From Nereocystis luetkeana (lineage: Eukaryota > Sar > Phaeophyceae > Laminariales > Laminariaceae): a DNA stretch of 64,000 nt. The first letter of the stretch is position 1; the number at the start of each line of letters is the position of its first letter. Shown piece after piece: positions 1 to 64,000 of this stretch. The translations under genes and the position numbers were made by a program. The stretch covers positions 4,411,049 to 4,475,048 of the forward strand of contig JARUPZ010000002.1 of the NCBI GenBank assembly GCA_031213475.1. Direction: 5' to 3'. Under the pieces are notes generated by a model. That model was not told where the DNA came from. It did no database searches and saw only the letters and a list, made by a program, of their open reading frames with translations.

Positions 1-1
1 T

Positions 2-2140
2 ATGTCCGATGGAAATTGTCGTGAACGAGTAGTCTCCAGGATCATCTCCACTCTCAACCAGCCTATCCAGCCCCGTAATACGTCTGGTATGGTTGAGATT
101 TTCACTACGGCTGTTATTGATGCGGTCGAAAAAGAGGTACCACCCCCTGCACGTCGCCACCGCAGACATGGATGGTGTGAGTCTGCCGAAACCTTGGCCG
201 CATTCATGCCAGCATGGACAGCGAGGGAGGATGCACGACAATTCTTGCGTGCCCACCCCCGGGACAGAACCGCGTGGAAGACCCTGAGATCTGCGTGTGC
301 GAACCTGCAGAAGGTGATTGCCGCAGGACTGCATGCGTACTTCGAAGCGTACCTCGCCGAAACCGAACGACTCCTAGCGAACAACGACCAAAGAGGCTTT
401 TACAAGCACCTTAAGAGTACGGTAGGATTGGAAGGGACTAAAGCGAGGAGCGAACAGTTCATTAGGGACGAGGATGGCACGATCCTACGGGATAAGGTGC
501 GAATTCGTGAACGATGGGCGGGGTTTTACCACAAACTCTTGAACACGAAGTCGCTGAAACTCGATCCCACGATCATCGACCTCTTGCCACCGCGACCGCC
601 TAAACTGTCGCTTGAAGATGAACCATCCATAGACGAGATGACCGAAGCACTTAAGGGGATGTCGAATTGGAAAGCTGTCGGGCCAGATGGTCTCCCGGTC
701 GAACTCCTAAAAATCGACCACCCGGCATTCGCCCAGCGCTTTCACAACATCCTTGTCAATGTTTGGTTAACAGGAGAAGTCCCTCAGCAATGGAAAGATG
801 CGATCATCAAGGTCCTTCACAAAAAGAAGGATCGAACTGACTGCAACAACTATAGAGGGATTTCGCTTGTTGCCCACGCAGGCAAAGTGTTGTTGAAAAT
901 CGTCGCGTCCCGCCTCAGCAACTACTGCGAGACCGAGGAACTACTCCCCGAGGAACAGTGCGGCTTCCGCCCCGCACGATCAACGATTGATATGTTGTTC
1001 GTCGTGCGCCGGCTGCAAGAGCTCGGACGACAGAGGAAAATCCCCTTATACGTGTGCTTCATCGATCTGCAGAAAGCGTACGACTCTGTCGACCGAGAGC
1101 TGTTATGGAAGGTACTCACACGCTTTGGCGTACCAACCAAGATGCTGAGAATTATCCGTAATTTCCACGATGGCATGCGGGCTCGCGTACGTACTGATGA
1201 CGGCGAGCTCTCGGAATGGTTTGATGTCACGCAGGGGCTGCGGCAAGGCTGTGTACTATCACCGTTACTGTTCAACGTGTTCTTCGCTGCTGCGTTACAC
1301 GTCGTACTAGTACGCTTCAGCCAAGACGAAGCCATTGTAAGGGATTTGGTCCAACTCTGGGAAGCTGGAGTAGTTCGAACAGGGAAGGAGGAGCCATTGG
1401 CGTGCGTGCGAAGGTCTGTATGGGGCATGTTGTACGCCGACGATGCAGGAATTGTCTCGAAGTCGGCTGAAGGGCTCGCAAAAATGATGACAGTCATCGT
1501 GACTGTCTTCGAAGCAGCAGGCCTCACGGTGTCGGAAAAGAAGACCGAGACAATGGTCCTACAAACACCAGACCGGACAACCCTCGCACCACCGCTCGTC
1601 ATCGAAGCGGCAGGTCAGAGGTATAAGCAGGCGACCCAGTTCTTATACCTAGGCGGCGTTATCCACGAAAACGCTGACCTCTCGCTCGAAATCGACCGAC
1701 GGATCCGCCTCATGCGAGCATGCCTCAAACGGTTCGGCCCGGAGTTGTATGATAGGACGACCGCCCCCCTTAGCCTTAAAGTCCGAATGCTGAAGGCCGA
1801 GGTGATTGAGACCCTGCTGTACGGGTGCGTGACGTGGACCCTCAGAGCGGAACACTTTGCCAAGCTTCGAACGGCTCACCACCAAGTCCTGTTGCGAGTC
1901 ATTGGCTTCCAGCGCCGACTTCATACTGACCATGCCACCCTCTCGTACGCGAAGGCCCTCAAGATGACACGTTGCGAGAGCATCGAAACGACCATTCGTA
2001 AACGGCGGCTCTTCTTTGCGGGGGGCGTGGCACGGCAAAGCAAGGAGCGATTACCCAATCGGGTAATGCTCGGGACGATAGCTGGTGGGGAGAACCCGAG
2101 ACCAGGCGGACAGTGTAAGGCTTGGCATAGATGCATATAG
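2..2140 (+). pseudogene. LINE reverse transcriptase ORF, copy 1, one frameshift
   Basis: Reverse transcriptase for target-primed retrotransposition. Residue numbers count from the first codon in the window. A linker of about 170 residues precedes the RT core. The core has [11 protein letters not shown], motif [10 protein letters not shown] (catalytic Asp355), motif [14 protein letters not shown] (about 413-425) and motif C YADD (478-481). A C-terminal domain with LLYGCVTW follows. The organisation resembles APE-endonuclease LINEs of RTE/Jockey type; the clade is not fixed. The frame ends at TAG 2138-2140 because copy 1 carries two extra bases (ATGCATATAG) where copy 2 reads ATGCATAG. Homology continues in another frame through 2514 (VEDLREF, KWYRGILEAAERF). 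It is therefore a recent copy with one visible lesion. Confidence 0.9.
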
Positions 2141-2514
2141 TCGAAGACCTTAGGGAGTTCCGAGCCACCGAAGGGTCAACGGAAGTTGCCCCCTTGGTGT
2201 TTGGAGTTGAGACCGCGTTGTGGCCCACTGCAGCCAAAAAGGTGGGGAAGTGGTACCGGGGGATCCTTGAAGCAGCCGAACGGTTCATGGTGAGGTGGCA
2301 CGAGGCTGAGGCTGAGATGAGTAGACAGCGCCGCGCATCCGCCGTGGATGGTGCCCAAGGGAACGGGGGGGGAGGGGGCAACAGGAGAAGTGGCATAAAG
2401 CCCGACCGAGGGAATGCGGAGAGGGGGGGGAACAGGAGGGGTAGAAGGGAAACGGCGGTAGACGAAAGTAGGAAGGAGATGGCAGACAGGGTAGCAAGGC
2501 ACCAAGTCGACTAG
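2131..2514 (+). pseudogene. LINE ORF C-terminal part, frameshifted from the main ORF
   Basis: This is the last part of the LINE polyprotein (VEDLREFRATEGS, FGVETALW, KWYRGILEAAERFMVRWH), followed by a Gly/Arg-rich tail and a terminal segment ending ADRVARHQVD. It aligns with the C-terminus of the second LINE lineage, which ends [10 protein letters not shown] at 31379. It sits out of frame with the upstream ORF because of the 2-bp insertion near 2135. The in-frame ATG at 2131 is part of the old coding frame, not evidence for a separate gene. Confidence 0.85.
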
Positions 2515-3395
2515 GAAGTAGAATATGACCATACTACTAGTGCTACCAACTGGTGCAGCTGGCTCGAACGTGGTCTTCCCTTGTCTTCTCTTTTAGTTTT
2601 GTTTTTTTTTCTTTCTTGCGCTGACTCTCCGTGATTTTCATTTCATTTTTTCTCTTCCTCTTCCTTTTCTGATTGATAAGCCGTACTCAAGGAGCCGTGT
2701 GGCGTGGTTGGAAGACGAACCTGCTCTGCTCGGCTCGTATTGTCTGACGCCAAGGGGCTGGGCATAGTTGACGAACGCAGGGCGGAGACGGCAGTCTGGG
2801 TAGCAAGGTACCAGGCGGATTAGCAGGGAGAACCTGGCTATACTACTCGTACCACAAGCTGCTGCCGCCACCTGGAAGGTGCTTTGGGCTTTGGTCTGCC
2901 TGTTATTTCCCCTTTGTTATTTTTCCTTGTTACTTTCTCCTTGGTTCTTTGTCTTACTCTGTTGTTCACAAGCAGTGGTGTTTTTTGTTATTTCTTCTTT
3001 TTCCAGCTCGTTCTTTTTCAAGTGTTGGCCACCTCGCCTGCGGGGGGGGGGGCACGACAGATTGTTTCTCTTAGATTTTGCTTTCATTTTTCTTCTTTTT
3101 CTTTTTCGATTTGTCTACCTTGTTTTTGTTTTCTCTTTGATTGTTTCTTTTCGTTTCACTATTTCATAGATTGCGTATGTCGTGCCTGTCGTATCTAGTA
3201 TGATGACATGGCTTTGCATTGCCCACTGCAGTTCACACTGCACACGTGGCAACGTAGTATCTCTGTGGCGTAGCTTTGTGACCACAGAACTTGTATCTCT
3301 TCTAGGATTGAAGAATCGGCACGGACACTGGTTGTGCTGGATGTCGACGGGTAGAAAGAACGGTTTAATGTGAAGAACACACACACACACACAGT

Positions 3396-4566
3396 ACAGA
3401 CAAAGAGCATATCGAAAGAAGAAAATAAGTACAGACAGTAGTACCCTACCTGGGGTATGTACGTACGTACGACATCCGCGACGCGAAGCGTATATATATG
3501 TGGCATCCAAGCTGACGTCGGGGCTGTTTTTTCCTGAAGAAGCATGGCGGCGGGACTCTTGGCATTATCAAGTCGCCGGTTTGCAATTACGAAAGTTGTA
3601 TAAAATGTAGGTACACCTCTGAAACACATAACTTCTTGCTTGAAATTCCTCAAATAAATATACAAGCACAACAGTTTTCGAATGTACACAAACAGGAAGA
3701 CGATAGTAGTCCTTGTCGTCTATCTCATGACTTTATTATGCATACTGTAGTATGAACAATATGTTTTAACATCACATCATCAGTGATAGCAACAACAGCA
3801 GCAGCAGCTCATTTCCTCGAAAAACTCCACCCGACATAATTTCGGGAGTACCGATGCCTGATTTAGGTGCCACTTTGAGTCATATCAAATACAATCCGAG
3901 CATCACAGCAGCAGCAACGACTACAGTAAAAAATATTCGCAGTTAGAAGCATCCCATACAAAAAGTCAATAGGTTAATCAATATTTGATTTGTAAAATGA
4001 AAAGATTTCAACATGTATGTTGTAAAGTCATGTTACCCTCCCTTATCTGGGTTATATAATATATAGTATCAGTGCGCAGAATGATTATGTAAATTGTCCT
4101 GTTGACCCGGGCAGCATCCAGGGGAGTCACTGGCCTATATCCTTGACAAGGGGATACATACAGAATACGCGCGAACGGCTTATTATCATAAACTTTGGAA
4201 ATTCAGTAAAAACGGCATATATATATATAGACGAGACATAGTACGCAGCTTGCAAAGTTGAGTATCAACTACTACTACTACGTAATCAGTCGAACTCACA
4301 GCTGACGTATTTCATCATTTTATAAAATTACGATCCATGAAAAAACTAAACTCAATCGTGGACTTCTGTTCGCTTTGCATAATTTGATGTACTTTTTTCT
4401 TGGCCGCCCGCGGAGCGAAGCGCCTTGTATATTATAATTAAATACGAGTGGTCTTCGTATCCACATCAGGTCTCGGGTGAACTGCAGTTTTCTGCCGACA
4501 AGAAAATCACGCATGATGAACTACAGGCACGCACGGCCGCTGTTGTTGGTACAGCAAGTATCTATT
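3396..4566. other. Intergenic, no supported gene
   Basis: AT-rich DNA with short TA runs (about 4217-4231) and degenerate trinucleotide tracts (GCAGCAGCAG near 3798). A 64-codon minus-strand ORF at 4320-4514 contains GRPRKK but has no further support. No gene is called. Confidence 0.5.
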
Positions 4567-4680
4567 TTACGGGGGACCACAGTTAATAGGACCTATGGTA
4601 TAGATAAACACCTACTACTGGTATATATTTAACCATTTTTACCATCAATATTTGGTCCTATTAACTATGGTCCCCTGTAA
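4567..4680. mobile_element. MITE, 114 bp, about 27-bp terminal inverted repeats
   Basis: The ends are mirror copies: TTACGGGGGACCACAGTTAA at the left, and the reverse complement of TTACAGGGGACCATAGTTAA at the right. They agree at about 25 of 27 positions out to GGTCCTATT. Counting from CGGGGGACC inward, both sides are flanked by TA, which suggests a Tc1/mariner- or pogo-like origin. There is no coding capacity. A second, interrupted copy lies at 39536-39962. Confidence 0.8.
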
Positions 4681-6099
4681 TATAAATAAAAGTAGCAAAC
4701 ACTACCGGTACAACTTGCCGTTGCATGATACCAGGTACCTTGGCTGCTGCCCTTTTACTATTAATATTCGAGTACGATAGCATCGCTGCGACCCGATCCG
4801 GTGCCTGCGAAGGGCACACTTTTAACAAGTTAACAAGGGGTAACATGTCAGGGGAGGTCTTTCCTCGTCGGCAGCCACCAACGCGCATACGATCGCTATG
4901 ATGTACTACTACAGCAGTATTGCTGTTCTCGTAGAGTACCGAGTGCGGTGTCTGCCCTACCGGCTTATTCCCGAAAATAAGACCCGGAAATATTTGGTTG
5001 TCGAGAAACTGGCTGACGCACACAGCAGCTGCTAGCAGCTGCAGTGCCGTGTACGAGTGAAAGGGATCGGCGCTATTATAGACTATCCTCGTGGCTGTTG
5101 TTGGTGGATTGGGTGTGCCTGGCTCAGGGTGAGGGTTAGGCTTGCGGCTAGGAATCGCAGTTGTGCGCAGTGCAAAAAACTACCGCTGAAAACTGGCTGG
5201 ACTTCGAAGCCGCACGACCTTGCACGCACTGTAGGATGCCCCCTCCCTACTTGCCCTACACCTGGCACAACGACTTGAGGTACCGCGTGTATGACACGTG
5301 TGCGAGCCATGTTTCTCATAGATAGTCGTGATCGTGCTTACAGAGTAGCCCGCCTGCCTGTGGTCTTACAGTGCAGTAGCTATCTACCTATCCATCGGCG
5401 ACTACAGACTACACACCTACATGTAACAATGTTTACCGATGCCCTCGCGACGCCTTCAGGTGCTATCATACGAGCACCTTGCAGCAGCTGCAGCATGCTG
5501 CTGTTCTATTGCGCGATACGATAACTGCTGTGTCTCACACAATGTATACACAGTTTTTAGTGTGGAATACTGAGTCATGACGTGGAACAAAGTAGTGAGG
5601 CCGAGCCAGCCATGACGGTACAAGACCGATGCGACAGCAGGATTATCCTCTCCACGATTTCCATCCGAGCACAGCAGGAGGAGCCCTCACACGGCCACCA
5701 CGGCAGCAGTGGCGGGAAGTTTGGACGTGCGTTCCTCCCCTGCGGCTACTCGCGTTTTCTCATCTCACCACCCGAACAAATCGCCCAGTGATCCACCACC
5801 CACCACCACCCCACTCACCCATGCTGCCAACTACCAGGTATGTAATACCACACAGAGCGGATGGAAAATGCGGACAGAAACACCGACCACACCCACACCG
5901 CAGCTCGAGAAGCGATTTTTCGAAGTGTCACTCACCGCAGAAGACGAGCCGCTGCACACCTTGGATACCCATGATGGCTGTTTGTTGTCAATCCCACCCA
6001 CTGACGATAGCTGTGGGCCTGCGCTAGGTACTGCTATGTGGTACTCCGGATCCCTGGCTTGTAGGCTCTATTTATTTGCTGTTTGATACAGGTCGATGC
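4681..6099. other. Intergenic, no supported gene
   Basis: Mixed-composition DNA. Two exact TACCAGGTA motifs occur at 4729 and 5832. Overlapping short ORFs between 5580 and 6090 are low-complexity (PPPPHSP, TPTTPTP) and have no recognisable domain, so no gene is called. Confidence 0.5.
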
Positions 6100-6390
6100 C
6101 AAAAAGTTACTGCGGTGTGGTGCGTTTCCGGGTTTATTCATTATTTTTCTGTTTTTCTCCTTGTTCTCTCCTTTATATTATATTGTTCTTTCTTGCTCTT
6201 TGTTCCCTTTTTCTTCGAAATTTGTTCTTGCTCTTACTACGTTTGCCATTTTTTCTCACTTGCTGTACGTCTGCGCTATAATTACTATCTGTTGGTGACC
6301 ACAGAGCTTGCTGCATCTCTGTGTCTGGGCAGGGTAATAAGCACGGGTTGGCTGAACAGCACACACATACATGACACACACAGCCGATGA
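6100..6390 (+). mobile_element. 5'-truncated LINE 3' end
   Basis: A pyrimidine-rich stretch is followed by TGACCACAGAGCTTG near 6296-6310 and a CA-rich tail (about 6359-6382). It parallels the terminal 3' UTR block and (CA)n tail of LINE copy 1 (TGACCACAGAACTTG near 3280). Divergence is high, so this is an older insertion. Confidence 0.5.
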
Positions 6391-6559
6391 CACACATGCA
6401 TGCATAACACTTGATTTCCGTCATGAATCTTGGAAATCTTGGAAGCGTCGGATCTTCTCGATATGTTTTCTCCAAAAATTCTCAACCGGCATATCTTTAT
6501 AGCCATCATAGCCTCAAGGCACAAAATACCAGGGCTTTTCGCGGGTCACTTGATGTTCA

Positions 6560-6770
6560 AAATGTCACGGGTCGGGTCGGGTCGGGCCAGGAAGTGTTCA
6601 AAATCTCACGAGCCGGGTCGGGTCGGGTCAAGAATTTTTCAAAGCTCGCGGGTCGGGTCAAGTCGGGTCAAGAGTTTTTCAAATCTCACGGGTCGGGTCG
6701 GGTCGGGTCAAGAGGTGATGAAAAGCTTACGGGTCGGGTCAGGTCATGACCCGCGAGAAGCGGGTCACTC
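6560..6770. repeat. GGGTC minisatellite, left block
   Basis: Tandem units of about 35-40 bp, each with two to four runs of CGGGTCGGGTC followed by an A/T-rich spacer (AAGAGTTTTTCAAATCTC type). Long Arg/Gly/Ser ORFs through it (RVGSGRVGS) are translations of the repeat. After 6745 the orientation flips to GACCCGCG. Regular GGG runs could form G-quadruplexes. Confidence 0.85.
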
Positions 6771-7035
6771 GCGGTTCAGGCCAGCATGACCCGCGAGTTG
6801 TTTTTTGCTGACCTGCCGGTCGGACCCGCGCATTCGGCTCGCGGACCCGACACTTGCATAACTTCCCGCTCTCTTACCCAAAGGCTTCTCTCGTACCAGG
6901 TACCAATACTCCATAACACCCCTTTGGTATCATATTCAGACATTAAAACACCGCCAAATTCATATACATATGCCCGCATCCATTCATACCCACTACAGCC
7001 AGGTCATATATCGCTTCGGGGCACTAAAATGAACA

Positions 7036-7132
7036 TTAACCCGTTTAGAACCGCAGTCCCGTTTTGGGGACACACTACTTGAAATTTGAGTGGTTTGTCC
7101 CCAAAACGGGACTGCGGTTCTAAAAGGGTTAA
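7036..7132. mobile_element. piggyBac-like foldback MITE, copy 1 (97 bp)
   Basis: A near-perfect palindrome: TTAACCCGTTTAGAACCGC at the left, and its partner ending GGTTCTAAAAGGGTTAA at the right. The arms run about 38 bp through CCGTTTTGGGGACA around a short loop. The TTAA at both ends, followed by CCC, matches the TTAA target and CCC start of piggyBac elements. It interrupts the GGGTC minisatellite. A second copy lies at 57970-58067. Confidence 0.8.
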
Positions 7133-7159
7133 CTTCTTTTTGAAGTGCCCACCCACGGG

Positions 7160-7460
7160 CCAGATCCGCGGGTCGAACCTTCGGGTCAAGATAAATGGTC
7201 TCGCGGGTCAAGGTGACCCGACCCGCATGAAACCCGTGTCTCACGGGTCAGTCGGAAAGTGGCGGGTCGGGTCGGGTCAGGTCAGGAGGCTTCAAAATCT
7301 CGCGGGTCGGGTCGGGTCGGATCAAGAGATTTTCAAATCTCACGGGTCGGGTCGGGTCGGGTCAAGAGGCTTTCAAAATCTCGCGGGTCGGGTCGGGTCA
7401 AGTCAACATACCTAAAACATTTCGCGGGTCGGGTCGGGTCAAGGTTTGACCTGACCCGCG
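7160..7460. repeat. GGGTC minisatellite, right block
   Basis: The same unit as the left block resumes, with up to four consecutive GGGTC steps (for example 7300-7320 and 7345-7365). It ends in the inverted form TTGACCTGACCCGCG near 7446. The opposing orientations in the middle mean the whole 6.56-7.46 kb region can fold back on itself. Confidence 0.8.
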
Positions 7461-8384
7461 AAAAACCCTGCAAAATACCACAACGGATGCTCAACGTCGG
7501 CAGCGCTCAGGGTTCAGGGTTATGTCGACAAACTGTCCAAGTACCGTCGACCCCTCATGGTATATCTTGTCACAACAAGGGTATGATGCACCGCCGTACC
7601 GTTGCCCCGAGCACACGTATCATGTACCAGGTGGTAAGGATGAGGGGCGGTACTCATTTGCTGCCTGCCTCAGTCACTTGACCGTTGACCACGCATGCAT
7701 GCCCTTTCGAGACGGAGCACCGTTCCTATTCTGTAGTAGGGAATGTAGACTAAAAATGTGCCGACGGCGCCATTGTAGGGAATGTAGACTAAAAATGTTA
7801 CGTAACAAACGCTACTCGAATTTAGGGCTTCTAAACTCGCTTTCCACCACATTCCTGAAACAATAGAGACACCTTCAACAACAGGCGCTCATTGCGTTTT
7901 TTCCGTATACATTATTTGAAGTAATACATTTTTCTTGCCTATCTATTCCCCTTTCTGTTTCGGCCACCCCCACCCTGATATCCTAGGATACATACCTGAT
8001 ATCGATCGTTTTCTCGCTATTTCCTGCACCCCCCCCCCCCCAACTCCCCCTATTTTTTACCAGGTATAGGTTGGGTTGGCGTCGGTTGGCAACGGTACTG
8101 TAAAACATGCCGCTCACTACGTGAGCTAGACAACCAGCGTACTGTTTTTTTTTTTTTTTTGGCCGTCGCCCAAAGCTGGTTGTCGAGTTAGATCATTTGT
8201 GCGAGGTAAAAAACCTTTACTCCGCACAAGGGAGTTGATCGTATCACGCAGTGTTCAAGGTAAGGCACCCAAGAGGCAGTTACATAGTACTCCCACTGCT
8301 GGCTTTGGAAATGACTACACCGGAAATAAGTTAATTCATTGAAGCTGTCATCCATATGCAAGTCCGCCTCACAAGCGGTTCTTA
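7461..8384. other. Intergenic, no supported gene
   Basis: Contains a 22-bp direct repeat (TAGGGAATGTAGACTAAAAA plus two bases, at about 7738 and 7777), a C run near 8029-8042, a T run at 8143-8160 and TACCAGGTA at 8058. No gene is called. Confidence 0.5.
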
Positions 8385-8543
8385 GTAGGATGCAGCTCAC
8401 CCTTCTTGCGACTGGCCGGACACCTCACGGCGCTTCGCGCTTGGTGTAAGCAATGTCTGCCTGGTCGGTGAAAACCCGACATGCTCCGTCCCGGCATTGA
8501 AGGGATGCGAGGGTCTATGGTCATACGACTACGGTCATGCATG
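8385..8543 (+). repeat. Structured interspersed repeat, copy 1 (159 bp)
   Basis: Matches 54545-54702 over its full length, starting GTAGGATGCAGCTCAC and ending GACTACGGTCATGCATG. Both copies keep the hairpins GCGC-TTC-GCGC and GTCGG-TGAAAA-CCGAC, while bases between the hairpins vary. I could not match it to a known RNA or transposon. It could be a small structured RNA gene family or the head of a short retroelement. Strand is arbitrary. Confidence 0.6.
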
Positions 8544-9800
8544 ATATCGAGTACATCTCTCCTATCGAGTACCCCCCCCCCCCCCCCCCCGCTCCCAACA
8601 CATCTCGTTTTTCCTTGTACATTTCACATTTTCACACAATGTGAGTTCTAGCTAACTCTACGTATATACCTGGTATAGCGTTGTGCCCCTCCCCACGCAC
8701 TACCGCCCCTCATCCTAGGCCCACAAGCGGTGGGGCACATGCGTGTAGGCAGCGCTGACCGAGATGGGTTGACTCCTTCCAAATCTGAGGCGCGCAAGCG
8801 CAGCCACCACGCCCGGCCAGGGCACGTGCAATTCGACGAGAGCTCCTACAAACTCGCTACCATCGCGTTTTGAGCGCCTCGGAAAGGAAGGCAGTGACCT
8901 GATCGACCAGATGGCGGCCAGCATAGTCGGAAGGAAGGGCAGGTCGTCCTCAACCAGAAAAGGTATCTGCAAATACCGCCTGATCCAAAGAGTCTCAGTG
9001 ACCACCAAGGTTGCGATTTCACGCCGAGTATACACCGGCACAGGTGCAAACTTGCACTGAGGGACTGCTGGGCTGTTAGGGGAAGGAGCAGATAAACTGG
9101 AGTACTGCTGCCATTGACGTGGTGGTGGAACGTTGACGAGGAGTAGGGTAAACCAGGGTTTGCTACGGGCGGAATAAATAAGTAGGAGCCTTCAAGAACG
9201 GAAAGTGGGATATTTGTCGGTTCAGAGTGACAGGCGAGAGATTACGACTACTGTGGTATTAAAGGATATTCGATTCAAGTCGGACTGGAACGTGTACGAT
9301 AAATCGTCGAGGGGCAAAACAAATAAGAGTAGCTTTACCCCAAGGGCACATCTATATATATTCATCTCCCCCCCCCCCCAACTACTGGTGGGATATACCT
9401 CTTTTGTCTTTTGGCTGGTCCAGGTCCCCTCCACGATGTTGAAGCTTCAGCGTCTTCGCGTACCTAGTCCATTGGGTGGTGTGAATACCGTTTCATCCCA
9501 ATCTTTTCTTTTAATCTCCCCGTGTGTTTCTGAATGGTCTGCCCCTTCTAGCTTATTTTCTAACGATACCCTTCCTCTTCTTTCTACGTGTAGTCTTTAT
9601 TTTACTTCCGTCTTGCACCCACAGACGTCTCCATGGACAGTGCGACCTTTTATTTGCTTCCTTTTAATTCCTTCCAAACATTTTCGACTACGTTATCCCA
9701 CCAAACTGAAGCTCAACTCCTCTCCACCTTGCTCCTAGCTCGAGGGGCTCCAACAAAGACTTCGAGAAACATGCTATGCTAAGTCCGATACACCCCCCAC
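8544..9800. other. Intergenic, GC-rich in part, no supported gene
   Basis: Includes a C run (8571-8590), TACCTGGTA at 8667, a GC-rich segment 8700-9060 open on the minus strand (109 codons, no recognised domain) and a pyrimidine-rich stretch 9400-9750. The GC-rich segment resembles the neighbouring retroelement in composition and could be part of its 5' end, but no motif confirms this. Confidence 0.4.
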
Positions 9801-9809
9801 ATGTTTTAG

Positions 9810-12800
9810 GTATTGAACGAAAAACTTGAAATTAAATCGGATGCAACGACATCGGGTAGGTCCTTCGTTGCCATGGCTGAGAACCTCCGTCCGTGGAAAA
9901 TGTTTTGGGCTGGAAAGTGCAACCCCTATCGCAGCACGAGACGCGCGGACCGGCGCAGTTGCCGCTGCCAAGGCCGCCACCAGCGACGCCGTGGGGGGGC
10001 TGCAGGGGAGGAGTTCAGTATCCGCGTCGACTTCAGAGACGCCGCCGCCACCACAGACAGCGCTTCCGATGCCTGCAGAGAGTGGGGAGCCCCGAAAGGG
10101 GGACCCGTAAGATTGCTGCGTGTGCTACGAGGCCCTGGCGGCCCCGATGGTCCATCTCGGCAGCTGCTCTCACAGATTTCACCCACCGTGCTGTGCCACC
10201 CTCAGCATCAGAGCGGCGGCCAAACTACGTTGCCTAGCGTGCAGAGCGACCGTAACAGTCGAAGGAGTCGACAGAAGGGCACTTCGGCAGCACAGCGAAG
10301 AGGTATGGCAGAGGCGATGGCGGTTGCGCGGCGTGTGATGCCGGGTAGGAGCGGAGATGCGTCATCCACCAGGGCCACACGGGATGGCAGAGAAGGGCGA
10401 GTGACATTTTTAACATCTGCCACGGGTTGGTGGAGGAGACCACCTTCGTGCACGCGCCATGCTCATGCGATGCGCACCGCCGCTGCACAGGGTCGTGCCC
10501 GGAATCGGCCCTACATGCGGTGAACCAGGAGGTGTATCTACACACTCTTCTTAAACACATCCGTGGTCTTGGCGGATCGGCGGACTTACCAGAGAAGAGG
10601 GCCATACATGCCAGGGTCACTTTTCAGGAGGTCAATGACCCCAACCGGAACGGTAGACCTATCGGGGAGTGCAACCAAGAGAGGAGAGAAATACGTCAGC
10701 GGAGTTTGGCGTGGCACAACCCTTCAGCAACTACAGGTGGAAATACTGTGAGACGTCTTGCGGGGAACACATAAAGCCCGTCAGACGGTCGCCTTCGCCG
10801 GTGGACTCGCTCACACGGGTTGCGTCGTGGAAATCGTACCGGGGGCCTCCGAGAGGGGAGACGTCCGCTTGGGGTAGCCACAAGAGAAGGGAATGGGCCG
10901 CCCCGTCAGCGGACGTTCCTCCTAGCGCTATTAAAGCCGAGGATTCACCAACGACATGACGGCGTTACGGAGTGGGGGGCCCATTGACGCAGACAGTTGG
11001 CAAGATTTTGGTGGTTAGAAATTTCGGAGGTGAAAGAGGTCGCGAACCAAGGCGGAAACGGCCAACATGTAGAAGTAAGGGAGAGGGAGGAGGCAGAAGC
11101 ACAGTAAACGTACTGCGGTCGAGCTCTGGACGACTTGACAGGAGGTTCGGGGGACAATCACATGCGGGTATTCGTCTCGTGACCCACAGAGGGTTGGTGC
11201 GCGTCCACAGCATGTTGGAGCGAGAGGATCACATCGCGTGAGGGTATGTATGTAGACCCGAGGTCCTGTGTCGCGTCTCGCTCCGAGTGGGCAGGAGGAA
11301 GTCTCCCCCCCTAATCCGGCGGAACTTGCTAAAGGGCTGCCAATGACCAAGAATGGGGGGAGATGGGCGTCGTTGAGGACCACCATGCAATACGTCGACC
11401 CCCTTCACGGGGACGTTCCCGGACTGGGATCGGCTTGTTGTTTTGACAATCGGTGTTTACAGCTCGTTCGAGCTAATGGTCCTTGCCCAAGGTAGGAGCC
11501 CAGCCTCTTCGTGTGCTCCCTGTTCGGCGATGCTCCTCTTGTTGTTCCCCGCCTGAGGGAACGAGAAGTGACTCCAGAGTACCATCAAGCTTTGTTCGCC
11601 TCATTCGATTTCCGATCACAGGATTTCCCGCTCCGGTTAGCAAAGCAGAGGCTATACATTGATCCTCAGGTCCAGAAAAGTCTACCGGGCCTCGACGCCT
11701 ATCGAGAAGAACGCTCAACACGATGGACCCTAGGGGTTCAAAATTCTCCGGAGGAAGATGTCGCGCTGACTCTATTTCCGGTGGAGGTGGCGGCTTCCCC
11801 AAGAGGAACGGGGCTGGTGCTGGAGAGCGACTTCATAATGAGGGGACAACCTGGTCAAGAACGCGAAGCCCCGGGTGCCACAGAGAACCACCAGAACGCA
11901 AGCATCAGGGATACCGCGCCAGTGGCAGAACTCGGAATCTCCCAGTCAAAATCCGAGGCCACGTCAGCAACGCCCGGGGTGGCAGTGCCTACGCATAGCA
12001 ACAAGGGGGAGGCATGATCGCTCGAGAGGGGTAGACGAGGCCGACCGAACATATCAAGAAGGATTCACGATCAGTCAGCTTCGGGATGGGGGACGACACG
12101 AGTGCAGGACCTAATCCCAGGTCTGAGGGTAGTGTACCCCCCTCGTCAGCAGGTTGGGGGAGGGAAGGGGGGGGGGTACAGGGAACGGACTTCGCGGAGA
12201 GGGGGGTGGTAGCGAGGCTGGGGGAGAAGAGGACACTAGAAGGGCATGAATTAGTGGCGGAGGGGGGAGAGGAAGGATAGCGGAGAGACAGCGAAGCGGA
12301 GGGAGAGGAGCCGCAGTGAAAGACAGCAGGCCTAGGGCCTCAGACGGCGACGTACTAGCTGGAGGACTCCCCAGTGTACCGAGGCAGGGGCTCGGGGACG
12401 GGACGTACCCCTGTGCCGTCCTGAGCGGCACTAGAAGAAGCATGGGGTGCAGGTTCTGTCGGGTGGTATGCTTACATGTGAGCAAATACCCCACATGCTC
12501 CACGCTCGTTGTGTGGTTGAGGCCCTCGCGGGAGGTGCGGGGCAAGCGCCACTCCGCGGCCTAGAAGTCAACTATGGAGCCCAACACCCGAGACGGGATG
12601 CACTGGAGGCAGCGGCCCAAGCGGACGCGAATCTTCCCAACCGGGCCGCGCGGATAGGAGGGGGGGGGGCGCAGCCGGCGAGGACCTACTTAACCGGGGT
12701 ATGTGTACGGATGGGACCAGAACAGCCTGAGTGTAGGGTCACCACTCGATGTCGTTTTGCTAGATGGCCTGGAGTAACGTCTCGCAACCGGGAAAGAGCA

Positions 12801-14700
12801 CAGCTGCAGTTGGCAGGCGCACACGTGCGCCTGAGCGTTTACGTATTTGTCATCCTCAACCACGCCATATGGGAGCACCGACCGAACAGAGGCGCGGCGA
12901 CATCGATGTCTAACTCGCTCCTGCAAGCAACCGGATTAGGGTATTTCATGCCGGCTCTACTCCACTCACCAGACGGCCGGATCAAGAGACGCATAGGTCC
13001 GTTTTGATAGAGATCAGGGTCATGGTTCTCCTTCTCCCTTGGCTGATGGCGTGAACCAGGCGAGGGGACTCGAGGCAACGGAATGTCACCCAAGAAGCTT
13101 CGGAGGAGGCGAAGCTCAAACGCGCGTCGTCGGCGTGTCGCCGCGCCGGAGGGGTCAGAGGGGCACCGCGCAATCGTCTGGTAAGGCCACGCTCAGCTGA
13201 AAACAGGAAGACGTGGAACACCTTGGTGACCAAGTTCCCCTCCAAAGGAACGCCACCGTGTCCGCGGCGGCGGTTGCTGGAGTGCTAGCAAGCGTCACTG
13301 ACGTCAAGCATAGGAATACTCTACTGTGGCGCGGGGATGGTGAGTACGACTCCAAGGTGCTCTTGGACGTCATCTGTTTCCGCAGCGCCCTATCGGGTCC
13401 TGGAAACGACGGCCAACGGCTAGGTCACCTGCAGTCTATCCTCCACACCGACACCGGGCGAGAGGAATTCGCCCGGGGCATGACAGCCATTTAATTTAGA
13501 ATCGTCGACAAGCCGGACGTGTTCACGCCAGTGTTCTGGCAGCTCGTATTGGAGTATAGCCTCATTGCGTTAGGGAAAAAGTGTCGGCCGGTTTGCGTGG
13601 GCATGACATGGAGGAGACTCATCACCGTAGAGGCCATACGACAGTGGCGGCCGTGGTTGGACGAGGCCAGGCGAAAGGTGAGACGGTCGCCGTCGGAGTG
13701 GATCATGTGGGACTGAGTGCGCCAACGCTGCACAAGACGCGCAACTGGTTCATTTTCACCTATCTTTCTAACGCCTTACACACTGTGAATTCGACGGCGG
13801 TGCCTTCGGAGGTGGCCGACTGCGTGCCAGCGCTCACGCCGTTAGTGACGGAGATATATGGGACAAGACCAGCTGTTGCGTTGTTTTGAATGGATTCCGG
13901 GGAGACCAGGGCGATCGCTTGGTCCAATGGTGTCCAGCAGGGGGACCCCGTGGGGCTGGCAATGTTGTGTCTAGCGTTGCGACTGGGGCTGTTATGCCAG
14001 AGGAGTACGAGGGAGGAGGAGTGGAAGTCTTCGCACACATAGACAATGTTTTTCTCGGTCTTATGGGGGTCACCTCCAACACTACTCGAGCTGTTTGCTT
14101 TCTTCGACGAGAGCTAGGCGACATTTGCTTGGTGGTCAACCCCGCCAAAACAGTGGCACTACCACCGAAAGGGCGCCCCCCGACAACCGAAGGAACTGTC
14201 CTGGTGAGCGCTCATGTCCGCATTGCAAATAAAGGTGGGGGATGACGGTGGTTGGTTACGGATCGGCACGGACGAGTACGTGCTGGAGCGAGCAATGGAA
14301 GTAGTGGGATTGTGGCGCGGACCGCCTTGCGTGCTGCCTCGCTAACAGGTCGAATAAGAAAGCGGCGACCCTCATCGTCATGCATCGCCACCGAGCTCTT
14401 CGGGCAGAAGACATTTTTCCTCGAAAGGGCTCTGATCGCGGGGCTGTCCTTTGAAACTTGCAGGGGTCCAGACAACGGGGCACAGTGGGGGGAAAACGTA
14501 CATACGAGAAGCTCCTCGAGTTTCCGCGTGCGGCGGAGGTCCAGTCGTTGTTTCAGTGGAAACTCCCGGATAATTGAGGCTGACATTGGAACCTCACCAG
14601 CTAGCCTAAGCACAACTTTCTACCGGAGCGGGGGGAATAGGGCTGCCGCCCACGGAAGTGAGGCGAGTGTCTTCCTCTGTTGGGAGCAGGGTTGAGGTTC
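9810..14700 (+). mobile_element. Fossil retroelement with RING-H2 finger and RT motifs
   Basis: A GC-rich block, unlike its surroundings. A RING-H2-type finger is read at about 10108-10250, a second Cys/His-rich segment at about 10400-10500 and a CxxC-rich stretch at 12440-12510. RT-like signatures follow in order at 13380-13440 (SGPGNDGQRLGHL), 13550-13615 (RPVCVGMTWRRLI), 13930-13970 (NGVQQGDPVGLA) and 14039-14060 (HIDNVFLGLM). The QQGDP signature and motif order suggest a non-LTR-type element, but the family is uncertain. The element is thoroughly broken, with many interruptions, and looks old. No terminal repeats were found. Confidence 0.65.
10108..10250 (+). other. RING-H2-type zinc finger inside the fossil retroelement
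   Basis: The spacing C-x2-C-x13-C-x-H-x2-H-x2-C-x13-C-x2-C is complete: CCVC, then C-S-H, HPPC, and CLAC at the end. This matches the RING-H2 consensus used by E3 ubiquitin ligases. Such a finger is unusual in a retroelement, where CCHC or CCHH fingers are typical. A host-derived or convergent nucleic-acid-binding role are both possible. Confidence 0.6.
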
Positions 14701-15148
14701 GACAGGAGGTTCTGGCAGACCTCACTGGTCCGTTAGGAGACGGGGTGACGAGGGGGCTCCCCGAATCGAGCTTTTTCGATCATCCCGTATGTAGATTGTG
14801 GGAGGTTCGAGACACATAGAAGGTAACGAAGGAAGCGATGGCAGGCATCGCCCTTCGAATCGTGGTCCTCGTAGCGTTTCGTCGCTACTTTCTCTCTATA
14901 TCCCCACACGAGTTAGGCCGTGTTAAGCAGCGAGAAACCAAGCTGACGTTCTCCAAACTGAGGGGGGCAAGCAACGAAAACGAATGGGGGCGTCGCAAAT
15001 ATTTCGTCGATGAATTTCCACAGGCGCATCGCTCGGCATTTACACCCTCCCCGCTGTTGAGAAACAAAATTGTGGCGAAATTACTCCAACGGGGTGTGAC
15101 ATATTGTGTATTGTACGGTACCAGGTGTTCTCCAACATACGCTGCTCG
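14700..15148. other. Intergenic, no supported gene
   Basis: GC-rich DNA grading into ordinary composition. An open plus-strand frame at 14838-15182 and its antisense have no recognised domain. No gene is called. Confidence 0.4.
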
Positions 15149-15206
15149 TTTTATAAAGGACAAGCCACTGAGCCAACGCTGACTGAGTGGTTTAACCTTT
15201 ATAAAA
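15149..15206. repeat. Palindrome P1 (58 bp)
   Basis: An imperfect palindrome with arms TTTTATAAAGGACAAGCCAC and the reverse complement of TTTTATAAAGGTTAAACCAC. The centre is near 15178. Its core is shared with P2 at 15392-15443. Confidence 0.7.
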
Positions 15207-15239
15207 TTAACAGAAGAAGCACCTGTGGGCTCGATACGT

Positions 15240-15350
15240 CCTCCCGCCGATAACATCCACTTCACACCTACAGGATTCCGTCCTGATGGCAGTATCGCAG
15301 CTTCGTATGTACCGGTCGTTTTGTGACTATCCAACTCCATAATCATGACC
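15240..15350 (-). mobile_element. Ty1/copia RT fragment (fossil)
   Basis: A short minus-strand stretch reads with the start of the copia reverse-transcriptase domain: ELDSH, then GTYEAAILPSGRNPVGVKWM, like the family pattern E-M-x-S-...-GTW-...-LP-x-GR-x-PVG-x-KWV. Only about 110 bp of the domain remains. No LTRs were recognised. It is a broken remnant lying between two related palindromes. Confidence 0.7.
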
Positions 15351-15391
15351 TAGTTAACTAGGACTTCTTTCTTTGGTTCGTTTTTTGGAGA

Positions 15392-15443
15392 TTAAACCAC
15401 TGAACTACTCAGTAAGCGCTGACAGAGTAGCTCACTGGTTTAA
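15392..15443. repeat. Palindrome P2 (52 bp)
   Basis: The arms TTAAACCACTGAACTACTC and the reverse complement of TTAAACCAGTGAGCTACTC meet at GCGC. P2 shares its core (AACCACTGA, GCTGAC, GAGT, GGTTTAAC) with P1. Together they bracket the copia remnant. Confidence 0.7.
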
Positions 15444-15452
15444 CTTTTATGT

Positions 15453-18400
15453 AACGAATATACATTGTTTATTGTAGAATGATGCGTCACCCTCAAGCGC
15501 AGTCTAGCCTGATATGCCACCCTCCAACACATGTATTGGGGGTGTTTTTAGGATTCAGGGGTGGGGTCAAGGTTGGCACTTTCGCGATTTCCCAACCAGT
15601 AAGTATATCTGAAAATAGAATACCGGACCTCTCATCAGAATGAGGACAACTCCAAACTCAGCCTAAGAATCCCGGGGGGATTTTGTTTCATAGCGGTTAT
15701 ACTGAATTTTGTTTGGAATACACCGTTTTCCATACAAGAAATGTTGCCTGAGCCAGTATCCCAGTTTCTTGTCCGAGGGCCGGTACTGCACGTTGTGGAA
15801 ATAGAAACGTGTCTTTCGTGCCCCCGTACGCAGTAAAGAGAGTAAACCAACCGCGCACGCACGTATTTCAGTAATCAAGTGCACGTCTTCATCATAAACA
15901 GTCATGTTCATGTTGACTGGTATTTTGTGGGTGCTTTATCTGACCATCCACCGTTACGCCGCCTATTTACACCCTTTTCGTCAGGACATCGGGTACCTGC
16001 AGGCGATGGACACGTCGACGAGATACACCTTGTCCAACAGATTGGACGCCGACTCACCATCTGCGTCGCTTTCGCGGAGTGGTGGCAGGGAAGCGCCCCA
16101 ATCAACTGAACCATGACCGACATTAAAGGGAGGCGGAGGCATTCTTTACGTAATATAGGGTGTGTTTTCCGGCGACCTCAGCTCCACCAACCGGGTCCTT
16201 GCCGAAGATTGTGTCCCCGGTGGGGCAAGGCTGTTCTCCGAGAACCTTGGCAAGTACGTCGACAACGAATGCGGGGAGGGCGTGGTTGGTGACAACTTCA
16301 TCGCTCTCAAGTACAATAAGGTTGGACATCGTGGGGGTGAGTACATCACTGCACCTGTGAATGCAAGCGCAGGGCTCTGTCGTAGGAGGGGCTGCTTTCA
16401 TGGAGCACAGGCTAGGGATTTCAAATGCCAGCAACAATAGTCCGGGCTGGGCTGACGTCTTGGTGGAGATCACTCTATACACACACGTGACATATGTATA
16501 CCCTACCGTAGTAGAAGACGTGCATCTACGAAAGTGTAACCATTGGCGTATCTTCTATACGATGCAGCTATGGGGAGGCCATTCTTTGCGGTTTTTGTAT
16601 TGGAAGTCGGTAGTATGCGGCCGGCCGACGGCTCTCTCGCGTGTGCTTTTTGTTGACGCCCTTCTATACAAAGGCGTCAACGACAATCAATTCTGTCCAG
16701 TGCCTCGTGCCCATGACCCGTCCGACACATCACATTTTCATTATCTACCCTAACTGCTGTGCATGGCGATGTAGAATAAGTTGTCGTCCAGGTGCAGGAG
16801 CGGAGTAGTTGTACCTCTTACACGAGACTGTTGCCCTAGCGTTTGCCGATTGTCAACTCGTGTATTTGTGCACCACTGCAAACACCCGTACATGTTTTGT
16901 AGGTAGTGTGACATACGAAGTACCTGGCATGAAGTGATGGCCCGTATCCTTGTCATGGACGGTGACGGGTGTTCATTGTGCCTCAATTTTTCGCGTTCCC
17001 CCAAGTCTCTGTGGGTCTGTGGATCCACCCTTGCGGGGAGTGTGCCCGTCAGGGAGAATACTCACTTTTTCAAGAGTTCCCCAAAGGGAAAACTCGTATT
17101 GCCTGTATCCAACGACATCTCAATAGGCTGTAGGACATCGCACACATCGAGCACCCTATAATTACAAGCACAACCATCGACTATGTTATCATCCAGGGCT
17201 GTCACCCTTTTAGGTGTTCAGTGATGCTACAGTAATCTTGGGCAGAATGGTCGCCCACACGTCTGACCATAAACCCCCCAATTGAAAATCGAACAGGGCT
17301 CTCCATCTAGCGACAGAAAACGAAACTACCGAAAACACGATCCTTGACGACAGATCACAAATCTTGGCGTGGCCTTGCGTGTGGCAATGATGACTTTGTT
17401 CTCTGCGCGTAGTATTTGGCGGTGTCACAAAGCTTTGAATGCAAGCCGCACGACATTGACCTTGCTATCCATTCGAATGGAGCCCGCCGCCCAACCCAAT
17501 ACACGTATCTATGCATCACAATATTCATACTATTGAGTTTCTGACAACGTGCGGCGTCATTTTCATCCAAGGTCAATGGCCGATCCGGCGCAAGCCCGAA
17601 CATATCTCAAATCAAAGGCCTAGATAACTAAACGCGCTCTACGGCACCACAGCTACAGTACTGGCAGGTGGAGACTAGACCATAACCACGGGCTTCTGAT
17701 AAACCAAACGAAATACAAAATCTGGCACTTTCCGGACTACGATGTATAGTCGTACGCTCATCAAGAACAAACGAAAAATCACGACTGCAGAAGTACGATA
17801 TCACCAAACGCGCCCAACCTTATGTATATTCGAGGTTATCACGCATAGCAGTGATTGTATTGCCACACCCAGAAAATAAATTGCAAACAAAGGCCGACAA
17901 AACATGCACACGTATTGTTTCAATACATCGTAGAGTAGTGGCGAGCCAAAGAACTACCGAATCGCCACCGTACAGCTCAGGATAACCGGAACATACAGTA
18001 GGCACTCAAACACTATTATTGGAGGTTCGTGCAGTCCTACCTGGTATATCGTAAATGCCATTCAGAGTTCGAGTCTGGGCACGGCTCTCAAGGTCAACAA
18101 CGAATAGGGAAAATCTACATGAAGACCGATTGACAAACAAGCTCTCGATGATCCTTAATGCACAACATCAAGCTCGCATACAAAGTATAAACATCCGCCA
18201 CGGGTGGGGTGGTGGCTAGCCCCTTGAACCGACCAACAAGTCGACCGAAGGAGACCGGCTGAGTACCGCGTGACCGAAAACACTACTATTAATAGTACAA
18301 CTAATTGCCGACAACCATAGTGTATATCACCCCCCCGGTGATAACAGTCTGGGTTTTCAACACTTTGTCAACAGGAACTGCAGGAAATGACCACTGCTGT

Positions 18401-18767
18401 ACTGAGGAAACCTTCGGCACCCTTTCGCCTTCACGTTATCCATGAGTAAAGACCTCAACCCCCCAGCCCAACTACCAGACCTGAGGCATTTTGCAGTCCA
18501 CCCAGCTATATACTAAACCTCTTGACCGGTATATAAGACCTCGGCAAAGAGGGTAACTCAACTGATCCCTTTTTACTTCTAGGTGCCGGCGGTACGCAGG
18601 TGGTGGCGCACACGCGTTAATAATTTTGCATCAACCAGTCAGTTGCCGACACCGAGGCAACGGCCGATATAACCCTGGCGTGATAAATCGGCCGAACAAC
18701 AGCGGAAACAGTCAACGGCTATAGCGGCCAGCCTACCGTATGCGATCAATCAACCTATCGGTTCTAG
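15453..18767. other. 3' flank of gene A, no supported gene
   Basis: Only scattered short ORFs. The longest overlapping pair (16123-16482 minus, 16162-16440 plus) shows no domain and no match to the beta-helix exons. One TACCTGGTA occurs at 18038. About 50 bases just downstream of the stop (CAGCCTACCG...ATCAATCAACC) are also conserved behind gene B, so they may be part of the 3' UTR. Confidence 0.5.
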
Positions 18768-21700
18768 TCAACCGCAAATGTTCGCGGTGATGTATGATGT
18801 CACCGCTTTCTCACGCGACGTTGATTCGTAGGTGAAGCAGCCGCCCGATTGAATGCGAAGGCCGATGTCGGAGCCGGATTCATCGTACACCCCATCACCC
18901 TCGTTTCCATAGTACGTCGTGTTAATTGTCCGGACGCTGTAAACATGAAACGCGCGTTGTCGTGTGCGGTGTAGCAACGGGACATTTCCAAAGCGTGAGA
19001 TAGCCGAGGTGAGTGGCGAAAAAGGAAGAATATTTAACGAATATACGCAGTATGCTCGGGTGGGAGGTAACGGTACATATCCACGATTTTTCCTTGTGTA
19101 AGAGCTTGGGGATGAATGGTATGCCGTCAATTTGAGAAAGAAAGGGCAGATTTTTCGCCTGCCTATGGAGACATCAGTTTATTGAGGGCGTGCGCGCTCA
19201 CGGATACGGCAGACAACCACGATACAACAGCCACTTTTTAATCGGACCGTCCATCCATGTTGTTGGTGCTATCGTAGGGAAGCCCCCGAGCGAGATGTGG
19301 TGCCGGAGAACTAAAGCACTACCACGCGTGTCACACGAGAAAGTATATACTTTCTACAAGTATCTACTTTCTACAACGCCATTTTCCCTCTTGCCACGCG
19401 AATCGTCTATGGAGCGCTTCGCCTTCCCATACGATGTGCGTGCGTTGTGCACGCGTCGCACCGTGCCTCCACGATACACAGACGAAACTGTGGCCCCGCA
19501 TATCAGGCATGGTTAGGTGCTTTCGCTCCACCGTCAAAATCATGCCCCCCCGATAACTTCTCCAGCGCGAAATAAGCAAGACATGCCATGCTTTCAAAGG
19601 TCGCTTCCGCGTTTGCTTAAAGTTGGCCTACGTGCAATACATTACCTGTAAGACATTGCCACCTGACAATGACGCGGGCGTTCATCATAGAGGAGCGTCT
19701 GTTCTACTGTAGTTCGAGTAGTGCTGGTCAGCAATACGGCAGCCATACGAAGGGCTTCTCCTGGAAACCGTACACAGCAGCATGTGGTGGCAGCGTCTAG
19801 ATACAACATCTTTTATGACATAGTATCTATTGTGTATCTGAGTGCAATATGGTGCCGGGTCGTACCGAGTACATGGCAGGGCGGACGCTAAGTGTGCAGG
19901 TGTCGTGCCGGGTCAAGAATAGAGCAGGGGGAATGGTGATTGTGCAAGTGTCGCGCCGTATCGAGTACAGGGCAGGGAGGATGTTGATTGTGCACACGCA
20001 ACTCCATCCTTGCATTGTACTCGATACGGCGATACACCATCATACTCACTCACTCAGACACGCAATCAATACATGCAAATTGCTATCTTCGCTTCCCACT
20101 TACCGAACCGGCGTGCTCGACGGGTCGAAGATGTTTCCCGTGACCTGCAAACCGTCGCTGGAACCCAAGAACATGCCCTTGTCGCCGATCATCCTATTGT
20201 CCGTGATCTGAAAAGTGGATCACCGAAACGGAGGCGGGGTGCTGCAAAGCCGTTTTGGGGACTTTCAAAATGCCCCTTCAATGTGTCAAACTGTAGGGTC
20301 TACCAACAGGCCCTGCCTGTGTGGGCGGTGGCGGGGCCATCATGTCCCGAAAAGGATGGCCCATCGATAATGTCCAGCATACTATTAATACTTTAGATGC
20401 CGGACAAACATAGCCAACTACATTCTTCGTGGTAGGACTAAGTGCAACGACGCAAACTACAGTAGAGGTGTACCCTTTTTTCTGAGGCTCCTCACTTGAG
20501 GAGCTCCATACTAATAGTAAGTCACCCGGAAACTGGCTCCAGCAAACAAACACCAAATTGCATCCCGATGAATATTCCCACGGCGCAAGTATACAACGCA
20601 GTCCTTTTTCGAAATAAAATTGGCATTTCGACAATTTTTGGTTAAGGAGTCCCGTCATTCAGAAAACATTTTTTACGGAAAAGTGCTATTAATACCTGTA
20701 TCCTAGCACGCGCCCAACAATACATAGCAGTGGAAATATTGGGTGCGTGCGCGTAGAGGGAAGCACGAGTCGTCGTCGATCAACTGGCAATGAGGAATAG
20801 TATATTGTAGCAACTCCCCGGCGGGAAATAATCAGGCACAGGAAGAGTACTGGTTCGAGAATGGATGCTGCGTCGACAGCTAGTGTCCTGCCTGTATCTT
20901 GTGAGCTATTTCGACTGCACTCTTTGTTTCGCGTTGCGGTTCAACTACAAGCCATGCCGCCTAAAAAAAAGCTGGCCAGGAATTCTGAAATCATCTCAAA
21001 GACAGCCTCTAAACATTGTCTGCGTTATGAGAAAGATCCTTGACGATTGACCTGACAGCTAATATTGTTGTGTTTCTTTGGCCGGCATGATGGAGTCTAC
21101 CTGGTATACACCCGTACCCACCTGAAGAATCTCGCGATATTCGATACAGTATTATCTTTTAGAGCTGCATACGCGGATACGCTCGTGCGAGTATGTGTAC
21201 GTGCTTATTGTGCGGCTGTGGGTATTTCACGGATACGAGCAGCAGAGCTACAAAGCACCAAATCATAACCGGTGTGCATGTATGGCATTTGGTATGAGTG
21301 TAACCCGTAATGTTTACGTACATAGGTAATGCACTAAATCCAACCCCTCTTTTATTTCATTATATATGTATACGTGTAGTATGACACCACTCTGTCTCTA
21401 AATGTAAGGACTGTTTTGAATAAATAGCAACATATTTATGACCCTTATAGTTTGGTACATAGTGTTTTGAGAATGAACATGAGCAACAGCTGCAAACCAT
21501 GGCGTAGATGGCCTGGTATGTGCGACGTATTGGTGCCAAGCTCCCGTCTGTGGCGAAATAATACTTCTCGTGTAGGCATGGTAGGAGAGAAAGAAAGCAG
21601 GTATATGGCGTGCCAAAATAAGTAAATGCCAAGCCACGCTTTGCTACATACACCCCCGAAACAAATCTAGCGGAACATTATACTTGAAAAGCCGAATGCG

Positions 21701-24700
21701 GTTGACGTGACGAGCCCACGCCTTGCATCGTGGCGTTTTAGGCGCAATCTCACCATGATGCCGGGAGAGTGACGAACAACGGCGCCCCACATCGAGGAAG
21801 GAGGGGTGGCGGTACACGCTGGGTGGTGCAAGCGATCATGTATGTGCAAAAGCAGCATATAAAGGCAACAAGACAGTCGAGGACGAATGGAGTCGGTTAG
21901 ACCATACAAAACAGTGGCGTAGAGTGCCGACGCTGGGGCGATGGGCCACACCTTTGGCCTTGCCCAACCAACGCGACTACTCAAGAATTCACAAACGAAA
22001 GGGAAATCATTTTTTCATAATTTGAGCTTGATGTGAAATATGATTCATGCAAGAAGAGCATGGTGGGGCGTCCATTATACTGTATCTCGCGTACATGTGC
22101 GTTAGATGTACAGTATATATTGAGACCAGTTTGGTATTACACAGCCGTAATATGCGACCACCCTCCCTCCCATAACAAAAACTCCCATGAAACCTGCGAA
22201 GTGGGCTGCAGGCCTTGGTACGAGAGTTACTGTAGCAGGTTCGCCATGTATTTGGGAGATTGCTGATAACCCACCCCCCTTCTTGCGAAGACTTTATGGG
22301 ATCAATCTCCGCTAATATTCGAGGAGAAGTCGTTGTTTTGCTCGTGTTCATTCCATCAAGCAGGAAATGTAGCCATGGCGAGAGGATACGCTGTAACTGT
22401 TGTCGCCAGTTTGGAATATCGTCTCGATGTATTCTCGCTCAGCTACCGGGGTCACCATCTCGTCATCTCGCTAGACACTTTACCCGGGACGCGTCAGACA
22501 ACGCGTGGTTTTGTGGTTTACCATTGCTCAATGTACTCACAGCTGACGTGCCCCGAGCATCTTTGAAGGCAGATGGTGTCCTCGTTTCCACCGGTGACCG
22601 CGAGGTTGTCGAAGCTCAGATCCACGCCTTCTGCATCTTCAGCGTACAGAGTCAAGTTGTCACAAACAAGATGTTTCCGGCATGAAATAATGCCCGGGAA
22701 ATGTCCGCGCGAGAGAATGGCATGTCGGTTGAAACGACAATCAGAAGCGAAAACCACTGATTTGATGAAGCCCAGAGGGCCATTGGGCAACGAATATCGT
22801 GTGCCTCGTGGGTGAAAAGATCTTGAATTGATACCAGGTATGGATTATTAATAAATAGTTGTATTAATACAACAACCACAGCATTATTTGCTACTCATTA
22901 AGTAAGTGCCACAAGAAAAGAACGACCACGGCGATGTCGTCTCCTCGACAAAACAGTAATTCCTCATCCCCCCCCCATTTCTACGAGTAGATAGGTAAAT
23001 GAGGCAAGGCGACCTGATACATGCCGTAGGCGGTATGCGTCCGCGGCAAAAAAAACACACGGAATCCCTCCGCACTCAAAACATACCATCAACAATCCAG
23101 CAGCCCAGCTATCGCGACCAACGCGACACGGCGTGCGACGAAACAAGTCCCATGCGCTTGTTCGTGCTCGCTCGCTTCCGTAGACGACGCCGGGTTAGTG
23201 GGAAGCAGTCGCGTACAGCCCTCGCAATCAGTAATATAGAGGCCGTCGACAGACATCACGCAAAAAAAGACTAGACAGACTACGAGTACTACAGTGGTTG
23301 AATATTGACAGCCTGTATCCATTCCGCAGTGAAGAGGTTTCTTTTTGTTTTGTTTTTTCCACAAATCTGAAAAATGGGAACGAAACAAAAAGTGAGAACG
23401 GACGTGTTTTTTTAGAAAGCAAACCAATTGTGTACAACTCCAAGAAAAAAAGTTGACAGTCCTGTGGGGCTGTACAGCAGCCTTCGAATGAGCTGTCGCT
23501 CAGGCTGGAAGTCCTCGGCATCGCCGCGGTAGCCAGCATCTAGAGAAATCACAATAGAGCCAGCGTATATCGCTTTTTGCGCCCACCCGAAGGCACGAGA
23601 TGGAGCATGACCGTTCTGACGAGCTCCTCTCACAGGGCTGGCCAAGGGGTTTCGCAGGATCATTTTGGTTATCTGATACACCACATGGTTCTGGAGATAC
23701 GGCTTGGTTCTCATTTTAGGCTTCGTTCCCATTTTTCCGATTTGTCTGTTAATTTTAAAAATTATTATTCATTGGAAAAAAAAAACGCTCCCGGTTGCTG
23801 CTCTCCCCCGGTCTTGCCTCACTACGAATAGAGATGTAAATGAGGCAAGGCTGCCTGATACATGACGTAGGCCATGGTCGTTTTGAAAGAAACAATGAAA
23901 TCACGCCACACTCAAAACACACCACCAAAACCACAGAAACCCGGCGACCGCGATCACATCGAAGCTGTGTGCCACCTAATATGCCTCACGTGTTGGCCCA
24001 AGGTCGCCTGCTTCTATAGGTTCCGGGTTTGTGGGAATCGGCCACGTACAGCTCTCGCAATCAACGACGGCACAAAAAAACGCAGGCAGACAGCAGTAGT
24101 AGTACACAACAGATAAGGGAATCCTGTATGGAACCCGATATGAAAAGGATATGAAAAGGCTTTTTCACTTACAGGAAATAAACAGCATCATTGTTATTTA
24201 ATAGTAGATAAGTAAGTGGGGCAAAGCTGCCTGATACCCCCCGTAGGCCGCGTGCTCTCCCACGAACAACATACGAGAATAAAAACGAAAACCCGCCGCA
24301 TTTGAAAACTCAATACCAAAACCACAGTAGACCAGCTCCAGACGGCTTGCGAAACAAGTTTCACGCGTTAGCCCAAGCTCGCAAGCTTCTGTGGGTGCCG
24401 GGTCTGAGGAAATTGATCACGCGCACAACTTTTGTTCAGTTTTGCATGAAAACGACTGCTGCAGATGAACCTACGGACTCACTATAAATAAGGGAATCCT
24501 GTACGCCCCACAGTGAAGAGGCTTTTTGCCTAGAGATAATTACAGGCGTCGGTCGCCTCGCTCCCTCGGCCTTGCCTCTTTTGTTTCGGCCAAATTACTC
24601 CAATCGCCGTTCCTAGGTCAGACCATGGGCGTGCGGCCATTTTTGGTGGCAACCCATCGTCTTACCTGGAGCTCCATAGCACAGGTCAGTCAGAGTGCTA

Positions 24701-27700
24701 CCGCCGTACATACCTGGTAGAGGGGTAATCGAGGCACGGCTGCCTGATACATGGCGTCGGCCTTGCATTCCAAGAAAAAAACAAATTGAAGAACCAAAAT
24801 ACCGCAGCAGTCAAAACACACTACGAAGCTACAGCACCGCGGTGGCCAACTCGAGACGGCTTACATCGAAATAAGTACCACGGGTTTCCGTACACGTCAG
24901 CTTTGTGGGAATCGGCCACTCACTGCCCTTGCGATCAGTGATGCAAGAACACAAATGTCACAGATAGACATGCACAGCGGACAATCATACACACATACTA
25001 TTCATATTGTGAAAGCCTGTACGCCCTCCCCCAATCAGGAGGATTTTCCCTGTGGGCTCATAGTATGAGGACGCGAACTATGCATTTAAATCTGAACCCC
25101 ACCGCCCACGCCGTTCCACTAGCGGCAACATCGGAGCTGGCACATAGGGGGGGGGGGGGGGGGGGGGCTGCGGGAATATCTTGAAGTATGTGCGGTTTCC
25201 GTATGATTGATCCGCACATAACTGGCCGACACACCACTACACGGTAAACCAAGCTTTAAGCAAAGATTATGGTATGCCAACACACAGTCCACCCGGTTGA
25301 TCGTTTAGATAATAAACAGCCATTTGGTCGGTACTCACAAACACCCCGATGGTTTTCCAATATGATGACGTTTTGAGCGGAAGCTCCACTCGGAGTGTCG
25401 CAAAGATCCTGCGCACCGACAGCAACAACGACACCAGCAACGGCATGGAACGGTACGTGGCAAGAATACTACCGATGTTTATGGTGACGTTACGCGAAAG
25501 AAAACACACACAAAACTAAGCACGTGTTTGTTTGTTGGGCATCCGCCGAGTTGGCGTGCCGGGCATTCACCGCGTTGTTATCCTTCTTTTCTAATTCCAA
25601 CCTCACACAATTGACGCTCCAGATGCTGGTAGACCGCAGCGATTTTCTGTCTTTCTAGTTGAAGATGACATTATTGACCGACAAATGTTGACGCGATTAC
25701 TACGGAGGAGTAAAAACAATTGCTTGTCACGCAGATGCCACTAAAAATCGATGTGTGGAACACACTGCCCTACTTCTACAGCTTAGTTCTGTCCGATCGG
25801 GAATCAGTCCTCCTATGCACTCGCAAAAGCAAAGTTCTCACGCCCGTTTCGGACTTCGCTGTACTCGGTGTGTACCGTGCAGTAGATTCGTAGAGAGCAA
25901 AGAGTTGGTCGCTGGCGCGAAAACACTAGTTTGAGTCATCATAATATATATCTACTTGACGACGTTGAGCAGATTGAGCTTCCGATTTGTGGCCATTGTG
26001 TTGTGAAAACGGTCTCAATGTTGACTGCAGTGGCCATGGTCTCAACACCGGAGGGCTACCTATGTTGCAGCGCGGCGCAAATACCCCTTTGCATAATGCG
26101 TACAGTCAACACGTGCCTCACTGGCAAAACAGGCATACAACGTAGACCGTACATATTATTAGGCAATTTTGCGCAGCTGCACGACCGAAAGAATTTACTG
26201 ATAGTACCTTCCACGATAGCCCTCCATAGCTAACTGACCCGTAGCCGAGGTATCCGATGGTGCTGTCCGTTACGGTCATGGTGCACTGATCGGTAGCTGG
26301 TCGACACATGAATGAAGCGCGGGGTGAATATCCAGTGAGACGTTACATAACGTGCAAGGGGGCGGAATGGTGGCGTCTCGTGCTTTCGCATGTCAACGTT
26401 TCGTGTCTTCCCCACTTGGGTTCAGCAAACTATTTACAACTTACGGTTTTTACGAACGACAGCTTTGGCACTCGTACGGACTACTGTGAACCAACGTCAC
26501 AATCAGGGGACTCACAACCGTTATAACATGACCGGCATAAAATGTAGCCTCGCGTGGAGTCTGCCAATTCGTCCACGGCTCCGTCTTTCCAGCCAAAAAT
26601 CTGATGCAGCACGAGTTCGTTGTAAATATACATAGAAATAGAGCAAACAGGGAAGCAGAGTATCCGTGAGGTTCACGGCGGGCGCCCTTTTACGTCTCGA
26701 GAATGATCATTCTGTCGATTACCCTCGAAGGACAAATTGTGTGTAGCACACATGGGCGCGCATCGTGCCCCCAGGGTCACATTTATTTCGCGATGGAATG
26801 TCGACCGCGTCTACGATCAGAACGTGGCGAGAATGATCGATTGCTTGCACAATTATCAACCAGCATGTGCGCTCGGTCGATCGGCCGTTGCCATTAGATT
26901 GGTAGTTTTACATGAATGTTGTCACGCGACTGTCGTTGACTTCAATGACCCATAATTGTGCTCGATTTCCCAATCGACCCATCCGGAGCTGCTGTGGACC
27001 TGCTCCCGCTCGTGGGTCGACTGAAGTACCTGAGTGTCTTGGATGACTACGTTGCCTCCATTCCCGAACACCCTGCTGGGTTTAGAGTTGGTCACCAGCC
27101 GAAGTTCGTTGCAGTCACCGAGGCCCTGTAAGAAGGATGGACGACGAAGCCGTGATTAAATCCGCTTTCTGCGTTGCGACAGGCGTGAAACGTAGATAGC
27201 TGGAAACCGTTGTCTAACGAGGGATGCCTTTCGTGTAATTTGCAAAAAGGACAAAATACCCCAACCAAGGGGTTTACAAACCCGCGATTTCCTTGCCTTT
27301 CACGCGAATAGCTTGTTTCCTGCTTTACCTTGTCGTCAGTTGGGTTCATATTTTCTCCACCTGTTGGCATTCGCGGGATTGTCTACCGTTACGCTGAGAT
27401 CTTTTTGAACCAAATTATCAATTCTGTGGTGGGCGCGTTTGTAGGGTGCGGCCGCTACAAGAAGGTACAAGAAGAGACTGCGCCGTGCCCTCAGAAGCTT
27501 AAACATTGCTTTGAACTATGTGTCGAACCGTCCTTATGTTTGGGAGGTGTACACTACGTCGATGGAATACACAAATGGCGCAGATACCTTTGGCCACCGA
27601 GAGTTTCAACGGGTAGATGCCTGAAGGAACATAATACCACCTCGAAAATGGACTCTACCTGAAATATCAAGAGTAAGATCGTTTCCGTAGGCAGAGTATA

Positions 27701-29882
27701 ATATAGCCCAACATATAACCCCCCAGCGCGTAACGACCTCAACGGGGCATTCAGACAACGGAAATTCGCGGGGGAGACACGGTGAGCCTTGGCGGAACAA
27801 ATATCTTGACTTTATGTCTAACACGATGTTTCTTTGGTGCACGGCACGCGGTAGGCATGCGAAGTAGTAGGTGCGTAATTGTTCGGGCAACCTAGGTTTC
27901 GAGCCGGCTTCACCGTACAGAGTGAGCTGCTCCTGGAAGTGGGCAGGAGGAAGCATGCACGCATACCACCAGGAGCGGTTGAAAATACTGGATTGATACA
28001 ACAACGAAGAGACGCCGACCTCTTCGAGGCAAAATCGGTGGAGAAGTGGAGGACGCATTTTACAGTGACCTTTTGCCTGGCACTAAAAGACGCTACGATC
28101 CACGGGACAGAGCAGGTCAAACTTGTCACTACCATGAAAGGATATACAGTGTGTCCCCCTACCTGTCCAATGATCTTAATAGTCGAGCCAGCCTTGACGT
28201 TGAGAGTTCCATCAAATTCCCACACGCCAGACTCCACCTGCGCATTCCGGGAACAATCATGGGAAATCGTCGAAAACAAAACTACAGATCCCACCGCCGG
28301 AGTTTAAACTCATCAACTGCCAGATGGAATTCAATACTTTGCCGCAAAGTAGGTAGGTATCCGACAATGAATGGACAAAACCGACGGGTGGCGTGGATGA
28401 TTCAGAGTTCCTTCTCATCAACTGCCACTTGGAATTCAATACTTTGCTGCACAGTAAGTATGTAACCGACAATGAATGGATACAACCGACGGGTGAAGCG
28501 GATGCTTCCGAGTTGCGCTCACACTTGCCCGAAAGTCGGGGCGACGTTCAATATATAGCATGCTTGAAGAGAATTTTCCGGTGGGTGTGAGGCCTCGTAC
28601 TCTCATCGAAGGCACAGGAGATTACACTGACCGTTGGAAGACGCTCCGCGTGACACCCCTCTCCCCCCCTCCTGGTTTCACTGGGCCGGAAATCAACCGT
28701 CTGGCAAGTGTCTACCCATGCACAGTCAGCCCTGATTCGTTATCGAGCACGTAGTTTCGACGGTGAGTACTTGGGAAATGACGTCGGTGATGTTGTACTC
28801 TGCGAGGTGCTTGTCGATCCTGGTCATATCCGTACAGCCTCCTCCATCAATTCTGAGCTTGCGAGCGGTCGCATACCACTTTAGTGTTGCCTCCGCTTCG
28901 CTGCCGCATGCCGTGATCGCCTGTTAAGACCAAAGGACCACGAGCGTGCGCATCGGGGAAATATCGTCTCGTGCATTGAGCAAAGGAATGCCCATCGGGG
29001 CGTCATCTATCTCGTGCTTTTCGTTCCCCCAAATGTGTAACACGCCATATATTCACTGTTGTTAGTGCCATGAATGACGGTACATCTATGAACGTTTAGC
29101 CAGTATGCATGTATAGAAGCTCACGAAGGACTGGCACCACGGAAATTGATTTCAACAAGATACCGCACCAAAAAGTCGGCGGGGCATCTACAAACACAAC
29201 GTGAGGTGGATCTCTTGATCATTTTCAAGTACAGCGACATCTATATACCCGATGAATATCAGCACACGTTAGGTGTGCTTGTTGTTCAATCAGCATAATC
29301 GTGAGTGTCAATTCACGTTTCGCTCACGACCTCGGCACATCTTTCTATGAATCTACAGACGCACCGGTGCCGGCGTCGGCGAAGTTGTCGGTGAAAACGA
29401 AGGCGAGGGTGTCGGCGTGGTCGTAGGCGAGGTGGTTGGTACCGTCGTAGGAGAGAGGGTTGGCGCTGTCGTAGGCGAGGTGGTCGGTACGCTCGTCGGC
29501 GGGGTGGTCGGTACCATCGTAGGCGAGATGGTCGGTGCGGTCGTAGGTGTGGTGGTCGGTGCGATTGTAGGCGAGACAGTCGGTGCGGTCGTAGGCAAGA
29601 CGGATGGTGCCGTCGTAGGCGACGTGGTAGGTGCGATCGTAGTGGGTGAGGTGGTCGGTACGGTCGTAGGCGCGATGGTTGGTGCCATCGTAGGCGACAT
29701 CGTCGGTGCGATCGTAGGCGGGGTGGTTGGTGCGGTCGTAGGCGAGGGTGTCGGCGTGGTGGTAGGCGCGGTGGTCGGTACCGTCGTAGGTGAGGGTGTC
29801 GGTGCGGTCGTAGGCGAGATGGTAGGTGCAGGCGTAGTGTGGGCCGATACGAGGTTGCCGGACATTGCCGCCCAAAGACCTC
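18768..29882 (-). CDS. Gene A: secreted PT-rich parallel beta-helix protein, multi-exon
   Basis: Predicted exons (5'->3', minus): 29882-29365, 28920-28771, 28237-28163, 27125-27030, 26600-26516, 26296-26235, 25408-25339, 22636-22541, 21818-21754, 20207-20104, 18936-18768 (stop TGA). Every junction is GT-AG and phases match throughout. The first listed exon encodes the end of a signal-like stretch (GLWAAMSGNLVSA), then about 150 residues of PT repeats. The next ten exons give 323 residues of beta-helix-like rungs such as NVIILENHRGV, GLQVTGNIFD and TVTDSTIGYLG, with scattered Cys, ending NICG. The fold resembles right-handed beta-helix (pectin-lyase-like) proteins; a catalytic role is not shown. 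In a brown alga, a relative of alginate C5-epimerases is conceivable but unproven. The true start is uncertain: no ATG precedes the signal-like segment in frame, an acceptor (TTGCAG) lies just before 29882, and an upstream first exon is likely. The only in-frame ATG here is at 29865. Confidence 0.82.
22981..25055. repeat. Four diverged tandem units in the largest intron of gene A
   Basis: Units begin near 22981, 23821, 24200 and 24711 with a shared header of the type GTAAATGAGGCAAGGCTGCC-TGATACATG-CGTAGGC. Each ends about 310-350 bp later with CCTGTAYSCC...GTGAAGAGG. They make this intron 2.7 kb long against 1.9 kb in gene B, which lacks them. They are non-coding and clearly diverged, so the expansion is not recent. 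Confidence 0.75.
23361..23745. mobile_element. TIR element, 385 bp, inside the intronic array
   Basis: The ends are inverted: ACAAATCTGAAAAATGGGAA at the left, and at the right the reverse complement of ACAAATCGGAAAAATGGGAA. The match extends for about 38 bp with gaps (AACGAA, ATGAGAAC). It lies between the first and second intronic repeat units. No target duplication or transposase is visible, so the class is unknown. Confidence 0.65.
25147..25167 (+). repeat. Homopolymer G tract (about 20 bp)
   Basis: An uninterrupted G run in the gene A intron between exons 25408-25339 and 22636-22541. Its length should be treated as uncertain, because such tracts are prone to sequencing error. Confidence 0.8.
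29365..29882 (-). repeat. PT-repeat coding minisatellite in gene A
   Basis: The first listed exon of gene A is built of degenerate 12-bp units encoding P-T-x-x, giving runs such as TTPTPSPTTAPTTPP. This is a flexible, probably heavily O-glycosylated stalk between the signal peptide and the beta-helix. The other frames of the tract read as repetitive YDRTD or VVGEVVG strings and are by-products. The donor GTGCGT at 29364 cuts the repeat cleanly in phase 0. Copy number is expected to vary between individuals. Confidence 0.75.
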
Positions 29883-29895
29883 CTGCAATCAGCAC

Positions 29896-30949
29896 ACCAT
29901 TTCATGTAGGCACAGCAGGGGTGGGGGAGGGGAATTGACGGCGGTGAAGCGACACATTATCCCGAATTTTGTTACTGTTGTCGGCCTTGCTCAGGTAAAG
30001 CTGTCGAGGCATGGGGCAACAACAACACAGCAATCTACACTACTATAGGCTGGCCGCTATATTGCCACCGCTCTTCTCCACCTAGAGTGAAATTTATGGG
30101 CAGTTACCAATAACCTGTCCGCATCCAACGAACCACAGGCAGTGGAGGGCGACTGGCGGCCGTTGTCACATCCGGAACTGTCGACATGCGTACTGTAGTA
30201 CAATACCTGAACTTTGCTACGGTAGGGGTTTGAATTTGAGTCAAAATATTTTCCACTGGCGCTCCAGAACTTACACTAGAAGCTATCGAAAATCTCTGGA
30301 CCCGATGTGTATTTTCCTATAATACCAGGTATTGGCTATAGATAACCCAAAGGATCGTTTATCGGGGTTACATTGCGTAGCTTACACTTGTTCTCAAAGG
30401 TGCGGCATACAATTCCTTAAGCGAAGAGCCTCATAGCATTTAGGACCAACCCTTACCGTAACACGCGTCACCTCCAGTCAGGTGTACCACCAAAATCCCT
30501 ATTGCAATGGTGTGACTCAAGGAGCAGCCCCGTATATCTACGAGATTGTAGCCTCTTGGTCAAGCTCGGTACACAACAATCTACGAGAGTTTACGAGACG
30601 ATATAAAGACAGCTATTAAAAGGGTAGAAATATGCAGGATACTTTCGTCTATATTCACCGTGGAAACCTCTCCATCTAACTGCGTTATACTACAAACCAA
30701 CTCCACATCCACACGGGATCCACTCGGCCCTCACACGACACACTCATACCACAGACATCCCATAAAATTTGAAGAATAAACAAAAAACAACTGGATCCAA
30801 AGGTATGTCTCCGAATTTTGTGCCTCCACTTGGTTCGCCAGACCTGAGCTTAGTCTTAGTAAGCCACCCTAACAGAGTCCCCTTACCAGGTCCTTGACAG
30901 CTAGGCACCATACTAGTAAAACAAAAAATGCCTAACGGGGAGAGCGTAC
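29896..30949. other. 5' flank of gene A, promoter and probable first exon region
   Basis: No long ORF. The first coding exon of gene A (start ATG and the front of the signal peptide) and the promoter should lie here on the minus strand, but I could not identify the exon. Short candidates such as an ATG near 30124 followed by GTAACT do not give the phase needed at 29882. One TACCAGGTA occurs at 30323. Confidence 0.45.
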
Positions 30950-31378
30950 CGTACTGTGTGTACTGTTGTCTTCACATTAAATCGTCCTTTCTACCCAGCT
31001 TCATCTGTACACCCAGTGCCCGTCCTGATTCCCTATCCTAGAGAGATACTGATTATGTGGTCACAGACTGTGAGACAGAGGAAGACCAAAAGTAAAACTA
31101 AATCGCAAATTCAAGTGTCAAGCAAGTGAAGTGTCAGCGTACCGGGTACGAGTACACAACAACACAAGCAAGAACGGAAACATAAGAGCAAAAGACAATA
31201 GAACCAAAAAACAAAAATCTGAAATGAAAAAAAAAAAAAAAAAACAGAATGCGAACGACGCCATGACTTTTAGAAAGGCTGCTAGACGGAAAGCATACGC
31301 ACTCAGGAAGGGCAGGTATCTGCAACACGGACGAAGCAACACGAAACAGAGGGAGATACAGGCAAACATCTGTAAGAG

Positions 31379-33322
31379 CTAGTCGAACCGATACCTATCC
31401 ACCCGATCTATCATTTCGTTTCTGCATTCGTCGACAGCTGTATCAGAACTGCTGCCCCTCCCCCCTCCCCTCCCCCCCTTGTCGCCGTTCTTGGCGTCCT
31501 CTGCTGCGTGACGCAGCCGGCTCTTCTGTGCTCCGTCCCTGTGCCACCTCGCCATGAAGCAGTCCGCCGCTTCGATGCCCCCCCGGTACCACTTCCCGCT
31601 CTTCTTGGCCGCCCTCGGCCATAACAACGTCTCTACTCCCAACAGCAGGGGGGAGTTTTCCGTGGACCCCTCGGTGGCTTGAAAAACCCTGAGGTCGTCT
31701 GCCAGGCATTGGGCCCAGTTCTTTTCCGGTCGGCCTCGTCCCGGGTTCTCCCCACCAGCCATCGTCCCAAACATTACCCGGTGGGTCAGCCGCTCATTGG
31801 TCGTTCGCTGTACGGCCCCCGCAAAGAGGAGGCGTCGTTTGCGAATGGTCGTCTCAACGCTCTCGCATTGCGCCTTTTTGAGGGCCTTCGCGTACGACAT
31901 GAGGTGGTCAGTGCCTTGCCGGCGCTGGAAGTCAATGATCCGTAAGAGGGGTTTGTGGTGTGCCGTTCTGAGCTCATCGAAGTGCTCCTGACCAAGAATC
32001 CACGTTACGCACCCGTACAGCAGGGTCTCCATCACCTCGGCCTTTAGCATGCGCACTTTTAGAGTGAGCGGGGCATTCTCCATATCGTACAGTTCCCGTT
32101 TAAACCGGTTGTAGCATGCCCATGCGAGTCGGATCCGTCGCATGACCTCTGGCATAATGTCAGCGCTTGCGACGACAAGGCCGCCCAGGTACAAAAACTG
32201 CATCGTTTGCCTATACCTCTGCCCCGCTGCTTTGATGACGAGCGGTGAGGTCTGGGGTGCCTGATTCGGTGTCCGCAGCAGCATGGTCTCCGTCTTCGTT
32301 TCGGATATGGTGAGACCTGCTGCTTCGAAAACGGTCACAGTGACGGTCATCATCTTCGCAAGGCCTTCCGCCGACTTGGACACAATGCTCGCATCGTCCG
32401 CGTACATCATACCCCACACTGCCCTCCGTACATAAGTTAGTAGGCCAACCTTCACCCCGTCCTCGCCCAGGTCCTCCTCGAGGTGGACTAAGTCCCCCAA
32501 AATATCTGGGTCTTCACTGAAGCGTGTCAGCACGGCGTGTATCACAGCAGCGAAGAATATATTGAACAGAAGTGGAGACAAGACACATCCTTGCCGCAGC
32601 CCCTGAGTGACGTCGAACCATTCCGAGTGCTCGCCGTCATCCGTACGCACGTGAGCTCGCATGCCTTCGTGGAACTGGCGGATAACGGTAAGCATCTTCT
32701 CTGGTACGCCGAAGCGTGCGAGCACCACCCACAGTATCTCACGGTCGACGGAGTCATATGCTTTCTGCAGGTCGATGAAGCACATGTGCAGGGGGGTTTT
32801 TCTAGCTCGTCCGAGTTCTTGCAGTCGGCGCACAACGAACAGCATGTCGACCGTTGATCGTGCAGGGCGAAAGCCGCACTGTTCCTCGGGGAGTATCCCT
32901 TTGGCCTCGCAGTAGTTATTGAGGCGGGGCGCGGCCATTTTCAGCAAAACGTTGCCTGAATGGGCAACAAGCGAAATCCCTCGGTAATTGTTGCAATCAG
33001 AGCGATCCTTCTTTTTATGAAGGACGTTAATGGTCGCATCTTTCCATTGCTGGGGGACGTCACCCGTTCTCCACACGTTGACAAGTAGGTTGTGAAAATA
33101 CCGGATGAACTCGGGGTGGTCGATTTTCAGTAACTCGGCCGGAAGGGAGTCTGGTCCCACCGCTTTCCAGTTTGGCATACCCCGAATTACCGCCGTCATA
33201 TCATCCATGGCCGGTTCATCTCCAAGCGATGGTGCCAACGGCCGTTGTGGAAATACGGCGCTGATGGTTGGGTCAAGCTTAGACGACTTCGTGGTCAGGA
33301 GTGTGCCAAAAACCTTGCCCAC
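31379..33322 (-). pseudogene. LINE reverse transcriptase ORF, second lineage
   Basis: 647 residues from within the linker to the natural C-terminus ([10 protein letters not shown], then stop). Motif A is [12 protein letters not shown], motif [14 protein letters not shown] and motif [10 protein letters not shown], with intact catalytic Asp residues. The C-terminal half carries LLYGCVTW and [14 protein letters not shown]. The RT core is open, but upstream parts are disabled: a stop at 34028-34030 (TAA where a Tyr codon is expected between RID and ILTREAHR), a frame change near 33760-33800 and another near 33310. Retention of an open RT across 1.9 kb suggests a moderately young insertion. Confidence 0.88.
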
Positions 33323-33993
33323 CGTTCAAGAATGCGTACCTTGTTCCTTAGTAGCGTGCCCTCCTCGTCTCGGATGAACTGTTCGCTTCTCGCCTTTCGA
33401 TCGTCCAACCCCACCGTGGCCTTCAGGTGTTTGTAGAAACCCCGCTGGTCGTTGTCGGCGAGCAGTCTTTCCGTTTCAGCGAGGTACTCTTCGAAGTAGG
33501 CGTGCAACGCTGCATCAATCGCCCTTCGTAGATTCGCGCACGCCATCCTCAGCGTCTTCCATGCGGCTTTGCCCTTTTTGATGCGCATGCCTCGTCGGGC
33601 ATCCTCCCTCGCATCCCATGCTAGTTGTATGGCGACTGAGGTTTCCGCGGTCTTGCACCACCCGGGTTTGTGTGAGTGCCGTGGTAGGGGGGGTACATCT
33701 TTCGCTACTGCATCAAGAATAGCATCAACAAAGGATTCAGCCATCTCAGAGATACTGTTCGGTTGCGAGGAAAGGAAGGGCAGGTAGGTGTGAAAGGATC
33801 CGCGCCACGACTCGCTGCCTGCAATCTCCGTCGGATCGAAACTTCTGCAGGTCGAAAGGCCGAATTTTGGTTTTCGCTCGTACGTATCTGTTGGGTGCGA
33901 AACGACCGCTGAGGTGGACCATTGCATATATGATATTATGGTCTGAATCCGCCTTGGCTGGGGGCGGAGGCTGGGGGTGGACCTTAACATCAT
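33295..33993 (-). pseudogene. LINE linker region, second lineage, out of frame
   Basis: Encodes the segment between endonuclease and [67 protein letters not shown]. It aligns with residues about 30-180 of copy 1. Its start is out of frame with the endonuclease part and its end out of frame with the RT ORF. Confidence 0.8.
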
Positions 33994-34027
33994 GCACGCG
34001 AGATCGGTGTGCTTCGCGGGTTAGGAT

Positions 34028-34440
34028 TTAGTCAATCCGTTTTTGGTCGTTGCGGCTGCTGAAGCCGTTAAACGTATGGGGTATGCCACCCTTGCGAGCG
34101 CTAAAAACCGTGTTCGTGAGAGCGAGGCTATTGTCTGAAGCGAATGCCAGCAGGCGTTTGCCGTTGCTGTTGAGCTCATCACGTCCGTACGCTCCAAGCA
34201 CCCTACCGTCACCGCACCCTTCCATCCTCTTTCCAGTCCGTGCGTTTGCGTCTACCAGTACGAACAGGCATTCCTTCGTTGGGATCTGCTCAACCATGTG
34301 CCCCAATTTCCCCCAAAACTCCTCTTTCATCTGTGCGTTGAGGTTGGCTTCCGTTGGGGCATAGGCAACAACTAGGTCGACCGCAACGCTTTCACCAGTC
34401 AGCTCGAAGCGCATAGTAGAAGGGTAGAATTTACTAAAAT
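34028..34440 (-). pseudogene. LINE apurinic-type endonuclease domain, C-terminal part
   Basis: Contains the APE-like endonuclease signatures VVAYAPTEANL, then LFVLVDANARTG (the D-x-N catalytic block), GRDELNSNGKRLLAFA and NDQKRID at the end. In this family the next residues would be the H/I-binding end of the domain and the linker, but a TAA follows directly. The N-terminal half is missing and the element is truncated near 34440. This domain nicks target DNA to prime reverse transcription. Confidence 0.82.
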
Positions 34441-34934
34441 AAAACTATATTCTCAAACCAGAGTAATAATTTATACCACCACCAGCATTGCAGTTGTCTA
34501 CCGTATAGGGTGCTGTTCGGGCCGGTGCAACTAGCGAGCACCATATTCAGAGTCATTACTCTGTCTGAACTTAGGAATGTCCACCTCCGGTTACTTATGC
34601 GCGAGAGTTAAAATGAGCCGTTTGAGCACTCGCTATGGCGGTAGGTGCTGCCCCTTATAAGAGCTCAACCACTCTCACTGGCGGGGTTTGACAACTAACT
34701 GAGGAAACACGATAACCCATACGTTTGGATCCGATGCGCATGTTGACCCTTTGGGTATCAGTTTTTCGGCGAACGACCAGAAAGTGCAGTCGAACATCAG
34801 AGATGATAATATTAATAGTAAATCTAGAAGGGATAGTCGTCCCAGGTCTTGCAACAACTACGTGACGTGATTCGGCATCCCGTCTCTCAGGATTTTTCTA
34901 TGTGAAATATTGACTTGCAGAAAACCCCCCTGCG

Positions 34935-35125
34935 TGTGCAAACGCCATTCGACGCGGGACGACGAGGGGAGAAAACGCTGATTTAAGCCTACGAGAAATA
35001 TGAGAGCATCTACCGTAGCGGGGAGGGGGCAGAAACACCCCGTATGTGACCCCGGACTCGAGTTATGAAACGGAGGGAGCTACATGATCAGGGCAAATAA
35101 AATAGACGGGATGGGGAAACAGCTA
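34935..35125 (+). repeat. Dispersed about 220-bp repeat (SINE body-like), copy 1
   Basis: Shares the blocks ACCGTAGCGGGGAGGGGGCAG, TATGTGACCCCGGAYYYGAG and GAYGGGATGRGRAAAC with copies at 38215-38345 (inverted), 39060-39285, 39713-39945 and 60200-60415. This copy is diverged at the 3' half. Confidence 0.65.
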
Positions 35126-35163
35126 ATAATAGCGGTTTCCCGGAATGTATGGTCAAACACAAA

Positions 35164-35976
35164 GGGCCCATCTTAACGATAACTTTTTTTATGATACTCC
35201 GCCGATCTTTTTTTCGTTTTATTTGATTTGCATCTGATTGATCGAAAAGTGAATCACCCATCAGGCATTTTGATGTTTGATTAGAATTGAAACGAAAAAA
35301 ACGAATTCGACAGGAAGTCTTTCGGGACTTCTTTTGCTCTTCGTGTTATTCAAATCGGGAGTTTGTCCAACTCGACGTGGCATGTTCCTGAAACCGCAGC
35401 AAGCCACACAAACTTGAGCCGTGTCGTCGACTGCTTCACAGGTGAGATCCACCATTCCCGAGAGAAGGGGCCACCGGAGCAGCCGCAGCGCGAGGTTCGA
35501 CGGTCCCTAGTACAGAGTAGACCGTCGGCGGCTCCTCAAACATTTAGAAGGCCGTCGCAAACCCAGTTTTTTATCCCTCTTTGCCTCGCGAACCACACGA
35601 GCACCGACCAGGTCACGACTTCGCTCAGAAAATAAAATCGATCGCTGTATCCCCGTCGCTGCTGTCTGCGTGGGGCTTCGGGGCTACGCCAGCCACCCAA
35701 GACATCCCAAGAGCGATAGCCTCTTCGGCGGTGCCGGCAGAAACAATCGGCCGCTGCCCGCGGCGCCCCGGGGAGGACGCGGGCCGTCGCTCGCCTCGTT
35801 GTTTGCCCTCGGGTGTTCGTTGACCCTTGCTTGTACGTTATTCGATCTAAAACAAATATACGCTTATTCCTCGATAGGACCCAAAGGCATATTTGTCACG
35901 AAATTCTATTCGAATCAAATCATTTTTTTTTTCCTATTCTATTTTCATGAAAAAAGTTGTTCGTTAAGATGGGCCC
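35164..35976. mobile_element. PIF/Harbinger-like non-autonomous element, copy 1 (813 bp)
   Basis: The termini are perfect 16-bp inverted repeats, GGGCCCATCTTAACGA at the left and its reverse complement at the right. Flanks are AAA and TAA, a probable mutated 3-bp duplication; copy 2 has TAA on both sides. No transposase is encoded. The interior has AT-rich arms and a GC-rich centre (about 35380-35820) carrying an open frame conserved in copy 2. The TIR start (GGGCC) and TWA-type target fit PIF/Harbinger. Confidence 0.85.
35363..35635 (+). CDS. ORF inside Harbinger-like copy 1, unknown function
   Basis: An open frame of 91 codons whose translation is clearly related to the 113-codon frame at 51272-51610 in copy 2. 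Shared segments are RVVDCFTGEIHHSRE, KQPQREVR-type, SRPSAAPQ and CLANHTSTDQVTTSLR. Reading continues in copy 2 through SSIAVSPSLL and AWGFGAAPATQDAPRAI; copy 1 has the same sequence in another frame. It may be captured host sequence rather than a transposition protein. It contains a donor-like CAG/GTGAGAT near 35440. No known domain is seen. Confidence 0.3.
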   Translation: MSNSTWHVPETAASHTNLSRVVDCFTGEIHHSREKGPPEQPQREVRRSLVQSRPSAAPQTFRRPSQTQFFIPLCLANHTSTDQVTTSLRK

Positions 35977-37293
35977 TAACCCCATCCCTTGCATTTTTAT
36001 TTTTCCGGTAGATGTGTAGTAAGTTGATGCTATACTCGTCAACACGATTTCTGGGCCACAACTCGGAAACGCCCACCTCCACTCACGCACTATGGAGGCC
36101 CAAGCGCTCTCACTGACGCGTCTTCTCGACTGAGGAGCTACCCATTCGTTTTGGATCCGATGCGCGCTTTTGCTACATTGACGCGTGCTACAATATAGGG
36201 GTGGCCCGTTTTGACCGAAATATGGCTGACGGATCTTCTCTCACCGTTAATACCCATTCTGCTGCTGTTTGCAACATTTTTTGGTTCATCACATATTTAG
36301 CCATGGGATTGTTCATCGGCTGAAGTTTACATTTATCCATACTCAGTTTTGTTTTGGGTGAGGTATGAAGCTCCTCAAGTGCGGGACTCCATGACATTTA
36401 TCTTATCGTGGCACTTTTTTATACTATCAGGGTCACATGGCCCACGAGGTTGTGTGTCAGGCGTATCTCACGATGTTGATCACAGTTGCTGTGCGAAGAG
36501 CACCTCAAAAGGGGAGTAATTACTAAGAAGAGCTGGCGCTATTTTTTACTATGACACGAGTCAAATATCACTTTCTGATTATATTTAGCCGAATCTCCGA
36601 CGCAAAGCGTGCATACGGTGCGGCACGGGCGCTGTGACGATTTCGAACAGTGCCCGAAAATAGATCGAACAAAGTTTGAATGCCCACTCTAATATTTCCT
36701 TGGGCGAAACATCAACTCCTACTACTTCTTGCTCGAACCATATGTCGCTTGGGCGGCACCTACTATTAATAACAATACCCCTCTCTGTGACTGCAGCGAC
36801 TTTACTCGCGAATGCGTACCTATGTAGAAAGGCATACGATACCGAAATTTTCATGATACACAAGTAGTGCAGACGAACAACTTGCCGTCCGCGCAAGACG
36901 TTATTCCCATTAGGAAGGATGTTCGATACATGGCATAGATGGTCATCTGGGACTCCTGTCCTTACTACTGTTACAATTTGTTGGCCAGTCAACAATGTGC
37001 TGCTCGTAATCCGATGCCATCGCATGAATATGCTGGTACTGCCTCGAATCTTCACTGATACCGTCATACCTCGTATCTCAGAGCCCCGAGTAGAGCCGCG
37101 ATACGATTGGTTATTCTTATTGGCTGGCAGCTGAACACCAAAGGTATTTAGCGTCCGAGCTATTTATTATGAATAGTTGTGTGCTGCGAGTGTGGGCCAC
37201 TCAAAAAGCATTTACCGCGAGCGTCAAACACAATGCGTCATAGATAGTGGTGGGAGTCACAAATATTAAAGCTCTCTCACCGCAGAGGAGGAG
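35977..37293. other. Intergenic, no supported gene
   Basis: A minus-strand frame at 36585-37067 (161 codons) has no recognised domain or repeat of its own. No gene is called. Confidence 0.45.
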
Positions 37294-37876
37294 TTGATGC
37301 TTGCCCATCCTGTCTGCCCACTGACAAAATACAAGCGGTGTGCCCTATTGGTGGCGACCCGGGGGCTGAAGTTTCGTGGGTGCGTTGTTGCAGGAGGTCG
37401 AAATGCTGTGTGGTGCATTGGTGGCGACAGTATCGGACAGAGATGGTGGAACCAACACGCGGAAACTCCAAAGGTGGTTCCAGAATTTCGAAACGACTAC
37501 CAGTATGGAAAGACCAACGGACGGCTCCACCTTGTCACCCTGTCACTCAATGCATCAACCATGCAAGCTATCAATACCAGTAACGGAGAGTGCAGGGAGA
37601 CAAATGGAGGTCAGAGACATGGCAGGAAATTGCCTGCTGCCACACCAGAACAATGAGCGGGCATTCCAGGCGGAAGGGACGCCGGGCGGACTGTGGGTGG
37701 GTGTGGTCGGGAGCCGGCCCGCAACCTTTCGGAGATTGGTCCACACCGGCGCATCGGGCACTAGGGGGTCGGTCGTCGGAGCAGCAAAAGGGGAAAACCC
37801 AAGGGTAGGTGGTGCATCAAGGAGTGGAACAGGATCGGGGGCGATGGGCGCGCCTATAGACTCAGACGGCCGTTAA
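37294..37876 (+). CDS. Overlapping unknown ORFs, possible degenerate gene
   Basis: Two overlapping plus-strand frames (37294-37656 and 37376-37876, up to 167 codons) cover a GC-richer island. The first contains FRGCVVAGGRNAVW and RWWNQHAETP; the second is Gly/Arg/Ser-rich at its end. I do not recognise a family. It could be a decayed coding fragment of a mobile element, since its surroundings are repeat-rich, or an exon of an unknown gene. No splice-supported model could be built. Confidence 0.2.
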
Positions 37877-38214
37877 GCCCCACAACGGTACGTTGGTGCG
37901 CCTGTTATTTATAATGAGAAACTAGGACTCTTTCATTTTGACACGGCAATGTGCGTGTTTTCAGTCTTCGCTGTTAGTTTCCTAAGCGATAACAAGACTA
38001 AGTGTCGTTGAGTAGCATACCACACTTGAGTACTGCAACGCAAACGAACCCACAAGCTGTTTTAGTTTAGTTGACATTTAGCACTTTAAAACTAAATGGC
38101 AGAGGGCAGAGGTGATTGGTTCGTGCACCGTACAGTACTACTGGGAAACCGTCCCCGGAGCAGTACGTGAATGATACCGTATACATACGTGTTGTAACAT
38201 ATATATACCTTTTT

Positions 38215-38350
38215 TTATTTTTTATTTTTGCTCATCCCATTAATTATCTTCGCCCATCTTCTTCTCTCTCTCCTTCCAACTCGTAACTCAGATCCGGGGT
38301 CACATAGCAGGCTCTTCTCCCCCCTTCCCGCTACGGTACCCTCGGCTCCT
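38215..38350 (-). repeat. Dispersed about 220-bp repeat, inverted partial copy
   Basis: The reverse complement reads through TACCGTAGCGGGAAGGGGGG, CTATGTGACCCCGGATCTGA, GTTACGAGTTGGAAGGAGAG and GGGATGAGC, closely matching 39713-39945. It lies immediately left of the TIR element at 38400. Confidence 0.75.
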
Positions 38351-38399
38351 CCTATAATATTTTTTACTTAGATGCTACAACCGACGTATAGCTAGCATG

Positions 38400-38882
38400 G
38401 TAAACAACATTTTCGCCTGATTGAGAGCGAAGTATCTGATTGAGAGCGAGAGCCAAATAAATTGAAATTTCGGGTCCAGACGCCTCTTGCCATTTCTTGG
38501 TAAGTAGGGGACGGGCTATTCCAAGAAGCGGCGCAAATTGAAGGTCTCGTCAGCAGCGTCGCGAGCATATGCGTGTCATCGTCATCGGATGCTGCAGCTA
38601 GGAGCTAGACAAGTTGCTAGATTTCCCCAGATTGGCTATTATTCCTGCCTCAAACTGTTTCGCCTCGGGCGGTGGGCTCTACTGTAGCTTCTGCTCCCGG
38701 CTGTAGCTCCACAACGAGAGACTCCCACACGATGACCAGGGTAGCGGCTTGAAGCTACGGGCTAGCCCTTCAATTCAAGCTACACAGCAAGCTCCACCTC
38801 TCAGCGGTAGTCCGGCTACAGCGTATCGCGCAATCTCGCTCTCAATCAGATACTACGCTCTCAATCAGGCGAATATGTTGTA
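38400..38882. mobile_element. TIR element with iterated termini, about 480 bp
   Basis: The inverted ends are about 50 bp. Each end contains TGATTGAGAGCG twice, separated by about 17 bp (left 38418 and 38438; right as CGCTCTCAATCA). TA flanks the outer ends, with imperfect matches. The interior has repeated TGTAGCT/AGCTACA blocks and no ORF of note. Iterated sub-terminal sites resemble transposase-binding repeats. The superfamily is not assignable. Confidence 0.7.
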
Positions 38883-39059
38883 GCACATCCCCTCGGGATA
38901 CGTCAAGATTGGTCTTCTCGGCAATAATGGGGAACGTGCAAACGCCGAGCGATGCGTCTATGGAAACAACTCATCGAGATATTGCCGAAGCCACGGTTTC
39001 GGTTGTGTGTGCCCCCTGTGCCCCCTTGGGTTTGGAGAAAGTCGGCTAGGAAATTCGTC

Positions 39060-39285
39060 CGGGGGGGTAGGCGCAACTCGACGACGAGAGTCAACGAGGG
39101 AAGAAACGGCTGAAGCATTCTCGCGATGAAAATTCAATTGCAATGCAAGAACCGTGTACGTAGTGATGGGGAGGGGAGGGGGGTAGCCTGCTATTTCACC
39201 GTGGATGTGAGTTACGACTTAATAGAAGGGAGAGATAAAACATGGGCGGAGACAACAAATGAGATGGGAAAACAAAAATACATGA
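39060..39285 (+). repeat. Dispersed about 220-bp repeat, copy
   Basis: Same order of blocks as 39713-39945: GTAGGCGCAACTCGACGAC, GAGGGAAGAAACGGCTGAA, ATTCTCGCGATGAAAATT, GTGAGTTACGA, GAAGGGAGAGA and GAGATGGGAAAACAAAA. It ends in an A-rich tail, consistent with retrotransposition. Confidence 0.7.
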
Positions 39286-39535
39286 AAAAAACTTGTATGA
39301 CAGGATCACTGTTGGGTTCCCACGATCAGTAGCGCCTATTATTCATGCCAAGACCCCCCGAGGAACGGCAGGAAGTGCCCGTATTGAAGCCGCTCAAAAC
39401 GAGCCAATGTACTCATTATTAGTGTCGGTAAAAATCACATGGCATTATTCCAGTGGGGGCAAACGCTAGTGAATCGTTCGGTTGAGCTCTTGTACAACCG
39501 CGCTTTTGTGTGACTTTTTTTCTTTTCTGTTTCAT

Positions 39536-39962
39536 ATTACGTGGAACCATAGTAAATAGGACCCACGGTACGTACGAAAACTAACAGTAGTTGGTCCTAT
39601 TTGGCCGGTCGCCCCGGTGGTTCAAGTGGTTAACCTCGAACTCTACTTGTGTTTGAATCCTGGGTTCGAGCCCCAGGTGGGTCGGACACTAGACTTTATT
39701 TGCAAAAAAAAAATGATTCAAGTTTTGAGAGCGCCTTGCAGCGTGGGTAGGCAAAATTCGATGCGAGTCGACGAGGGAAGAAAAGTCTGAAATATTCTCG
39801 AGATCAAAATGAAGGCACGTACCGTAGCGGGAAAGGGGTAGAAGAGCCAGCTATGTGACCCCGGATCTGAGTTACGAGTTGGAAGGAGAGAGAGAAGAAG
39901 ATGTGCGAAGATAATGAATGGGATGAGCAAAACAAAAACAGAAAAACAATGGTCCCCCGTAA
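39536..39962. mobile_element. MITE of the 4567 family, split by a SINE-like insertion
   Basis: The left end reads TTACGTGGAACCATAGTAAA followed by TAGGACC. The right half resumes only at 39946 with AATGGTCCCCCGTAA. The inner edge GGTCCTATT at 39593-39602 and the outer edge are separated by about 340 bp of unrelated DNA. In the intact copy at 4567-4680 they are contiguous, so the insertion came later than the MITE. Confidence 0.72.
39605..39945 (+). mobile_element. SINE-like element with tRNA-derived head
   Basis: The head (39605-39685) carries an A-box-like GTGGTTCAAGTGGTTAA and a perfect B box GGGTTCGAGCC inside a 5-bp T-arm (CTGGG-TTCGAGC-CCCAG). The acceptor stem does not pair well, so it is not a functional tRNA gene. 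After an A run (39706-39714) comes the dispersed 220-bp body, ending in an A-rich tail (AACAAAAACAGAAAAAC). Head and body may be one SINE, or two elements inserted side by side. Confidence 0.6.
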
Positions 39963-40109
39963 CTTTCTCTGTCTCTGCTCTCTATTTGTCTTTTGTATCG
40001 GTCTTGGCCCACACCAGCTGGACTAATAATGCATTAATGCTCTTGTTTTGCTCCTAAATCTCTGTCTCTGCCCGCCAGCCGCTTCTTGCCTTGTCTTCAG
40101 TTGTTGTTG

Positions 40110-40345
40110 TTGTTGTCTTCACATTATATCGTGTTTTTTTCTTTCTACCCAGCTTCATCAGTCACCCAGTGTCCGTCCTGATTCCCTATCCTAGAGAGAT
40201 ACTGATTCTTCTGTGGTCACAGACTGTGAGACAGAGGAAGTCCAAAAACTAAAACTAAATCGCAAATTCAAGTGTCAAGCAAGTGAAATGTCAGCGTACA
40301 GGGTACGAGTACACAACAACAACACAAGCGAGAACGGAAAAATAA
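40110..40345 (-). mobile_element. Solo LINE 3' end, second lineage
   Basis: Matches 30960-31170, including CACAGACTGTGAGACAGAGG, CGCAAATTCAAGTGTCAAGC and GTACGAGTACACAACAAC, at well over 90% by eye. GTT repeats near 40105-40118 sit at the LINE's 3' terminus on the minus strand. This is an extreme 5' truncation, typical of LINE insertion. Confidence 0.8.
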
Positions 40346-41876
40346 AAACAAATCTGGCCTTTTTTTTGGTCGTCTTTCTGTTGGTCCATCAGTGGAATAC
40401 ATCATAGGAGGTCTGATCGTATACCGGCAAACAGCAAAACCCTTGCCCTCTCGAGACTCGGTCTTGAGCGTATGTTTGTTTTCGTTTCACCTTCCCATCT
40501 TCTTTTTCTTTCTACTTGTTGTACCGTATATTGACAATAAATAGTAGTATTTCGTACGTACTTGGTATAAGTTCTTTTTGTTCATTTTCCCTTTGTTTTT
40601 ACCCTTCGCCGCACTTCTAATTTTTTGTTTCGCTACACGAAGTACTAAGAATGAACCTAAATATATTCTTCTTTCTTTTTTCGGGCCCAAGTATTTCACC
40701 ATGTATTGGTATGCGTGCATGTTTTCTTTCCTCGAGACGCTTTCTTTAGCCTGCATTGTATCCGCGGGCTGAATGTGAGCTAATGTGAGAACACCATCAT
40801 CACCACATCGCGATCATCATCATCGTCACCGTCATCTCATCATGACAAGGTACAAACTGCAAGAGCAAGATCGCTCAAAGGCTAAACAACGTTCAAAGAC
40901 CGCGCAGGGACATATCCTTTCGAGGAAGGGTGTGAGTGTGTTCTTCACATTGACCCGTTCTTTCTACCCGTCGACACCCAGCATAACCAGTGCCCGTGCC
41001 GATTCTCCAATCCTAGAAGAGATACAAGTTCTGTGGTCACAAAGCTACTCCACAGAGATACACTACGTTGCCACGAACGTGTGCAGTAAGTAAGCACTGC
41101 AGTGGGCAATGCAAAGCCATGCCATCATACTAGATACGACAGGCACGACATACACAATCTGTGGAATAGTGAAACGAAAAGAAACAACCAAAGAGAAAAC
41201 AAAAACAAAGTAGACAAATCAAAAGAGAAAAAGGGAAAAAATGAAAGCAAAAACTAGGAGAAACAATCTGTCGTGCCCCCCCCCCGCAGGCGAGGTGGCC
41301 AACACTTGAAAAAGAACGAGCTGGAAAAAAGAAAAAAATAACAAAAACACCACTGCTTGTATACAGAGTAAGACAAATAACCAAGGAAAAAAAAACAAAG
41401 GAAAAATAACAAAGGGAAAATATTATGGCAGACCAAAGCCCGAAGCACTTTCCGGGTGGCGGCAGAAGTTTGTGATACGAGTAGTATAGCCAGGTTCTCC
41501 CTGCTAATCCGCCTGGTACCTTGCTACCCAGACTGCCGTCTCCGCCCTGCGTTCGTCAACTATGCCCAGCCCCTTGGCGTCAGACAATACGAAACGAGCA
41601 GAGCAGGTTCGTCATCCAACCACGCCACACGGCTCCTTCAGTACGGCTTATCAATCAGAAAAGTAAGAGAAAAAAAATAAAATGAAAATCACGGAGAGTC
41701 AGCGCAAAAAAGAAAAAAACAAAACAAAAAGAAAAGACAAGGGAAGACCACGTTCGAACCAGCTGCACCAGTTGGTAGCACTAGTAGTATGGTCGTGTTC
41801 TACTTCCTAGTCGACTTCGTGCCTTGCTACCCTGTCTGCCATCTCCTTCCTAATTTCGTCTACCGCCGTTTCCCTT

Positions 41877-42770
41877 CTACCCCTCCTGTTCCCTCCCCTC
41901 TCCGCATTCCCTTGGTCGGGCTCTCTGCCACTTCTCCTGTCTGTTGCCCCCTCCACCCCCATTTCCTTGGACACCATCCACGGCGGATGCGCGGCGCTGC
42001 CTACTCATCTCAGCCTCAGCCTCGTGCCACCTCACCATGAACCGTTCGGCTGCTTCAAGGATCCCCCGGTACCACTTCCCCGCCTTTTTGGCTGCAGTGG
42101 ACCACAACGCGGTCTCAACTCCAAACACCAAGGGGGCAACTTCCGTTGACCCTTCGGTGGCTCGGAACTCCCTAAGGTCTTCGACTATGCATCTATGCCA
42201 AGTCTTACACTGTCCGCCTGGTCTCGGGTTCTCCCCACCAGCTATCGTCCCGAACATTACCCGATTGGGTAATCGCTCCTTGTTTTGCCGTGCCACGCCC
42301 CCCGCAAAGAAGAGCCGCCGTTTACGAATGGTCGTTTCGATGCTCTCGCAACGTGTCATCTTGAGGGCCTTCGCGTACGAGAGGGTGGCATGGTCAGTAC
42401 GAAGTCGGCGCTGGAAGCCAATGACTCGCAACAGGACTTGGTGGTGAGCCGTTCGAAGCTTGGCAAAGTGTTCCGCTCTGAGGGTTCACGTCACACACCC
42501 GTACAGCAGGGTCTCAATCACCTCGGCCTTCAGCATTCGGACTTTAAGGCTAAGGGGGGCGGTCGTCCTATCATACAACTCCGGGCCGAACCGTTTGAGG
42601 CATGCTCGCATGAGGCGGATCCGTCGGTCGATTTCGAGCGAGAGCGCAGCGTTTTCGTGGATAACGCCGCCTAGGTATAATAACTGGGTTGTAAGCTTAT
42701 ACCTCTGGCCTGCCGCTTCGATGACGAGCGCTGGTGCGAGGGTTGTCTGGTCTGGTGTTTGTAGGACCAT
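41877..42770 (-). pseudogene. LINE copy 2, C-terminal part
   Basis: Reads [18 protein letters not shown] to LLYGCVT, then TGA at 42486-42488, and continues in the same frame from 42431 (RVIGFQRRL) through [28 protein letters not shown] and KWYRGILEAAERF. Unlike copy 1 it reads without a shift through WHRCIVEDL, which shows the ancestral frame there. The extreme C-terminus is shifted relative to copy 1 after the Gly run near 41945. Confidence 0.85.
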
Positions 42771-42889
42771 TGTCTCTGTCTTCTTTCCGACACCGTGAGG
42801 CCTGCTGCTTCGAAGACAGCCACGATGACTGTCATCATTTTTGCGAGCCCTTCAGCCGACTTCGAGACAATTCCTGCATCATCGGCGTA

Positions 42890-43852
42890 CTACATGCCCC
42901 ATACAGACCTTCGCACGCACGCCAATGGCTCCTCCTTCCCTGTTCGAACTACTCCAGCTTCACAGAGTAGGACCAAATCCCTTACAATGGTGTCGCCTTG
43001 GCTGAAGCGTACTAGAACGACGTGTAACGCAGCAGCGAAGAACACGTTGAACAGTAACGGTGATAGTACACAGCCTTGCCGCAGCCCCTGCGTGACATCA
43101 AACCATTCCGAGTGCTCGCCGTCATCAGTACGCACGCGAGCCCGCATGCCATCGTGGAAATTACGGATAATTCTCAGCATCTTGGTTGGTACGCCAAAGC
43201 GTGTGAGTACCTTCCATAACAGCTCTCGGTCGACAGAGTCGTACGCTTTCTGCAGATCGATGAAGCACACGTATAAGGGGATTTTCCTCTGTCGTCCGAG
43301 CTCTTGCAGCCGGCGCACGACGAACAACATATCAATCGTTGATCGTGCGGGGCGGAAGCCGCACTGTTCCTCAGGGAGTAGTTCCTCGGTCTTGGAGTAG
43401 TTGCTGAGGCGGGACGCGACGATTTTCAGCAACACTTTGCCTACGTGGGCAATAATAAGCGAAAGCCCTCTGTAGTTGTTGCAGTCAGTTCGATCCTTCT
43501 TTTTGTGAAGGATCTTGATGATCGCATAATTCCATTGCTGAGGGACTTCTCCTGTTAACCAAACATTGACAAGGATGTTGTGAAAGCACTGGGCGAATGC
43601 CGGGTGGTCGAGTTTTAGGAGTTCGACCGGGAGACCAGCTGGCCCGACAGCTTTCCAATTCGACATCCCCTTAAGTGCTTCTGTCATCTCGTCTATGGAT
43701 GGTTCATCTTCAAGCGACAGTTTAGGCGGCCGCGGTGGCAAGAGGTCGATGATCGTGGGATCGAGCTTCAGCGACTTCGTGTTCAAGAGTTTGTGGTAAA
43801 ACCCCGCCCATCGTTCACGAATTTCGCACCTTATCCCGTAAGAGCGTGCCAT
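42890..43852 (-). pseudogene. LINE reverse transcriptase, copy 2, N-terminal half
   Basis: Encodes the palm and fingers up to SVWGM. Motif [13 protein letters not shown] and motif [14 protein letters not shown] are present. It stops at a TAG (42890-42892) where copy 1 has TTG, one codon before YADD. Upstream, a frame change near 43820 (KVR to ERWAG) separates it from the piece at 43815-43977. Downstream, another frame change precedes 42770, and a TGA at 42486-42488 replaces the Trp codon of CVTW. It is a dead copy. Confidence 0.88.
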
Positions 43853-43977
43853 CCTCGTCCCTAATGAACTGTTCGCTCCTCGCTTTAGTCCCTTCCAATC
43901 CTACCGTACTCTTAAGGTGCTTGTACAAGCCTCTATGGTCGTTGTTCGCTAGGAGTCGTTCGGTTTCGGCAAGGGTA

Positions 43978-44599
43978 CGATACATTGACTCAAAATGTTC
44001 GAATATGCCGTATACTCGAAGCAGCATTATCGCACTTATTGCAGCCCCTCAGGAAGCATATCCCCACGCCAAGGAAACGCACGTAAGTAGAACCAGGTAC
44101 CAGATAACAAGTATTTCCGTGTTCAACTCGCTAACAACCAGCTGATACTTCAACGATCTCGATGTGCATGCCCCAAGACCCAATGATGCACGGTAGTGAG
44201 ATCATCCTTCGGATATCAATTTGTTGGCTCATGGATGCCCGCCGGGTGTCTTCAACGCAATGTCGATGAGGGCGGGGCGATAATAAGACTATTATGATAG
44301 CGACTATTAATAACTAACTGCTGCTGTTGATGTAATATAAACATTATAAAATCAGGTATGTGAGGGTCAAAACAAAAGCACGGCGTGCTATAGATACAAG
44401 TAGTATTATGCTGCTGTGCATGGACCTTATTCAATTGAAATCCTCTTGGTTTAGAACGGAGGCCAATTGAGAGGCCTCAGTGAACAAAAACCAAAAACCT
44501 TAAAAACATGCCGTTCGTGCGACCCTGGGGATGTCCTCGGACAGTTGAAACCTCTAGAAACTGCTGTATCAAGGAATAATCCGGGTTGGTTGTTGTTTC
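43978..44599. other. Intergenic, no supported gene
   Basis: AT-rich sequence next to the 5' truncation point of LINE copy 2. No conserved ORF was found. Confidence 0.45.
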
Positions 44600-44755
44600 C
44601 ACGTTTTTTTTGTGTGTGTCTTTTTCGTACCCGGTACGCCTACCTGTCAATAACCAAAAAGAGTCCGCGTGCGCTTATTTTTGTTTCATCCGCCTCACAG
44701 TTTGTGACTACATAATAACTTGTACCGGTACCAGATATCGTATCTCTGTGTTGAT
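44600..44755 (+). mobile_element. Diverged LINE 3' end fragment
   Basis: CGTACCCGGTACGC, GTTTCATCCGCCTCACAG and TTTGTGACTACATAATAACT line up in order with the 3' UTR end of the second LINE lineage (minus strand near 31150-31060). It is short and old. Confidence 0.5.
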
Positions 44756-45502
44756 ATGAAAAAAACATGCACATTGGATGTGCTGATGAGTGTGAATCGA
44801 AAACCTGCGTGAAGCGTCGTTTTCATGTTTTTTCGGTCGTTTTTTTCTGTCTATATACAACCGAAACCGACCTTCTTTTGTTTTTTTGGTTCAAAATTAA
44901 ATGAACGAAACCGAGAAACCGACTCGTATTTTTTGTAAATTTTAATGTACCAGGCATCGTTTTTTGTTTTTGGTACCAATATTACTCGCCCCTTGTCCTC
45001 TACGCCAAAAGTCTATTCACGAAAACCCCGTTATATATGGACAGGCACGAGGCCACAGCACAGCAAACCCCAAGCAGCCGAGCAGCACGGCACCAGCAGT
45101 ATATACATCGTTTGTATGAAGGAATTCGTATGGACCCGTACTACCTACCTGCTTTTTATAGGTTTCGTATCGTTTTTTAAATGGGCCTGTGTACGGCATC
45201 GTAACCTCTGACTGGTTTATTAAGGGTTTAATGTATAAATATATATACTCGGTATAATCATAAGTACGATATTGTTGGCCTTGTGCCCTGAACGCTCCTC
45301 AGCGTTTCTCAGACGTATTAGTTGCGTTGTTCGTGCTAGCGCGAGATGAGGTTCACCTTACGCGAAGAAACTGCGTCCTCGTGATCCCCGAGCCCGACTG
45401 TGTCGGAGGTGGCCTCGGGGGTGCTTTCGCCGTGCCCCAGCTGCCGGCTGGTCGGGTTTCCTGTGCTCCTTTTAGACAGCAACGTTACAAATTTGTCAGC
45501 TA
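44756..45502. other. Intergenic, no supported gene
   Basis: Low-complexity segments rich in CCGAAACCGACC and T runs near 44815-44935, loosely similar to 50815-50905. No gene is called. Confidence 0.45.
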
Positions 45503-45782
45503 TGAGTTGGACCAGTTGAGTGTGATCGATACTTGATTTACCAGTCTCGTGGCCAAAGAGTTTGGTCCACGGAGTGTCGGTTGACGGTCCACTAGCCCCT
45601 TGACGGATAGCTGTTGAGGGCATCCCAATCCTAAAAACTATATGGTTCCAGGAGAGGGTTTGACGGGCCAAACGTAGGCCTGACGGGGCAAACATAGGCC
45701 GGCCACGTTTCAAATACGTCACGTGTGAGTTGGACCAGTTGAGTGGTCGATACTTGATTTATACCAGTCTCGCGGCCAAAAC
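45503..45782 (+). repeat. 55-bp direct duplication
   Basis: GAGTTGGACCAGTTGAGTG followed by ATCGATACTTGATTTA and CCAGTCTCG occurs at 45503-45558 and again at 45727-45780 with few differences. Between and around them are short repeats of GACGGGCCAAACGTAGGCC type. An open minus-strand frame through the region (45336-45722) has no domain. Confidence 0.65.
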
Positions 45783-47084
45783 ATTAGTTCGACGGCCTAT
45801 CTCTGCCCCGTCAGCCCTACGGTTGGCCCGTCAAACTATCTTCTAAAGTAACATATTTTTTAGCATTGGGATGCCCTTGACAGCTGTCCGTCAGGCGGCA
45901 AACGTGCCGTCAACGGACATCGATGCTCGCTCGTAACGTTAAAAATATTATGTCTTCGAGGCCAGCACCCAGATTGGGCCCCTTCCCCTTTGGCCGAAAC
46001 GGGAGAGGTCGCAGCCTCCGCACCTTCCGACAGCTCGTGGCGGCAAGAGTGTGACACATGTGGGCTGAGGTGACCGCTCTCGTGCCCCGCCGTTGCGCGT
46101 GCGTTGAGGGTTGAGCGTTGCAGAAACAGGCGTCGAACTACCGATTCGGGCTATTTTACGTGTGAAAGCACGACTTTTCCCAAACAATATGGAGATTCGT
46201 AGGCTAGCATAATATAATATGGTCGCGAGACGAGCGTCGCGAGCCTCTTCGGCAGCTGTGCACGCTGGGTGACCAGGATCCGTGGAGAAGAGAAGCCGAG
46301 GTGTCCGGTTTCGACCCAATCGGACGAGACTACGCCGCGGGAGGAGCGGTACGTACGGTGGTGAAGATACAAACGGTGTCTGCAAATTGTTTTTGTTCAC
46401 GGAACAGGCAGTATCACATACATGTAGCGTGGAATGTCGATTGTGTTGTGAAGGCGTTTTTCTTTTCTCTGATGTAACCGCTAAGAGAAAATCAAGCTTA
46501 TGAACGAGTACGTGTGCGGGTTACAACGAGGGCGACGTCGTGTTTCTTTTTCACCCTCACGCAGCTCCCCTCACGGAGTAGGTGAACCTGCAATATGTTT
46601 CGTCGCTGACCCTCGAGGGTGTGATCATGCCTTCCCTCGCCATGCCCCAACGTGCTTCCCTGCCTCGACTGCTGTGTCGGAGCGGTCTAGGGCGTGCTTG
46701 ATCTACAGCTTGCTGCTGCTGCTGCTGCCACGTACCACCTCTGCTGCGCTCTTATTCTGTTGGTGCTCACGCAGCTTCCCCCATAAAGTAGGCCGGCCTG
46801 CGATATCTTTCGCGGCTGAACCTCGAGGGTGTGGTCTTTTTTTCTTTCCCTATTTTAATTCTTCAATCTCACTTTTAAGTTCCAGCTTATGGACAAGCCG
46901 TCGTCACAGGTGCCGCCCCTCCCCCCCCCTGGTAAGTGCGCTCATTTTTATCACGCATAAATTTCAGGTTCAGTATCCCAACGCTCGTCGATTATTTATT
47001 GAATTTTGCTAACTATCGCTCTCGCGCTGTCGGTTCGCCAAGTTTTCACTCAAGAAAAAGTCCCTAGGAGCACGAGAACGCACT

Positions 47085-47165
47085 CGGTGAGACTCGAACC
47101 CACAATTTGACTTTAATTTAGTACGGACGGGATTCACCTGCCTACTAAAGTAACTCCATAGGGGA
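47085..47165 (-). repeat. tRNA-like (SINE head) module 1
   Basis: On the minus strand the module reads GAGTTACTTTAGTAGGCAGG (A-box region) and GGGTTCGAGTCTC (B box) about 50 bp apart. Sister modules lie at 48595-48675 and 49008-49085. The stems do not form a full cloverleaf, so this looks like a pol III promoter remnant of a SINE. Confidence 0.5.
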
Positions 47166-48594
47166 CGCCATTACGCATTTCCTCGTCGTGCCCCACCGTG
47201 CTTCCCTGCCTCGACTGTCGTGCCGAGGGCGGCCTTGGGCGTGCGTGATGTGCTACTGCTGCTGCTGCTGCTACTCCCGCTGAGAGTTTTTTTCTTTTTC
47301 CTCATGTAACCGACAAAAACAAATTATACCAGGTAGTTATGAACGAGTACGTCAACAACGTCGTTTTTTTTTTACACGCTCACGTAGCTTTCCTCACGGA
47401 GTAGATTAGCCTGCAGAATGTTCGTTGATGACCCTTGAGGGTGTGATTGTGCCTTTCCTTGTCGCGCCCCACCGTGCTCCCCTGCCCCGACTGCAGTGCC
47501 GGGGCGGCCTCGGGCGTGCGTGATGTACAGATTGCTGCTACTGTTGCCGCCGCCGCTACTCTGCTGCTGCTGTTACGTACCACCGCTGCTGTGCTGTTAT
47601 GCTGCTGCTGCTCACGCAGCTCCCCTCGCGGAATAGGCCAGCACCTGCGATATGTTTCGTTGCCGAGCCTCGGTGTGGGTGTTTACTTTTTCAAAGTTAT
47701 GTTTCAATGCCATTTTTACTTTCCAGCTTCTGGACAAGCGCGCGTGCGTTGAGGGTCGGGAGTTGCAGAAACAGGCGCCGAACTACCAATTCGGACTAGT
47801 TTACGTGTGAAAGCACGAACTTTTCCCAAAAAATGTTGAGATATGTAGACTAGCATCTGATCGCGAGACGAGCGTCGCGAGTCTCTTCGGCAGCTGTGCA
47901 CGCTGGGTGACCAGGCTCCGTGGGGCAGAGAAGACGGGCTTTTAGGTTTCGACCCAATCGGATGAGCCTACGATTTTGTTTTTTGTACACGCAACAGGCA
48001 GTGTCACATGTAGCGTTGTGTTGTGGAGGCATGTTTCTTTTCTCTCATGTAACCGCCCAAAAAAATCAAGTTTATGAACCAGTATGTGTGCGGGTTACGG
48101 CGAAGCACGACGACGACGTCGTGTTTCTTTTACACCCTCCCATAGCTTCCCTCACGGAGCAAGTCAGCACGCAATACGGTTCGGTGCTAACCCTCGAGGG
48201 TGTGATTGTGCCTTCCCTGGGCATGCCCCACCGTGCTCCCCTGCCCCGACTGCTGTGCCAGGGCGTCCTCGGGCATGCTGTTACTCACGCAGCTCTCCTC
48301 CTGGAGTAGGTCAGCCCGGTACATGTTTTGTTGAAGCTCGAGGATGTGTTTTTTTCTATATTTCTCTTTCTAAACTTTTCCACATCGCTTTTACTTTCCA
48401 GTTTCTGGGCAAGCCGTGGTCACAGATGTCGTTCATTTGCCCCCGGGCAAGCGCGTTCATTTTTATCGCGCAGAGGGCTCAGCATTCCCAACGCTCGTCG
48501 ATTATTTGTTGACTTTTGCTCACTCACGCTCTGGCACTATCGGTTCGGTAAGGTTATACCCAAGAAAAAGTAGCTACGAGCACGAGCACGCACT

Positions 48595-48675
48595 CGGCGA
48601 GACTCGAACCTACAGCTTGATTTTAGTAGGGACGAGATTCACCTACTACAAAGTAACTCCGTCGGGAAAGCCATA
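48595..48675 (-). repeat. tRNA-like (SINE head) module 2
   Basis: Minus-strand GAGTTACTTTGTAGTAGGTG followed by TGTAGGTTCGAGTCTCGCC; the B box GGTTCGAGTCT is intact. It is the best preserved of the three modules in this block. Confidence 0.55.
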
Positions 48676-49007
48676 ATGCATTTCCTCGTCGCGCCCCACC
48701 GTGCTCCTTTGCTTCGACTGCTGTGCTGAGGGCGGCCTCGGGCGTGCGTGATGCGCTACTCCTTAATTAAAAAGGTGTGGTTGTTTCTATATTTCCTTGT
48801 TTCAATTTTTCAATCTCACATTCACGTTCCAGCTTCTGCACAAGCCGTGCTCACAGGTGTCGTCCATGTTTATCGCGCAGAGGGTTCAGGTTCATCATTC
48901 CCAACACTCGTCGAATATTCATCAATGTTTGCTCACTCATGCTCTCGCGCTATCGGCTCGTCAAGCTTTTACGCAAGAAAAAGTCTCTACGAGCATGAAG
49001 CGCGCAC

Positions 49008-49085
49008 TCGGTGAGACCCAAACCTACAACTTGAATTTGTTGGGACGAGATTCACCTACTACAAAGTAACTCCACCGGGGACGCC
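49008..49085 (-). repeat. tRNA-like (SINE head) module 3
   Basis: Same A-box region as module 2, but the B box has drifted to GTAGGTTTGGGTCTCACC. It lies in the same position within its repeat unit. Confidence 0.45.
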
Positions 49086-49599
49086 ATTATATATTTCCTC
49101 GTCGTGCCCCACCGTGCTCCTCTGTGTCGATTGTTGTGCCGAGGGCTGCCTCGGGCGTGCGTGATGTGCTGCTGCTGCTGCTGCTCTGCTGTTGCTCTGC
49201 TGCTGCTGTTACGTCCAGCTGCTGTGTTGTTCTACTGTTGCTGCTGCTACTGCTCACGCGGTCCCCCTCATGGAGTAGGTCGGCCTGAGATACAATACTA
49301 TGCCTTTCCTCCTCGTGCACCGCTGGGCTCCCCTGCCCCGACTGTTGTGCCAGCGGCAGCCTCGGGCGTACATGATGTGCTATAATTATTGCTGCTGCTC
49401 CTGCCGCTGTTCTGCCGCTGTTCTGGTACTGCTGTTATGTACGTGCCACTGCTGTGCTGTTCTGCTGCGCTTACTATGTCTACGATATATATGCTTTTGC
49501 TGCTAACCCCGTGAGTATGGCTATAATGCAAGTCAACCCCTCTCGGTGATGTGTCTCCGCATCTTCAAGCTGAAAGACGGATCTGTCTGCTTCGGAAGC

Positions 49600-50141
49600 T
49601 GTACGAGTACCGTCTCGCAATTGGCATTCTTTTGGCGCATCGGCGGAGGTCTCGTGACAGCGTAGTTTTCGTATGATATGTACCTGTACGCTATGCTTCT
49701 GCTGCTGCTTGCTGCTGCTGAGCTTGCTGCACCGACGAAATCACCGGCGCTTCGTACCTTCGATGTACTCGATCGACTGCTGCTCAACTAACTGTTTTCT
49801 GTGTCTACCTGTACACGAAGTATACTGTATGGAGGTCGAGTGTCTTGTACGTAGTACTTTGTGGCGCTGCTTGCTACTGTACGAACGAGTTATACGTTGT
49901 TGTGTCGGATGGCGGATGGCAATGCTTGTTTTTCTTGTGTTTACAGCGTTTTGCTTCTCCTCACTCAATTGTTTCTATAATGCATTTCTTGGCAGTACTG
50001 TCGCACTAACAGCCTCGAGTTGCATACCGGTATGCCCTCAGCCATTACGGGCATGCGCGGAGACGCAGGCGGGCATCAACCCGCCGGGGCGAAGCCCCCC
50101 TCGCATCTCTCTCTATATATATATATGGTTGGTCTAGGAGT
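49600..50141. other. Intergenic, no supported gene
   Basis: Ordinary-composition DNA with an open plus-strand frame at 49673-50137 rich in Cys, Leu and Phe and without a recognised domain. It ends in an inverted-repeat-rich GC patch at 50030-50100 (GGCGGG-CATCAA-CCCGCC). Confidence 0.4.
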
Positions 50142-50300
50142 TACCAGGTATAAAGCCAAAATTGTCATGTACCTGGTAGGAATTAGTATTACCTCGTACC
50201 CCTTACCCGGTTTATATAGTACCAGGTATGTAATAGACAATAGTTTTTGTGTGGGAGATAGGGTGGGTTCGTACCCCCTACCTGGTTTATGTAGGATTTC
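50142..50300. repeat. Cluster of TACCWGGTA motifs with a local duplication
   Basis: Exact motifs occur at 50142, 50170 and 50220, with near-matches at 50279 (TACCTGGTT) and 50352. A segment of the type TCGTACCCCYTACCYGGTTTA occurs twice, about 70 bp apart (near 50193 and 50269). Confidence 0.7.
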
Positions 50301-50479
50301 GTTTTATCACTTTTTTGTACAGGAATTTAGATGGCCTCGTACCGCCGATGATATACCTGGTGTGTATATGATTCAGTCTGCGCTTGACACCGTTGGATCA
50401 TTTCGTCACAAGATACCAGCACATGCACACTAAATTGTTGTAAGGATTACTATGGGCTGGGTAATTGATCGCTCTTTTA

Positions 50480-50565
50480 CCCATAGACAGTAGCTCAGTA
50501 GGTGACTCCATCACATTTGACGTCGTCGGCAGGACACGGGTGGGTTCGAAGCTCACTTCGAACGT
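50480..50565 (+). repeat. tRNA-like sequence (pol III A and B boxes)
   Basis: TAGCTCAGTAGG at 50491-50502 fits the A box (TRGCNNAGYNGG) exactly. GGGTTCGAAGC at 50542-50552 gives a T-arm with stem GTGGG/CTCAC and loop TTCGAAG. The acceptor and D stems do not pair, so it is a tRNA pseudogene or SINE head rather than a working tRNA gene. Its B-box arm overlaps a perfect 8-bp hairpin (GTTCGAAG-CTCA-CTTCGAAC), and a second hairpin (CGTTTCT-TTCAT-AGAAACG) follows. Confidence 0.6.
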
Positions 50566-51017
50566 TTCTTTCATAGAAACGCTTGCGCGTGCGTCCCTAA
50601 AACCATACCGGCATCTATCTACCTGTTTCCCCAAGTATGAAGCGGGTAGATTGACGTACGGCCGTATAAAGTACCGATGCCCTGTCGTTCAGAGGGGGCG
50701 AGAGTGTTGCAACTATAGCATTATCCTAGGCTGGGTATTCGTCAATCATTTACCCCTGTATGTATAGCCAGGTATCACAGAATCCTTCTAATATGTTGAC
50801 TGTATTGCTGGTTTTACCGAAACACCGACCGAGAAGTGTTTGATTTCCGTTCGTTTTTTTCTCGTTTTTTTAGGTGAAACACTGAAAAACCGACCGAGCC
50901 GTTTTCATGTAGCTTCGCAACCGAACCCTGGTGTTGTTGATTATATTGTTCGGCAGACGAAACCGCACGATGTGATTATAAGCACAAACTACACAGCCAC
51001 AAACGACACCGAACTAA

Positions 51018-51829
51018 GGGCCCATCTTAACGAGAAACTTTTTTCATGATACTCCGCGAATCTGTTTTTCGTTTGATATGATTTGCATCTGATTGGTCGA
51101 AAAATGAATCACCAATCAGGCGTTTTGACATTTAATTCGAACAAAACGGGAAAAAAACGAATTCGACAAGAAGTCTTGTGGGACTTCTTTTTGCTCTTCG
51201 TGCTATTCGATTTGGGGAGTTTGTCCAACTAGACGTGGCATGCCCCTGAAACCGAAGTAATCCACGCAAACTTGAGTCGTGTCGTCGACTGCTTCACAGG
51301 TGAGATCCGGCATTCCCGAGAGGCAGGGCCATCGAAGCAGCCGCAGCGCGAGGTCCGACCACCCCTAGCGAAGAGTAGACCATCCGCGGCGCCTCAGAAA
51401 TTTAGGAGGCCGTCGCTAACCGAGTTTTCCATCCCTCCTTGCCTCGCGAACCACACGAGCACCGACCAGGTCACGACTTCGCTCAGAAGTTCGATCGCTG
51501 TATCCCCGTCGCTGCTACCTGCGTGGGGCTTCGGGGCTGCGCCAGCCACCCAAGATGCCCCTAGAGCGATAGCTTCTTCGGCGGTGCCGGTAGAAACAGT
51601 CGGCCGCTGACCGCGGCGCCCCGGGGAGGACGCGGGCCGTCGCTCGCCTCGTTGGTTGCCCTCTGATGTTCGTTCGCCCTTTCGCGTTCATTCGTTTTAT
51701 TTTAAATACGCTATTATTTCTCGATAGGACCCAAAGGCATTTTTTTACGGAATTATACTCGAATCAAATCAAATTCATTTTTTCGTCATCGATTACCATG
51801 ATATTTTTTTTTTGTGCTACGACGGGCCC
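51018..51829. mobile_element. PIF/Harbinger-like non-autonomous element, copy 2 (812 bp)
   Basis: The left end is GGGCCCATCTTAACGA; the right end keeps only GGGCCC plus a diverged arm. TAA at 51015-51017 and at 51830-51832 forms a clean 3-bp target duplication. The body aligns with 35164-35976 along its whole length. The pair confirms the element's limits independently. Confidence 0.88.
51272..51610 (+). CDS. ORF inside Harbinger-like copy 2, unknown function
   Basis: 113 codons, starting in RVVDCFTGEIRHSREAG and ending ASSAVPVETVGR. The same protein sequence is recoverable from copy 1 for at least 80 residues in one frame. The product is Pro/Ser/Arg-rich without a known fold. It could be a captured exon fragment, since a donor-like CAG/GTGAGAT lies near 51300, or an accessory ORF of the family. 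It is too short and unlike transposases to mobilise the element. Confidence 0.3.
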   Translation: MSRVVDCFTGEIRHSREAGPSKQPQREVRPPLAKSRPSAAPQKFRRPSLTEFSIPPCLANHTSTDQVTTSLRSSIAVSPSLLPAWGFGAAPATQDAPRAIASSAVPVETVGR

Positions 51830-52832
51830 TAAGCTATTGACCATACGATTTTCACCCTAGGTACGCAATACCAGGTATGTACCTCTCGTCACAGCCTATT
51901 TTATGAGACAGAAAAAACATGCACCCCAAATGAAACACTACTGTAGTAGTAAGCAAACATAAATACAGACCTCTTGGATGTAGACGGATACACGAAAGGG
52001 CACGAACCACAGATCAAACGGGGAGCTCTGCAAACGTCAACAACAGTAGCTTGACAACTGACGACGGCAGAGCGCAAGAGAGACACAAATACAAACAACA
52101 TTTTTTTTTCTCTAGACTATGTTGAATTATAGTTATCCCCAGAACTTAGGCAAAATTATAAGATGGTTACGTATTACACTTCCACCTAGCTCCCCGCTTC
52201 GAGCCCGGATCCCACCCACGAGGCCGATCCCAACCGGACCTGGGCCCAACAAACCGGCCTTAGGAATATAATCTGACGCCATCAAGATTCACCGAAAGCC
52301 CCAACCCCACGCCGCGCTAAGTGCTCCACCGAAATCTATAAAGAAGTGGACGTTTCGTTGCACTCACAGCCCGCAAAGCGCAATTAGGCGGAATCGAAAT
52401 GGATGTATCTACCCTAATTACACAGCGTTTGATAATTTTTTATTGGTCAGCACGTCGTTCCCGTAATACAGCAGTGTGGGACGGTCCATCTCGATTTGTT
52501 TATACTTGAACAACATATCCGAGGATCTCGTAATCAACCCTGAGCGTCACCCTTTCACCTATCTGCCACATGGACACACCAACTTTGTCAGGAATAGTTT
52601 AACAAGCAACAACAATCGGCTGCTTTAAATGAACGCCACATACGAAGTATTATTGGTATATTCCCACTTTAATGATGATACCTGGTATGCGGGCATGTAG
52701 GTGACAAGATCCTGAGCAGAGTTACAAGGGCTGATCATTTGGCTGGGTGAAGGTAAGCTCATTTCGAGGCGATGTGCTTGTCCCTATCGTCTACGAGAAT
52801 CCGAGTCCACCGTTGGGGTCAACACTCCTGGG
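51830..52832. other. Intergenic, no supported gene
   Basis: Contains TACCAGGTA at 51869 and TACCTGGTA at 52679. No conserved ORF. Confidence 0.45.
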
Positions 52833-53330
52833 ATGGGAGAGCCTTTAACCTTTTGCTTGGCCCTGAAATACCGATGCCTCTGTTATGTCCCCGACCGCAT
52901 AGCGACGGCGTCGCTTAAACTGAATACCAAGGATAGGTCAATCTTGTGTGTTGTCTTCATATTATTGAGTACACTATTCTTTCTACTCGACGCATCACAC
53001 ACAGTGCCCATGCCGATTGTTTATGCTAGAGATCCGGGTGCGGTTGATCACGCGAATACGTTGACGTACCTCCGATACTACTATAGGTGCGTAGCACGAC
53101 GCTGGCTACATGTGACTGAGAGTCTGTTTTGTGGCGTGTGGTTTTGTCGGTTGGTGAAAAAGCCAAAACAAATATATCGGCGTTGGCGGACGTCGTACGC
53201 TTCAGAAATCCGCTTTAAGAAATCCTTGAGAAAGTCAGCTCCAGCCAGCTCGAGACGAGTCCTTGAAAAAACGTGCCGTCCAAATGAGAGACTCGTATTC
53301 GCATGTATTTCAAAAGTTGTCAAAGCATGA
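52833..53330 (+). CDS. Unknown ORF with one hydrophobic segment, doubtful
   Basis: 166 codons with a strongly hydrophobic stretch (SILCVVFILLSTLFFLLD), followed by a basic C-terminal half rich in Arg and Lys. However, the DNA at 52940-53035 lines up in antisense with the shared LINE 3' end (GTCTTCA, TTTCTAC, CAGTGCCC, GCCGATT in order), and the hydrophobic stretch overlaps it. The frame is therefore more likely a by-product of an old LINE fragment. No paralogue or splice evidence. Confidence 0.15.
   Translation: MGEPLTFCLALKYRCLCYVPDRIATASLKLNTKDRSILCVVFILLSTLFFLLDASHTVPMPIVYARDPGAVDHANTLTYLRYYYRCVARRWLHVTESLFCGVWFCRLVKKPKQIYRRWRTSYASEIRFKKSLRKSAPASSRRVLEKTCRPNERLVFACISKVVKA
52940..53035 (-). 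mobile_element. Old LINE 3' end fragment
   Basis: Ordered short matches to 40943-41030 and 30970-31060: GTCTTCAYATT, TTCTTTCTAC, CAGTGCCC.TGCCGATT and CTAGAGAT. This is the most diverged of the LINE ends in the window. Confidence 0.45.
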
Positions 53331-54544
53331 TGCAAACATAGATACGTGCGCATCTCATCTTTGCTCCGGCGTCGAGATTGTCAAATTTGCTGCTGACCGC
53401 ACCAGAAATGGCAGAACTACATGGGCCGCTGTGTCCGTCACTACTCGTGTCCCAAACCGCTACTACTATCACACATGATAGACGTTCCTGTTACTTTTGT
53501 TGCTTACAGGTCGGGTGGCTGTTCGCCGATTGAGGGAGCATCATCGAAGGGGCGTGTACCTCTCGACTCGACACCACAGCATTCCATGAAGCCAGAACTA
53601 CCGCGCAAAACCTATGCTGAGATGCGGACTGTAGTTAGTTGGCCGTTGGGGTACCTGGAAGCCACATGCTTCAAAAATAAAATCAACGGAGGCGATCGCG
53701 AAGAGAAACCGAACGCTAAACGCATGCCCCCGCCGTGACAGCGATCACTGGTTGGTCGCCGGGAATGTCGAAACATAGGGACGCCCGCCCCCATCATGAC
53801 AGCGATCGCCGGTTGGTCACTGGGGTCGTTGAAATATATTAAAACAGCACTAAAAATAAACAGGACGAGCGATGAAGCCTCAGCGAGCAGCCAGCACGGC
53901 GTCTGCGCAGATTGAGATCCCTCCTGCGCTGTGTCCGGCTGATAGGAAGAGCGCGAAGAGGTAGTCTCCCCATGTCGATGGCAACAGGCGATGCCGATGT
54001 TTTTCGAAAAGACGTGCCTGGGCAAGTTTTTCTAGCTGCTTGCCGAGTGCATTGATTCTTTTTTTCATCCCTGGATAGCAGATTTCACGGGTTCCCGCGG
54101 GTTGTGTCTGCCGAGGCGATTTGACCCCTGCTTCCTCGTCGCGTCCATTTGAGTTTTCCCGTGATACTCTTGGCTTGCTTACCTGCTTCGTGGGTGGTAC
54201 CAGTTGTACCCCCTCTTAGATACTTGTCAAGGTAACACGACAATCCTAGTACCGAAATTCTCATTCTCAACTTAGTATAGATCTCATACCATAGTCGAGA
54301 CAGTAACTGCGGGGAGGGAGAATACTATAAAACCTTCATACGAATGCATGACTCCGTCTTCCTAGAGATACGTACCGCCCGATAACATCGCCCCCCCTGT
54401 TGGATACTCTGCAAGAGTATCGCAACAAAATGCCCCTGATATAAACCAGATAAAATCGAAGTTTAGCAGCCCCCCCGTTAGTAAAATCAAATTATTGATG
54501 CTCGGGTCCATATGCAATAAAATCCGCCTCTAGATCGTTTTTTT
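53331..54544. other. Intergenic; tandem duplication at 53724-53832
   Basis: A segment reading GACAGCGATCACTGGTTGGTC and its context is present twice about 55 bp apart (53738 and 53800). A minus-strand frame crossing it (53612-54025) has a hydrophobic stretch and a duplicated tail, and a second minus-strand frame (53880-54068) starts with a basic helix. Neither shows a recognised family, so no gene is called. Confidence 0.4.
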
Positions 54545-54702
54545 GTAGGATGCAGCTCACTCTTCATGCGGCTCGCCCAAGACTTCGCGGCGCTTCGCGC
54601 TTGGTGCAAGCAATGCCTGCCTGGTCGGTGAAAACCCGACGTTCCCCGCTCAGCATTGTAGGGATGCGAGGGTCTTTGGTCATACGACTACGGTCATGCA
54701 TG
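54545..54702 (+). repeat. Structured interspersed repeat, copy 2 (158 bp)
   Basis: Full-length partner of 8385-8543, same orientation, about 85% identical by eye. The hairpin GTCGG-TGAAAA-CCGAC and the 3' block GACTACGGTCATGCATG are unchanged; substitutions fall mainly at 54565-54590 and 54640-54660. No A-tail or target duplication is evident. Confidence 0.6.
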
Positions 54703-55021
54703 CTAGTGAATTTATCCCCCCCCGCGTGCTAATACTCTCTACGTACGGGAGTATGCGATACAACAACCTACTGCATTTATGCATCTAGCATAAATGCTAT
54801 GGATATCACTGCACTGTAGTAGTTGTCCCCTGAGCGTTGTGCGTATTTAACCATAACCCAAAGTGTATGACACCCTCCATCGCGACGATCGGTATACCGT
54901 ACTGTCGTATTAACTATTCACTTGGCGCACGAGTACCTCCCAACATCTTCCCCACTTCTCTAAAAACATCCAATCGACCAAAGAGTCGAAAATATACAGC
55001 ACAAAGCAAATGGAAGAAATC

Positions 55022-55230
55022 ACCACTTTTTCATCACGAACGTATGGTGAAGAAACGACCCCGTGTGCAACGCTTCAGTGAGAAAATCGGCATGGTGCTC
55101 TGTCGATCGTACGTGGGCAACCTCAAACTCCCCGTTAGCAACACGCCCCCAAAGGTGGTGATGACGGACGTCAATGTGCTTTACGTTCGTGCTTTTGTGA
55201 GTAGACTCCGAAAACTCAACAATCTGCGAC
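55022..55230 (-). mobile_element. Ty1/copia RNase H fragment (fossil)
   Basis: The minus strand reads NVKHIDVRHHHLWGRV, EFEVAHV and HADFLTEALH, matching the conserved C-terminal end of copia RNase H (KHIDVRHHFLR...HV-T-x-x-Q-x-AD-x-LTK-L). It is a short piece without recognised LTRs, broken and old. It sits just downstream of the gene B stop. Confidence 0.75.
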
Positions 55231-55480
55231 AAAATATCTTCTTCGTGTTGCCGAGTACACCCAGTATTCTCGCTCCTTGGTGGAAGGCAAGGTATTATTA
55301 GGCGTCGCATGGTTGAAAACAAATGTCGTGATACCATTATCAATCTAAAACCCCTCCGAAAAACTAAAATGTCAATCAAGCTCTTGACATCCGCAAATCA
55401 GAAACAACAGTCTCTCTCAACCAGGCAGCCACTATACCGATCAGCCTACCGCGAGCGATTAATCAACCCATCGAGTTCAG

Positions 55481-58400
55481 TCAACCACACCGATTGGAGA
55501 TGATGTATAGGTTCACCGCTGCGTCAAGCGACGATGAGGTATCGTCGAAACAGCCGCCAGTTTGAGCGCGAATGCCGATGTCGGGGCTGGATTCATCGTA
55601 CGCCCCATCACCCACGTTTCCAGAGTACACTGTGTTGCTCGTCCGGATACTATGAAAACGACAGGTGAGGCCGTCGGACAAGCAGAAAAAGGTTTCCCAC
55701 AATGAGATTCCGAAAGTGGGCGACGTATGGGAAGACACGTTTAATGAATGCCAGGTATTGTGTTAGATCGGGGGCGACAATATAGAACGATGTTTCTTTC
55801 TTGTGCAAGTATATATCAGCTAATGGAACGGCCCGAATTTTTTGAAACTTCACGTCGTAGTACCCACGCTCGCACGAATCGCTTCGGGGGCATATACGCT
55901 AGTCAACCGCCACTGCTGTATAATATACTAGATCGTCGGCGCTCTATGCATCTATCTGCCGGTGCTATCGCAGTAGGTGTGGTGTGGGCCAAGTGTGCAG
56001 TCGTGTTTTCAAGCCTCTGCTCTGTGTACAATACGTATTGTCGGTCAGCACCAAACTACGACAATTCCGTGATATACTGCTGTATAATAATTCAAGACCG
56101 CTACACCACGTGGCTCGGAGATAACGGCATGATTACCAAGTACCCCAATCTGTCATAACGTTCCTGGCTTGGTTCGTGCTTGGCGTTAACAGAACGCAGT
56201 GTTCGTCTGCAACACATTCGAAGCGGAACAGGCAAGATTGGAAAGGTCCATCCATGATTCAGAGAGCCACTAGTGTACGTTTCGTCCCTCATCGATGAAT
56301 ATGCATTGAGAAAATTGCTTCGCTAACAACACTTACTTGAACATTGTTTGCTGCAAGAGTATCTACTCATCAAAGGCCCAGGCGTGACGAGTCCGTTGCA
56401 GTGGCACACTGTCTTGCGCACGACAGATAACCGTTTTCTTTCGGTAGGTTTGCCCTGTACGAACAGTCTCCGGAGCGTTACGACTCTCATTGTCCCGTGT
56501 ACGCGTTCTCCACGCTTCGCGCCATACGCCGATTGCACGTGAAAGACACCTTTGCGACCTTGTGCATGATTTTTCATGTCAGCTCTACACTGAAAATGAT
56601 AGCACGGTGAAGCTCTCAGCAAGCATGACCTTTGATGAATGTTCCATCCTGTCGGTCTACGCGTGTTGGTCCTATTCTATTACTCTATACCGAACTTGCG
56701 CCAGCAGTCAAACACAGCAGTGACGTGTGCCCACGGTGCGGCTGGTGATCGTTACAGAACAGAACTTGCTCGTTGTTGGATTAATGTAGGTGAATATATA
56801 CGACAGCGGTGTCTATTCCATCTCCCGGAAATCGTAAATTACAGTTTATGGTGACAGCATCTACTGCACTGTAGACACAACACCATCATCACACACCGTT
56901 CTTGCAGAGCGTACCACTTACCGAACAGACGTTCTCGAGGGGTCAAACGTATTTCCCGTGACCTGTAGACCATCGGTGACCGACAAGAACATGCCCTTCT
57001 CGCCGATTATCCTATTGCCCGTGATCTGTACAAATACCACAGGAGCGGGGGCGAGATGGTGCAAAGCGGACGGTGTGACGGTTTCGCGGACATCCAGAAA
57101 CGTTCTTGCCTTGTACCTTTGATGAAATGATCCTCGACTATCCAGCTGGCGGTTGTAATCAATATGTGGTTGGAACGTTGGACCCGTAGCGTGTAGCTCT
57201 GCGTGTTTGCCACAATCTCACCATGATGCCAGGAGAGCGACGAACAACGGCGCCCCACATCGAGAAAGGAGGGGTGGCGGTACACGCTGAACGGCGTGCA
57301 CGATCATATACAATGAAGCAAACACAAAAAACAGACAGGTGGAGACGAATGGGGTCGGTTAGTGTATTATGCTAGACTACAGAGTTAGATCTGTTGTAGA
57401 AATGTTGTTTTCCTTTGAATTTGAGTATGGAAAATACTTGTACTTGCTAAATGCCATGTATGCCGCATACCACAGGTATTAGGTTTTTAAGTAGTGTGTG
57501 CGTGTGTGTGTGTGTTTTTTATTCAAGGCCCCGCCACCGCCCGCACAGGCAGCGGGGCTTTTGATAGACCCTGACTATGGTATATTGCGAACGTTGGGGT
57601 GGTCAACCACGCTCTTCGGTCCTGCTGCAGTACCGTACTGCCGCACTAACGCGGCCGCTCATAGGTTGCGACCACGCACGAAGGGATGCACTATTTTATT
57701 GTGAGCTCCGTGTGAAACCCAACGGACTGTCCATACAGCGCTACGGAGTAGAACGAGCTTTTCGTTGCCGACATCAAGCACGCTACGTCTATACTGGTGC
57801 ACAAAACACATATATCTCCACACCGAGCTCCCACGCATGCTCGTGGGCCGCCGTAGTACGTGCGAGTGACAGGATAAGCGTTTTCCCTGCTCGAAATACT
57901 GCTGACAATACATCGCCGCGTTCGTGTGATAAATACTTCGATTGGTCCTGATATCATATTCAAGGCGGGTTAACCCTTTTAGGACCCCAGCGCCGTTTTG
58001 GAGGCAATTTACTTATAATTAGAGTGCTTTGTCCCCACATATGGGAGTGCGGTTCTAAAAGGGTTAATAGCAGTGACGCCAATGAGAACGTATCACACAT
58101 CCGTTTTGCGCGTTACATAATCCTGAACTGCGATCACACACTTCCATAACAATTTCCTGTATATACGCGCTCGTGGGTTGCGCGTTTGGCCACAAGGGTA
58201 ACAGCTTCGCCATGAACCAGGACGATTGCCGATAGCCCCGCCCTCCCCACGCCTTCTTTGCTCCGTCCCGACAAGGATGCGTGGCCAATGGTCAAATGAC
58301 TAAGGCAAGCATCAAATGAGTCCCCCCCCCCCCGCCTTCTTGCGGGGATTCAATCGGAGCGGCGTTACTTCAGATTCGTGGACAGGACGAATCTGTCTGT

Positions 58401-61400
58401 GCTTGTTTCGTCGGGCAGGAAATGTACAGCCGACGAGGGGGTCCGATCATCCTCGTCGGGGTGGGTCATCGTTTCTCAAGCTGCCCGCAAAGCTACTTGG
58501 GGTCGCCAATTTTGTTGAACATATCGTTTTGCTTTTGATACCCAGTAACTAGTATTCAATGTACTCACTGCTGATGTGCCCGGAGCATCTGTCAACCCGG
58601 ATGCTTTCCTCGTTTCCACCGGTGACCGCAATATTATCGAAGCTCAGATCCGCGCCTCTTGCATCTTGAGCATTCCGCGTTCGTTGCAAGTTGCGCCAGC
58701 ACGACGTTCCCGGCATGAGAGGATGGCATGACATATTCCCCGAAAGAGAATGCAATGGCAGGTGTAGAAGAAAAACAGAAACGGAAAGCGTTGAACAGGC
58801 CGCGGGCGATTCAACAATGAATCTTCATACAACAATTATTGCATTTACTGCGTAGTCTCTGCTGCGAATGCTGCTTGTCTGCGTAATGAGTAACATGCGT
58901 TTAACAAATGATACCATAAAATTATTGATATTACCACCGTAGTGGGTTGCATTTATCTTCCACAACTTGCCCACGTCAAAATTGATGAGGGTATGAAGCT
59001 AACTGTTGCTCGTGGCATTCTCGTATGAGTATTTTTTCTCCGCCTACTTTACCTTAACTTTGGATATCCGTAGTAACCCAGAAAACAGTGATGGGTGGCG
59101 TCCTTCGTCTTCAATAGGATTGTAGTAACGAAGAATACAGTAGTAGTAGTGGGTGGCGTACAATATTGTATGTCTGCAATATAGCTCGCCCCGGATATAC
59201 ATATACCTGGTATATATACCATATGAGTTTTGCACTGCTGTATATCATTGTCACAAGGTGAAATGGAGTAAAGCGCACTAACTAGCTGCTGCTGCTCCAT
59301 TATTACGCGCTACAATAAATACTTCTAGGGTTCGACTTGTGACGTCTCTGATGTGGGTTTGTATTGGTTTGGTAGGTTCCCTACGACTGCACATAGCATG
59401 CTTCCCTTGATACACCTGCGCCGCTTTGCTTTTTTGTTTCCTCCTTTCGGCCAACGCCTCAGGGGAGCTTGCATATATTCTTGGATATTATACATACATG
59501 CGTTAATTTTGTGTATTTTTGATTGCCACACAACTCCGGTGGTCTGGTTGTCGACGGTAGACGTCGGCCTAGAGTTCAAGATCCCCGGTGGCGATCTCCC
59601 ACATTCTTTGGGTTTTGAGGTTACTCCCATGGAAGTTTCCACGGAGGTAAAATCGAGTTCCATATGGAAGTAATTTTTTACTTCCATGGATTTAACACAA
59701 AATCCATGAAAGTTGGATTAAATTCCAATGGAAGTGGAACCCAGCCGCACCTTGATCCCACCCGAATATGATCCCATTCGGTAGTCTGCTCCTACCCACA
59801 AGTTACATTAATGAAACTAACCCTCCGCAGCAGCCACCGGAGGCCTAGCATCTACCTTGATATCATCCATAGACACCCCACCGGGTCACCCTGATCCCAT
59901 TTAGCTTCAGTTGGTGGACATTTCCACGCACGACGTCCATGGAAGCCCAGTAAAAACCCTTCCATGGAAGTAACAAAGTGAAACAATTTCCTGGAAGTAA
60001 CTGTTACTTCCATGGAGGTTTTTATACCTTAAAATAAGTTTTTACATCCTAAGTAAACCAACTCCCACGTGAGTAACTTTCACCTCCATGGAATTACGTG
60101 GTAACTTCTACGGAAGCGCATACACAAAGGGATATAATGTGGTGGACCCCACCGTGGCGAGCTTTAGAATTATTTAAAAACAATATGAATCCACTACTGA
60201 TAATAAATACGTGGGCAGGAGCAATTCGACTCGAGTCGACAGGGAAACAAGCGGCGAAAGCCTTCTCGCGATAAAACGGCAAGGCCCGAGCCGTAGCGGG
60301 GAGGTGGGGATGGAGAAGGGATCTTGTCGTGTGACCCCGGATCTGAGTTACCACTAAGAGGGAGAGAGAAATGAAGGGCGAAGTTAGAAAACGGGATGGT
60401 AAAAAGATCAAAACCTAACGTACAAATAGCTGGTCTACACATCATGACTCGAATGGAAAACCATGCGTTAAGCGACGATGGCGGCACAGCACAACTCATT
60501 TAGTTGGTCGTTTCGACGATGCCAAATAGGCAAACGACCAGTTTGTCGGTACCCACATACGCCCCGATGGTTTCCAGTTATGGTGACGTTTTGAGCAGAA
60601 GCTGCACTTGGAGTGTCGCAAAGATCCTGCGCACCGACAACAACAAATAGCACCACAGCGGCATGCAGAACATTATAAGACAGAAACCATCGACGAACAC
60701 GACCATACATACGTGAAACGAAAATAAGAAACCGAAAGAAGAGTGCATGTCGAACCATGTTTGCTGAGCATTCGCTTTGCCCACGTGCTTCAAAGCTAAG
60801 ATCGACACAAGAGGTGTTGTGCTGATAGCCCTCCTTCGTTATCAATGGCAACATAAACTATGGGGATCTCACGTGAGCAGCGATCCGGATATGTTGCGTC
60901 GCAACGTGTACCCGCACGTGTATTGTGGAAACAAACGATTGTTCGTAGGACTGAAGTGATATGTTGGGTGGTCACACCCACCGGTTGTTGTTAGCGAAAT
61001 GCCACCGATGCCCACAGTGGCACCTTGAGCAGACTAGGTCGTTGCTTTGTTTTCGTCGTATCGCGACAACCGTCGCAACCGTGACGGCTGTAGCCACGGC
61101 CTCAACACCAAACGGCTGGCTATGCTGTAGCACGGTGTGCAACAGTTTTTATATCCTATCATTCGTTCAGTCGAGCTACTCCACATTTGACATGTGGCAT
61201 TATGACGGAGCCAGTTGGCTAATTGGCTATCAACCACTTTGTGAACATGTACTGATCGACGCGACTACTACCTTCCACGATAGCCCGCCATAGCTCACTG
61301 TCCCGGCGCCAAGGTACCCGATGGTGCTGTCCGTTACGGTCATGGTGCACTGATCGGTAGCTGATGAACACATGAATGCAGCGTGGCGTGGATATCAAGT

Positions 61401-63927
61401 AGAAGGCGTTACGTCAAGCGCATACGGGCGAAAATGTGTCAATTCGCTTTTGTTTTCCATGGCAGCTTTGTCCCCCCCCCCACTGGATATAGCAGGAACA
61501 CTCACACTGTTTTCTGCGGATAACAACGCGTGTTCGTAGGAGCTAAAAGTACACAGTGTCGCCATACCCAGGAGACTCACAATCGTCATCGCACGATCGG
61601 CACAAAACGTAGCCGCGCAATTCGTCTGCCACTTCATCCACAGCACCGTTTCTCCAGCCGAATATCTGACGCAGCACGAGAGTAGGTAGATGAGCAGAGG
61701 TTTTGCTAGATTCGGAGGAGGAAAAGGATAGGGGGTGCAGCTTTTTTGAATCTCAAAGGGGAGGCCCTTGTGCCTGTTAAGTCTAATCTCGTAGGTGGAT
61801 GATCCGTGGCGTCCGTTGTCGAAGAAGTGGAAACAGGTGCGATCACATGCGCAATCAACCGGGATGTACACCGATCGAGCGGCCATCGTGTCTCGGGTGG
61901 TTGCTTTATCAAAGTATAGCACATTTGTGGCACATGATGACGTTCTGTTTCGCCAATCGGGCCATTAGGACTTGCCAGTGGATCTGGTCCCACGCGCAAT
62001 TCCACCGAAGTACCTGTGTATCCTGAATGACTATGTTGCCTCCATCCCCAAGCACCCTGCTCGGCTTATTCCAGCTGGGTACCAGTCGAAGTTCGTTGCA
62101 CTCGCCAAGCCCCTGCGGAAGTAATCGACGGCAGCAGGTTAGACCCGCGCTTCGCAGTGGCAAGGTAAACGGTGGATAGCTACGACCTTTGGTTCAAGTT
62201 AAAACACCGAAAATCTCTTCCCCCACATATATCGGCAGCACAGCAGCATCTACTCGAATGGCACATACTTGGTATAATACTGACCGCCATGAATAGCGGA
62301 AGAGGGCGACATGGTCGGTTGTTTAGTAGAGATCCTAGGGCTGGCGCTAGCGGTGACATGTGTCCCGACCAACCACGCGCCTCAAACACGGACTGTAACA
62401 GGCAGGCGGTTCCATACGAAAGAAATTTTGATTTTCAACGGCCCGGTTATTATGGGTACAAAGGCATGTCTGCACAGTTTTTCGCGCTATCGTTCGGATG
62501 TTTGACGTGCCTATCTAAGTACAATATTAAGCAACATGCATCGCCCAAGATCGATCGCATGCTGAAACTGAGCAACTACGAGACAAAGTCTTATTTTTGA
62601 ACTATCTCCGCACCAGAATCCAAACGCCAACGCCGGTTATTAGCGAAAGACCCTGAAAATTTGCACACGTGTTATTTACGTCCCTGACGAGGGCTGACGT
62701 CCGGGTTTTGGTTCAGGTTTGTTTTTCGTTGACAAAAATTTGTCCAAGGTGGTCCAAATTCACCAAACAAGACAAACAAAGGAACCCCCCGCGAGAAACC
62801 AGAAAAAACACTATCCCCCCCCCGCTAGGTCAGGTGTTCGTAAGGACTCGTAGAAGACGTGTGCAAAACTTCACGGGCTGAATAAAAAACGGCGAGGTCT
62901 TTGGCCGGGGAATAAGGTTTTGTCGCTCGGCTTGAACGAGCCTGTAAGACAGAAACCGTTGTTCAGCAATGCGTTTCATCGACGACATATATACAGCAGA
63001 AAACTCGCGGACTAAGGGTTTGGAATACCGGACCTTCCCTGAAATCGGTTTCCTTCCCGCGTTCTCGTTGCCTATCGTTGCGTATGGGGTTTATGTTTTT
63101 TCTCCACGGGTTATGTTTGACGAGTTGACTTCCCTTGTACTGTGAACCCCATATATCTCAGGGATATTCGCGAACCTTGGTTTTCTACTGCACAACGACG
63201 TGCCTCGTATATTTCACCCCACCTGTCCGATAATCTTGACGGTCGATCCAACCTTGACGTTGAGAGTTCCTTGGAGTTCCCAGACCCCAGGCTCCACCTG
63301 CTCAATGCGGGGAACAACACAGAAACATTCGTTCTAAAATATACCCCCGGTACAATCGAGCAGATCGGACAGGCCGCAACGCCATAGTCATAGAAAAGTG
63401 GCCGTAATGTGGGCAAGGTCTTCCCACCAACTGCCAGTCATTACTCAGGATGATACGCCGCAAGGTGAGTAGTGGCCGTTCTGAAGCGATGCAATCGACG
63501 TACCAAGTGGATCATGCCAAACGCTTTCGCCCACCTGGCCAAGGTGAGGGACAAGTTTGTTATTTAGCAAACCAGGTATGAAATAGCCGGCAGGTGTGAG
63601 ACCTCGGCACTCTCCTTGAAGACATCCGTAAATACACCGTCCACTGAAGAAACTCGGCGTGGCAACCCTCCCCCCTCTCGATCTTGGCCGGTGGGCGATC
63701 AAATCAACAGCCTGGCAGGTGGCTACCCCCTCAATCCTATATAGCCCTATCGTTCCCGGAACGTCGACGACGCGCACCTGGGAAAGGACGTTGTTTATTT
63801 GCCGACCGGCGAGGTAGTTGGAGATCCTGGTCATATCCGCACAACCTCCTTCTTCAATTCTGAGCTTACGACCACCCCAAAACCATGTCATCGTTGCCTC
63901 TGGTTCATTGCCGCATGCCGTGATCAT
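55481..63927 (-). CDS. Gene B: paralogue of gene A, beta-helix protein, 5' end off window
   Basis: Predicted exons (minus): 63927-63778, 63297-63223, 62112-62014, 61665-61581, 61360-61299, 60626-60557, 58664-58569, 57286-57222, 57025-56922, 55649-55481 (stop TGA). They match gene A exons 2-11 one for one, with the same phases. Lengths are identical except one extra codon in the third listed exon (99 against 96 nt). The 324 encoded residues are about 72% identical to gene A. The exon matching 21818-21754 differs at only 2 of 22 residues, and the one matching 26296-26235 at 2 of 21. The terminal exon is the most divergent (32/55). The signal peptide and PT stalk expected from gene A must lie beyond position 64000. 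The 3' flank also aligns with that of gene A for about 50 bases. Donors are standard (GTGCGC, GTGGGG, GTGAGT, GTAAGT). The function is as uncertain as for gene A. Confidence 0.82.
57970..58067. mobile_element. piggyBac-like foldback MITE, copy 2 (98 bp)
   Basis: TTAACCCTTTTAGGACC at the left and GCGGTTCTAAAAGGGTTAA at the right, the same family and length as 7036-7132 but with more mismatches between its arms. It lies in the gene B intron between exons 58664-58569 and 57286-57222, which is longer (1282 bp) than its gene A counterpart (722 bp). Confidence 0.8.
59625..60115. repeat. Cluster of TTCCATGGAAGT palindromes
   Basis: At least nine variants of the self-complementary ACTTCCATGGAAGT, including 59628, 59662, 59681, 59725, 59937, 59969, 60012 and 60088, are scattered through 490 bp in the large intron of gene B. 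The gene A intron lacks them. No ORF lies here. Confidence 0.7.
60200..60415 (+). repeat. Dispersed about 220-bp repeat, intronic copy in gene B
   Basis: GCAATTCGACTCGAGTCGAC, CTTCTCGCGATAAAACGGC, CCGTAGCGGGGAGGTGGGGA, GTGTGACCCCGGATCTGAGT and GAGGGAGAGAGAAATGAAGG appear in the usual order. It lies antisense to gene B. Confidence 0.72.
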
Positions 63928-64000
63928 CTGTTACGACCAGATAGAACAAGAGCGTGTGCGTCGAGGGGTTAACTGTCTCCCTAAGCTTTCCGTTTTCCGA

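Follow-up and report, generated by a model that had tools for sequence, protein, structure and literature searches.

Introduction

Footprints left by excised transposons are well known as such, and the accessible portions of several papers describe systems close to the one reported here. The footprint of Sleeping Beauty and of Frog Prince is C(A/T)GTA following TA (PMC3878927), and the range given for Tc1/mariner elements is 2-4 bp (PMC7913693). The genome-wide footprint surveys that we found dealt with about 100 excisions: 94 in a comparison of two rice species, Mariner elements included, where 8 of 94 were perfect and most showed deletions or filler (PMC4423477), and, where an engineered system was used, 100-200 candidates in each tumour (PMC4378557). 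Among brown algae, Ectocarpus has almost 12,000 copies of mostly non-autonomous Mariner-Tc1 MITEs, and the available part of the main text of that paper does not use the word "footprint" (PMC12477816).

We analyzed a 64,000-nucleotide stretch of the Nereocystis luetkeana genome (the window) in which the palindrome TACC(A/T)GGTA is strongly over-represented. We conclude that this palindrome is probably the scar of insertion and excision of a TA-targeting cut-and-paste mini-transposon, with a family of ∼80 bp as its likely source. As in the accessible descriptions of Sleeping Beauty and Frog Prince footprints (PMC3878927; PMC4378557), the TA duplication is kept and the scar is palindromic with an A/T centre, but there are 5 bases between the TAs rather than 3, and the 182,395 exact copies (small chance background included) lie in one natural genome. 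The 5 bases also exceed the 2-4 bp given for Tc1/mariner (PMC7913693, as far as available), which we count against our explanation. Like the footprints of Stowaway MITEs and the plant mariner Osmar5, the scars would retain short end fragments beside TA duplications; those footprints are varied and come from one or two loci, whereas here one form dominates genome-wide. The rice survey likewise covered footprints genome-wide, but here a single form is dominant, although our trap pattern (see below) misses deletions (PMC4423477, accessible part). The Ectocarpus Mariner-Tc1 MITEs are also brown-algal, and their 217-bp TcMar-N1 exceeds the 80-bp element in length (PMC12477816, accessible part). A literature search on the motif letters returned no title on a genomic motif among the matches listed. 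For genome-scale or brown-algal footprints we found no report of such scale or uniformity, the nearest among the matches listed, as far as their text is available, being PMC4423477 and PMC4378557.

Results

All 17 exact TACCAGGTA or TACCTGGTA sites lie where the earlier note had placed them (10 A-centred, 7 T-centred), and its expectation of ∼0.5 agrees with a second-order Markov estimate of 0.26 + 0.23 in the window. They are listed below as putative scars found by exact motif search, with no strand assigned, together with one candidate element whose assignment comes from its similarity to the elements in L066 and L070-L073.

4729..4737, putative scar TACCAGGTA
5832..5840, putative scar TACCAGGTA
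6894..6902, putative scar TACCAGGTA
8058..8066, putative scar TACCAGGTA with an empty paralogue in L027 (also paralogue comparison)
8667..8675, putative scar TACCTGGTA
18038..18046, putative scar TACCTGGTA
21098..21106, putative scar TACCTGGTA
21387..21464, plus strand, probably a decayed copy related to the parent element, ∼78-80 bp
22832..22840, putative scar TACCAGGTA
24711..24719, putative scar TACCTGGTA
30323..30331, putative scar TACCAGGTA
47327..47335, putative scar TACCAGGTA (also paralogue comparison)
50142..50150, putative scar TACCAGGTA, first of three in 87 bp
50170..50178, putative scar TACCTGGTA, one of three in 87 bp
50220..50228, putative scar TACCAGGTA, one of three in 87 bp
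51869..51877, putative scar TACCAGGTA
52679..52687, putative scar TACCTGGTA
59204..59212, putative scar TACCTGGTA

Among odd 9-base palindromes in the window, TACCNGGTA was the most frequent class (19, with 7 for the runner-up), and a scan of TACC-Nx-GGTA over gaps of 0 to 30 gave 19 for a single base and at most 4 for every other gap. Most sites extend to TACCWGGTAT (15 of 17, on either strand) and several to ATACCWGGTAT (6 of 17), as had been claimed. The excess extends to the whole 465 Mb genome, with 182,395 TACCWGGTA compared with 1,744 for the reversed pattern, and with 72,725 forward and 72,696 reverse copies of TACCWGGTAT compared with 321 and 331 for the controls. Of the two outcomes that the earlier note had regarded as fatal to its observation, neither was found: copies across the genome greatly exceed the expected number, and the sites are not confined to one alignable repeat. 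A 200-kb sample (20 stretches at round-number positions on 13 contigs) contained 69 TACCWGGTA, or one per 2.9 kb, with none in 1 of the 20 stretches; L001-L004 and L029 were excluded from most sample counts because of overlap with other loci. The statement that no site lies in a predicted exon holds by an ORF proxy: 0 of 17 sites fall in ORFs of at least 150 aa, which are mechanical predictions, several overlapping, that cover 24% of the window and 618 of its 3,239 TA dinucleotides (chance of 0 of 17, 0.027). The flanks, described as otherwise unrelated, are indeed unrelated as whole sequences but have a weak palindromic preference in common.

The sites look inserted rather than evolved by point change, because repeat copies without a site read TA and copies with a site read TA-CCWGG-TA. 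When exactly 7 bp were taken out, an ungapped paralogue was obtained at 20 of 124 sites, 10 of them with at most 2 mismatches in the 18-bp junction; taking out 3, 4, 5, 6, 8, 9 or 10 bp gave 5-8 sites each and a single junction overall with at most 2 mismatches. This search covered the loci before L052, which were partly fetched by motif or pattern. For 104 of the 124 sites no empty paralogue was found among the compared loci, and 10 of the 124 had a full-length ungapped paralogue, in 8 of which the scar was retained or nearly so, partly via segmental copies. In the window, removal of 7 bp from the site at 8058 (TTTTTTACCAGGTATAGG) gives the L027 sequence (TTTTTTATAGG) with 0 mismatches across the 18-bp junction, and a diverged paralogue of the site at 47327 (near 46457-46633) is shorter by 7 bp, but its 18-bp junction has 6 mismatches. 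The L019 repeat family includes TA, single-scar and double-scar copies. In the set of paralogue examples only L001-L003 were excluded, and hence the L004, L005 and L009 rows duplicate one another.

An abundant 105-bp MITE (TIR TTACGGGGGACC) with a TA-rich insertion spot provided both a trap for insertions and a control family; it was ruled out as the scar parent because its ends do not fit. Trap copies whose flanks are separated by 8-38 bases numbered 483 + 526 = 1,009 (control, 0 and 0) and empty exact copies 2,261 + 2,258 = 4,519, in a pattern that requires intact flanks and hence is blind to deletions. Among 100 listed inserts, 66 add exactly 7 bp and 56 of those 66 consist of one exact TACCWGGTA; overlapping doubles account for 3 inserts, and the less common forms include TACCGGTA, TACCATGGTA and TACCCTGGTA. 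Besides CCWGG, the scar variants CCATGG and CCGG were seen.

A CCACTC element end was present at the trap TA in only 2 of 28 odd-ended copies read (of 52), a low share that counts against our explanation. At this TA, L066 contains a complete element of ∼80 bp, TA-CCACTCTGACCC...GGGTGAGAGTGG-TA, and in L060 one end is visible. Four further complete elements (L070-L073, 79-81 bp, TA on either side) were chosen for an exact match at both ends, and all 4 of these selected copies carry CCACTCTGACCC at both ends; L066, unselected for its ends, terminates in CCACTCTGACCC and CCACTCTCACCC. The elements in L066 and L070-L073 are thus flanked TA...TA, as expected for insertion with TA duplication, and their CCA...TGG ends are consistent with CCWGG, CCATGG and CCGG as joined outermost element bases beside the TA duplication. 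The probable relative at 21387 begins with CCACTCTGTCTCTAAATGTAAGGAC and ends in ...CATAGTG, and the TAs on its flanks are not intact. Genome-wide, the element end TACCACTCTGACCC with at most 1 mismatch occurs 1,027 + 1,130 times (control, 42 + 44), and these 2,157 ends, being within one mismatch of one 14-mer, miss diverged elements.

Profile searches for a transposase gave no match to DDE_3 (Pfam), 2 weak matches to Transposase_1, none over the cut-off, and 46 matches to the pogo-type DDE_1, 44 of them over the cut-off. A fuzzy scan with a 2-mismatch recheck of three DDE_1 loci found no convincing CCACTC end, and pogo DDE_1 elements were rejected as parent because L037 and L039 have a common end, TA-CAGTGGGGGGCCC, that does not fit. 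In the sample, neither recurrent 13-mers beginning with TACC nor inverted repeats flanked by TA yielded a recognisable parent. In viral contigs the element pattern had 0 matches, and the tandem-scar pattern had 1, which we take as chance because there is no other scar in the surrounding 10.4 kb and the contig is 65% GC.

A target preference is common to elements and scars. Around 76 non-nested scars (9 of 85 with CCWGG in the flank were excluded), the symmetrised preference was W at −7, A at −6, T at −4, A at −3 and A at −1, plus the mirror positions, that is, palindromic and AT-leaning around TA, as is typical of the Tc1/mariner superfamily. When scored with a matrix trained on these scars, 8 of 8 element sites exceeded the 70th percentile for random TAs (p = 1e-4, or 5e-4 if the trap site is left out). 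They also ranked above 24 sites of the TA-flanked control MITE (p = 0.0045), which were themselves slightly above random TA (p = 0.013). The 8 copies were those readable at both ends, with the single-ended or decayed copies in L060, L016, L010, L042, L050 and at window position 21387 excluded.

Tandem scars (TACCWGGTACCWGGTA) numbered 15,917 compared with 2 for the control, a rate ∼6.6 times the mean per TA. Scars appear to be re-hit above the average rate, giving tandem doubles. Listed tandem pairs had the same centre in 40 of 59 cases, an excess (p = 0.009), and some of the doubles may therefore be 7-bp slippage.

Discussion

The best explanation for these results, which we consider probable, is that a parent family of ∼80 bp, with inverted ends CCACTCTGACCC.../...GGGTCAGAGTGG, would insert at TA and duplicate it, using a Tc1/mariner-type transposase supplied in trans. 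The excision cut would leave the outermost bases on the flanks, CCA on one side and TGG on the other, and the ends would then be joined with overlap or loss of one base to yield TA-CC(A/T)GG-TA, which is 7 bp longer than the empty TA; the site would be palindromic because two inverted-repeat ends are joined. The joining step is a guess, because a one-base A.A overlap anneals the ends weakly. A scar may be hit again because it brings TAs in a favourable context, and a second insertion would then produce tandem scars. We infer that the ∼80-bp family gave rise to most scars.

A different TA-targeting element, with ends CC(A/T)GG... and by now rare or lost, could instead have made the scars, the 80-bp CCACTC family being a bystander with the same TA targets. 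The CCWGG core would fit a 5-base overhang of such ends equally well. Half-sites without a following TA, listed and paired in ∼276 kb, showed no recurring element; TACCTGGTTTATAT has 66 copies (control, 4), but the 8 loci read do not share an extension, and a TIR beginning CCTGGTTTATAT, prompted by one trap insert and L009:8357, was rejected as parent on this result. However, the 80-bp family itself has the TA duplication and the outer CCA/TGG, occupies the trap TA and fits the scar matrix, and the CCATGG variants match full retention of CCA and TGG, and we therefore regard another element as unlikely. A transposon-free origin, in which a TA-cutting nuclease or recombinase makes breaks that are filled with CCWGG, would accommodate the large excess of exact scars over element ends and the strongly fixed insert length in the trap. 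The element ends would already supply CC(A) and (T)GG, however, and the target preference is common to scars and elements, which makes such an origin very improbable. We know of no source for a fixed, non-templated CCWGG.

The strict palindrome, the strict 1-bp spacer and the symmetric flank preference could suggest a site selected for the binding of a dimeric protein, or else a mark for chromatin or replication, both of which the earlier note had raised. Such a site would be a eukaryotic counterpart of HIP1, the highly iterated palindrome of cyanobacteria. Sites created by point change and maintained by selection should not differ from their paralogues by 7 bp, yet 7-bp insertions were seen wherever an empty paralogue was found, and because of this result we reject both readings, to which we give almost no credence. 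The flank preference recurs at element insertion sites, and overlapping tandem sites are unexpected for a spaced mark. One-mismatch neighbours of the motif are over-represented (115 compared with 50 expected), and transitions form the largest class at the outer three positions of both halves, as when a sequence that was once fixed decays. The remaining proposal of that note, the footprint of a tiny inserted sequence, gains support from the 7-bp insertion at TA and from the ∼80-bp elements with CCA...TGG ends and TA duplications, one of them complete at a scar-prone TA.

A more speculative extension of the excision-scar explanation, which we think rather doubtful, is a self-feeding record: the ∼80-bp elements would be removed so efficiently, though imprecisely, that scars far outnumber them, and scars, as better landing sites than ordinary TA, would grow in tandem into a countable odometer of jumps, perhaps through a domesticated transposase. 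In ciliates, a domesticated transposase removes internal eliminated sequences.

Although footprints themselves are familiar, we found no report that precedes the scale and uniformity seen here, as far as the available text of the sources goes. Such scars would account for an extreme k-mer excess that might otherwise pass for a regulatory motif, while frame-shifting insertions of 7 bp, at about one per 2.5 kb, would be a source of variation in a brown alga. Because the palindrome looks like the scar of a jump, past element jumps may be recorded in the genome in a form that can be counted. Sequence alone would then suffice to count cumulative transposition, the choice of targets, the outcome of end joining and the decay of scars across ∼182,000 exact copies of a single form.

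Abundance of the TACCWGGTA motif

All 17 exact TACCWGGTA sites reported for the window in the earlier note were recovered at their positions, against 0.49 expected under an order-2 Markov model. The enrichment extended genome-wide, with 182,395 copies, about one per 2.5 kb, in the 465-Mb genome containing the window (1,987 contigs), compared with 1,744 for the pattern read backwards. A 200-kb sample of 20 stretches contained 69 sites, the density per 10 kb varying between 0 and 7. Among odd 9-base palindromes in the window, TACCNGGTA ranked first with 19 occurrences (the second class had 7), and the spacer was strictly one base. None of the 17 window sites was located inside an ORF of ≥150 aa, taken here as a proxy for an exon. 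Three ORFs in the window encode reverse transcriptase:

2-2140, + strand, reverse transcriptase ORF (Pfam RVT_1)
31379-33322, - strand, reverse transcriptase ORF (Pfam RVT_1)
42890-43852, - strand, reverse transcriptase ORF (Pfam RVT_1)

The EsV_1_7_cys family (Pfam) is expanded in brown algae. The EsV-1-7 repeat family is also very large in this genome, with 1,718 candidates; 150 were scored and all 150 were over the curated cut-off. The source is therefore likely to be a brown alga.

TACCWGGTA sites are 7-bp insertions

BLAST comparison of the sites and their flanks with loci fetched from the same genome (denoted L) identified copies of the same repeat in which the nine-mer is reduced to TA. 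In a removal test, a chosen number of bases was deleted from each of 124 sites and an ungapped paralogue was then sought. Removal of exactly 7 bp gave such a paralogue for 20 sites (partly non-independent, three being in one family in L019), 10 of them with ≤2 mismatches over the 18-bp junction, compared with 5 to 8 sites for each removal of 3, 4, 5, 6, 8, 9 or 10 bp and one junction in total with ≤2 mismatches for all of these. For 104 of the 124 sites no empty paralogue was found among the fetched loci, and 10 of the 124 had an ungapped full-length paralogue, mostly with the scar kept. For the window site at 8058, L027 provides an empty junction without mismatches, and at one place in the L019 family TA, TACCAGGTA and TACCAGGTACCTGGTA forms occur, corresponding to zero, one and two insertions. 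We conclude that TACCWGGTA sites are insertions.

A trap for such insertions is provided by an abundant MITE, most copies of which measure 105 bp. This MITE contains ATGGTTAAATATATAGGTTTTTATG and has a TA-rich spot that often carries scars. It is TA-flanked with the TIR TTACGGGGGACCATAGTTAATAGGACC and is found at many loci (e.g. L022:5440-5760), with a core coverage of 37-40 in 276 kb. Trap flanks separated by 8-38 bases, not 6, numbered 483 + 526 (control, 0 and 0), and the exact empty form (T or C at one base) 2,261 + 2,258; the resulting ratio of ∼18% is only a rough occupancy because the filled and empty patterns are unequal in strictness. When 100 of the 1,009 inserts were classified, 66 were +7 bp, 56 of which were one exact TACCWGGTA; 8 contained one TACCWGGTA at another length, 3 were overlapping doubles and 33 were without TACCWGGTA. 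These 33 included CCGG (5), CCATGG (2), CCTAGG, CCCTGG and TACTGGTA forms, point-changed forms, an unrelated +7 form in three identical copies and a different scar, TACTTCGAAGTA. Excisions with deletions are invisible in this assay because the pattern requires intact flanks. The trap inserts confirm the insertion origin of the sites.

A second, rarer scar, TA-CTTCGAAG-TA, was present in 2 of the 100 trap inserts, within one longer insert, and 3 times in a 264-kb sample; it probably derives from another TA element with CTTCG ends. Also in excess were TACGAGTA/TACTCGTA (47 sites in the 264-kb sample; 50 versus 13 expected in a larger set) and TACCGGTA (17 sites in the 264-kb sample), possibly additional scar types.

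A candidate parent element shares the target preference of the scars

The likely parent of the scars is an ∼80-bp TA-flanked element with CCA...TGG ends found at the trap TA. Copies reading GGTTAAATATATACCWH at the trap numbered 28 + 24, and 28 of these 52 were read (10 loci and 18 short stretches, 15 of the latter picked for continuing CCAA or CCAC). The majority were variant scars or short deletions. All 8 copies continuing CCAC were read; L066 carries a complete element, TA-CCACTCTGACCCAAAATATAGGGAC...GTCCTTATATTTCGGGTGAGAGTGG-TA, and L060 a related left end. When ≤1 mismatch was allowed, the 14-mer TACCACTCTGACCC was matched 1,027 + 1,130 times (control, 42 + 44). Four fetched elements, noticed as pairs among the listed exact-end matches, were 79, 80, 80 and 81 bp with TA at both sides. 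Related copies were present in L045 and L023, and the window holds a further relative:

21387-21464, probable decayed relative of the element

Because a fuzzy scan of the fetched loci gave 23 matches versus 8 for the reversed control, the number of old elements is known just roughly.

Neither Pfam DDE profiles genome-wide nor end scans of the fetched loci found a transposase linked to the element ends, and it is possible that the scars derive from a lost element with CCWGG ends. Descent from the ∼80-bp element is supported by an independent test of target preference. A matrix learned solely from 76 scars not adjoining another scar showed, counted from the TA, A at −1, −3 and −6, T at −4 and W at −7, plus the mirror image. 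In a small sample of eight insertion sites, from elements whose two ends could both be read, every site outscored more than 70% of random TAs (p = 1e-4; p = 5e-4 without L066). Another TA-flanked MITE family scored lower (24 sites; mean −0.46 versus 2.30, p = 0.0045) and slightly higher than random TAs (p = 0.013). This test links the element to the scars.

Separately, a pogo-type DDE_1 transposase was found at 46 places, with several copies lacking internal stops; two of these loci (L037:37 and L039:1216) have a common end, TA-CAGTGGGGGGCCC.

Scars as probable excision footprints

PMC3878927 describes Tc1/mariner excision as leaving 2-3 base 3′ overhangs, repaired within the TA duplication to form a footprint, which for Sleeping Beauty is C(A/T)GTA after TA. 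Joining of CCA...TGG ends with one A lost or overlapped would yield CC(A/T)GG, keeping CCA and TGG entire would yield CCATGG, and retention of two bases per end would yield CCGG. All three forms are present among the trap inserts; by inference, such joining after past excision probably produced the scars. Stowaway and Osmar5 footprints likewise carry end fragments of both sides (PMC1925063). The 5 bp found here is long, because the superfamily range is 2-4 bp and the ZB footprint 0-3 bp according to PMC7913693. Scar uniformity is also unusual, since most rice excisions have deletions or filler and only 8 of 94 were perfect (PMC4423477). At L009:8357, a 25-bp insert between TAs reads CCTGG...CCAGG and may have arisen by imperfect excision in which filler was added.

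Possible re-insertion at scars, and scar age

The tandem form TACCWGGTACCWGGTA occurred 15,917 times (control, 2), a rate of ∼4.8% per available TA versus 0.73% for TA in general (∼6.6-fold). Pure slippage would make the two centres alike in all doubles and purely independent hits in half; they were alike in 40 and unlike in 19 of 59 listed doubles, so slippage and independent hits may both contribute. In 264 kb, we counted 86 exact sites (2.25 expected), 115 with one mismatch (50 expected) and 497 with two mismatches (546 expected). The one-mismatch excess suggests that the scars span a range of ages, recent ones included.
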